A stretch of DNA of 44,058 nt from Bacteroidales bacterium (GTDB lineage Bacteria; Bacteroidota; Bacteroidia; Bacteroidales; UBA932). A program made the translations under genes and the position numbers. The stretch spans positions 1 through 44,058 of the forward strand of contig JAFRXO010000001.1 in assembly GCA_017443465.1 (NCBI GenBank). The letters run 5' to 3'. Each line of letters opens with the position of its first letter. Positions within the stretch are counted from its first letter, which is position 1. The notes under the pieces are model-generated. The model made no database searches. It had not been told where the DNA came from and saw only the letters and a list, made by a program, of their open reading frames with translations. This document shows, piece by piece, positions 1 to 44,058 of this stretch.

Positions 1-48
1 CGTCAAAAACAACATGTCAATGAGTGGATAAACGAACGCAATCGCTAG
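1..48 (+). CDS. possible 3' end of an upstream gene
   Basis: One frame is open from the window edge to TAG at 46-48 and encodes a hydrophilic, basic tail (RQKQHVNEWINERNR). It is followed by a perfect 14-bp palindrome at 55-68 (CCCTCAGCTGAGGG). The tail looks like a protein C-terminus, but 15 codons are too few to identify anything. No other coding signal is seen in 49-172. Confidence 0.25.
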   Translation, partial: RQKQHVNEWINERNR

Positions 49-172
49 CCAAAGCCCTCAGCTGAGGGACTGATTCCGAAAGATTGTATCTGACGGAACG
101 GCTTCCACTCGAATTTATGAATTAATAGAACCTACCTTTATAGATTTGCGGAGAAACTGATTTTACACTCTC

Positions 173-491
173 ATGCTCCGCTCCCTCAAATCTTTCCTCC
201 TGTTTTCGGCATTTCTCCTCCCATTGGTCTGCCAGGCGGAGAGCCCTGGGCCAACCCGACAGGAACTGCTGCAGCGAAGAGACTCCATAATGCGGTCACG
301 GCTAGCCGGAAGCAAAAGATATTGGAGATTATAAGTGGCAAGGATGGGATAAAATGCAATATGTGCATCATAATAATAATCAGCAAGGAGTTAATCATAT
401 CGACTATGGATATGATCATATTACAGTTCATTACTTCCAGAAAACAGTAAATGGTAGAGTCTATAAAAGCGGCTTTAAATTTAAACCATAA
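173..491 (+). pseudogene. remnant of a secreted, toxin-like protein (signal peptide end plus C-terminal tip)
   Basis: An ATG at 173 opens a 53-codon frame with a convincing Sec signal (hydrophobic run FLLFSAFLLPLVCQA) followed by a charged stretch, and stops at 334. In a different frame, 306-491 encodes a C-terminal piece rich in Trp, His, Tyr and Asn (ending GRVYKSGFKFKP) that has no start of its own. The arrangement fits a large secreted protein that has lost its middle by deletion, with a frame break at the join. The AT-rich composition and the immunity-like gene 12 bp downstream suggest a polymorphic toxin, but no known toxin family is recognised. Nothing else is seen in 1-503. Confidence 0.4.
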
Positions 492-503
492 CCATTCTCA
501 GTC

Positions 504-932
504 ATGAGAGTAAGATGCATAAAAACTATTATCAGCAATCCCTGGCCTGAATTATCAGAGGCGGGATGGCAGAATGCAGACAATTATTTGACAATTGGGA
601 AAGAATATGATGTCTATGCCATCCATTCTTCATGGCTCAGTAATAATATTGGATGCTATTTGATTTGTGACGATGTATATAATGACCAGGATTATTATTG
701 GCCTCTGTATATACCAACCTTTTATTTTGAGGTAATTGATAATACAAAGCCCCCTTTCTGGACTGTTTCTTCAAAAGATCCTGATTACGAAGGACCTCCA
801 GAAATTGGTCCGGATAAAAGGGGAAAGTACTCGTATTACGAAGCAATCGTTGATGGTGATCCGGCAGCAGTTGCTACATTTCGAAGGATAAGGGCAATGA
901 CAATGTCATTTAACAAACTGATTTATGGATAG
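504..932 (+). CDS. small cytoplasmic protein, possible immunity protein
   Basis: A 142-residue protein without signal peptide or membrane segment. It begins MRVRCIKTI and contains the pattern LTIGKEYDVYAI, YLICDD, then FYFEVIDNTKPPFW. This short beta-rich layout, with an early 'LTIGKEY' strand and a later 'FEVID' strand, is common among small immunity or SMI1-like proteins of contact-dependent toxin systems; that is a resemblance, not an identified family. The gene is clearly more AT-rich than the genes downstream and lacks the CATATG words frequent in the rest of the window, consistent with horizontal acquisition. It starts 12 bp after the toxin-like remnant, so it may be an orphan immunity gene. 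The role is inferred mainly from position. Confidence 0.55.
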   Translation: MRVRCIKTIISNPWPELSEAGWQNADNYLTIGKEYDVYAIHSSWLSNNIGCYLICDDVYNDQDYYWPLYIPTFYFEVIDNTKPPFWTVSSKDPDYEGPPEIGPDKRGKYSYYEAIVDGDPAAVATFRRIRAMTMSFNKLIYG

Positions 933-1009
933 CGGTTCTTCTGAAGAGCATCTGTTCGATTAAGTTAGAGAAAGAAGGCCTATAATATACATATAGTTTA
1001 CTCATTACT

Positions 1010-1726
1010 ATGAAAAATCTTTTACACATTATTATCTTCGGGACGGCTCTTGCCGCATGCTCGCCAAAGATCACATCCAACATGACAGGCACCTACAATC
1101 CGCTTCCGGATGATGCGGAAGTCGCAGTTATCGAATATGGGGCCTCGGCGCCCGATAATGCTGAACTGCTGGGAACAATCAAGATCGGTGACTCCGGCTT
1201 TACGATGAAAGATGGCTCCTATAACGCTGTCATTTCCCTTGCAAAGGAAAAGGCGAGACAAGCCGGTGGCAATGTTGTTCAGATAACAAAACACAAGGCC
1301 CCGGATATGGTCAGTTCAATACACCGTATTGAGGCTAACATCCTTCGCGTAGCCGATGTGTCTTCGCTCGTCCTTTCTCCCGATAACACCGTCAACACCA
1401 GTCATCCTGACTATGCAATAATATATTTTTACAGGACCTCCGGAGTGGGACCGCTGGTCAATTATGAAGTGTATATCGGAGAAGAACCGGTGTACAGGGC
1501 AAAGGTAAAGTCAAAGGCTGAAGTAAAAATATATGAGGCCGGAGACATGACCATATGGGCGAAAACCGAGTCCAAGACAACACTTCCGCTTAAGGTGGAA
1601 TTGGGGGGAGAGTATTATGTGCGCTGCAGCGTCACCATGGGCGCATTTGTAGGCAGGCCTGCCCTGGAAAAGATTCCGGCATCATCAGGAAAAACGGAAT
1701 ATGAGACTATTCAAATAAAAGAATAA
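1010..1726 (+). CDS. lipoprotein with DUF2846-like C-terminal domain
   Basis: A 238-residue lipoprotein. The N-terminus is a Sec signal ending in a lipobox (TALAAC), so Cys17 would be lipidated. Residues about 35-115 resemble the small alpha/beta fold seen in RcsF/DUF4156-type proteins (VIEYG, LLGTIKIGD, AKEKARQAGGNVVQI). Residues about 135-235 contain a beta-sandwich pattern like DUF2846 (AIIYFYRTSG, VYIGEEPVYRAKVKS, YYVRCSV). Both resemblances come from reading motifs and the function is unknown. The gene abuts the outer-membrane barrel gene with no intergenic base, so the two are probably co-transcribed and act at the cell envelope. Confidence 0.7.
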   Translation: MKNLLHIIIFGTALAACSPKITSNMTGTYNPLPDDAEVAVIEYGASAPDNAELLGTIKIGDSGFTMKDGSYNAVISLAKEKARQAGGNVVQITKHKAPDMVSSIHRIEANILRVADVSSLVLSPDNTVNTSHPDYAIIYFYRTSGVGPLVNYEVYIGEEPVYRAKVKSKAEVKIYEAGDMTIWAKTESKTTLPLKVELGGEYYVRCSVTMGAFVGRPALEKIPASSGKTEYETIQIKE

Positions 1727-2446
1727 ATGTATATGCGTAAAAAACTGTTTCTCAGCCTTCTGATACTGTACGCGTCCCTGTCACTGAATGCACAGACAAT
1801 CATTACATCTGACCGGACAGTTGCTGAGAATGCTCCGTCAGTACGACTTTCAATCATGGGTGGCGGAGGATGCCGGTTGGGAAAGGCTGCATCCAACACA
1901 GAAGCTGTTCTCGCCGACCATGCAAAGCACACCAGATGGGGTGTTTCATATGGAGCCGATGCCAGCTGGTTTTTCTCCGAATCCTTGGGAGCAGGACTGA
2001 GATATAACAATCTCCATGTCGGGCATAAGACTGAAGTCACAGCGACATATGACGACGGCAGCTCACGCAGCGGACTTCTTGAAGATCATATAAACATATG
2101 GTTCCTCGGTCCGCAGTGTTCTTTCCGGTTGATGAACGCCACGAAGAAAAATGCTTTTTATTTGACATATGGTCTGGGATATATAGGGTACCATGATTCG
2201 GCAAAACTGATAGATCCTTACACCATTAAGGGCGGCACTCTTGGGTACCTGGCTGAAATCGGCTATGACATCGGCCTTTCTAAGCATCTTGCCATAGGCG
2301 CTTCCTTTTCCTTATACAACGGGACACTCAGAAACGTCAACATAACAGAGTCATCCGGAGAACGCAGGTCAGTCTCTTTGGAAAAGGATAAATATGAAGG
2401 CCTAGGCCACCTGGACCTGGCAATCGGTTTACGGTATATGCTGTGA
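1727..2446 (+). CDS. outer-membrane beta-barrel protein
   Basis: A 239-residue protein with a cleavable Sec signal (MRKKLFLSLLILYASLSLNAQ). The mature part is built of alternating amphipathic strands with aromatic girdles and glycines (LGAGLRYNNLHVGHKTEV, YLTYGLGYIGYHDSA, LAEIGYDIGLSKHLAIGASF) and ends in a hydrophobic strand (LAIGLRYML), as expected of an 8-10 strand barrel. Two starts are possible: ATG at 1727, directly after the preceding TAA, or ATG at 1733, which gives the more typical MRKK signal start. It is the second gene of a two-gene unit with the lipoprotein and is followed by a strong hairpin. The substrate or ligand is unknown. Confidence 0.75.
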   Translation: MYMRKKLFLSLLILYASLSLNAQTIITSDRTVAENAPSVRLSIMGGGGCRLGKAASNTEAVLADHAKHTRWGVSYGADASWFFSESLGAGLRYNNLHVGHKTEVTATYDDGSSRSGLLEDHINIWFLGPQCSFRLMNATKKNAFYLTYGLGYIGYHDSAKLIDPYTIKGGTLGYLAEIGYDIGLSKHLAIGASFSLYNGTLRNVNITESSGERRSVSLEKDKYEGLGHLDLAIGLRYML

Positions 2447-2450
2447 GCCT

Positions 2451-2523
2451 CTCCCCGGCCCGGTGCGGTCGCAGCTCATAAGTCGCTCCGCTCAAATCGC
2501 TGCGACCGTACCGGACCGGGGAG
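2451..2523. terminator. large bidirectional hairpin between convergent genes
   Basis: Arms 2451-2474 and 2500-2523 are 24 nt long and complementary except at two positions, with a 25-nt loop. The hairpin lies between the convergent ends of the barrel gene (+) and purD (-). No long T-run flanks it, so termination is inferred from position and stability. Confidence 0.6.
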
Positions 2524-2537
2524 CAATGCAGGGCATG

Positions 2538-3881
2538 TCAGAGTGCCTGCCAGCCGATGTCGGGACGGTAGAAGAGATTGTCGCAGGTGATGCGGGAGAT
2601 GGCGGCGCGGGCGGAGGCGGAGGCCTGGGCGAGGGTCTCGCCGCGGCCTGTCACCATCAGCACACGGCCTCCGGCGGTCAGGATCTTTCCTTCGGAAGAT
2701 TTCGTGCCCATATGATAGACTCTCACCGAGTCATCGCAGCCCTCCACGCCGAGAGCATTCTCGGAAAGCCCTTCTATCACATGGCCCTTTTCATATGAGC
2801 CAGGATAACCTTTAGAGGCCATCACGAAGCCGATCACGGCATCCTCTGACCAAGTGATCCGGGGTATATCGGTACCGTCCACTACAGCGGAAAGCATCCT
2901 GTAGAAGTCCGACTCCAGGCGGGGCAGGACCACTTCTGTCTCAGGATCTCCGAAACGGCAGTTGAACTCGATGACCTTGATTCCGGACGGAGTCTTCATC
3001 AAACCTCCGTAAAGCAGGCCCCGGAAAGGAGTCCCTTCTGCCACCATTGCAGCAGCTACAGGCTTCATAATATGCTCCAGAGCCCACTTTTCATCCTCAT
3101 CAGAGATGAAAGGCAATGGGGAATATGCCCCCATGCCGCCGGTGTTCGGGCCCTTGTCGTCTTCATATGCCCTCTTATGATCCTGCGCGAGAGCCAGCGG
3201 GAACACCCTCTCGCCGTCCACCAGGCACATCATGCTGAACTCCGGACCTGTCAGGAAGTCCTCGATGACAACCTTGCCCTCGCCGAACATGTCATCCAGC
3301 AGCATAGAGCGGAGGTCTGCCTCAGCTTCCTCAAGGGTCTGGGGAATCGTAACCCCCTTGCCGGCTGCAAGCCCGTCATATTTGAGCACCTGCGGGAAAG
3401 GCCTCTCGCGGACATATGCCATGGCCTCGTCGAAATCCGAGAAGGTCTTGAACGAAGCGGTAGGGACATCGTATTTCGCCATGAGGTTCTTCGCGAAGTC
3501 CTTGCTGGATTCAATCCTTGCGGCCGCTGCAGAAGGGCCGAAAATCCGCATTCCGGCTTCCATGAAAGCATCAGCAATGCCTTCTGACAGAGGAACTTCC
3601 GGGCCGACCACGGTCATATCCACATGATGCTCCTGGGCAAAAGCCAGCAGGCCCTGGATGTCGCTCGCCCCTATCGGGACGCACTCCGCCTGGGAGGCTA
3701 TGCCGGCATTGCCCGGTGCGCACCAGATCTTGGTGACTTCGAGCGAACGGCTAAGGGCATCCACTATGGCATGCTCGCGTCCGCCGCTGCCGACTACCAG
3801 CACCTTGGCTTCACGGATCCTTTCGATGTCGATTGTCTTGTCGGCCGCCTTGGGCGCCGGAACTACATATAAAACTCCCAT
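2538..3881 (-). CDS. purD: phosphoribosylamine-glycine ligase (GAR synthetase)
   Basis: PurD ligates glycine to phosphoribosylamine with ATP, the second step of purine synthesis, in the cytosol. The protein has the N-terminal signature VLVVGSGGREHAI (about residues 27-40), the ATP-grasp region (GLAAGKGVTIP, VVIEDFLTGPEFS) and the metal-binding FNCRFGDPETEV. It is 447 residues, about 20 more than usual, because of an N-terminal extension (MGVLYVVPAPKAAD...) before the canonical start. The upstream ATG is the only ATG available; a GTG inside 'AKVLVV' would give a conventional length, so the start is uncertain. It is the last gene of the purine operon, separated from purH by a 79-nt gap containing a strong hairpin, which may lower or uncouple its expression. 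Confidence 0.96.
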   Translation of the reverse strand: MGVLYVVPAPKAADKTIDIERIREAKVLVVGSGGREHAIVDALSRSLEVTKIWCAPGNAGIASQAECVPIGASDIQGLLAFAQEHHVDMTVVGPEVPLSEGIADAFMEAGMRIFGPSAAAARIESSKDFAKNLMAKYDVPTASFKTFSDFDEAMAYVRERPFPQVLKYDGLAAGKGVTIPQTLEEAEADLRSMLLDDMFGEGKVVIEDFLTGPEFSMMCLVDGERVFPLALAQDHKRAYEDDKGPNTGGMGAYSPLPFISDEDEKWALEHIMKPVAAAMVAEGTPFRGLLYGGLMKTPSGIKVIEFNCRFGDPETEVVLPRLESDFYRMLSAVVDGTDIPRITWSEDAVIGFVMASKGYPGSYEKGHVIEGLSENALGVEGCDDSVRVYHMGTKSSEGKILTAGGRVLMVTGRGETLAQASASARAAISRITCDNLFYRPDIGWQAL

Positions 3882-3910
3882 GTCAAAAAAACTTTATTTT
3901 TGATTATTTC

Positions 3911-3962
3911 AGAAGCTGGTTTGAGATGTTTCCCGAAAGGAAATCATCTCAAACCAGCTTCT
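3911..3962 (-). terminator. intra-operon hairpin between purH and purD
   Basis: Perfect 18-bp arms at 3911-3928 and 3945-3962 enclose a 16-nt loop. On the minus strand the stem begins inside the purH stop codon (3961-3963). A run of seven T occurs about 15 nt after the stem, directly before the purD start, rather than right at its base. It could be a partial terminator, an mRNA stabiliser or a processing site. Confidence 0.5.
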
Positions 3963-5499
3963 AATGCCTGAAATGTCTTTCGTGGGTGAATACCATAGCA
4001 ATTCCGCACTCATCGGCCTTCTTTACGGAGTCCTCGTCACGGACCGAACCGCCCGGCTGGACGATGGCCTTAATGCCGTACTTGGCTGCGAGGGTAACGC
4101 AATCGTCAAAGGGGAAGAATCCGTCTGAAGCCAGGACGCAGCCTGCGTTTTCCATGTCTCCCAGGGTAGCAGCGGCTTCTTCCAGTGCGATGGCAGCGGA
4201 GCCCACACGGTTCATCTGTCCGGCACCTACGCCATAGACCATACCGCCGCGGGCAACCACTATCGCATTGGATTTCACATGCTTGACCACGCGCCATGCG
4301 AAGTCCAGGTCAGAAATCTGTTCCGCGGAGGGCGATGCTTTGGTTACGCACTGTCCCTCGCAGACGGGAGTGGTCACGGCATCCTCATCCTGGACCAGAA
4401 GTCCCCCGTTCATACTCACTATATGCTTGCGTGGCTTGTCGTCCTTGCGCATATCCACTTTCAAGATGCGGAGATTCTTCTTCGTACGGAGAAGTTCCAG
4501 CGCGTCGGGAGCGAATGAAGGAGCCATCACGATCTCCAGGAAAATCGGCTTCAGCAGCTCGGCCGTCGCGAGGTCTATCTCCCTGTTCGCGGCTACTATG
4601 CCACCGAATATCGAAGTCTTGTCCCCTTCATATGTCTTCTTCCATGCATCGAGCACATCCACTCCGACCGCGCAGCCGCAGGGATTCATATGCTTGACGC
4701 CGCAGCAGAAAGGCTCGTCGAATTCACGGACGAGTTCCAGTGCAGCGTTTGCATCCTGTATATTATTGTAGGACAGTTCTTTCCCGTTGAGCTGCTCTGC
4801 GCCTGCTATGGAGAACGGTTCTGGCTTGGCACTCTTGTAGAACTTTGCCTGCTGGTGGGGATTCTCGCCATAGCGGAGCTCCTGCTTCAGGTCATATTCC
4901 AGGAAAAGCTTCTCCGGAAGACCGGCCTGCGAACGCATATAAGTGGCAATGGCCATGTCATATTCCGCAGTGTGGGTATATGCCTTGGCAGACAGGGCAA
5001 GCCTGGTTTCGCGGGTGGTGTTTCCGGTCTTGCGGATTTCGTCGAGCACAGTGGCGTAATCGTCAGGATTGCAGACCACCGTCACGCTCTCCCAGTTCTT
5101 CGCGGAGCTGCGGAGCATTGACGGACCGCCGATGTCGATGTTCTCGACGGCATCTTCCATCGTGACTCCCTCCTTGGCAATGGTCTCCCTGAAAGGATAG
5201 AGGTTCACGCAGACCATGTCGATGGTCTCGATCCCGTTGTCGGAAAGGGCCTGCATATGTGCGGGGATGTCCCTCCGGGCAAGCAGGGCGCCATGGATCC
5301 TCGGATGAAGGGTCTTGACGCGGCCGTCGCATATCTCCGGGAACCCGGTGACATCGCTTACCGCGGTCACCTTTACACCGGCTTCGCTGAGCAGGCGCAT
5401 GGTACCGCTCGTAGATATGACTTCCCAGCCCAGAGACTCAAGTTCACGGGCGAATCCGACGACTCCACGCTTGTCGCTGACACTTATCAATGCTCTCAT
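3961..5499 (-). CDS. purH: bifunctional AICAR transformylase / IMP cyclohydrolase
   Basis: PurH carries out the last two steps to IMP: formylation of AICAR with 10-formyl-THF, then ring closure. The N-terminal MGS-like cyclohydrolase domain (about residues 1-145) begins [19 protein letters not shown] and includes STSGTMRLL and [19 protein letters not shown]. The transformylase domain follows, with [13 protein letters not shown], the catalytic [11 protein letters not shown] region and the C-terminal [18 protein letters not shown]. The 512-residue length is normal. Its ATG overlaps the purM stop codon by 4 bp, so translational coupling is likely. The needed 10-formyl-THF can be made by FolD, encoded divergently at the head of this operon. 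Confidence 0.97.
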
Positions 5500-6539
5500 T
5501 TTGAAGAATTTAAAATTGTCACACCTTCACCTTCGACTACACGGCCGATAACGGCTGCGGACTCGCCATGGGCGGCCAGGATGGATTTCGCAGTCTCGCA
5601 GTCCGACTCGTCCACGGCCAGCACCATTCCGATTCCCATATTGAAGACGTTGAACATCTCCCTGTGAGGTATTCCGCCCTCCTTCTCGAGGAAGGGGAAG
5701 ACCGGAGGTACGGTCCAGGCGCCCTCGTAGATTTCAATGCCTTGACCTTCGCGAAGGATCCTCGGGATGTTCTCGTCGAAGCCGCCGCCGGTGATATGCG
5801 CGACTCCGTGCACGTCCATGTGACGGATAACGTCGAGCACCGGACGGACATATATCTTCGTAGGAGTCAGGACCACCAGACCAAGAGGCTGGTCGCTCTG
5901 GAGGGCTTCATATGTCTTGTGCAGGTCGAGGCCTGCGTCGGAGATGATCTTGCGGACGAGGCTGAAGCCGTTCGAGTGGATTCCGGTGGAGGAAATGCCC
6001 AGCAGGACGTCCCCGGTCTTGACCTTGGAACCATCGATCAGCTTTGACTTTTCCACCACTCCGGTAGTGAATCCGGCGATGTCATATTCCCCGTCGGCGT
6101 ACATTCCGGGCATCTCGGCAGTCTCTCCGCCTACCAGGGCGCAGCCGGCCTGACGGCAGCCCTCGGCGACTCCGGCGACAATTGCCTCCACTACCTCAGG
6201 ACGGGTCTTGCCCTGAGCTACGTAGTCCAGAAAGAACAGAGGCTCAGCGCCTTGCGCCAGAACATCATTCACGCACATGGCCACGGCATCGATCCCGATG
6301 GTATCGTGCTTGTCCATGGCGAATGCCAATTTGAGTTTGGTTCCGACCCCGTCGGTACCGCTGACGAGCACAGGCTCGCGGTAACCCAGCGATGAGAGGT
6401 CAAACATGCCTCCGAAAGAGCCTATGCCGCCCATGATTCCGGGACGGGCTGTCGAAGCGACGTGCTTCTTGATCCTCCTTACCACTTCATAACCGGCCTC
6501 CAGGGAGACTCCGGCTTTCTCATAATCCGATGCTGCCAT
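5496..6539 (-). CDS. purM: phosphoribosylformylglycinamidine cyclo-ligase (AIR synthetase)
   Basis: PurM uses ATP to close FGAM to AIR, step five of the pathway. The 347-residue protein has the expected motifs: [12 protein letters not shown] near residue 40, the nucleotide-binding [44 protein letters not shown] and [15 protein letters not shown]. The start codon lies within a CATATG word (6537-6542). It is 26 nt downstream of purL and overlaps purH by 4 bp (ATGA). PurM and PurL are homologous in fold and act consecutively, and here their genes are adjacent. Confidence 0.97.
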
Positions 6540-6565
6540 ATGTTTAATATCTGTTTTCTATATGA

Positions 6566-9500
6566 TTATTTTCCTCTGAAATACCTTACTGCATTTTCGA
6601 ACAGTCCCTGGTCCATTTCCTCGCTGATATTCTTGAACAGGTTATTCTCATATCTCTCCGAGTGTCCCATCTTTCCGAGGATGCGGCCGTCGGGACTGAT
6701 AATGCCTTCGATTCCGTAATAGGAGCCGTTCGGATTCGCAGGGGAACGCATGGTAACCTGGTCGTTCTCGGGATCCACGTACTGGAATGCCACCTGTCCC
6801 CTGCTGAAGAGCTCTGCTGCCAGTGACTCGCTTACCACGAACTTGCCTTCTCCATGGCTGACCGGAATCGCGAACTGCTGTCCGATTTCCAGGGAGGACA
6901 GCCAGGGTGAATTGACTGATGCGACCCTCATTGTCGCCATCTGGGACACGTGGCGGTTGATGTCATTCCTGAAGAGCGTAGGCGACTGCTCAGTCACGCT
7001 GCCCGGGACTCCATATGGAAGGAGACCGGACTTGACGAGGGCCTGAAATCCGTTGCATATGCCCAGGATCAGGCCTCCGCGGCCCAGAAGACGGCGGATT
7101 TCGGCCGCGACTGTGGCATTGTTCAATATGCTGGCGATGAATTTTCCGCTGCCGTCCGGTTCGTCACCAAGCGAGAAGCCGCCGCAGAGGGCGAGGATCT
7201 GGCACTCGGATATGGCTTTTGCCATCTCATCGATGGAGCGCAGGATGTCATCTCCGGTAAGGTTGCAGAAGACCAGGAACCTGGTACGCGCCCCTGCTTG
7301 CCTGAAGGCCTTTGCAGTGTCGTAGTCGCAGTTGGTCCCCGGGAATACAGGGAGAAGCACCAGAGGTTCTTCGACAGGTGCCCCCGGATATTTCAGGTCG
7401 GCCTTGCGGGCCTTGACGGGCTTGACTCCGATCGCCGCAGAAGGCAGGACTGACTTCATGTCCGGCTTGCTGACTATAGGATAAATCCTGGACCAGGGTT
7501 CTTCATTGGCCTGGAGCAGGGCTGAAAGCCCAAGGGAATGTCCGTTGATCCGGACTTTGTCATCCTCGCCGTCGGTCACGCTTCCCAGAAGCACTGCTCC
7601 CGGGCATTCGAACTCACCGGCGGTCTCCACAACGATGGAGCCCGGAGCGACGCAGAAGAGATCCTCCTCGGGAACTTTCACGTTAGCGCCGAAGCCGTTT
7701 CCGAAGGACATCTTGCATATAGCCTCCACTACTCCGCCGGCACCGCAGGCGAAGCCGGACACTATGTTTCCTGATGCGATTCCGTCCCTTATGCATGCCC
7801 ACTGGGCCTTGAGGGCCTCAGTGTCGGGCATCCTGTTGGGAAGAGGAGTATGCTTGACAAGGTATATCCTGTTGCCGTCCCATTTGAATTCCGGCGAAAT
7901 GACCTTTGAGGCATTCACAGTGGTGATTCCGAAGGCCACGAGGGTCGGCGGAACATGCAGCCTGTCCTCGAAGGTTCCGCTCATCGAATCCTTACCTCCG
8001 ATCGACGGAAGGCCAAGGGCTTCCTGCATCTTCAGGGCTCCGAGAAGAGCCGAAAGCGGCAGTCCCCACATATGCGGGTCTTCCGTCATGCGGCGGAAAT
8101 ATTCCTGATATGTGAAACGCATTCCGGAGAAGTCTCCTCCGGCGGCGACTACCTTAGCGCAGGCGCTTATCACTGCGTATGCAGCTCCGTGATAGGGGCT
8201 CCATTCACTCAGCCAGGGATCGAAGCCATAAGCCATCATGCTGGCGGTGTCGGTGTAGCCGTCCGCAGGAAGCTTCTGGACCGAAACCTGGGTCTCGGTG
8301 CTGCGGTAGATTCCACCGTATGGCATCAGGACGGTAGAACGTCCGATAGTGGAGTCGAACATCTCCACGAGACCTTTCTGCGAGCATATGTCCGGGCGGC
8401 GGAGATGAGTGCGCACTTTTTCCGCAAAGTCCTTTCCTTCAGGTTCTTCCGAAGCGAACGGGTCTTTGTCTTCCACGCTGCTGATCACCGCTGAGGAGAA
8501 ATGCCTTGCGCCGGCGCTGTCGATGAACTCTCTCTTGAGGTCGGCTACGAGTTCTCCGTGGTTGTACATCCTCATGCGCTCCGTGTCAGTAACCACGGCA
8601 ACGTGAGTAACCTCCACATTCTCCTCATGGCAGAATCCCATGAAACGGGCCTCGTCCTCCGGAGCGACGACTACCGCCATCCTTTCCTGGGACTCGCTGA
8701 TAGCCAGCTCGGTAGAATTGAGTCCGCTGTATTTGACCGGAACCCTGTCCAGCCATATGTCCAGTCCGTCGGCCAGCTCGCCTATGGCAACGCTGACTCC
8801 TCCGGCGCCGAAATCATTAGACTTCTTGATAAGAGAGGTCACTTCGGGACGCCTGAAAAGCCTCTGGAGCTTCCTCTCCTGGGTGGCATCTCCCTTCTGG
8901 ACCTCGCTTCCGCAGTTCTCAAGGGAGGTCTCGTCATGCTCTTTGGAGGAGCCGGTGGCACCTCCGATACCGTCACGGCCCGTACGGCCTCCGAGAAGGA
9001 GGATCACGTCTCCGGGCGCGGGTCTCTCACGACGTACGTTAGAGGCTTTTACGGCACCGACCACTGCTCCGATCTCCATCCTCTTGGCGGTGTAGCCAGG
9101 ATGGATTATTTCGTGTACATATGTAGTGGCAAGTCCGATCTGGTTGCCGTAGCTGGAATAACCCTGGGCAGCCTTGCGGGATATGACTTTCTGCGGGAGC
9201 TTTCCGGGGATGGTCTCGGATACGCTCTTCCATATGTCTCCGGCTCCGGTGATGCGCATGGCCTGATAGACATATGCACGGCCTGAAAGCGGGTCCCTGA
9301 TGGCTCCGCCGAGGCAGGTCGCTGCACCTCCGAAGGGTTCAATCTCGGTGGGATGGTTGTGGGTCTCGTTCTTGAACATCAGGAGCCATTTCTCCACCTG
9401 TCCATCGACGTCCACATCTACATATATGCTGCAGGCATTGTTCTCCTCGCTGACTTCCATGTCATCGAGCAATCCCTTCTTTCTCAGATACTTCGCTCCT

Positions 9501-10327
9501 ATGGTAGCGATGTCCATCAGGCATATGGGCTTGCCGTCGCGGCCCAGGTCGCCGCGCATCTTCAGGTAGAGATTCAGAGTGCCTTCGATGTCTTCGCGGA
9601 TGAAGCTGTCTTCGACCCTGATATCCTGGAGTTCGGTGGTGAAAGTCGTATGGCGGCAGTGGTCGCTCCAGTAAGTGTCGAGGATCCTGAGTTCCGTCTC
9701 ATTGGGATCCCTCCCCTCGGCGGTGAAATACCTTACCACCTCGCGGAGGTCGTCGGTATTCATGGCCAGCCCCATCTTCTTGCAGAATGAAGCATATCCT
9801 TCTTCCGCCATGGCCCTGAAGCCTTCCAGTACGGGGACTGGCTTGACAGGAGCCTGTGCAGAATCGGAGAGGATGCTCATGTCCTTCTCCCTGGCCTCGA
9901 CCGGGTTGATCACATAATGCCTGACCTTGGCGAGCGCCTCGTCCGGAGTCCCCTCGGGGAAAATCAGGAGCCTTGCGCTCTTGATCCGGATCGAGGCCCC
10001 GGGATCCAGCAGCCTGACGCAATCGGCGGCAGATGCGGCCCTCTGGTCGAACTGGCCCGGAAGGTACTCAATCGCAATGCATTTCGAAGATCCGGCGTAA
10101 TTCCCGGCATCCTCATATACGGTGACGTCATCAGTGACCTTCTCTCCGAAGACGCCATATGCGGATTGCGCTACGAGTTCCTTCGAAAAGCCGAAGAGAT
10201 CATAGACATTCACAAGCCTGAGCCCGGCAAGGTCCAGCGAAAGGTTCTCGTTAAGTTCAGCGAGCATGCTGCTGGCCTCGACACGGAAAGCCGGCTTCTT
10301 CTCTACATATACTCGGAATGCTTTCAT
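6566..10327 (-). CDS. purL: FGAM synthetase, large single-chain type
   Basis: PurL converts FGAR, glutamine and ATP to FGAM. This is the long single-chain form (1253 residues), with synthetase and glutaminase parts fused, as in proteobacteria and many Bacteroidota. The synthetase part includes [32 protein letters not shown] and [12 protein letters not shown]. The C-terminal class I glutamine amidotransferase domain starts near [17 protein letters not shown] and has the nucleophile Cys1091 (GICNGFQAL) and the His1222/Glu1224 pair (GHSERYENN). No separate PurQ or PurS is needed. Its ATG overlaps the purE stop by 4 bp. It is the largest gene in the window. Confidence 0.97.
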
Positions 10328-10791
10328 ATCACAGTCTTCTCAATCTTTTCCGCCTGCTCTTTCCTGTAGTCCACAAGTTTCTGCGCCAGCGCAGGATCGG
10401 CCAGGGCCAGGATCTCCACTGCCAGGATCGCGGCGTTCTTCGCTCCTCCTATGGCCACGGTGGCTACCGGGATACCGGTCGGCATCTGCACCATTGAAAG
10501 GAGTGAATCCATCCCGCCGAGGGCCTTTGTCTGCATAGGCACGGCAATCACCGGAAGTGTTGTGATCCCGGCTGCGACGCCGGCAAGATGAGCGGCACCG
10601 CCGGCACCTGCGATGATTACTCCGACTCCCCTGTCACGGGCTCCCTTCACATAATCGATCATAAGTGAAAGGGTCCTGTGTGCGCTTACCACCTTCTTTT
10701 CGAATTCAACCCCAAAGGCGGAAAGGACCTGCTCAGCACCAGACATAACCTCATAGTCGCTGACAGATCCCATTATGATTGAGACTTTCAT
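10324..10791 (-). CDS. purE: PurE-type carboxyaminoimidazole ribonucleotide mutase
   Basis: A 155-residue PurE with the signature [19 protein letters not shown], the [14 protein letters not shown] loop and [19 protein letters not shown]. Class I PurE rearranges N5-CAIR to CAIR and needs PurK to make N5-CAIR; class II carboxylates AIR directly. The protein reads as the short bacterial form, but class cannot be settled by eye, and no purK lies in this window. The gene starts 2 nt after purN and overlaps purL by 4 bp, in the middle of the purine operon. Confidence 0.95.
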
Positions 10792-10793
10792 TG

Positions 10794-11363
10794 TTATTGT
10801 TGTTTTAACAAGTTTTCAATTACTTCCGGGAAATGGCGCATCTCGAGCACATGCTCTTTCGCGGAAATCTCTTCTGCGCTCTCATCTCCTTCAAGAGGCA
10901 CGGAGAACTGGGCTATGATCCTGCCTCCGTCGATCCGGGAATCGACATAATGTACCGTCATTCCCGTCTCCTTCTCGCCTGCTGCCTTCACCGCCTCATG
11001 CACATGCATCCCGTACATCCCCCTTCCTCCGAATTTCGGAAGCAGGGCCGGATGCAGGTTCACTATCTTGTCCGGATAGGCCTCGATGAGGAAATCCGGC
11101 ACCACCAGGAGGAAACCCGCAAGCACTATGAATTCCACCCCGTAGCGCTCCATCATCGGCATAAGCACAAAGGGATCATTGAATTCCCTTCGTGAAAGGA
11201 CCTCTGTCGGAACTCCGAGCTTCCGGGCGCGTACCAGTGCATATGCATCGGACCGGTTGCTGAGCACCATGCATATGTCCACATCCTGCGAGTCCTTGAA
11301 ATGCTTAATCAGGTTCTCGCAGTTGGTGCCGCTGCCGGAGACGAAAACTGCAACTTTGGTCAT
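10794..11363 (-). CDS. purN: phosphoribosylglycinamide formyltransferase
   Basis: PurN transfers the formyl group of 10-formyl-THF to GAR. The start is set at 11363, where ATG overlaps the purC stop as ATGA and gives the canonical [18 protein letters not shown]; a start 15 nt upstream would add MPFLI and a longer overlap. The protein is 189 residues. Substrate-binding SGSGTN and the catalytic Asn/His ([15 protein letters not shown]) and Asp ([11 protein letters not shown]) regions are intact. A formate-dependent PurT was not seen, so step three here depends on folate and hence on FolD. Confidence 0.95.
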
Positions 11364-12298
11364 AATGAGGAAAGGCAATCAAGTACATCAGCCTCAACCG
11401 ATTCCGCAGTGTAGTCCTTGCGGGCGAACGGCTCACCGGTAATGTGTTCGTAGAGTTCCACGTACCTGTCGGTGATGCCTGAGACGACCTCGGGAGTCAT
11501 TTCGGGGACTTTCTGTCCTTCCTGCCCCTGGAATCCGTTCGCCATAAGCCATTCCCTGACGAATTCCTTGGAAAGCTGCCTCTGGCGCTCTCCGCGCTCC
11601 TGCCTTTCCTGGTAACCGTCAAGATAGAAATACCTGGAGGAATCGGGTGTGTGGACTTCGTCCATAAGGATTATCTGTCCGTCCCTCTTGCCGAATTCGT
11701 ATTTGGTGTCGACCAGGATGAGGCCGCGCTCGGCAGCGATCTCGGTTCCCCTCTTATATATGGCCCTGGTGTACCTTTCGAGGGCTTCATAGTCTTCCCT
11801 GGAGGCAAGTCCAGCGGCGATTATCTCTTCGCGGCTTATGTCCTCGTCGTGGCCGGCCGCAGCCTTGGAAGTCGGGGTAATGATTGGCTCGGGGAATTTG
11901 TCGTTCTCTTTCATCCCTTCCGGAAGCGGAACCCCGCAGAGGGTCCTCTTTCCTGCCTTGTACTCTCTCCAAGCGTGACCTGTGAGGTAACCGCGGATAA
12001 CCATCTCGATCTTGAAGGGAACGCATTTCCACCCTACCGTAACCATGGGATTAGGGACTGCAACCTTCCAGTTGGGGAGGATGTCGGATGTGGCATCCAG
12101 GAACTTGGCTGCAATTGTGTTGAGGATCTGGCCTTTGAACGGGATCCCCTCAGGGAGGACAACGTCGAATGCAGAAATCCTGTCCGTTACTACCATGGCA
12201 AGGAGGCGGTCATCGATGTCATAGACATCACGCACCTTGCCGACATACTTGCCCCGCTGTCCGGGAAAAGAAAAATCGGTTCCGGTAATTGCTTTCAT
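11360..12298 (-). CDS. purC: SAICAR synthetase
   Basis: PurC joins CAIR and aspartate with ATP to give SAICAR. The protein has 312 residues, the longer, yeast-like form rather than the roughly 240-residue E. coli form. Motifs include [38 protein letters not shown], the second signature [13 protein letters not shown] and [12 protein letters not shown]. It follows purB after 52 nt, which is wide for this operon; a promoter-like sequence lies in that gap. The 3' end overlaps purN by 4 bp. Confidence 0.96.
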
Positions 12299-12319
12299 AG
12301 TTGTTTTTTGTTGGAGACG

Positions 12320-12350
12320 CGAAGTTACTCTTTTTCCTAAAATTTATCAA
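12320..12350 (-). promoter_or_regulatory. possible internal promoter upstream of purC
   Basis: On the minus strand, TTG (12348-12350) is followed after 20 nt by TAACTTCG (12320-12327). This differs by one base from the Bacteroidota -7 box TAnnTTTG and has near-normal spacing. It sits directly after the purB stop in the widest gap of the early operon. Confidence 0.4.
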
Positions 12351-13688
12351 TCAGAATCCGGTATAATTCCATGGCGTCACTGCCCTCATCTCTGCCTTTA
12401 CGGCCTCCGGGACCTCCAGAGAATCGATGAATGCTGAGATTGATCCGCTGTCCACTGCCGCCCCGGTGCGGGTAAGCGCCTTGAGGGCCTCATATGGATG
12501 AGGATATCCTTCCCTCCTGAGGATGGTCTGGAGTGCTTCGGCGACCACGGCCCAGCTCCTCTGGAGGTCAGCGTCGATTACCGGGCGGTTGAGAAGCAGT
12601 TTCCCGAGTCCCTTCTTCAGCGACGCGAGGGCTATCATCATATGCCCGAGAGGGACTCCTACGTTCCTGAGGACGGTGGAGTCGGTGAGGTCGCGCTGCA
12701 GGCGCGAAATGGGGAGCTTCATCGACAGGAAGGTCAGGACGGCATCCGCCATTCCCAGGTTCCCCTCAGCATTCTCGAAATCGATGGGATTGACTTTATG
12801 GGGCATCGCGGACGAACCAACCTCTCCGGCGACCACCTTCTGGTGGAAATACTCCATGGAGATATATGTCCATATGTCCCTGCAGAAATCTATAAGGATA
12901 GTATTGATGCGCCTCATGCAGTCGAATATGGCTGCGAGGTTGTCATAATGCTCTATCTGGGTGGTAGGATATGAACGGTGAAGGCCGAGCGAGGACACGA
13001 ACGCATCGGCGAAGGCCGGCCAGTCAACTTCAGGGAAAGCCACCTTGTGGGCATTCATCCCCCCTGTAGCGCCGCCGAACTTGGCAGGATAGGACATCCC
13101 CTCCAGCTGGCGTACCTGTTCCTTGATCCTGGCCGTGAACACCCTGAATTCCTTGCCCAGGCGGGTAGGGGTAGCAGGCTGGCCGTGGGTGTGCGCGAGC
13201 ATCGGGACGTCGTCCCACTCGGCGGCATATGCGGCTATAGTGCCGGTCACGTCAGCGAGTGCGGGAAGCCAGACCTCTTCCACTGCCTTTTTGAGCATCA
13301 GGGGCTGAGAAGTGTTGTTGATGTCCTGGGAAGTGAGGCCGAAATGGATGAACTCCTTGTAGGCTTCCAGCCCCATGGCATCAAAGCGCTCCTTCATATA
13401 GTATTCTACGGCCTTGACATCATGATTGGTGGTCTTTTCGATCTCCTTCACCCTTGCGGCGGATTCCGGTGTGAAATCACGCCACAGGCAGCGCAGGGCC
13501 TCGTCGTCCACCGGGATACCGGCGAGCTGTGGCAGGGGCACGTGGCGAAGCGCGATGAAATACTCCGTCTCGACGAGTACGCGATAACGGATCAGAGCGT
13601 ACTCGCTGAAGTATTCACGAAGGGCTGAGGTTTTGGAGGCATAACGTCCGTCAAGCGGAGAGAGTGCAATCAGATCAATTGTTTCCAT
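12351..13688 (-). CDS. purB: adenylosuccinate lyase
   Basis: PurB removes fumarate from SAICAR (IMP pathway) and from adenylosuccinate (AMP branch). The 445-residue protein begins METIDLIALSPLDGRY, the E. coli-type N-terminus, and has FTSQDINNTS-type substrate contacts (HFGLTSQDINNTSQP), a catalytic His region (PMLAHTHGQPATPT) and the fumarase-superfamily signature SSAMPHKVNPIDFENAEGN. It is second in the operon, 21 nt after purA, so the enzymes making and cleaving adenylosuccinate are adjacent. Confidence 0.97.
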   Translation of the reverse strand: METIDLIALSPLDGRYASKTSALREYFSEYALIRYRVLVETEYFIALRHVPLPQLAGIPVDDEALRCLWRDFTPESAARVKEIEKTTNHDVKAVEYYMKERFDAMGLEAYKEFIHFGLTSQDINNTSQPLMLKKAVEEVWLPALADVTGTIAAYAAEWDDVPMLAHTHGQPATPTRLGKEFRVFTARIKEQVRQLEGMSYPAKFGGATGGMNAHKVAFPEVDWPAFADAFVSSLGLHRSYPTTQIEHYDNLAAIFDCMRRINTILIDFCRDIWTYISMEYFHQKVVAGEVGSSAMPHKVNPIDFENAEGNLGMADAVLTFLSMKLPISRLQRDLTDSTVLRNVGVPLGHMMIALASLKKGLGKLLLNRPVIDADLQRSWAVVAEALQTILRREGYPHPYEALKALTRTGAAVDSGSISAFIDSLEVPEAVKAEMRAVTPWNYTGF

Positions 13689-13709
13689 AGTATCGGGACG
13701 TCTTTTGAA

Positions 13710-14975
13710 TTAACGCTCTATTATCGTTTCCCTGTCAGGGCCGAGGGAGATCATGCGGATCGGGACCCCGAGCTCCCCTTCCAGGAATGCCACGTAATCC
13801 ATGAACGGCTTCGGAAGGACGGATTCATCCGTGACCCCGCACAGGTCGGTGTTCCAGCCTTTGAATTCTGTGTAGACCGGCTCGATGGCGGCATCGGTCT
13901 CCGAAGGCATCTCTTTGGTGATCTCCCCGCCGACCTTGTAGGCCGTGCAGACCTTTATGGTCTCGAAGTCATCCAGGCAGTCCGCCTTCATCATCACAAG
14001 ATCGGTGACTCCGTTGATTATCACCGCATATTTAAGGGCTACCAGGTCGAGCCATCCTGTCCTCCTGGGCCTTCCGGTAACAGCCCCGAACTCATGTCCT
14101 GTGCGGCGGATCTTTTCACCTGTCTCGTCGAAGAGTTCTGTCGGGAAAGGACCGCTGCCGACACGGGTGCAGTAAGCCTTGAATATGCCGTACACCCTGT
14201 TGACGCGCCCGGGAGCGACTCCCAGTCCGGTGCAGGCGCCGCCGGCCGTGGTATTTGAGGAGGTGACGAAGGGATAGGAACCATGGTCTACGTCGAGCAG
14301 GGTTCCCTGGGCTCCCTCGGCCAGCATCGGTTTCTCGTCAAGCCAGTTATTTACGAAATATTCGCTGTTGATGAGCCTGAATGTCCTCAGATAGTCGACT
14401 GCCTCCCTGTAAGCAGCGTCATCGGCCTGGGGAGAGTACTCGTAACCGAGCTGCTTGAAAATATCCAGATGCCTGTTTTTCAGTTTGTTCCACTTCTCTT
14501 CGAAGTCCGGTTCCATTATGTCTCCCACCCTGAGGCCAACCCTGGCCGCCTTGTCGGTGTAGGTCGGGCCTATGCCCCTGAGGGTAGAGCCTATCTTGCC
14601 CTTTCCGGCCGCGGACTCATATGCAGCGTCAAGATGCCTGTGGGTAGGAAGGATGAGACTGGTCTTCCGGGAAATCAGGACCCTTTCCCTGGCATCCACT
14701 CCCAGTTTGGCCGCCTCTTTACATTCTTTCATGAAAGCCTGGGGATCGAGAACGACCCCGTTTCCGATGACATTAACGCAACCGTCCCGGAAGATTCCGG
14801 AAGGAAGGCTCTTGGCCACGAAATTGTTTCCGTTGAACTGAAGCGAGTGTCCCGCATTAGGACCGCCCTGGAAACGGGCGACTGCCGGATAACGGCCTGC
14901 GAGGGAATCCACGATCTTACCCTTGCCTTCATCCCCCCACTGAAGGCCAAGCACAATGTCAAGTTGTTTTTTCAT
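13710..14975 (-). CDS. purA: adenylosuccinate synthetase
   Basis: PurA condenses IMP with aspartate using GTP, the first committed step to AMP. The 421-residue protein has the N-terminal P-loop-like GLQWGDEGKGKIVDSLAG (residues about 9-26), GPNAGHSL with the catalytic His, GIGPTYTDKAARVGLRVGD, and the C-terminal GTP-binding region (about residues 280-300, PRRTGWLDLVALKY). It is the first gene of the minus-strand purine operon, divergent from folD, so the main operon promoter should lie in 14976-15115. An operon that leads with the AMP branch enzyme is notable but not unprecedented. Confidence 0.97.
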   Translation of the reverse strand: MKKQLDIVLGLQWGDEGKGKIVDSLAGRYPAVARFQGGPNAGHSLQFNGNNFVAKSLPSGIFRDGCVNVIGNGVVLDPQAFMKECKEAAKLGVDARERVLISRKTSLILPTHRHLDAAYESAAGKGKIGSTLRGIGPTYTDKAARVGLRVGDIMEPDFEEKWNKLKNRHLDIFKQLGYEYSPQADDAAYREAVDYLRTFRLINSEYFVNNWLDEKPMLAEGAQGTLLDVDHGSYPFVTSSNTTAGGACTGLGVAPGRVNRVYGIFKAYCTRVGSGPFPTELFDETGEKIRRTGHEFGAVTGRPRRTGWLDLVALKYAVIINGVTDLVMMKADCLDDFETIKVCTAYKVGGEITKEMPSETDAAIEPVYTEFKGWNTDLCGVTDESVLPKPFMDYVAFLEGELGVPIRMISLGPDRETIIER

Positions 14976-14995
14976 GTCAAATACTGAATCAGAGA

Positions 14996-15031
14996 CTCTG
15001 CAATTTACTAAAATTTTTGGTATTTGCAGAG
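14996..15031. promoter_or_regulatory. inverted repeat in the purA-folD divergent region
   Basis: CTCTGCAA (14996-15003) is repeated inverted as TTGCAGAG (15024-15031), separated by 20 AT-rich bases. It lies midway between the purA and folD starts, so a dimeric regulator could act on both. No regulator family is assigned. Confidence 0.35.
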
Positions 15032-15081
15032 ATATTTCTCCTTTAAATGTTTTTATTGTCGCGGATGTTGAATTTAATGGT

Positions 15082-15089
15082 TAATTTTG
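15082..15089 (+). promoter_or_regulatory. candidate -7 box of folD
   Basis: TAATTTTG matches the Bacteroidota TAnnTTTG box and lies 26 nt before the chosen folD start. No correctly spaced -33 TTTG is obvious. Confidence 0.35.
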
Positions 15090-15115
15090 GAGTGCAGTTC
15101 AAAAAATACTACGAA

Positions 15116-15973
15116 ATGATTATCAGCGGGAAAGAACTTTCAGCCAAAATCAAGTCCTCCCTGGCGGCTCAGGTGGCCGGTTTTCCGGAGAAATACGGAC
15201 GCGCTCCGCGCCTTGCGGTAATCCTGGTCGGAGAGGATCCGGCAAGCCAGGTTTATGTGCGCAACAAAGCCAGGGCCTGCGACGAGGTCGGGATCGACAA
15301 CTTAACCATTAAACTCCCTGCCGAAACCTCCGAGGAAGAACTCCTGGGAAGGATCGCGGAACTCAACTCCGATGACACAGTGGACGGGATCCTGGTACAG
15401 CTCCCGCTCCCCCGCCAGATCGAAGAGAAGAAAGTGATCGAGGCCATAGCAAGGGAGAAGGACGTGGACGGTTTCCATCCGCTGAACACAGCCGCCCTCT
15501 GGCAAAAGAGGCCGGGAGACGATTTCACGGTTCCATGCACCCCTGAAGGCATCATTGAACTCCTCGACGAAGGGAAAGTAGAGATCTCGGGGAAAAGGGC
15601 CGTGGTCCTGGGCCGCAGCCATATAGTCGGCCTTCCAGTGGCGAAGCTTCTTCTCGACCGCAACGCAACTGTAACCATATGCCACTCCAGGACAGTCGAC
15701 CTGCCTTCCATAACACGCGAAGCTGACATCCTGGTCGCAGCCATAGGCCAGCCCCTTTTCGTAAAGGGCGACATGGTCAAGGATGGTGCGGCGGTCATTG
15801 ACGTCGGGATGGACAGGGACCCAAGGAACGGGAAGCTCTGCGGAGACGTGGATTTCGAATCCGTAGCCCCCAAGGCATCTGTCATCACGCCGGTCCCCGG
15901 AGGAGTCGGCCCGATGACAATCGCCTGCCTTATGGAAAACACTGTCAAGTGCTTCCTAAACAGATTCGCTTAG
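15116..15973 (+). CDS. folD: methylene-THF dehydrogenase / methenyl-THF cyclohydrolase
   Basis: FolD oxidises 5,10-methylene-THF and hydrolyses the methenyl form, giving 10-formyl-THF for PurN and PurH. The start is set at the ATG giving MIISGKELSAKIKSSL, the usual FolD N-terminus; upstream in-frame ATGs would add 23 residues unlike the family. The protein is 285 residues with YVRNKARACDEVGI (active-site Tyr and Lys), the substrate motif VDGILVQLPLP, DVDGFHPLN, the nucleotide-binding VLGRSHIVGLP and the C-terminal TPVPGGVGPMT. It is divergent from the purine operon, fitting shared control. Its TAG interlocks with the convergent murA stop codon. Confidence 0.96.
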   Translation: MIISGKELSAKIKSSLAAQVAGFPEKYGRAPRLAVILVGEDPASQVYVRNKARACDEVGIDNLTIKLPAETSEEELLGRIAELNSDDTVDGILVQLPLPRQIEEKKVIEAIAREKDVDGFHPLNTAALWQKRPGDDFTVPCTPEGIIELLDEGKVEISGKRAVVLGRSHIVGLPVAKLLLDRNATVTICHSRTVDLPSITREADILVAAIGQPLFVKGDMVKDGAAVIDVGMDRDPRNGKLCGDVDFESVAPKASVITPVPGGVGPMTIACLMENTVKCFLNRFA

Positions 15974-17289
15974 TCGTCTTTCCTGGTAATCTTCGCGCCG
16001 AGGGCGTTGAGCCTGAGGTCAATCGCTTCATATCCCCGGTCTATCTGTTCGATAGCACCGATCTCGCTCGTTCCCTTCGCTGACATTGCTGCCAGAAGCA
16101 GGGCGATACCTGCCCTGATGTCCGGAGACAGCATCTTTCCCGCACGGAGCTTGAAATTGTGGTCATGTCCTATGACTACGGCGCGGTGAGGATCGCAGAG
16201 GATAATCTGCGCGCCCATGTCGATGAGCCGGTCCACGAAGAAAAGGCGGCTCTCGAACATCTTCTGGTGGATCAGCACGCTTCCCTTGCACTGTGTGGCC
16301 ACCACCAGCATTACGCTGAGGAGGTCAGGGGTCAAGCCCGGCCACGGTGCGTCGGCAATGGTCATTATGGAGCCGTCGAGGAAGGATTCGATGACATAGC
16401 TCTCTTTCTGGGGGACATAGATATCATCCCCTTTCTGCTCTATGCTGACTCCAAGACGGCGGAACTGCTCGGGGATTATCCCCAGGTTCTCATATGAAAC
16501 GTCCTTGATGGTGATTGCGCTGCGGTTGAGGGCAGCCATTCCGATGAAGGAGCCGACTTCGATCATGTCCGGCAATATGCGGTGCACGGTCCCGTGAAGC
16601 GAGGCTACTCCGGTGACTGTCAGAAGGTTCGACCCTATCCCTTCGATCTGCGCTCCCATGCTTACAAGCATCTTGCTGAGCTGCTGGACATATGGTTCGC
16701 AGGCGGCATTGTAAATCACTGTCCTGCCCTTAGTCAGCGACGCCGCCATGAGGATATTGGCTGTACCCGTGACTGACGCCTCGTCCAGAAGCATGTACGT
16801 CCCCTTCATTCCCTCCTTGGGCGGAACCGAGAGATGGTAGGCCCTGAGGTCTCTGCGGTACTCAAGGACCGCTCCCAGGTTGACCATTCCCTGGATGTGG
16901 GTGTCCACCCTGCGGCGGCCGATCTTGTCTCCGCCGGGCTTCGGGAAATTCACCTGTCCGAGCCTTGCCAGCAGCGGACCTGCCAGCATTACAGAACCGC
17001 GGAGCTTCGCGCACTTGAGGATGAAGTCCGGGCTGGCGATGAACTTCTCGTCCAGTGTCTCGGCCTTGAAGACATATGCCCCTTTTTCCTCGCGGCGCAC
17101 TTCGACTCCCATATCCCTGAGAAGGTCAATGAGGTTCTTTACGTCGAGGATCTCAGGCACATTGGTTATACGCACCTCTTCGCTCGTTAGAAGCACTGCG
17201 CTTATTACTTCAAGCGCTTCGTTCTTGGCTCCCTGGGGCACTATCTCCCCGCTGAGGGGATGACCGCCTTCGATTATGAATGAACTCAT
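15970..17289 (-). CDS. murA: UDP-GlcNAc 1-carboxyvinyltransferase with Asp at the fosfomycin-target position
   Basis: MurA adds enolpyruvate from PEP to UDP-GlcNAc, the first committed step of peptidoglycan synthesis. The 439-residue protein shows the family pattern: PQGAKNEALEVISA near the N-terminus, LRGSVMLAGPLLARLGQV, the active-site loop, YENLGIIPEQFRRLG and DIRAGIALLLAAM near the C-terminus. The loop reads PGGDKIGRRRVDTH where E. coli has GGCTIGARPVD, so the catalytic Cys115 is replaced by Asp121. In Mycobacterium and Chlamydia this exchange keeps activity and gives intrinsic fosfomycin resistance; the same is inferred here. The gene follows murB after 13 nt. Confidence 0.95.
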   Translation of the reverse strand: MSSFIIEGGHPLSGEIVPQGAKNEALEVISAVLLTSEEVRITNVPEILDVKNLIDLLRDMGVEVRREEKGAYVFKAETLDEKFIASPDFILKCAKLRGSVMLAGPLLARLGQVNFPKPGGDKIGRRRVDTHIQGMVNLGAVLEYRRDLRAYHLSVPPKEGMKGTYMLLDEASVTGTANILMAASLTKGRTVIYNAACEPYVQQLSKMLVSMGAQIEGIGSNLLTVTGVASLHGTVHRILPDMIEVGSFIGMAALNRSAITIKDVSYENLGIIPEQFRRLGVSIEQKGDDIYVPQKESYVIESFLDGSIMTIADAPWPGLTPDLLSVMLVVATQCKGSVLIHQKMFESRLFFVDRLIDMGAQIILCDPHRAVVIGHDHNFKLRAGKMLSPDIRAGIALLLAAMSAKGTSEIGAIEQIDRGYEAIDLRLNALGAKITRKDD

Positions 17290-17302
17290 GGTTATAGTGT
17301 TG

Positions 17303-18352
17303 TCATATGTGTTCTACTTCTGGTTCCAGCCGGATCGAAAAGCGCTCACGGACAGAACGCACCATTGCTTCCTCAAGCGCGAGGATCTCCTGGGGAGTGG
17401 CCTTCCCCGTGGCGTTTACGAGGACCAGGGGCTGTTTCCCCCAGACCCCGGCATTCCCCATCACGGCCCCCTTCCATCCGCATTTCTCCAGCAGCCAGGC
17501 CGCCGGGATCTTGATGTTCCCGTCCTGTGAGGTGAAATGCGGGACATCTCCAAGCCCCTCTTCCCGTGCCACCTGGGAGACATGCCTGAACACGTCTTCG
17601 CTTACAAAGGGATTCTTGAAGAAAGAGCCTGCACTTCCTACCATGGCCGGGTCAGGGAGTTTCGAATTCCTGATGCTTATGATGGCATCCCGGATTACTC
17701 CAGGAGTCAGTGTGGCCCCTGCAGTGACAGACTCCACTGCACTGCGCACATTGCCGTAATCCAGTCTGGGAGAATAGTTTCCGCTGAGCAGGAAAGTCAC
17801 CGAAGTGACTATATAACGCCCCTTCCACTCCCCTTTGAACCGGGACTGACGATAGCCGTAACCGCACTCGGAAACAGGAAGCGAGACTTGTTTCCCGGTA
17901 ACGGGTTCGAAACATTCGACTTTCGAGATGATGTCAGCGACTTCGACCCCATATGCCCCGATATTCTGGACGGCAGCGGCGCCGGTCTCTCCCGGAATCA
18001 GGGAAAGGTTCTCGGCTCCCCAGAGGCCGCGTCCGCAGGACCATGCAACGAAATCATCCCATATTACACCGGCCCCGACCCTGACCTTCACCTCTCCGTC
18101 TCCCGCGGGCTCCGGCTCTGATGTAAAGCATATGGACGAATGGAGGACGGTACCTTCGAAGTCTTTGGTAAAGAGGAGATTGCTTCCTCCGCCAATGTGG
18201 TACCAAGGCCGCGGCAGGTCACTCCTGAGTTCTCCTGCCGGAAAAAGGGAACGCAGGTCCCCGGCGGAAGAATACTCCGCGAGGCAGGCAGCTTTCACCT
18301 CCATCCCGAAAGTATTCATCGCCCTCAGGCTTACATTGGTCCTGATTTCCAT
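17303..18352 (-). CDS. murB: UDP-N-acetylenolpyruvoylglucosamine reductase
   Basis: MurB reduces the MurA product to UDP-MurNAc using NADPH and FAD. The 349-residue protein has the type I (E. coli-like) layout: the N-terminal SLRAMNTFGM, FAD-binding IGGGSNLLFT, NLSLIPGETGAAAVQNIGAYG, the type I substrate loop with Tyr (CGYGYRQSRFK), the catalytic Ser region VGSAGSFFKNP and the final LEPEVEHI. The start is supported by alignment of SLRAMNTFG with the E. coli N-terminus. The order murB-murA puts two consecutive steps in one unit, although murA acts first. The leader may be extremely short (see the promoter entry). Confidence 0.96.
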   Translation of the reverse strand: MEIRTNVSLRAMNTFGMEVKAACLAEYSSAGDLRSLFPAGELRSDLPRPWYHIGGGSNLLFTKDFEGTVLHSSICFTSEPEPAGDGEVKVRVGAGVIWDDFVAWSCGRGLWGAENLSLIPGETGAAAVQNIGAYGVEVADIISKVECFEPVTGKQVSLPVSECGYGYRQSRFKGEWKGRYIVTSVTFLLSGNYSPRLDYGNVRSAVESVTAGATLTPGVIRDAIISIRNSKLPDPAMVGSAGSFFKNPFVSEDVFRHVSQVAREEGLGDVPHFTSQDGNIKIPAAWLLEKCGWKGAVMGNAGVWGKQPLVLVNATGKATPQEILALEEAMVRSVRERFSIRLEPEVEHI

Positions 18353-18357
18353 ATCTA

Positions 18358-18365
18358 CAAAATTA
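18358..18365 (-). promoter_or_regulatory. candidate -7 box of murB, giving a near-leaderless mRNA
   Basis: On the minus strand TAATTTTG fits the TAnnTTTG box and ends only 5 nt before the murB ATG. If used, transcription would begin at or next to the start codon. No -33 TTTG is found at the right distance. Confidence 0.35.
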
Positions 18366-18375
18366 ATAAATTTAT

Positions 18376-18384
18376 TATATTCGC
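18376..18384 (+). promoter_or_regulatory. candidate -7 box of the GH109-cysS operon
   Basis: TATATTCGC is one base from TAnnTTTG and lies 46 nt before the chosen start of the GH109-like gene, in the divergent gap with murB. No convincing -33 element is seen. Confidence 0.3.
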
Positions 18385-18430
18385 ACTATTGTAATGATCC
18401 CAAGGAATCAAAATGTTAAAACATAGTAAA

Positions 18431-19870
18431 ATGAAAAAGATTTTCTCTGCCCTGGCCATCGCGGCCATCGCCTTGATGGCGGCCGGATGCTGTTCAAAGA
18501 CTGAAGGCGGATTCAAGAAGAATTCTGAAGGTGCCATAGTAACGCCGGTGCCTGCAAGGCCCGCCGGACAGACCGATGTCATCGGACTGGTAACCCCCAA
18601 ACTCGAGACCGTAAGGATAGGTATCGTCGGACTCGGAATGAGGGGCAGCGGCGCAGTGACCCGCCTTTCCCGCGTTCCCGGAGCTAAGATCGTTGCAGTC
18701 TGCGATGTAGAAGCCGACAGGGTGGAGAAAGCCAAGAAAGCCCTTGCTGACAGGGAATACGGCGAAGTAGCCGGTTACAGCGGCTCGACTGAAGCTTTCA
18801 AGGAACTCTGCGAGAGGGATGACATCGACTTGGTCTATGTCTGCACCGACTGGGTACATCACGTACCGGTAGCCCTCTACGCCATGGAGCATGGCAAGAA
18901 CGCCGCCATCGAGGTCCCGTCTGCCTATTCGCTGGAAGACTGCTGGGCGCTGGTCAATATGTCCGAGAAGACCCGCCTCCACTGCATGATCCTCGAGAAC
19001 TGCTGCTATGACTTCTTCGAGCTCTCCACACTCGAGATGGCCAAGCAGGGAGTATTCGGAGACATAGTCCATGTAGAAGGTTCCTACAACCATAACCTCG
19101 ACCCGTTCTGGCATGAGTACTGGCAGAACTGGAGGCTTGATTTCAACCAGAAGCACCGCGGAGACGTCTATCCGACCCATGGCTTCGGTCCCATCTGCCA
19201 GGTCCTCGGCATCCACCGCGGAGACAAGCTCAACACCCTCGTGGCGATGGACACCAAGGCATTCAACGGCCCCAAGCACGTCAGGGCGCAGGGCGGCCAG
19301 GATCCGGACAACTTCGCCAACGGCGATGTCACCACTACCATGATCCGCACCGAAAAGGGCAGGAGCATCCTCATCGAGCATGATGTGATGAATCCCCGTC
19401 CCTACAGCAGGATGTACCAGGTGGTCGGAACCGACGGCTATGCCGCCAAGTATCCCGTGCAGCAGTACTGCCTCCGCAGGGAGTTCCTCAACGGAGAGCC
19501 CATCGACTATTCCAATCTCAAGGGAGAAAGGACACTAATGGGAGAGGCCCTCGCAGAACTTCAGGCAAAATATCCCTGCCCAATCCTCACCGAGGATTTT
19601 GTCAATCTGGCCAAAGAGGTCGGCGGCCATGGCGGAATGGACTTCATCATGGACTATAGGCTCGTTTACTGCCTGCGCAACGGACTCCCCCTCGACATGG
19701 ACGTCTATGACCTGGCAGAATGGTGCTCCATCGGCGAGCTGTCCGCAATCTCCATGGAAAACGGCAACGCTCCCGTCGTAGTGCCCGATTTCACCCGCGG
19801 AGCATGGAACAAGCTCAACGGATTCTCATATGCATTCGCTCCCGGCGACGGTCCGGCGGCAGCTAAATAA
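18431..19870 (+). CDS. Gfo/Idh/MocA-family lipoprotein, GH109 type (possible alpha-N-acetylgalactosaminidase)
   Basis: An exported lipoprotein (479 residues) with a Sec signal and lipobox ending AAGC (Cys20). The mature part is a Gfo/Idh/MocA protein: NAD-binding [14 protein letters not shown] (61-74), VCDVEADR, then [15 protein letters not shown], and the motif [22 protein letters not shown]. That last motif is characteristic of glycoside hydrolase family 109, whose members cleave terminal alpha-GalNAc by an NAD-dependent redox mechanism. Activity is inferred. The ATG at 18431 gives a clean signal ([10 protein letters not shown]); an ATG 18 nt upstream is less likely. It heads a tight plus-strand operon, 7 nt before cysS. 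A Sec-exported NAD enzyme must bind its cofactor outside the cytoplasm. Confidence 0.85.
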
Positions 19871-19877
19871 TCCTGAA

Positions 19878-21449
19878 ATGAGGGAACTTTATCTAAGCGA
19901 TTCATTAAGCAGAAGCAAAAAACTCTTCATTCCAATCCACGAAGGCAGGGTCGGCATGTACGTATGCGGACCGACTGTCTATGGCGACGCCCATCTTGGA
20001 CACGCCCGCCCGGGAGTCACCTATGATGTCCTGCAGAAACTCCTGCGCCACCTGGGTTATAAGGTCCGCTATGTGAGGAACATCACCGACGTAGGCCATC
20101 TGGAGCATGATGCGGATGAAGGGGAAGACAAGATAGCGAAGAAGGCCAGGCTGGACCAGCTTGAGCCGATGGAGGTCGTCCAGACCTACACCTTCAGGTA
20201 CCACGAGGCCATGAGGGAGCTCAATGTGGCCCCTCCCTCGATTGAGCCGAGGGCTTCCGGACACATCATAGAGCAGATCGAGACGGTCAAGAAGATACTT
20301 GACGCCGGATATGCCTATGTCAGCAACGGATCGGTCTATTTCGACGTGCGCAAGTACAACGAAGACTTCCATTACGGGGTCCTTTCGGGGCGCAACATAG
20401 ACGAAACTATGGAAGGCACCAGGAACCTCGACGGGCAGGGAGACAAGAGGGCCCCGCATGATTTCGCACTCTGGAAAAAGGCTGAGCCACAGCACATCAT
20501 GAGGTGGCCTTCACCATGGGGAGAAGGTTTCCCGGGATGGCACCTGGAGTGCTCCACCATGAGCGAGAAGTACCTGGGCCGCGAATTCGACATCCACGGA
20601 GGCGGCATGGACCTTCTCTTCCCACACCATGAATGTGAGATCGCCCAGAACGAGGCTTCGCGCGGAACCCAGGGTGTGCATTACTGGGTCCACAACAACC
20701 TGATCACAATCGAAGGCAAGAAGATGGGGAAATCCCTCGGGAATTTCATCACCCTCCCGGAGCTCTTCAGCGGGAATCACCCGAAACTCGCCAAGGCATA
20801 TGCCCCGATGACGGTGCGCTTCTTCATCCTGCAGGCGCACTACCGCGGCACCCTCGATTTCTCCAATGAGGCCCTCCAGGCCGCGGAGAAGGCCCTTGAC
20901 AAGATTATGGGGGCATATGAGGACCTCAAGAAACTCGCCGCACCCCTCGGGATCAAGCCCACCGTCAAAGGCACGGAAGGCAATCCGGCGGAGGCCATGG
21001 CATATGGAGAATATGTCGATGACACCGCTCCCGATACCCTTCCTGAGGGTGTCTCTCCTGAAGTGGCGGCGGTATTCAACGGCGTCTATGATGCGCTCTG
21101 CGACGACATGAACACTCCTGTCGCCCTGGCCCATTTCTTCGATGCGGTCAAGCTGACAAACGGAGCCAAAGATGGCGCCGTAAAGCTTTCTGCAGCTGAT
21201 TATGAAGTACTTCTGCGCCTGTGGGACGACATTGTCTTCGGAGTCCTCGGACTCCGTGGAGAGCATTCCGCCGCCGCATCCTCAGACGGCCATGTCGTCA
21301 AGGGACTGATGGACATAGTCCTCAAGGAGAGGGCAGAGGCCAAGGCCGCGAAGGACTGGGCACGTTCGGATGCCATCCGGGATGCCCTGAAGGCTGCCGG
21401 AGTCACCGTGAAGGACACCAAGAACGGGGCCGAGTGGACTATTGACTGA
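19878..21449 (+). CDS. cysS: cysteinyl-tRNA synthetase
   Basis: CysS charges tRNA-Cys. It is a class I synthetase of 523 residues, somewhat longer than the common 460-500. The start is the ATG 7 nt after the GH109 stop, giving [10 protein letters not shown]; a longer frame beginning inside the upstream gene was rejected. Signatures are [16 protein letters not shown] (Cys30 as zinc ligand and HLGH at 39-42), GWHLECS and [13 protein letters not shown] for the remaining zinc site, and [13 protein letters not shown] (KMSKS loop). The C-terminal DALR-like region contains [15 protein letters not shown]. It is co-transcribed with envelope glycan genes and xth, with 8 nt to the next gene. Confidence 0.97.
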
Positions 21450-21457
21450 CCTCGAAG

Positions 21458-22210
21458 ATGAAATTCATTTCCTGGAACGTGAACGGGCTGAGGGCGTGCT
21501 TCAGCAAAGGAGACTTCGAAAAGGCTTTCGAGGCCCTGGATGCTGATTTCTTCTGCCTTCAGGAGACCAAGATGCAGTCCGGCCAGCTGGACCTGGAATT
21601 CCCCGGCTACGAGTCCTACTGGAACTTCGCCGAGAAGAAAGGCTACAGCGGGACCGCGATATACACCCGCATCAAACCGCTTGGCGTGACATATGGCATG
21701 GGAGTGGAGGAGCACGACCATGAAGGCCGGGTCATATGCCTCGAGTACGGGGATTTCTATCTCGTATGCGCATATGTCCCGAATTCCCAGGACGGGCTCA
21801 GACGCCTGGACTACAGGATGAAATGGGAAGATGATTTCCGCGCTTACCTCAGCTCGCTCGCGACTGTCAAGCCCGTAATCATGTGCGGAGACCTGAACGT
21901 AGCCCACGAGGAGATTGACATCAAGAATCCGGACACAAACCGCCGCAATGCCGGCTTCACCGACGAAGAGCGCGGGAAGTTCTCCGAACTCCTCTCGGCG
22001 GGTTTCACCGACTCCTGGCGCAAACTCAATCCGGATGTCGTGAAATACTCCTGGTGGTCCTACCGCTTTCACGCCCGCGAGAAGAACGTCGGCTGGCGCC
22101 TGGATTATTTCGTGGTCTCGGATGCCCTTTGGCCTCGGGTCACCGGAGCGGAGATCCACAATGAAATCTTCGGCTCGGACCACTGCCCCGTAGAACTGGA
22201 TATCGACTGA
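21458..22210 (+). CDS. xth: exodeoxyribonuclease III / AP endonuclease
   Basis: A 250-residue DNA-repair nuclease of the exonuclease III/APE family, cutting 5' of abasic sites in base-excision repair. It shows all family motifs: FISWNVNGLRA (Asn7), LQETKM (metal-binding Glu36), YSGTAIYTR, CGDLNVAHEEIDIKNP (Asp and Asn), FTDSWR, WWSYRFHAREKNVGWRLDYF, and the catalytic His in SDHCPV near the C-terminus. It starts 8 nt after cysS. Symbols exoA and xthA are used for the same family in different genomes. Confidence 0.95.
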   Translation: MKFISWNVNGLRACFSKGDFEKAFEALDADFFCLQETKMQSGQLDLEFPGYESYWNFAEKKGYSGTAIYTRIKPLGVTYGMGVEEHDHEGRVICLEYGDFYLVCAYVPNSQDGLRRLDYRMKWEDDFRAYLSSLATVKPVIMCGDLNVAHEEIDIKNPDTNRRNAGFTDEERGKFSELLSAGFTDSWRKLNPDVVKYSWWSYRFHAREKNVGWRLDYFVVSDALWPRVTGAEIHNEIFGSDHCPVELDID

Positions 22211-22223
22211 CATCATAACACAT

Positions 22224-24203
22224 ATGAAACTTCATCTCAACATCGCCATCGCCGTGGCGGCTGTCATTTTCGTAATGACGGCTGCCTCCTGCAGCAAGAA
22301 GGAAGTAGGATTCGTCCATCCCGGAATAGACATGACCCTTTCCGACCTGGAATACGTCAGGGACCAGATAAAGGCCGGGGATGACACGCTCAACCGCTAT
22401 TTCAATCTCCTGAAAGAAAGCACTCCGTCGGATTTCGTGCCGAAACCGCAATCCAGGGTGATCCGAGGACCGTACAACAAGCCTGACATAGGAGGCACCG
22501 CACTGTTCCAAAGCGCCCGCCAGTCCTATAACAATGCCCTGATGTGGTTCATCACCGGAGAAGAAGCATATGCAAAAAAGGCAATCGAGATTATCGACGC
22601 CTGGTCAGGGACGCTTCGCAGCTTCGATGAGAATGACACCAAGCTCATCATCGCCCTCACAGGATATGACTTCTGCAACGCCGCAGAGATCCTGAGGTAC
22701 ACATATGAAGGCTGGACCGAGAAGAACACGGAAAGCGCCTCGAGGCTGTTCAAGGAAGTGTTTTATCCCTGCATAAGGTACTATTACCCTGAGGCCAACG
22801 GCAACTGGGACGGCGCGATGATGCACACCCTACTCTCCATTGCGGTCTTCATGGATGACAAGACGATGTTCGACGATGCCATCCACCACTTCCTTACCGG
22901 ACCGTGCAACGGCAGCCTCCTCAAGTACGTGCATCCTTCCGGACAGTGCCAGGAAATGACACGTGACATGGGCCACGTACAACTGGGGCTCATCCAGTTC
23001 TCAGGGGCCGCAAGGGTTGCCTACACACAGGGGGTGGATCTCTTCGAGGTCGCTGACAAGAGGCTCGCCCTCGGCCTGGAATACGCCGCAAGGTGGATAA
23101 CCGGTGGAGAAGTACATTGCTACGGCCCCGCATCCGAGCGCGGAAGACTGAGATACACTTCCGGCTTCGACTGGTTCCTTAAACTCTACAATTCCAAAGG
23201 AGTGGACATGCCGGCCCTCAGGGAACTGGTCGCCAGGGCTAAGGGTGACCCTCTCCTCAAACTCACTTCCTACAGCAGGGAATTCCTTGACACTCCTTAT
23301 GAGTTGAAGCCGGTCCTCCCCTCTGCGGTTGCTTATCCGGCAGGAGCCCTTGAAACTGAAGAGGTCTCCTCACCTGACGCTGTAATCCTGAGGCCAGGTG
23401 ATGACATCCAGGCCTGCCTCGATGCAAATGCCGGTTCCGGAAAGACCATCCTGCTGAAAGCTGGGGAATACAAGGTCGCCAAATCCATCAACATCCCGTC
23501 CGGAATCACGTTGAAGGGCGAAGGCCTGGGCACCGTCCTGGTCTGCGAGCCAACGATCTTCAACTCGGCCCTTACCATGGAAGGCGACGTCGAGGGGAAT
23601 GTTACCTTCGAGAATTTCGTCCTCGAAGGTGCATGGGACCACGCCCCGGGCTTCGACCCCAACACCGGACGCTGGTGGCGCACCGGCAGGCTTAGCAATG
23701 ACATCAACGGAATCACTGTCATCGGAAAGGCAGGATCAACCAAGAACTTTAAATTCAAGAACCTCACAGTGATCAACTTCTCACGCCACGGGGTCTATTG
23801 CTCTGATGTGGACGGGATTGTGGTTGAAAACTGCGACTTCACAGAGAACGGATCCATGTCGATCCCGGGGGAAAGGCTCACCCATAACATCATGGTACAA
23901 AACTGCTCCGGAGTCAGGATTTCAGATTCGAGGCTTGACACCTCAACCAAGGGCGCAGGTATCTTCCTGAAATGCAGTACCGACATCGGAATAACCTCCT
24001 GTGAAATAGCCAGAAACGCATGGCACGGAGTGATCGTCCAGGATTCCGGGAATGTGACGGTCAGCGGCTGCCTGATCGAAGCCAACAACGGAGATCCGAT
24101 TCACATCGACGACCTGCTGGTCACATCGAAGAATATCTCAGTGAAGGATTGCAAGATCCAGCACAATAATTTCTACGCCCTCACGACTAACGCATTGCCT
24201 TAG
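22224..24203 (+). CDS. lipoprotein fusing an alginate-lyase-like domain to a right-handed beta-helix
   Basis: A 659-residue surface or periplasmic lipoprotein (signal to Cys23, TAASC). Residues about 60-345 match the (alpha/alpha) toroid of alginate_lyase-family proteins: GGTALFQSARQSYNNALMWF, EANGNWDGAMMHTLLS, HPSGQCQEMTRDMGHVQLG and LGLEYAARWITGGE. Residues about 385-655 are a right-handed parallel beta-helix beginning ILRPGDDIQACLDAN and continuing as regular turns (VVENCDFTEN, VRISDSRLD, ITSCEIARNAWHGVIVQDS, VTVSGCLIEANNGDPIHID). This suggests two polysaccharide lyase or epimerase-type modules in one chain; the substrate is unknown. The start ATG lies in a CATATG word. It is the fourth gene of the operon led by the GH109-like gene. 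Confidence 0.8.
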   Translation: MKLHLNIAIAVAAVIFVMTAASCSKKEVGFVHPGIDMTLSDLEYVRDQIKAGDDTLNRYFNLLKESTPSDFVPKPQSRVIRGPYNKPDIGGTALFQSARQSYNNALMWFITGEEAYAKKAIEIIDAWSGTLRSFDENDTKLIIALTGYDFCNAAEILRYTYEGWTEKNTESASRLFKEVFYPCIRYYYPEANGNWDGAMMHTLLSIAVFMDDKTMFDDAIHHFLTGPCNGSLLKYVHPSGQCQEMTRDMGHVQLGLIQFSGAARVAYTQGVDLFEVADKRLALGLEYAARWITGGEVHCYGPASERGRLRYTSGFDWFLKLYNSKGVDMPALRELVARAKGDPLLKLTSYSREFLDTPYELKPVLPSAVAYPAGALETEEVSSPDAVILRPGDDIQACLDANAGSGKTILLKAGEYKVAKSINIPSGITLKGEGLGTVLVCEPTIFNSALTMEGDVEGNVTFENFVLEGAWDHAPGFDPNTGRWWRTGRLSNDINGITVIGKAGSTKNFKFKNLTVINFSRHGVYCSDVDGIVVENCDFTENGSMSIPGERLTHNIMVQNCSGVRISDSRLDTSTKGAGIFLKCSTDIGITSCEIARNAWHGVIVQDSGNVTVSGCLIEANNGDPIHIDDLLVTSKNISVKDCKIQHNNFYALTTNALP

Positions 24204-24206
24204 ACC

Positions 24207-24839
24207 ATGGATCAACCTCAATACCTGGTCAAGATTTCCTACAGCTGGCGCTCGCGTGGCATCTCCATGCGGGCAACCAAGGCCGGGGAGATCCATGTCA
24301 CCGCCTCTCCGCTGGTTTCGAAGGCCAGGATCAGGGAGTTCATAGACAGTCACTCGGAGTGGATCGAAAAGGCCCTGGGGAAAACCGCCGACGCAAGGGC
24401 GCGTGAGGAAGCTTTCTTTGAACGGCTGCCGCTTCAGACCCGGGAAGAACGCGCTGAAGCCAAGGCCAGGATGGACGCCATAATCGGACCGCTTGTCGAA
24501 AAATACGCGCCACTGATGGGAGTGTCCCCCTCCGCAGTCAGCTACAGGGCCTCCCGGTCCAGATGGGGCAGCTGCAATCCCTCCACCAGGCGCATAAACT
24601 TCAGCTATTACCTCCTGCTCCTTCCGGACATATGTATTGAACACGTCGTGGTGCATGAGCTGGCGCACCTGCTGGTCTCAGGCCATGGCCCCGCCTTCTA
24701 CAAGGTGATGGACAGGCATTTCCCCCGCTGGAAAGAAGCCCGTGCCCTGGCCCGACGGACCGTCCTTGCCGCACGGTCCTGTGCACCGGGCACCAGACTA
24801 TCCCCTTTTAGCCGCGAAGTGGAAGTGACTGACAACTAA
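24207..24839 (+). CDS. YgjP/DUF45-type zinc metalloprotein
   Basis: A 210-residue cytoplasmic protein of the YgjP-like metallopeptidase family (DUF45). The active-site region is VVVHELAHLLVSGHGPAFY: His150 and His154 with Glu151 form HExxH, and His160 is the likely third ligand. Upstream are the family motifs SRSRWGSCNPSTRRINFSYYL (residues 116-136). Substrates of the family are poorly known. It begins 3 nt after the beta-helix gene and is the last gene before a strong terminator, so it is read as the end of the plus-strand operon. Confidence 0.85.
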   Translation: MDQPQYLVKISYSWRSRGISMRATKAGEIHVTASPLVSKARIREFIDSHSEWIEKALGKTADARAREEAFFERLPLQTREERAEAKARMDAIIGPLVEKYAPLMGVSPSAVSYRASRSRWGSCNPSTRRINFSYYLLLLPDICIEHVVVHELAHLLVSGHGPAFYKVMDRHFPRWKEARALARRTVLAARSCAPGTRLSPFSREVEVTDN

Positions 24840-24844
24840 TTAAT

Positions 24845-24888
24845 AAAGCACTTGACCTATCCTGAAATCAGGACAGGTCAAGTGCTTT
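24845..24888 (+). terminator. terminator of the GH109-cysS-xth operon
   Basis: Arms 24845-24865 and 24868-24888 pair over 21 bp with one mismatch and a tiny AA loop. The stem starts 5 nt after the last stop codon. Its ends are AAAGC/GCTTT, so the downstream side finishes in TTT; it could also serve minus-strand transcription. Confidence 0.75.
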
Positions 24889-24964
24889 AATGACTGACTG
24901 TCAACTATTCCCACTTCACCTGTGTTTTTGGCGCATAATCCCCGGGACGGGTCCCCTAATGCAT

Positions 24965-25044
24965 CGCTTCCGGAATACATCCAAGCGACATTTTCCCGTA
25001 CAGGGCGCCCTCAGGCGCAGGAGCTTGGAGATGTTCCGGAAGCG
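24965..25044. other. 80-nt highly folded intergenic element after the ilv/leu operon
   Basis: Outer arms 24965-24986 and 25023-25044 begin with 11 perfectly complementary bases (CGCTTCCGGAA / TTCCGGAAGCG) and resume with CCAAGC/GCTTGG after an internal bulge. Inside, GCGCC-CTCA-GGCGC (25005-25018) forms a second hairpin. A further small palindrome (GGGACGGGTCCC) lies just upstream near 24950. No open frame is supported in 24889-25075. It could be the terminator of the minus-strand operon, a small RNA or a dispersed palindromic repeat. Confidence 0.45.
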
Positions 25045-25075
25045 GATTAAAAGGGCCTTCTTATTCCGGCTGCCG

Positions 25076-26119
25076 TCAGGCCTCGTCGATGTAATGGCAC
25101 CAGCCGTGGGTGTCCTCCAATTCGCCGAACTGTATGCCAGTGATCCGCTTGTAGAGCTTAGTACAAACCGGTCCTACGACACCGTCGGGGACGAGGCGAT
25201 ATGACTTCGAAACCACGTCTCCCTCAAGGGTCGGTTTGATGTCGATATGCGACATCGGGGTGATGACCACCGCAGTACCGCATGCACCGGCCTCTTCGAA
25301 CTCGGAAAGTTCCTCAACAGGCACCGGACGCTTCTCTACCGTCATCCCGAAGTCCTTTGCGACCTCCTGGAGAGTCATGTTGGTGATTGAAGGCAACACG
25401 CTGTCAGAAAGCGGAGTGATGTACTTGTTCCCCTTGATCCCGAAGAAATTGGATGATCCGAACTCATCCACGAATTCCCTGGTTGCCGAATTCAGGTAGA
25501 GGAGCTCAGTGTAGCCCTGTTCATGGGCGATCTTGTAAGGCTTGAAAGTCGCAGCATAGTTGGCTCCGATCTTGAAACTTCCGGACCCCTTCGGTGCAGC
25601 ACGGTCATAGTTGCCCGGAATGACGGCAGCGGAAGACTTCAGGTGCTCTCCGTAATAGGAACCTGCAGGAGCGCACATGACGGCAAAAATAGCCTCAGGA
25701 TAAGGCACAAGCTGCATTTGCGGATGCATTCCGACAAGGAGCGGCCTCACGTAAAGAGACGCCTTGTGACCGTACGGAGGCAAGAATTCCAGGTTATTCT
25801 TCACGCACAGGCTGCACATCTCGATGAACATCTCCTCAGTAGGTACGGGGAGCCCGAGGTAATTCGCAGTCCTCTGCAGACGGGCTGCGTTCTTGTCCGG
25901 ACGGAACAACGCTATGCGCCCGTCCTTCTGGCGGAAAGCCTTGAGCCCCTCGAAACAGGAAATCGCATAATGGAAAACCTGGGCGAAGGGATCGAAAGTG
26001 AATGAGAAGGTCTCCGTGGTCTCAATAGGCGACCACTTTCCATCTTTGAAATGGGAGAGAACGACGGTACGCGTCCTGTAGGCATCAAAGCCCAGAGTGT
26101 CCCAGTTGATATTAGCCAT
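25076..26119 (-). CDS. ilvE: branched-chain amino acid aminotransferase
   Basis: IlvE performs the final transamination to valine, leucine and isoleucine, using PLP and glutamate. The 347-residue protein is a class IV aminotransferase of the long (eukaryote-like) type: YAISCFEGLKAFRQKDG, LFRPDKNAARLQRTA, ASLYVRPLLVG, the PLP-lysine region GSFKIGANYAAT (Lys183), and FVDEFGSSNFFGI. It is the last gene of the operon, 5 nt after leuB, and is followed by the folded element at 24965-25044. Confidence 0.96.
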   Translation of the reverse strand: MANINWDTLGFDAYRTRTVVLSHFKDGKWSPIETTETFSFTFDPFAQVFHYAISCFEGLKAFRQKDGRIALFRPDKNAARLQRTANYLGLPVPTEEMFIEMCSLCVKNNLEFLPPYGHKASLYVRPLLVGMHPQMQLVPYPEAIFAVMCAPAGSYYGEHLKSSAAVIPGNYDRAAPKGSGSFKIGANYAATFKPYKIAHEQGYTELLYLNSATREFVDEFGSSNFFGIKGNKYITPLSDSVLPSITNMTLQEVAKDFGMTVEKRPVPVEELSEFEEAGACGTAVVITPMSHIDIKPTLEGDVVSKSYRLVPDGVVGPVCTKLYKRITGIQFGELEDTHGWCHYIDEA

Positions 26120-26124
26120 GATTG

Positions 26125-27189
26125 TTATTTGTTGATTTCTTTTGCAATCCAGTCTCCAACCTCAGAGGTGGAATAAGCCTTTCCACCGGCAGCGAGGTCT
26201 TCGGTCACGATTCCTGCTGCGATTGAAGCAGCCACAGCTTCACGGATAGCCTTACCTTCCTCCATGAGTCCGAACGAATACTCGAACATCATTGCAGCCG
26301 AAAGGATGGCCGCCACCGGGTTGGCGATGTTCTTGCCGGCAGCCTGCGGGTAAGAACCATGGATGGGCTCGAACAGGCTGGTGTGCTCACCCACTGATGC
26401 GGACGCCAGCAGGCCCATGGAGCCGGAAATACAGCTGGCCTCGTCAGTGAGGATGTCCCCGAAAGTATTCTCGGTTACGAGCACATCGAAGAACTTAGGA
26501 CAGCGGATAAGCTGCATGGCGGCATTGTCCACGAACATGTAATCGACATTGACGTCAGGATACTTCGGTTCCATCTCCTGGGCGACCTGCCTCCACAGGC
26601 GTGAAGACTCCAGGACATTGGCTTTGTCCACGACTGTCAGGTGTTTGTGCCTGCGCTGGGCATACTTGAAGGCCAGGTCCAGGATACGTTCAATCTCGAA
26701 GCGGCTGTAGATACAGGTGTCATATGCAGTGTTCCCGTCGTCCTTGCGCCCTTTCTCCCCGAAATACATTCCTCCGGTGAGTTCGCGGACGCACAGGAAA
26801 TCAGCCCCGTCCACAAGTTCGGTCTTGAGGGGCGAGCGGTCGACCAGGGACTTGAAGGTCTCCACAGGACGCAGGTTGGCATACAGTCCAAGACGCTTGC
26901 GGATCGCCAGGAGGCCCTGCTCAGGCCTGACCGGAGAATTCGGGTTATTGTCATATTTTGGATCTCCCACGGCGCCGAAAAGCACGGCGTCACTGTCCAT
27001 GCATATGGAATGGGTCTCTTCAGGATATGGGTTTCCGAAACGGTCGATGGCGCATGCGCCGACATATGCAAAACTGTACTGCACATCATGACCGAAGCGG
27101 CGGCACACCGCGTCCACGGCTTTCACCGCCTGGTCAACAACTTCGGGACCTATGCCGTCTCCCGGCAATTTCGCGATTCTGAGTTTCAT
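26125..27189 (-). CDS. leuB: 3-isopropylmalate dehydrogenase
   Basis: LeuB oxidatively decarboxylates 3-isopropylmalate with NAD+, the third leucine-specific step, and may also process methylmalate in a citramalate pathway. The 354-residue protein has [15 protein letters not shown] at the N-terminus, [37 protein letters not shown], the [15 protein letters not shown] region and the family signature [19 protein letters not shown]. The start codon is in a CATATG word. It lies 10 nt after the second LeuA-like gene. Confidence 0.97.
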
Positions 27190-27199
27190 ATGTGTGTCC

Positions 27200-28717
27200 T
27201 TAAACTGTGTTTTCTATAATGTTCAACATTTTGAATGTAGCCTTGATGGCTGCTTCTGCCTGGTCGGAATCCACTCCCCTGGTCTTGAACGAGGAGCCGT
27301 CCATGTCCCAGGTAATGGTGGTCTCTACGAGGGCGTCGGTCTTTCCTCCGGGCGGGATCTTGACTATGTAGTCCGCAAGGCGCGGGTGCTTCTTCCCAAG
27401 GGAATCATATATCTTCCAGAGCGCCTTCATGAATGCGTCATACTGACCGTCGCCGGAAGCCGATTCCTCGAATTCACTGCCTCCGATGTCAATCTTCAGG
27501 TTGGCCAAAGGCCTCATCCCACGTGTAAGCTGAAGGCTATAGTTGACCAGCCGGATGTGCTCGCGGGTGAGGAAGTCTCCCTTCAGGACATCTGCGATGA
27601 TAAATGGAAGATCTTCTGTAGTAAGGCTTTCCTTCTTGTCTCCAAGTTCCACGACCCTCTGCGTCACGAGCTTCATCTGCTCGGCGGTAAGGCTGATCCC
27701 CAGCTCCTCGAGGTTCTTCATGATGTTCGCCTTGCCGCTGGTCTTGCCGAGGGCATAGTGGCGGTGACGGCCGAAACGCTCGGGCATGAGGGCGTTCTGG
27801 TAGAGCCCTCCCTTCTTGTCCCCGTCTGCATGGACGCCGCTGGTCTGGGTGAATACGAACTCGCCGATAAGAGGCTTGTTGGAAGGAATCCTGATTCCGG
27901 ATATGGTTTCGACGTACCTGCACACGTGCATCAGCTTCTTCTCATTCAGCGAATTGGGAATGTGAAGATGGTCGTTGAGGATTCCTAAAGCACTGGACAC
28001 CGGAAGATTCCCAGTCCTTTCACCCAGCCCGTTAACGGTAACGTGGATTCCCTTGACACCGGCCTTCAGGGCTCCGAAGGTGTTCGCAGCCGCGAGGTCG
28101 TAATCATTATGGGCGTGGAAGTCGAAATGGATGCCCGGATAACGGCTGATCATCATCCTGCAGAAGGACTCGGCTTTGTCTGGGTCCAATATACCGAGGG
28201 TGTCTGGGAGCATAATCCTCTTCACCGGAGCGTCCTTCAGACCGTCCACAAGGAAGAACACATAGTCCGGGGAATCAATCATCCCGTTCGACCAGTCCTC
28301 CAGATAGACATTGACCTCCAAGCCCTTGGAGCGCGCAAGCGAGATATTGGACAGGACATTGTCCAGGTGTTCCTGCGGGGTCTTGCGGAGCTGTCCGGTG
28401 ACATGCCTCAGGGAGCCTTTGGTAAGCAGGTTCATCACCTTCCCGCCGGCAGAGGCTATCCAGTCCACGGAAAGCCCGTCGTCCACGAATCCAAGCGCCT
28501 CCACCTTCTCCAGCAGACCTGTCGCAGACGCCCAGGAGCATATCTTCGCATATGCCTCCTTTTCTCCGGCGGACACCCTCGCGGACGCCACCTCTATGCG
28601 GTTGACCTTCAGTTCATCCAAAAGCAGTCTTGCAATGGCCAGCTTCTCGTCAGAATTGAAGGACACACCTGCGGTCTGCTCCCCGTCGCGGAGAGTCGTA
28701 TCCAATACTTCGATCAT
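27200..28717 (-). CDS. second LeuA-family synthase, probably citramalate synthase type
   Basis: A 505-residue enzyme of the DRE-TIM metallolyase family. The N-terminal TIM barrel has [14 protein letters not shown] (metal Asp and catalytic Arg), [11 protein letters not shown], the HxH metal site ([11 protein letters not shown]) and [14 protein letters not shown]. The C-terminal part (about residues 380-505) looks like the LeuA dimer regulatory domain. It is clearly different from the leuA product encoded upstream in the same operon. Bacteroidota operons often carry such a second copy, commonly annotated as alpha-isopropylmalate or citramalate synthase. With no threonine deaminase gene nearby, a citramalate role feeding isoleucine is a reasonable inference. 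Overlaps leuD by 4 bp. Confidence 0.85.
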
Positions 28718-29310
28718 ATGGTCTTTTTCTCGTAATCTTCTATCTTGTCTTTCTGCTGGAGAAGATAATCGATGTCATCCAGCGCATTCATCAGGCAATA
28801 CTTCTTGTAGCCGTTGATTTCGAATCTTTCACTGCGCCCGGTTGAAAGGTTGGTGACAGTCTGGTTTGGGACATCCACCCTCACCCTGGCCTTGGGATCT
28901 GCGGCTATGGTCGAGAAAAGCTCCGCGAGGAAATCCTCCGACACTGTCACCGGGAGAACGAAATTGTTAAGTTCATTATTCTTGTGGATATCCGCGAAGA
29001 AGCTGGATATCACCACTTTGAAGCCATATCCCGCGATTGCCCATGCCGCATGCTCACGGCTGGAACCGCTGCCAAAATTCCTTCCCGCGACAAGGATGTC
29101 TCCCCCATATGCCGGGTCATTCAGCACGAAAGTGGGGATGGGATTCCCCTTCGAATCGTATCTCCAGTCACGGAACAGATTCTCTCCGAAGAAAGACTCG
29201 TCCCTGGTCGTAGCCTTCAGGAACCTGGCGGGGATTATCTGGTCGGTGTCCACATTTTCCAGCGGAAGAGGGACGCACGTGCTTTCGATTATGTTGAATT
29301 TCTGTTTCAT
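28714..29310 (-). CDS. leuD: isopropylmalate isomerase small subunit
   Basis: LeuD is the swivelling small subunit that completes the LeuCD aconitase-type isomerase. The 198-residue protein carries [39 protein letters not shown] and [18 protein letters not shown], all typical of the family. It follows leuC by 11 nt and overlaps the second LeuA-like gene by 4 bp. Confidence 0.96.
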
Positions 29311-29321
29311 AGTCCTATCTA

Positions 29322-30713
29322 TCAGATGTTCCTGGGATCGGTTATCCTGCCTGTGACGGCAGCTGCGGCAGCCACCAGCGGACTGGCGAGTATCGTCCTT
29401 GATCCGGGTCCCTGCCTTCCCTCGAAATTGCGGTTGCTGGTGGAAACGCTGTATTTCCCGGCGGGGATCTTGTCTTCGTTCATCGCAAGGCAGGCCGAAC
29501 AGCCGGGCTGACGGATTTCAAATCCCGCCGCCTCGAGTTCCTTGTCCAGGCCTTCCTCGCTGATCTGCCTTCTCACTTCCCAGGATCCCGGGACGAGCCA
29601 TGCGGTCACTCCGTCGGCCTTGCGGCGGCCCTTCACCACGGAGGCAAAGGCCCTGAAATCTTCGATGCGGCCATTTGTGCAGGCTCCCAGGAAGACATAG
29701 TCTATCTTTTTGCCAAGGAGGCTCTCTCCCGGTTGGAATCCCATGTAGTCCAGAGACTTGAGGAAGGATTTCCTCCCCTCGGGAGCGATGTCGGCCTCTT
29801 GGGGTATCGTCCCCGAGATTTCCATTCCCATCCCGGGATTGGTTCCATATGTCACCATAGGTCCGATCTGGGCAGCATCGAAGACCAGTTCCCTGTCGAA
29901 AACCGCGTCATCTCCGCTCTTGAGAGTTTTCCAGTAAGCTACCGCCTTGTCCCAGTCCTCTCCTTTGGGAGCGAACTCCCTTCCTTTGAGGTACTCGAAG
30001 GTCTTTTCGTCCGGAGCTATGAATCCGCCCCTGGCGCCCATCTCAATGGACAGGTTGCACAGGGTCAGCCTTCCTTCCATGGACATGTCCCTTACGACGG
30101 AACCGGCATATTCCACGAAATAACCTGTGGCACCGCTGGTAGTGATGCGGCTCATCAAGAAAAGGGCTACATCCTTGGCAGTCACGCATTTCCCGAGCTT
30201 GCCCTCGATGCTTATCCGCATGGACTTGGGCTTCTGCTGGAGGATGCACTGGGATGCCATCACCATCTCCACCTCGCTGGTCCCTATGCCGAAGGCCACG
30301 GCTCCTACAGCCCCGTGGGTCGAAGTGTGGGAGTCTCCGCAGACTATGGTCATCCCGGGAAGGGACAGTCCCCTTTCAGGCCCCACGACGTGGATGATCC
30401 CGTTGCGGGGATCCATCATACCGTAATAGGACAGGCCGAACTCGGCCGCATTGGCGGCAAGGGTGTCAACCTGTTTCTTGGAGACCGGTTCCTCGATGGG
30501 ACGGTCCTGGTTACGGGTCGGGGTGTTGTGGTCAGGCATGCAGAATATCTTCTCCGGCCTGAAACACTTTATCCCACGCTGGCGGAGTCCCTCGAATGCC
30601 TGCGGACTGGTCACCTCATGGCAGTAGAGGCGGTCTATGTAAAGCTGCTGGGGACCGTCTTCAATGTTGTTGACTACGTGCGAGTCCCAGATTTTGTCAA
30701 ATAGAGTGTTCAA
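29322..30713 (-). CDS. leuC: isopropylmalate isomerase large subunit
   Basis: LeuC is the [4Fe-4S] subunit of isopropylmalate isomerase. The 463-residue protein has [35 protein letters not shown], and cluster cysteines in [14 protein letters not shown] and [14 protein letters not shown] (CxxC), plus the substrate loop [12 protein letters not shown]. Its ATG overlaps the leuA stop by 4 bp. The partner leuD follows immediately, as usual. Confidence 0.97.
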
Positions 30714-32209
30714 TCTACGAATTTGTTAATGCAATCCACATATGCCTCTATCGAGGCGGTCACAATGTCGGTGCTGGCTGCGAAGCCATAATAGATATGT
30801 CCGTCGTTCTCTACCTGCATATGCACCTTGCAGCAGTCATCGGCGCCCTTCGATACACCCTGGATGGTGAATTCGTTGATGGTGATGTGCCGTTTGATGA
30901 TCTGCCTGAGTGCGTTGATCGAGGCGTCAACCGGGCCGTTGCCCGTAGCGGCCGCCTCGAATTTCTCCCCTGCTATGTCCAGGCCGATGGATGCGACGGG
31001 TTTCATTCCTATGCCGCTGGTGGCCTGGAGCCAGTCAACCTTTACGTGATGGTTCTTGGACCTCTCCCCTCCTGCGAGCATAAGTATGTCATCGTCATGT
31101 ATTTCCTTCTTCTTGTCAGCAAGACGGAGGAAGTCCTGGTAAACCAGGTCGAGCTTCTCCTCATCCAGATGGACTCCGAGGCTCTCCAGGCGGTATTTCA
31201 GGGCGGCGTGACCGCTTCTCGCAGTGAGGACTATCGAGTTGTTGTCCAGGCCGATGTCACGGGGATCGATGATCTCATATGTAGTGACATTCTTCAGGAC
31301 GCCGTCCTGGTGTATGCCGGACGAATGCGCGAAAGCGTTCCTTCCGACAATGGCCTTGTTGGGCTGAACCGGCATATTCATCAGTCCCGAGACCATACGG
31401 CTCAGCGGATAGATCCTCTTGGAGTTGATGTTCGTGTCCAGTTTCAGTTCCTTGTGGGACTTGAGGATCATCACGATTTCTTCAAGGGAGGTGTTGCCAG
31501 CCCTTTCGCCGATCCCGTTGATGGTGACTTCGCACTGCCGGGCCCCGTTCATCAGTCCGGCCATCGTGTTGGCCGTCGCCATGCCGAGGTCATTGTGGCA
31601 GTGGGTGGAGATAATGGCATTCTCTATCCCGGCCACATGGTCGCAGAGGTACTTGATCTTGGCCCCGTATTCCTCCGGCAAGCAATAGCCGGTGGTGTCA
31701 GGGATGTTGACCACGGTGGCTCCCGCCTTGATGACGGCCTCCACCACCCTGGCCAGGAACTCATTGTCCGTACGGCCTGCGTCCTCAGCGTAGAACTCTA
31801 CGTCCTCTACATACTTCTTCGCATGCTTCACAGCCCTGACGGCCCTTTCGAGAATCTCCTCACGGGTGGAGTTGAATTTGTATTTTATATGGAGGTCAGA
31901 AGTGCCTATACCCGTGTGGATCCTCCCCCTCTTGGCATATTTGAGGGCCTCGGCGGCAACATCGATGTCTTTCTCGACTGCCCGGCTGAGGGCGCATATG
32001 GTCGGCCATGTAACAGCCTTGGAGATTTCAACCACTGAGTTGAAATCCCCCGGGCTGGAGATCGGGAATCCTGCTTCTATGACATCTACTCCCAGAGACT
32101 CCAGGGCCTTGGCCACCTGGATCTTCTCAACAGTGTTGAGCTGGCATCCAGGGACCTGTTCCCCGTCCCGGAGAGTGGTGTCGAATATGTAAACCCTGCC
32201 GTCCATCAT
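30710..32209 (-). CDS. leuA: 2-isopropylmalate synthase
   Basis: LeuA condenses acetyl-CoA with 2-oxoisovalerate, the committed leucine step, normally feedback-inhibited by leucine. The 499-residue protein has [28 protein letters not shown], metal ligands in [14 protein letters not shown] and the [13 protein letters not shown] signature. The C-terminal LeuA dimer domain covers about residues 390-499 ([13 protein letters not shown]). The start is ATGATG immediately at the ilvC stop (1-nt overlap, TGATG); the second ATG would remove one residue. Confidence 0.96.
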
Positions 32210-33252
32210 CAGTCATTCTCGGGACGCAGACGCCTTACATCTGCTCCGGTACGCCAGAGCTCGCTTTCGCGCAGGGCCTTGAGCTCTTTCTCGAGGCCTT
32301 CACGGTAACCTGGCTTGGAGTTGGCGTCGATGGAAATCTGGGCCTCCTTGCCGCTGGCTACGCTCTCATAGAGCTTCTCGAAGACAGGCTTGGTTGCATC
32401 GTGGAACGGTCCCATCCAGTCCAGGGCACCGCGCTGGGCGGTGGTAGAGCAGTTGGCGTACATCCAGTCCATGCCGTTTTCAGCGAACAGGGGCATCAGG
32501 GACTGGGTCAGTTCCTCAACGGTCTCGTTGAACGCCTCCGAGGGGGAATGGCCGTGCTCGCGCAGGGTCTCGAACTGCGCGAGGAGGATGCCCTGGATGG
32601 CACCCATGAGGGTTCCGCGCTCTCCGGTAAGGTCGGAATAGACCTCATGCTTGAAATCGGTCTCGAAGAGGTAACCGGACCCGACTCCGATTCCGAGGGC
32701 GAGGGTACGCTCAAGGGCCCTGCCCGTAGCATCCTGGTAAACCGCATATGAGGAATTCACTCCCCTGCCCTGCAGGAAGAGCCTCCTGAGGGATGTACCT
32801 GAACCTTTGGGAGCGACCATGATGACATCAACGTCCTTCGGGGGCACGATGCCGGTGCGGTCATTATAGGTAATTCCGAAGCCGTGGGAGAAATAGAGGG
32901 CCTTCCCGGGGGTAAGGTGTTTCTTTACGGTAGGCCACACTGCTATCTGGGCGGCATCGGAGACCAGATACTCGATCACTGTTCCCCTCTGGCAGGCCTC
33001 TTCGATCTCGAAAAGGGTCTCGCCGGGAACCCAGCCGTCAGCAACGGCTTTGTCATAGGTCTTTCCCTTGCGCTGTCCGACGATCACGTTGAATCCGTTG
33101 TCACGGAGGTTGAGGGACTGTCCCGGTCCCTGGACACCGTAGCCGATGATGGCGATGGTTTCGTCTTTAAGGACCTCACGTGCATGTTCGAGGGTGAATT
33201 CTTCACGGGTGACGACATTCTCTTCTACGCCGCCAAATTTGATTTTTGCCAT
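32209..33252 (-). CDS. ilvC: ketol-acid reductoisomerase
   Basis: IlvC isomerises and reduces acetolactate or acetohydroxybutyrate. The 347-residue protein is a class I (short) enzyme: Rossmann motif [15 protein letters not shown], cofactor-specificity loop [25 protein letters not shown], and the knotted C-terminal half with [12 protein letters not shown] (metal-binding Asp and Glu) and [12 protein letters not shown]. The loop after beta-2 contains Arg and Lys, which favours NADPH. It lies 12 nt after ilvN. Confidence 0.96.
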
Positions 33253-33264
33253 AGCTTATATAGT

Positions 33265-33813
33265 TTATTGTTTGTTCAGTCTTTCTTTTTCACGTTTCTG
33301 CAGGAATTTGAAGACAGGCTCCTGCTGTGCCCTGGTGATGGCAATCCGTCCGGAGCGTACGAACTGGAGGATTCCGAACTGCTGGAGTTCCTCGTAGAGG
33401 GCGCTCGTCAGGTCAGAGTGTCCCGACTTCTGGATCACCGTGAAGGTACGGTTCATCTCCACGATGCGGGCATTGTACTTGGCAAGGAGTCCCTCAAGGT
33501 CTTCACAGTCAAGAAGCCTGGGAGTCGGGAGCTTGTATAGGGCCATCTCCCTGTAGACGATCTTGTCATCAGTGTAGAAAAACGCCTTGATGACATCCAC
33601 CCTTTTCTCTATCTGGCGCACGGCATCACGGATCTTCCGTTCCGTGGCGTCGGTAGTTATGGTGATCGTGTGGATGCCCTCCATGGAAGAGGCGCCTGCG
33701 GAAAGGCTCCATATGCTCAGGTTCCTGCGTGTGAAAACATTGGAGATCTGAGCGAGAAGACCTATCTGATTCTCAGTGTAAATCAGTACAGTATAATTCT
33801 TTACTTCTTCCAT
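33265..33813 (-). CDS. ilvN: acetolactate synthase regulatory subunit
   Basis: This 182-residue small subunit of acetohydroxyacid synthase binds valine and raises activity of the catalytic subunit. It starts with an ACT domain (YTVLIYTENQIGLLAQISNVFTRR would be the first strand-helix; residues about 7-80) followed by a C-terminal domain (LYKLPTPRLLDCEDLEGLL). Symbols ilvN and ilvH are used interchangeably for such proteins. It begins 4 nt after ilvB, matching the need for both subunits. Confidence 0.94.
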   Translation of the reverse strand: MEEVKNYTVLIYTENQIGLLAQISNVFTRRNLSIWSLSAGASSMEGIHTITITTDATERKIRDAVRQIEKRVDVIKAFFYTDDKIVYREMALYKLPTPRLLDCEDLEGLLAKYNARIVEMNRTFTVIQKSGHSDLTSALYEELQQFGILQFVRSGRIAITRAQQEPVFKFLQKREKERLNKQ

Positions 33814-33817
33814 ACCT

Positions 33818-35530
33818 CTACTTTTTGAACCATTCGTGAGAGTTGAGCATTATCTGGTCTATGCCCTTTCCGGGAGGGATCATGGGCATCACGTTACCAT
33901 TCTCCAGCACATGGACGTCCAGGATGCATGGGGAGGAATCGCCGAGCATGACCTTCACCGCACCTTCGAGTTCGTCCCGCGACTCCACGCATATGTATTT
34001 GATTCCATATGCCTTCGCGATCAGGCTGTAGTCGGGATTCAGCATCCTGGTCTGGGAGTACCTTTCCCCGAAGAACATTTCCTGCCACTGACGGACGTTG
34101 CCGAGCCAGTTGTTGTTGAGTATTACCACCTTGACTCCGATCCCGTCCTGCATGATGGTACCGAATTCCTGGATAGTCATCTGGATCCCTCCGTCACCGA
34201 CAAACAGGCATACAGGCCTATCGGGTGAAGCCACCTTGGCGCCTATCGCGGCCGGCAGGCCGAAGCCCATGGTCCCGAGGCCGCCGGACGAGATGAAGCT
34301 GCGGGATTCCTTGAAACGGGAATAGCGTGCTGCTGAAAGCTGGTTCTGTCCGACGTCGGTCACCACTATGGCCTCCTTTCCGGAAACGGTGGCTACCATG
34401 TCCACCACCTCTCCCATCCTGACAGGACCTTCCGCCGGACGGAGTTCGGGACCTATGACCTTTTCTTCTTCGATGTCACGGCATTCCTTGAAGCTCTTGA
34501 CCCATTCTGCATGGCTTCCGCGCTGCATCTTCTCGGTAAGGGAGGAGAGCACTTTGGCAGCATCCCCGCATATGGCAACGTCCGGAGTTACTATCTTGCC
34601 CAGCTCGGCGTGGTCGATGTCTATATGTATGACCTTCGCCTGGGGGGCATATTTGGATATGACTCCGGTCACGCGGTCATCGAAACGCATTCCGACCGCA
34701 ATGAGCAGGTCGCATTCGTTGGTCTTTACATTGGGAGCGATGTTGCCGTGCATGCCGATCATCCCCTGGTAGAGGGGGAAATCGTCCGGGAGGGCGCTGA
34801 GTCCGAGCATCGTGGATCCGGCAGGGATGTCTCCCTTTGTGAGGAAGGCCTTGAGCTCTTTCTCGGCATGGCTGATCAGGATTCCCTGACCGAAGACCAC
34901 GAAAGGCTTCTTGGCGCTGTCCAGGAGTTCCACTGCCTCCCTGACTGCCTTGGGGGAAGGCTTGGGATCAGGGATGTAGCTCCTGATGAAGTTGCACTTC
35001 TTGTAACTGAAGTCAACCTTGCCCACCTGCGCATCCTTGGTGAAGTCCAGGACAACCGGCCCGGGACGCCCGGTCCTTGAGATGTAGAAAGCCCTGGACA
35101 CAGCCCACGCAATGTCTTCGGGTCTCTTTATCTGATAGTTCCACTTGGTGATGAGCCCGGTAAGGCCTGTCACGTCTGCCTCCTGGAAGGCGTCAGTTCC
35201 CAGGGCGGATGTCGGGACCTGGCCGGTGATGACCACGACCGGCGTGGAGTCGGTCATGGCATCGGCCACCCCGGTGATGACGTTGGTGGCACCAGGTCCC
35301 GAAGTCACAATGACAACGCCCGGGGTTCCTTTCACCCTGGCATATCCCTGGGCTGCATGGATCGCGCCCTGCTCATGCCTCACCAGGATGTGCCTGATGC
35401 GGTCCTGGAATTTGATGAGGCTGTCATAGACAGGCATTATCTGCCCGCCAGGATAGCCAAAGACAGTGTCTGCACCTTCTTCCAGCAATGAGAGCCAAAG
35501 CGCCTCTGATCCGGTAATAGTTTTATCCAT
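33818..35530 (-). CDS. ilvB: acetolactate synthase catalytic subunit
   Basis: IlvB is the ThDP-dependent large subunit that makes acetolactate and acetohydroxybutyrate. The 570-residue protein shows the family order: N-terminal Pyr domain with GYPGGQIMPVYDSL and catalytic Glu in VRHEQGAIHAAQGYAR, the central FAD-binding domain (MLGLSALP, GMHGNIAPN), and the ThDP/Mg2+ domain with FVGDGGIQMTIQEFGT and NNNWLGNVRQWQ. The start ATG is in a CATATG word. It is 15 nt after ilvD. Confidence 0.97.
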   Translation of the reverse strand: MDKTITGSEALWLSLLEEGADTVFGYPGGQIMPVYDSLIKFQDRIRHILVRHEQGAIHAAQGYARVKGTPGVVIVTSGPGATNVITGVADAMTDSTPVVVITGQVPTSALGTDAFQEADVTGLTGLITKWNYQIKRPEDIAWAVSRAFYISRTGRPGPVVLDFTKDAQVGKVDFSYKKCNFIRSYIPDPKPSPKAVREAVELLDSAKKPFVVFGQGILISHAEKELKAFLTKGDIPAGSTMLGLSALPDDFPLYQGMIGMHGNIAPNVKTNECDLLIAVGMRFDDRVTGVISKYAPQAKVIHIDIDHAELGKIVTPDVAICGDAAKVLSSLTEKMQRGSHAEWVKSFKECRDIEEEKVIGPELRPAEGPVRMGEVVDMVATVSGKEAIVVTDVGQNQLSAARYSRFKESRSFISSGGLGTMGFGLPAAIGAKVASPDRPVCLFVGDGGIQMTIQEFGTIMQDGIGVKVVILNNNWLGNVRQWQEMFFGERYSQTRMLNPDYSLIAKAYGIKYICVESRDELEGAVKVMLGDSSPCILDVHVLENGNVMPMIPPGKGIDQIMLNSHEWFKK

Positions 35531-35545
35531 ATGTCAAGTCTGTTG

Positions 35546-37378
35546 TTATTCTATGATCCTGACTGCACCCTTGTCCGCCGAGCTGACCATGGAGGCATAT
35601 GCCTTGAGGCTCTTTGAGACCTTCCTGTCGCGGTGCGGCGGTGTAAAAGCGGCCGGCCCCCTTTCCATCTCTTTCTTCCTCCTGGCCTGGAGAGTACCGG
35701 CGTCCAGACGCACGTTTATCGAGCGCTTCGGGATGTCGATGTCAATGATGTCCCCGTCTTCGACGAGTCCTATCTCTCCTCCGGCAGCGGCTTCAGGTGA
35801 AATGTGACCTATGCTCAGGCCCGAGGTGCCTCCGCTGAACCTGCCGTCGGTTATCAGGGCGCAGGCTTTCCCCAGGTGCATGGATTTGATGTAGGATGTC
35901 GGGTAAAGCATTTCCTGCATTCCCGGACCTCCCTTGGGGCCTTCGTAGTTGATGACCACCACATCTCCTGCCTCTACCTTCCCGCCCAGGATGCCGTCGC
36001 ATGCACTTTCCTGGGAGTCGAAGACTTTGGCTTTTCCGGAGAACTTCAGGATGGACTCGTCCACGCCGGCAGTCTTGATCACGCAGCCGTCACGGGCGAT
36101 GTTCCCCTTCAGGACCGCGAGCCCGCCGTCTTTGGAATATGCGTGTTGCAGGTCCCTGATGCAGCCTTCGCTGCGGTCGGTGTCGAATGTGTCGTAGTAA
36201 TTCTCCTGCGATCCCATCCGGACGCTGAACCTGTTCGCAGGGGCGCTCTTGTAGATCCTGGCTGCCTCGGAAGTGAGGTTCGGGGAGTCTATGCTGTAAG
36301 CGTCTATCGCTTCGCCGAGTGTGAGGCCGTCGACCCTCTTCACCGAGGTGTCCACAAGTCCTCCCTTCGCAAGGGAATCCATGATTGCCATCACTCCGCC
36401 AGCCCGGTTCACGTCCTGTATGTGATACTTCTGGGTGTTGGGAGCCACCTTGCACACGCACGGGACTTTCCTTGAAAGGGAGTCGATGTCATCGAGGGTG
36501 AAATCCGCCCCGGCTTCGTTTGCCACCGCGAGCAGGTGGAGGACAGTGTTGGTGGATCCTCCCATCGCAATGTCCAGGGACATGGCATTGAGGAAGGCTT
36601 CCCTTGAAGCTATGTTTCTCGGCAGGACGCTTTCGTCTCCGTCGCGGTAGTACTTCCACGCATTTTCAACTATCAGCCTGGCCGCTTTCCTGAAAAGCTC
36701 CGTGCGGTTTACATGTGTCGCCAGCACGGAGCCGTTTCCGGGGAGTGAAAGCCCGATAGCTTCAGTAAGGCAGTTCATCGAGTTCGCGGTGAACATCCCG
36801 GAACAGCATCCGCATCCCGGACAAGCGCAGTTCTCTATTTCTTCCACTTCGGCATCTCCCAGGCTAGGGTCGGCGGACTTGACCATGGCGTCAATCAGGT
36901 CGAGCCTCTCAGTTCCCCTTACACCGGCCTCCATCGGCCCGCCGGACACAAAGACAGCCGGGATGTTCAGCCGCATCGCAGCCATGAGCATCCCGGGAGT
37001 GATCTTGTCGCAGTTGCTGATGCACACCATGGCGTCAGCCTTGTGTGCATTGACCATATATTCCACGCTGTCGGCTATGACTTCCCTGGAAGGAAGCGAG
37101 TAAAGCATCCCGTCGTGTCCCATCGCGATTCCGTCATCGACGGCAATCGTATTGAATTCGGCGGCATAGCATCCGCATTTCTCGATTTCCTGCCTGACGA
37201 TCTGGCCTATCTCATGAAGGTGGGTGTGCCCGGGGACGAACTGGGTAAACGAGTTTACCACCGCGATAACCGGTTTCCCGAACTGCTCTTTCTTCATACC
37301 GGTAGCCACCCATAGCGCCCTTGCCCCAGCCATCCTGCGGCCGTCGAGTGTAACCGAACTCCTTAAAAGATGCTTCAT
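35546..37378 (-). CDS. ilvD: dihydroxy-acid dehydratase
   Basis: IlvD dehydrates dihydroxy acids to the 2-oxo acids that precede valine and isoleucine; it is an iron-sulfur enzyme. The 610-residue protein has [13 protein letters not shown] with a cluster Cys, [18 protein letters not shown] with further cysteines, [12 protein letters not shown], and the C-terminal [15 protein letters not shown] and [15 protein letters not shown]. It is the first gene of the ten-gene branched-chain operon and directly follows the attenuator-like leader at 37397-37585, so its transcription is probably the regulated entry point of the whole unit. Confidence 0.97.
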
Positions 37379-37398
37379 AGCTCTGCCTTTTTGTTTAA

Positions 37399-37431
37399 AA
37401 GCCCTCCCCAGTGTCTTACTGAGAAGGGCTT
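37399..37431 (-). terminator. attenuator terminator hairpin of the ilvD leader
   Basis: On the minus strand AAGCCCTTCTCAGT (37418-37431) pairs with ACTGGGGAGGGCTT (37399-37412) over 14 bp, including two U-G pairs, around a 5-nt loop. The RNA continues with two more U after the stem (UUUU in total), so it is a modest intrinsic terminator. It ends about 20 nt before the ilvD start. Confidence 0.8.
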
Positions 37432-37471
37432 CAAGATCAACTTTGAACTTTTCTATCTACGCCTTCTCAGT
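37418..37471 (-). promoter_or_regulatory. antiterminator stem of the ilvD leader
   Basis: On the minus strand ACTGAGAAGG (37462-37471), which overlaps the last codons and stop of the leader peptide, is perfectly complementary over 10 bp to CCTTCTCAGT (37418-37427). The latter is also most of the 5' arm of the terminator, so the two structures exclude each other. A ribosome reaching the leader stop codon would cover the first arm and allow the terminator to form. Confidence 0.8.
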
Positions 37472-37529
37472 CCATGTTCGCAAGGACAAGGACTACAAGG
37501 TCTACAAGGATAATAGAAGAAACGTTCAT
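37467..37529 (-). CDS. ilvL: ilv leader peptide
   Basis: A 20-codon frame, ATG at 37529 to TGA at 37467-37469, preceded by a weak GGA ribosome-binding sequence. Codons 6-16 read IILVDLVVLVL: ten of eleven are isoleucine, leucine or valine. That is the composition expected of a control peptide sensing all three branched-chain aminoacyl-tRNAs, as in the enterobacterial ilvGMEDA leader. The stop codon lies inside the antiterminator arm. The peptide itself probably has no function after synthesis. The symbol is used by analogy with the enterobacterial leader; homology is not implied. Confidence 0.8.
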   Translation of the reverse strand: MNVSSIILVDLVVLVLANMD

Positions 37530-37555
37530 TTCCACTTACAAGTTATAAGCTACCA

Positions 37556-37585
37556 CAAATATAATCAGCAAAAATTAAAAAGCAA
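37556..37585 (-). promoter_or_regulatory. promoter of the ilv/leu operon
   Basis: On the minus strand TTG (37583-37585), a 19-nt spacer and TATATTTG (37556-37563) give the Bacteroidota -33/-7 arrangement (TTTG or TTG, 19 bp, TAnnTTTG). Transcription would start near 37550, about 20 nt before the leader peptide. Confidence 0.75.
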
Positions 37586-37602
37586 GGAAAATATTAAATA
37601 AT

Positions 37603-38370
37603 TTAATATGTATCAGAATCTTCCAGCACCGGAAACTTCTTCCTGAATGCCTCAAGTAAAACGATATCGGCTTCTGCAACGACAGTATCGACCTCGTTTT
37701 CCTTACATTCTGAAAGTATTTTACCATATGGATCTATCAAAACGGAATGTCCGCAATATACGTTGAAGGGATCATTCCCGACCCTGTTTACAGCCGCGAC
37801 ATAGCACTGGTTCTCTATGGCCCTCGCTTTCAGGAGTGCGTCCCACGCCCCGATCCTGGCCTGGGGCCAGCTGGCCACGTACAGGACCATGTCATATCTT
37901 TCCCCTCCCTTGCGGTTCCGGCTGAAGACCGGGAACCTGAGGTCATAGCAGACCTGTAGCAGGATACGCATCCCGCAATGTTCGACGGTTACCCGCTTTT
38001 CCCCGGCCTTGAAGTGAAGGTGCTCACCTCCATATGTAAACAGATGGCGTTTGTCGTAATATGCGATGGTCCCGTCAGGTTTCACGAAGTAGAAACGGTT
38101 GCGGTATGCGCCGCCCTTTCCTTCGCGCACCGCGATGCTTCCGGCGATTGCACACCTAAGTTCGGCGGAAAGACCCTTCATCATGGCGAGGCTCTCGCCG
38201 TCGTCGCTCTCGGCTACTCCTTCCGGCTCAGTTACAAAACCCGTGGAAAACATCTCCGGCAGGACTACGAGGTCTGCACCGGATGCCTTGCGAATAAGGG
38301 CTTCCGCCTTTTCCCTGTTCTCTGATGGATTCTCCCACACCGGATCCATCTGGATCAATGACACTTTCAT
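37603..38370 (-). CDS. omega-amidase of the nitrilase family (YafV type)
   Basis: A 255-residue cytosolic nitrilase-superfamily amidohydrolase. The start is set at 38370, giving MKVSLIQMDPVWENP, the usual beginning; an upstream ATG would add 25 residues unlike the family. The catalytic triad is visible: Glu39 (LPEMFSTGF), Lys107 (YDKRHLF) and Cys141 (QVCYDLRFPVF). The sequence around these residues fits the YafV/omega-amidase branch, which hydrolyses alpha-ketoglutaramate and the keto acid of methionine salvage; the exact substrate is inferred. It is transcribed toward the ilv operon but separated from it by the 224-nt leader region. Confidence 0.9.
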   Translation of the reverse strand: MKVSLIQMDPVWENPSENREKAEALIRKASGADLVVLPEMFSTGFVTEPEGVAESDDGESLAMMKGLSAELRCAIAGSIAVREGKGGAYRNRFYFVKPDGTIAYYDKRHLFTYGGEHLHFKAGEKRVTVEHCGMRILLQVCYDLRFPVFSRNRKGGERYDMVLYVASWPQARIGAWDALLKARAIENQCYVAAVNRVGNDPFNVYCGHSVLIDPYGKILSECKENEVDTVVAEADIVLLEAFRKKFPVLEDSDTY

Positions 38371-38388
38371 AGGCTGAATGTTGATAAA

Positions 38389-38396
38389 CAAAGTTA
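38389..38396 (-). promoter_or_regulatory. candidate -7 box of the omega-amidase gene
   Basis: On the minus strand TAACTTTG matches TAnnTTTG and ends 18 nt before the chosen start codon. No well-spaced -33 TTTG is found. It lies back to back with the purU promoter. Confidence 0.4.
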
Positions 38397-38423
38397 ATAA
38401 AAGTTTGCCAACATGCACCCTGA

Positions 38424-38454
38424 TTTGAAAAATACGATGAAACAATTAGATTTG
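38424..38454 (+). promoter_or_regulatory. promoter of purU
   Basis: TTTG (38424-38427), exactly 19 nt, then TAGATTTG (38447-38454): a full match to the Bacteroidota consensus. The start codon of purU is 33 nt downstream. Confidence 0.75.
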
Positions 38455-38487
38455 CAGTTTATTAAAGTAACCGTCACCTAAAACGAG

Positions 38488-39354
38488 ATGATTAAACCAA
38501 GAGCGATTTTGCTTCTGCATTGTCCTGACAGGCAGGGTATTATAACGGATGTCACGGGATTCATAACCCATAACCACGGTAATATCGTAGATCTCGACCA
38601 GCACGTTGACAGGATCGATGAGCGCCTTTTCATGAGGATCGAATGGGACCTGGACGGATTCTCCATCCCGAGGGAGCATATCAACGAGGCTGTCGACCAG
38701 CAGCTTGGAATACGCTATGACATGCATTCCCGAGTTTATTTCAGTGATGAGAAGCCCAGGATGGCGATTTTCGTGAGTAAGATGAGCCATTGCCTGTACG
38801 ACCTGCTGGCGCGTTACCGGGCCGGCGAATGGGAGGTGGAGATTCCCTGCATAGTCAGCAACCATGAGGACCTGAGATATGTCGCGGAGCAATTCGGTAT
38901 CCCCTATCACGTCTGGAGCATCTCACCGGACAAGTCAAACCGCGCAGAGGTTGAAAATGCCGAAATGGAGCTCCTGCGGAGCAACAGGGTGAATTTCGTA
39001 GTCCTCGCGCGCTACATGCAGCTCATAAGCGATGAGATGATTTCCTGCTATCCGCATAACATCATCAACATCCACCACTCCTTCCTGCCGGCCTTCAAGG
39101 GTGCAAGACCGTACCATCAGGCATTTGACAGAGGTGTCAAGATCATAGGCGCGACAAGCCATTATGTCACCCGGGACCTGGATGCCGGTCCGATAATCGA
39201 GCAGGATGTCGTGAGGATTTCCCACAAAGACACGCCCGACAGCCTGGTGCGCAAAGGCCGGGACCTCGAGAAGATCGTGCTCAGCAGGGCCGTCACGAAA
39301 CACATCGAGCGGAAAATCCTGACATATAAGAACCGTACTATAGTATTCGGATAG
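38488..39354 (+). CDS. purU: formyltetrahydrofolate deformylase
   Basis: PurU hydrolyses 10-formyl-THF to THF and formate, balancing one-carbon pools and, where PurT exists, supplying formate for purines. The 288-residue protein has an N-terminal ACT domain (residues about 5-85, LLLHCPDRQGIITDVTGFIT) and a C-terminal formyltransferase fold. The latter carries the catalytic Asn and His (NIINIHHSFLPAFKG) and Asp (TRDLDAGPIIEQD). It sits alone behind its own promoter, divergent from the omega-amidase gene. It acts in the opposite sense to the folate supply from FolD to PurN and PurH. Confidence 0.96.
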   Translation: MIKPRAILLLHCPDRQGIITDVTGFITHNHGNIVDLDQHVDRIDERLFMRIEWDLDGFSIPREHINEAVDQQLGIRYDMHSRVYFSDEKPRMAIFVSKMSHCLYDLLARYRAGEWEVEIPCIVSNHEDLRYVAEQFGIPYHVWSISPDKSNRAEVENAEMELLRSNRVNFVVLARYMQLISDEMISCYPHNIINIHHSFLPAFKGARPYHQAFDRGVKIIGATSHYVTRDLDAGPIIEQDVVRISHKDTPDSLVRKGRDLEKIVLSRAVTKHIERKILTYKNRTIVFG

Positions 39355-39364
39355 GAGAAATTCG

Positions 39365-39372
39365 TAACTTTG
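39365..39372 (+). promoter_or_regulatory. candidate -7 box of the response regulator-kinase operon
   Basis: TAACTTTG followed by CAAAG, 26 nt before the response regulator start, matches the Bacteroidota TAnnTTTG(C) box. The -33 element is poor. Confidence 0.5.
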
Positions 39373-39398
39373 CAAAGACTGTAAATTCGTTTGTCTCC

Positions 39399-40784
39399 AT
39401 GGCTTCAAAGGACGGGAAAATATTGGTGGTGGATGATAACCTGGGCATCCGCAGGGCGCTGGAAATCCTGCTGCCCCTTCATTTCACGGATGTAAAGACA
39501 ATCCCATCGCCGGCAACCCTGGTGAACTCGCTGGAGCAGTTCCGTCCGGACGTAGTGCTGCTGGACATGAACTTCAACACTTCTATCAATACCGGAAACG
39601 AAGGCCTCTACTGGGCCGGAGAAATCAAGAAGATGGCTCCGGAGGTGGAGGTCGTGCTTTTCACGGCATATGCCGATATCCAGCTGGCTGTGGAAGGGAT
39701 GAAGCGCGGTGCCTTTGACTTCATCGTGAAGCCTTGGGACAATGACAAACTGGCGGCTACGCTGACGGCAGCCCGGGACAAGGCCCGGAAAGCTCTGGGA
39801 AGATCCTTCGCTGGCGCTCAGGATGGCGACTCTGTCATTCTGAACGGAGCGCAGCAAAGCGAAGAATCCATGTTCTGGGGCACCTCAAAGCCCATGTCGG
39901 TTATAAAGAAGACCGTCCAGAAGATTGCCCCCACCGATGCCACGGTACTCATCACCGGCGAGAACGGAACCGGAAAAGACGTGCTGGCGCGGGAGATCCA
40001 CGCCCACAGTCTCAGGGCAGAAAAGCCGATGGTGGCGGTGGATGCAGGGGCAATCACGGAAACGCTCTTCGAGAGTGAACTTTTCGGCCATGTAAAAGGC
40101 GCCTTTACAGATGCCAATACTGACCATGTGGGCAAGTTTGAGCAGGCCGACGGCGGGACACTGTTCCTGGATGAGATCGGCAATATCCCGCTGCACCTTC
40201 AGGCAAAACTGCTGCGGGTGATACAGAACAGAAGCGTCGTCCGGGTTGGAGGCTCGAAGGACATTCCGGTGAATATCCGCCTCATCTGCGCTACCAATAT
40301 GGATCTGGAGCAGCTGGTCAGGGAAGGCCGCTTCCGCGAGGATCTGTACTACCGCATCAACACAGTGCATATCGCCCTGCCGCCCCTTCGGGAACGCAGG
40401 GAAGACATCGTCCCGCTGGCAGGACGCTTCACAGCGCAGTTCGCTGAAAAGTATCACAGGGCTGTCACTGGGCTGGATGATTCTGCCAAGGCTATGCTGG
40501 AGGGTGGACGCTGGAGCGGGAATATCCGGGAGCTGCAGAACTGTATAGAGAAGGCCGTCATCCTGTCTGAGGGAACTGTGCTCACGGCCAAGGACATTCA
40601 GATTGAGCAGTCCAAGGCAGGTGCCCCTGCTTCCGGCATGCTCAAATCCGTCAGCGAGACGGAGGAAGAGAGGCTGGTCCGTGAAGCCGTCGAGCGGACG
40701 GGAGGGAACATTTCCGCCGCAGCGAAGGCCCTGGGAATCAGCCGGCCGACCATGTATGCCAAAATGAAGAAATACGGGCTATGA
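39399..40784 (+). CDS. NtrC-family sigma-54-dependent response regulator
   Basis: A 461-residue activator. Receiver domain, residues 6-125: acidic pair Asp12/Asp13, phospho-acceptor Asp56 (VVLLDMNF), Lys111 (FIVKPWD). AAA+ domain, about 160-395: Walker A GENGTGKD (187-194), L1 loop GAFTDA (234-239, a common variant of the sigma-54-contacting GAFTGA), Walker B LFLDEI (255-260), arginine-finger region and GNIRELQN. The C-terminal Fis-type helix-turn-helix is at about 425-461 ([19 protein letters not shown]). The hinge at 135-157 is encoded by a palindromic repeat inserted in frame. The gene overlaps the kinase gene by 4 bp; a likely target is the sigma-54 promoter at 41773-41789. Confidence 0.95.
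39802..39869 (+). repeat. palindromic REP-like element inside the response regulator hinge
   Basis: About 68 bp form an imperfect palindrome. The left half begins GATCCTTCGCT and contains GCTCAGGAT; the right half contains ATTCTGAACGGAGC and ends AAAGCGAAGAATC. The sequence resembles short dispersed 'TTCGCT..CAGGAT' palindromes familiar from intergenic regions of gut bacteria. Here it keeps the reading frame and encodes [20 protein letters not shown] between the receiver and AAA+ domains. Confidence 0.6.
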
Positions 40785-41662
40785 CCTTTACCGTCTGGCA
40801 TATCGTAGTTGTAGCTGTCATCGTTGCGATTATCGTGGCGTTGATTGCAACGCTCCGGACCAGGCACAAGGACATCAGGAAGGTAGCCTACATGATGGAC
40901 GCGCTGGAGGACGGGGAGCTGAACTTCCGCTTCCAGGACAAGAACAAGTTCAACCGGACACTGAACCGCATCCGGACCATCTTTGAGAAGCAGCGGCAGG
41001 CCCATGAGCAGGATTCCTGGACAAAGCTCATACGCGTGCTCACGCACGAGATCATGAATACGGTATCGCCGATTGCATCCCTGTCCGATGCCATGGCCAA
41101 GTCCGTGGATGAGAATGGGCACAGCGAACTGGACATCAAGGCTGGCCTGGAGACCATCAGCGACTCCTCCAAGAATCTCATCGGTTTCGTTCAGACCTAT
41201 AGGCAACTCTCCGGCGTGGCGAAACCGATTCGCAAGGCCCTTGACCTGCGGGAACTGATGGACAATGTAATTGCCCTGAACAGTGAATTCGCGGCCGATT
41301 GCGGTGCATCCTGCGAGTATAGGCCCGAGGAGGATGATTTGATGATTTATGCCGATGAAGGGCAGATTTCCCAGATCCTTATCAATCTTATCAAAAACGC
41401 CTTGCAGGCTGGTGCCAAGCACATCGACATTACCGCGAAGATGGGCAAGGATGACGATGTGATTATTCAGGTGGCCAATGATGGCGAACCTATTCCGGTC
41501 TCTGCCCAGGAGCAGATCTTCATTCCTTTCTACACCACGAAGAAGGAGGGTTCCGGCATCGGCCTCAGCATCTCCCGCCAGATTATGCGCAACCACAACG
41601 GCACCATTGAACTTGTCCGGAGCAATGCCCAGCAGACCATATTCGAGCTGCGATTCAGATAG
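40781..41662 (+). CDS. sensor histidine kinase with minimal input domain
   Basis: A 293-residue kinase, the partner of the preceding response regulator (4-bp ATGA overlap). It has one membrane helix (about residues 6-25) with only a few residues outside, then a short linker, a dimerisation/phospho-acceptor domain with His89 (RVLTHEIMNTVSP) and a HATPase domain: N box ILINLIKNALQAGAK, G1 VANDGEPIP, F/G2 FIPFYTTKKEGSGIGLSI. There is no periplasmic sensor, PAS or complete two-helix HAMP unit, so it is likely to sense within the membrane or through a partner protein. Low length for a membrane kinase (most exceed 400). Confidence 0.92.
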   Translation: MTFTVWHIVVVAVIVAIIVALIATLRTRHKDIRKVAYMMDALEDGELNFRFQDKNKFNRTLNRIRTIFEKQRQAHEQDSWTKLIRVLTHEIMNTVSPIASLSDAMAKSVDENGHSELDIKAGLETISDSSKNLIGFVQTYRQLSGVAKPIRKALDLRELMDNVIALNSEFAADCGASCEYRPEEDDLMIYADEGQISQILINLIKNALQAGAKHIDITAKMGKDDDVIIQVANDGEPIPVSAQEQIFIPFYTTKKEGSGIGLSISRQIMRNHNGTIELVRSNAQQTIFELRFR

Positions 41663-41679
41663 TCCCATCAGGAGAAAAC

Positions 41680-41730
41680 TGTAAAGAAAGTGTAAAGGTG
41701 GTGTAAAGTTTTTACAGACTTTACACCACC
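41680..41730 (+). promoter_or_regulatory. phased repeats and dyad, probable enhancer site for the sigma-54 activator
   Basis: Three TGTAAAG copies start at 41680, 41691 and 41702, exactly 11 bp apart, and the third forms part of a perfect 13-bp inverted repeat (41697-41709 and 41718-41730, 8-nt loop). The dyad centre is about 87 bp upstream of the predicted sigma-54 start site, a typical enhancer distance. The hairpin has no T-run after it, so a terminator role for the kinase gene is less likely but possible. Confidence 0.6.
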
Positions 41731-41772
41731 CATTCTACCTGTAATAGGCTAAGAATCAATCAATTAACACTT

Positions 41773-41789
41773 TTGGCACAGGGAGTGCT
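41773..41789 (+). promoter_or_regulatory. sigma-54 (-24/-12) promoter of the efflux genes
   Basis: TTGGCACAGGGAGTGCT has GG at 41775-41776 and GC at 41787-41788 with the obligatory 10-nt separation, and matches the consensus TTGGCAC-N5-TTGCT except for one base. Transcription would start near 41800, about 22 nt before the TolC start codon. Confidence 0.7.
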
Positions 41790-41821
41790 TATGTTTGGCA
41801 TGGTTAAACATAAGTATTGAT

Positions 41822-43153
41822 ATGAAAACCCTTTTCATCAATTGTGCTGTTATTGCCCTGGCGTCCGCAGTGAGTGTGTACGCCAGCGACCAGACTGCCA
41901 TGACGCTGCAGGACTGCATGCGCTATGCCGTTTCCAATTCCACGAAGGTCCGGATCCAGCAGGCTGCCATCGGTGATGCGCAGATTGACCGGCGGGATGC
42001 TGCGCTGGCGCTGTTTACGCCACAAATCAGTGCGCAGACATATGCCTATTACAACTTCGGCCGAAGCATCGACCCGCAGACGAACACCTACTTCAACACG
42101 ACCTCATTCCATAACAATTATAATATGAGCGCCGGTTACGACCTTTTCGACGGATTCAAGGCCGTAAACAACTACAAGATCTCCAAGACCGGACTTCTGA
42201 TCGCCGACTCCCAGAATAAGCAGGTGGAAGCCGATATCTGCCTGGCCGTGATGGAAGCCTATTACAACGTAGTGTACTACACACGCCTCTGCGATGTGTA
42301 CGAGGAGCAGGTAGCCACGGCCGAATCCGCCCTGAAAAAGGCTCAGCGTCAGGAAGAACTGGGGCAGAAAGGACATGCCGATGTGATCCAGATGGAGGCG
42401 GACCTGGCCGACCGCCAGTATGACCTCACCAACACGCGCAACATGTATGAGAGCCAGAGGATGACCCTTGCAGACCTGATGTTCTGGCCGGTGGACGAGG
42501 ACCTGGTCATCGACACCTCGATGCCCCTCTGGCAGGTAGAGCCTGTCTCTACAAACACAGTGGTGGACTATGCCCTTGAGCATAATCCTGCGGTCCAGAT
42601 TGCTTCCTGGCAAGAGTTCAACGCCAAGAGGGAGCTGAATACGGCCAAGTGGCAGACACTGCCTTCCGTGGGCCTATATGCCGGCTGGAGCACGAGCTAC
42701 TACACCTATCAAGGCTCCCAGACCGCGGCCTTCCAGGACCAGTTCAAGAACAACGGTGGCGAGTATGTAGAAGTTTCCGTTTCCATCCCTATCTTCAACC
42801 GGCTTTCCGGCCTTTCGAAGATTTCCCGCAAGCGCAACGCATTGCAAAAGGCTTCCGCTGAATTGGATCAGAAAAGAAGGGATGTGGAGAGCGAGGTGCG
42901 CCGGGCCATCCAGGACCGTGACGGCGCCGCCACGGCTTACCGGCAGGCGCAACACAAGGCCGAGGTGCAGGCCGAGGCATATGCCCTTAACCTGAAGAAA
43001 CTGGAGCAGGGCCTTATATCCCCGCTGGAGTTCCAGACCGCGACGGGCAACTACCTGAAGGCACAGGCCGATGAGATGAACTCTCTCTTCAAATACCTCA
43101 TCAAGCAGGCAGTGGTCCGTTACTACAATGGTGTTGAATATGTAAATCAGTAA
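41822..43153 (+). CDS. TolC-family outer-membrane efflux channel
   Basis: A 443-residue TolC-like protein. The start is the ATG at 41822, which gives a clean Sec signal (MKTLFINCAVIALASAVSVYA); a longer frame from TTG at 41795 would start upstream of the predicted transcript. The mature protein has the two-fold repeat of OEP domains: LQDCMRYAVSNSTKVRIQ with ALFTPQISAQTYAYYNFGRSIDP, then VVDYALEHNPAVQIASWQE with KWQTLPSVGLYAGWST. Long coiled-coil helices follow each (ESALKKAQRQEELGQKG; AELDQKRRDVESEVRRAI). It is the outer-membrane part of a tripartite pump; the adaptor gene begins 6 nt downstream. Confidence 0.93.
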   Translation: MKTLFINCAVIALASAVSVYASDQTAMTLQDCMRYAVSNSTKVRIQQAAIGDAQIDRRDAALALFTPQISAQTYAYYNFGRSIDPQTNTYFNTTSFHNNYNMSAGYDLFDGFKAVNNYKISKTGLLIADSQNKQVEADICLAVMEAYYNVVYYTRLCDVYEEQVATAESALKKAQRQEELGQKGHADVIQMEADLADRQYDLTNTRNMYESQRMTLADLMFWPVDEDLVIDTSMPLWQVEPVSTNTVVDYALEHNPAVQIASWQEFNAKRELNTAKWQTLPSVGLYAGWSTSYYTYQGSQTAAFQDQFKNNGGEYVEVSVSIPIFNRLSGLSKISRKRNALQKASAELDQKRRDVESEVRRAIQDRDGAATAYRQAQHKAEVQAEAYALNLKKLEQGLISPLEFQTATGNYLKAQADEMNSLFKYLIKQAVVRYYNGVEYVNQ

Positions 43154-43159
43154 GAAACA

Positions 43160-44058
43160 ATGGATAAGATTATCGAGAAGAAGACCGGTTGGCGCGTGGC
43201 GTTTACTAAGAAAGCCCTGCCCTGGTGGCTGGGGGCGCTGCTGACAGTGTTTATCATCTATCTGATCGCCCGTCCTAACAATAAGACACTGCGGGTAGAT
43301 AAGGACAGCATCACGGTGTCGAGGGCCGTGAAGGGCGAGTTCAACGACTACATCCGGATCAGCGGCCGCGTGCAGCCTATGACTACCATCCAGCTGAGCC
43401 CGCAGGAGGGCGGCATCGTGGAGAAGATCCTCATTGAGGAAGGTTCCCGCGTGAATGCCGGAGACGCCATTCTCATCCTCAATAACGACAACCTGGACCT
43501 ATCCATCCTGAACTCGGAAGCTGAGCTGGCCGAGAAGGAGAATATTCTCCGCAACACGCAGATCCAGATGGAGCAGCAGAAGCTGGACGTGCGTCAGAAC
43601 GTGCTGGAGTACGGCATGCAGGTGGACCGCCTGAGGCGTGCCTATGAGCAGCAGAAGGCGCTCTATGAAGACAAACTTATCGCCAAAGAGGAGTACCTGA
43701 AGGCCGAAGAAGACTACAAACTGGCCAAGCAGAAATACGACCTGATGGCCGAACGCTCTAAGCAGGACAGTCTCTACCGCGGCACCCAGATTGACCGGAT
43801 GGAAGAGTCCCTGGAGAACATGCAGCTGAACATGTCGATGATCCGCAGGCGCAAGAGTAACCTCATCGTAAAGGCCCCCATTGACGGTGAACTGGGCCTG
43901 CTGGACGTGGTCCTGGGCCAGAGCATCGCCGCCGGCACCAAGATTGGACAGATCAATTCCGTGGGCACCTACAAGGTGGAGGCCCAGATAGATGAGCACT
44001 ATATCGACCGCGTCATCGCGGGCCTGGAAGCCACCTTCGAGCGCCAGGGCGAGACCTA
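43160..44058 (+). CDS. HlyD/MacA-type membrane-fusion (adaptor) protein, 3' end outside window
   Basis: The first 299 codons are present and the gene runs off the right edge. A short cytoplasmic N-terminus is followed by one membrane anchor (residues about 20-37, PWWLGALLTVFIIYLIA), then a lipoyl half-motif (GRVQPMTTIQLSPQEGGIVEKI, with EGSRVNAGDAILIL), a long coiled coil (about 110-225) and the returning lipoyl half (LIVKAPIDGELGLLDVVLGQ). The layout fits adaptors of ABC- or RND-type tripartite pumps; in Bacteroidota this arrangement is usually followed by ABC transporter genes, which would lie beyond the window. Co-transcribed with the TolC gene. Confidence 0.92.
   Translation, partial: MDKIIEKKTGWRVAFTKKALPWWLGALLTVFIIYLIARPNNKTLRVDKDSITVSRAVKGEFNDYIRISGRVQPMTTIQLSPQEGGIVEKILIEEGSRVNAGDAILILNNDNLDLSILNSEAELAEKENILRNTQIQMEQQKLDVRQNVLEYGMQVDRLRRAYEQQKALYEDKLIAKEEYLKAEEDYKLAKQKYDLMAERSKQDSLYRGTQIDRMEESLENMQLNMSMIRRRKSNLIVKAPIDGELGLLDVVLGQSIAAGTKIGQINSVGTYKVEAQIDEHYIDRVIAGLEATFERQGET

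Follow-up and report, generated by a model that had tools for sequence, protein, structure and literature searches.

The closest described counterpart of the word reported here is HIP1 (GCGATCGC), an iterated palindrome of Cyanobacteria that, according to a reference in PMC6604393, was described in 1995. Its function is still debated, and its wide spread in Cyanobacteria blurs cause and effect. HIPs reach densities of 1000-2000 per Mb, and alternate HIPs (GGCGCC, GCSGC, RCCGGY, GGGATCCC) are GC-rich words found sporadically, in single cyanobacterial genomes or small groups (PMC4390886). Overrepresented words are matched there to putative methyltransferases that could methylate them (Elhai 2015, PMC4390886), and methylation-directed mismatch repair has been proposed for the cyanobacterial HIPs (Elhai, PMC4390886); some genomes overrepresent HIP1 without a CGATCG methyltransferase (Elhai, PMC4390886, section 3.4).

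As an AT-rich element, CATATG extends the HIP1-like words beyond Cyanobacteria, and HIP1, named as its nearest analogy in the preliminary description of this DNA, proved an apt comparison. Both are short palindromes, singular in their genome and scattered in coding and non-coding DNA; in both, differences arise by substitution, sites are conserved and deviations are commoner at the word ends. With about 1600 copies per Mb, CATATG falls within the HIP range, stands far above all other words in its genome, propagates by nucleotide substitution and, like the alternate HIPs, is sporadic. Unlike HIP1, it has six bases and 33% GC (and so lacks the GC-richness of the alternate HIPs), belongs to the phylum Bacteroidota, occurs at this density in two of 818 genomes and has no methyltransferase among the families searched. 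We found no report of CATATG as such a word in the titles and abstract openings of the open-licence literature on HIP1, iterated palindromes, Bacteroidetes hexamers and methylomes.

The DUS and USS of Neisseria and Haemophilus are likewise short words in excess that build up by substitution, but they are longer and non-palindromic. CATATG is shorter and palindromic, and has neither the conserved long flank of an uptake sequence nor any sign of density saturation. The same six bases are recognised by the NdeI and FauNDI restriction-modification systems. Genomes usually avoid the target sites of such systems, whereas here the word is in excess and the search for methyltransferases of five Pfam families was negative.

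Abundance and distribution of CATATG

The window (the whole analysed stretch of 44,058 nucleotides) comes from a draft genome hereafter called G000. Its commonest hexamer is CATATG: the exact count of 73 equals an earlier hand count, which had put the excess at some eightfold over composition, and compares with a mean of 9.17 (sd 2.56, maximum 17) in 100 dinucleotide-preserving shuffles. The sister words, previously placed at 10-16 copies each, occur 14 (CATATA), 17 (CATATC) and 14 (CATATT) times, with 12, 18 and 20 copies of their reverse complements, so that the range of 12-20 is near the earlier figure or slightly over it. Palindromes of equal composition display little or no excess in the window (GTATAC 0; CTATAG 6 against 4.3 expected). 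The copies and their local clusters are as follows.

1552..42983, no strand: stretch holding all 73 copies, 1.66 per kb
1947..2171, no strand: four copies, at 1947, 2046, 2095 and 2166
6537..6542, ORF on the minus strand: copy holding the start codon of putative purM
9118..9276: three copies, at 9118, 9231 and 9271, in the 6566-10327 ORF (putative purL by its relatives)
20797..21006: three copies, at 20797, 20914 and 21001, in the 19830-21449 ORF
21690..21776, no strand: three copies, at 21690, 21733 and 21771
22221..22226, ORF on the plus strand: copy holding the start codon of a putative beta-helix lipoprotein
26721..27068: three copies, at 26721, 27002 and 27063, in the 26125-27189 ORF
27187..27192, ORF on the minus strand: copy holding the start codon of putative leuB
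28715..28720, ORF on the minus strand: copy holding the start codon of putative leuA2
33990..34011, no strand: two copies 10 bases apart, one of seven pairs so spaced in the genome
35528..35533, ORF on the minus strand: copy holding the start codon of putative ilvB

The gene names at the five start codons are those of the preliminary description. Spacing is random and fits a Poisson law. No long flanking consensus surrounds the word, only a mild G at -1 and C at +1; given the former, the word may extend beyond strictly six bases.

In 2.65 Mb, the G000 genome has 4230 copies of CATATG and 79 of GTATAC, the word reversed; sampled genomes that lack the CATATG excess show depletion of GTATAC as well. 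Every one of nineteen 20-kb stretches sampled in G000 carries 1.15-2.25 copies per kb. Some other words (ATATAT, TCCGGA, ATGCAT) reach 1.6-3-fold after codon shuffling in some genomes, and the codon-shuffle expectation itself is inflated for G000 and its sister species G423, because codon pools there are already altered. Correction for codons and dinucleotides did not bring the observed-to-expected ratio near 1, words of equal composition had no like excess, and the observation as a whole turned out stronger than first claimed.

Among the 818 genomes counted, only G000 and G423 reach about 1.6 copies per kb, the next standing at about 0.72, and many relatives of the same genus have no excess. 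These sister species, gut-type Bacteroidales, share 84% nucleotide identity, with 16% of aligned bases differing; both genomes are draft assemblies, 96% (G000) and 79% (G423) complete. An independent origin in G211, which has the third-highest count, was not supported: this genome has 43% GC, and its silent odds are mostly 0.6-1.8, with one cell at 5.8 on 12 codons (the G211 and G423 samples being partly masked). Four further genomes (G228, G296, G254, G421) displayed weak effects at most, in small samples. G115, which has 20 coding copies in 39 kb where 6.6-6.9 are expected, is possibly a weak form of the enrichment.

Codon choice, silent sites and conservation

The word uses all three codon phases, as noted before, with 92, 377 and 148 copies among 300 mechanically called ORFs in 425 kb of sampled DNA, and it forces codon choice. 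Before Met, His is encoded by CAT and CAC in a ratio of 92:7 (1180:1075 elsewhere), and between C and TG, Ile is encoded by ATA in 148 of 163 cases (28% elsewhere). Effects on amino acids are uneven, with 99 HM pairs against 64 and 160 IC against 106, but 111 IW against 112.

Potential sites, at which synonymous choice alone can give CATATG, were taken from ORFs called mechanically (minimum 120, 150 or 200 aa depending on the analysis) rather than curated genes. Such sites are filled in 632 of 804 cases (79%) in G000 and 601 of 817 (74%) in G423, against 82 of 765 (11%) in relatives, represented by 29 loci around purL picked by PurL similarity rather than by whole genomes. The odds of exact CATATG over its synonymous one-mismatch forms are 11-25 in G000 and about 6-15 in G423 at positions 2-5, and 6-7 at position 1, the word end. 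They are raised for transitions and transversions alike and, in G000, are comparable in size for T:C, A:C, A:T and A:others. Filling is nearly uniform among loci (chi2 28.7 over 20 loci in G000, 43.3 over 40 in G423), and the relatives' loci display no such effect in odds or filling. These data support the earlier reading that the pressure acts on the word as DNA, not on the protein.

One-mismatch words that can be converted silently to CATATG stand at 0.21-0.44 of expectation, and non-convertible ones at 0.90-1.40. Avoidance of near-words was rejected on this ground, the scarcity being limited to near-words where a silent change would give CATATG: the word itself is favoured, and near-words are not avoided. 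Neighbours mismatched at the end positions are 1.5-2.8-fold over expectation and those mismatched at the centre 0.5-0.7; together with the lower odds at position 1, this matches the end-deviation trait of HIPs. Partial words behave unevenly. ATATG after a base other than C is favoured about 2-fold; for CATAT before a base other than G, one codon phase shows a preference (TAT 0.74 against 0.40) and the His-Ile phase none.

In both species the excess extends over genes, positions just ahead of start codons, and non-coding DNA. Under a stricter definition of non-coding DNA, the word-to-neighbour ratio falls to 6.0 and 8.4 (18 and 26 copies), relatives having 0.81. All five start codons cited earlier (6539, 22224, 27189, 28717, 35530) indeed lie within the word, and CAT directly precedes ATG starts in 35 of 212 cases (16.5%) in G000 and 23 of 181 (12.7%) in G423, but in none of 244 in relatives. 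The implied odds, 12.5 and 9.2, agree with those at silent sites, so that no special role at start codons is needed.

In a sister alignment of 63 kb in 10 pieces, CATATG sites are conserved between G000 and G423 with a Dice index of 0.84, against 0.36-0.40 pooled for comparison words (0.40 for 179 same-composition words pooled). The 18 single differences hit five of the six positions, with none at position 1, at odds with the end-deviation trait, and four at position 6; transitions make up 5 of the 18, against about half of all differences. Outgroup states at 54 sites (21 genes; 155 ortholog pairs, non-independent) include CACATG, CATCTG, CATACG, CTTACG and CCTATG. Ordinary point substitutions, both transitions and transversions, thus separate CATATG copies from the forms in outgroups and in the sister.

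Candidate agents and explanations

DNA methylase families were searched in 20 of 424 genomes, namely G000, G423 and 18 others; a sixth family matched nowhere, controls included, leaving five informative. PF01555, PF02384, PF02086 and PF00145 had no match in G000 or G423, and PF07669 matched only PrmC (both genomes) and a TrmN-like enzyme (G000). Of the 18 other genomes, 12 have a match to one of the first four families at E <= 1e-10, and 6 have none to any of the four. The methyltransferase role suggested in the preliminary description hence found no support in the five families, in drafts that may miss the gene. As G000 and G423 have only three tyrosine recombinases each, mobile islands may be missing from their assemblies. 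A scripted search for CRISPR arrays in stretches sampled from G000, G423 and G211 came back empty, leaving no spacers by which to name phages of this host. Among viral contigs, at least 120 stretches carry three close CATATG copies; of 80 loci listed, selected for such clusters and in some cases repetitive, 75 are at least 3 kb long.

The explanation that we favour, and to which we give even credence, is that a lineage-specific protein recognising CATATG confers a local fixation advantage on each copy. Such a putative protein would be present in the G000 lineage and G423, would not be active in the sampled relatives, and would recognise exact CATATG, probably as a homodimer; each copy would thereby gain in becoming and staying fixed. 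At mutation-drift equilibrium, the odds would correspond to a scaled bias per site of about 2 to 3, which is sufficiently weak for protein constraint to stop it in most cases. The leading reading, of which we are less sure, is that mismatch repair or gene conversion would favour CATATG-bearing strands, rather than each copy benefiting the cell; the odds ratios fit biased repair and weak additive selection alike. This would be a molecular drive, related to Elhai's proposal for cyanobacterial HIPs. By precedent, a cognate DNA methyltransferase would be the obvious candidate recogniser, although none was found in the five Pfam families.

Functional selection, in which every copy serves the cell for binding or marking (in nucleoid organisation, chromosome maintenance or self-marking) and word-making mutations are weakly selected one by one, predicts the same silent odds, agrees with the strong conservation between sisters, and has a precedent argued for HIP1 in passages of PMC6604393 that cite Xu et al. 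2018. By contrast, no density effect was seen: of the sites less than 50 bases from another copy, 96 of 118 are filled, a share like that of more isolated ones, and spacing is Poisson. The benefit would therefore have to add up over some 4000 sites, and we consider this explanation rather unlikely.

Somewhat less probable again is a special case of the favoured explanation, in which the recogniser is a cognate methyltransferase, of another family or on a missing contig, acting through methylation-directed mismatch repair. The assemblies are incomplete and may lack mobile islands, and 6 of the 18 other genomes likewise lack the first four families. Against it stand the negative searches, with matches in 12 of those 18, and the HIP1-methyltransferase link, which is not strict in Cyanobacteria either (PMC4390886).

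Density-limited roles were judged unlikely, filling and spacing being independent of other copies. A signal of the DUS/USS or Chi type, by which word-bearing fragments are preferentially taken up or recombined, is improbable. Such signals also accumulate by substitution, but their drive should fade once each fragment has a copy, whereas filling remains 0.70-0.81 within 400 bases of another copy (0.70-0.90 at all distances to the next), and a long flanking consensus is absent; the same independence speaks against the uptake role raised earlier.

The preliminary description had also proposed selection or a mutation/repair bias on the word. Its word-level bias stands, but a bias of one mutation type does not: deamination or a very-short-patch-like process was rejected by the similar odds across change types in G000 and the few transitions among sister differences. 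This interpretation is thus partly supported. Some other words, such as ATATAT, TCCGGA and ATGCAT, are moderately common after codon shuffling in some genomes, but single-type mutation bias, codon usage or base composition is very improbable as the cause of the CATATG excess, with transitions and transversions favoured at several positions, GTATAC depleted, same-composition words poorly conserved and nothing in the relatives' loci. Finally, an assembly or binning artefact is hardly credible, since both genomes are drafts but the excess runs throughout the nineteen stretches and recurs in two assemblies at 84% identity.

Significance for iterated palindromes

CATATG provides the same kind of word as HIP1 in another phylum, in one sister pair with many same-genus relatives that lack the excess. 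The silent-site measure (79% and 74% against 11%) offers a simple, codon-controlled way to find such words in genome collections, and CATATG may mark DNA of the two species in metagenomes. Tentatively, and with a confidence well short of even, we propose that an iterated palindrome can approach silent saturation without DNA methylation, through a putative recognition protein gained on one branch of the Bacteroidales. If true, such a methylation-free origin would amount to a site-specific molecular drive that proceeds word by word, and the view that methylation causes HIPs in general would be undercut.

CATATG abundance across genomes

Exactly 73 copies of CATATG lie between 1552 and 42983, in line with the hand count of about 73 in the preliminary description, and CATATG is the top-ranked hexamer of the window by count. 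The proposed eightfold excess also holds, since 100 dinucleotide shuffles gave 9.17 copies (sd 2.56, maximum 17) and a first-order model 9.1. The whole genome (G000; 81 contigs totalling 2.65 Mb, with 96% completeness) contains 4230 CATATG versus 79 of its reversed, equal-composition control GTATAC. In a 425-kb sample, in which the window was joined by nineteen stretches of 20 kb and a masked contig of 1.5 kb, CATATG was the strongest over-represented hexamer (719 copies versus 94 or 200 expected from first- or second-order models), with 1.15-2.25 copies per kb in every 20-kb stretch. GTATAC was depleted, at 0 to 0.54 of codon-shuffle expectation, in G000, G423 and the other sampled genomes, including genomes without CATATG excess.

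CATATG was then counted in 818 genomes: two sets of 61 and 400 that overlap by 37 gave 424, and the phylum a further 394 (395 with G000). Only G423 matched the density of G000, with 3353 copies in about 2.1 Mb. It was followed by three members of the same genus, G211, G026 and G115 (about 0.72, 0.68 and 0.65 per kb), and in the phylum sample about 0.45 per kb was the ceiling for all remaining genomes. Judged by sequence comparison, G423 is the sister species of G000: nucleotide identity is 83.8% (63 kb), and 26 reciprocal best hits between samples have a median protein identity of 90.5%, the first 20 at 81-99% and those beyond looking like paralogues. As more distant relatives we used 29 loci around purL, chosen by PurL similarity (median protein identity 70%, 26 reciprocal best hits). 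Among the matches listed, purL of other genus members is 67-74% identical in nucleotides; the closest PurL records are Bacteroidales sampled from rumen, horse and elsewhere, some of which carry the name Candidatus Cryptobacteroides.

Codon choice and the origin of copies

Places where synonymous change alone can spell CATATG carried the word in 632 of 804 cases in G000 (79%), 601 of 817 in G423 (74%) and 82 of 765 in the relatives (11%). The forced ATA codons noticed earlier are borne out: between C and TG, Ile is ATA 148, ATC 11 and ATT 4 times in G000 (elsewhere 886, 1744 and 552). Likewise, His before Met is CAT:CAC 92:7 (elsewhere 1180:1075) and Tyr between xCA and G favours TAT 377:10 (elsewhere 118:40). 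The odds of the word-making codon over its synonyms, in-word versus elsewhere, were 16, 11 and 12 at positions 2, 3 and 5 in G000 and 7.5, 6 and 14 in G423. At position 4 they were 25 (A:C) and 21 (A:T) in G000, and 13 (A:C) and 74 (A:T, from a cell without any ATT) in G423; a larger G423 sample gave about 6.6 (position 3) and 15 (position 4, A:C). Convertible codons gave 7.4 (G000) and 5.6 (G423) at position 1, and silent odds in the relatives were 0.3-1.0.

When all palindromes were scored against codon shuffles in 44 genomes or loci, CATATG reached 4.1- and 4.4-fold in G000 and G423 (z about 39). The runner-up z was 10 (TCCGGA in G000, 1.7-fold) and the runner-up ratio 3.0, in G115 (L266-L269; 57% GC in a 39-kb sample), where CATATG (20 copies versus 6.6-6.9) and ATATAT (30 copies) are both about 3-fold in excess, which may be the CATATG trait in a weak or incipient state. 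TCCGGA is 1.6-2.7-fold over expectation in several genus members (G000, G423, G211, several relatives' loci), and ATGCAT 1.7-1.8-fold in G000, G423 and G211.

One-mismatch words that are silently convertible occurred at 0.44 (end), 0.23 (second) and 0.21 (centre) of shuffled values (relatives 1.00, 1.08, 1.26), and those needing a protein change at 1.40, 0.90 and 1.21 (relatives 1.21, 0.98, 1.14). Since only the convertible forms are scarce, CATATG itself is the preferred form, and a near-word does no harm in its own right. Partial words behaved unevenly: TAT between xCA and a non-G base, 0.74 versus 0.40 (relatives 0.50 versus 0.49); ATA before TG when the preceding codon is unable to end in C, 0.43 versus 0.28 (relatives 0.34 versus 0.30); and CAT before Ile, an effect no larger than in relatives. 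This signal could come either from full words that have since decayed or from weak recognition of part of the word. The protein-level effect is small (His-Met 99 versus 64, Ile-Cys 160 versus 106, Ile-Trp 111 versus 112); residues agreed with outgroups less often at word codons (186 of 599 comparisons) than at same-composition control words (2929 of 6870), these comparisons being non-independent.

The sisters share 98 of their 117 and 115 sites (Dice 0.84), versus 0.36 for the other 63 palindromes pooled and 0.40 for 179 same-composition words pooled; individual palindromes reach 0.63-0.75 (GAATTC 31 shared, GCATGC 10, AAATTT 6). The 18 sites at which the two differ by one base involve positions 2 to 6 and changes of many kinds. 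CATATG was present in some outgroup at 10 of 54 alignable G000 sites. Where outgroups have the same residues, their His-Met sites read CACATG (29) or CATATG (20), and their other sites CATCTG, CATACG, CTTACG, CTTATG, CCTATG, CGTACG and others; the differences include transitions, transversions and double changes.

Spacing, context and low-filling stretches

CATATG gaps are Poisson-like (CV 0.95). The filled fraction was 0.81 with the next copy within 50 bases, 0.70-0.77 at 50-1600 bases and 9/10 beyond. Long ORFs carry 1.62 copies per kb and the DNA outside them 1.51; when non-coding DNA was defined more strictly, word-to-neighbour ratios, slightly below the silent odds, were 6.0 in G000 (18 copies), 8.4 in G423 (26, partly masked) and 0.81 in relatives (4). 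CAT precedes 35 of 212 ATG starts in G000, 23 of 181 in G423 and 0 of 244 in relatives, giving odds of 12.5 and 9.2 in the two sisters if the preceding triplet is free. G is mildly preferred before the word (21/44 and 18/34 four-fold sites versus 21-25% elsewhere), weakly recalling the GC context in Elhai's model of cyanobacterial highly iterated palindromes (HIPs). Loci were near-homogeneous (chi2 28.7 over 20 in G000, 43.3 over 40 in G423), with three low-filling stretches:

L019, 0.5-6.4 kb: SusD-like and SusC genes within L019:25-6648
L261, 11.4-19.3 kb: SusD-like and SusC genes within L261:11174-18612
L234, 5.8-8.7 kb

Because SusD-like and SusC genes often move between species, a possible reading is that the L019 and L261 stretches are recent arrivals, slowly converted to CATATG. 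Among the matches listed, viral contigs L367, L338, L350 and L293, some repetitive, carry 1.65-7.6 copies per kb in the measured stretch, a density biased by their choice for CATATG clusters.

Candidate agents and relation to HIP1

According to PMC4390886, cyanobacterial HIPs go with methyltransferases, and some genomes overrepresent HIP1 without a CGATCG methyltransferase. Methylase Pfam families were searched in 20 of the 424 genomes. PF01555, PF02384, PF02086 and PF00145 had zero matches in the G000 and G423 draft assemblies; 12 of the other 18 genomes match at least one at E <= 1e-10 and 6 match none, so this absence is not unusual in the genus. PF07669 gave only weak matches in the two sisters, to PrmC (L169, L168) and a G000 TrmN-like enzyme (L180) scoring below the TrmN cut-off, and PF05063 had none in any searched genome, controls included, which makes this family uninformative. 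Each sister has three tyrosine recombinases, and mobile islands may be absent from both assemblies. A diverged tyrosine recombinase lies in a 483-aa frame near a contig start in both (G000:C30:407-784, G423:C223:354-731).

The suggested analogy stands: CATATG works like HIP1 and shows most HIP traits tested. Unlike the HIPs of Cyanobacteria, it is AT-rich and belongs to another phylum; no cognate methyltransferase was found among the families searched in the two draft genomes. The portion of the open-licence literature consulted held no report of CATATG iteration in these bacteria; selection at HIP1 is the topic of Xu et al. 2018, as cited in PMC6604393. Because all tested change types are favoured, neighbours are irrelevant, and silent-site and start-codon strengths are comparable, the data agree with a scaled per-site bias of about 2-3, which would act on the exact word wherever located. 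Selection on each copy is a possible alternative that would need additivity over some 4000 sites; biased repair or gene conversion would give this pattern naturally.
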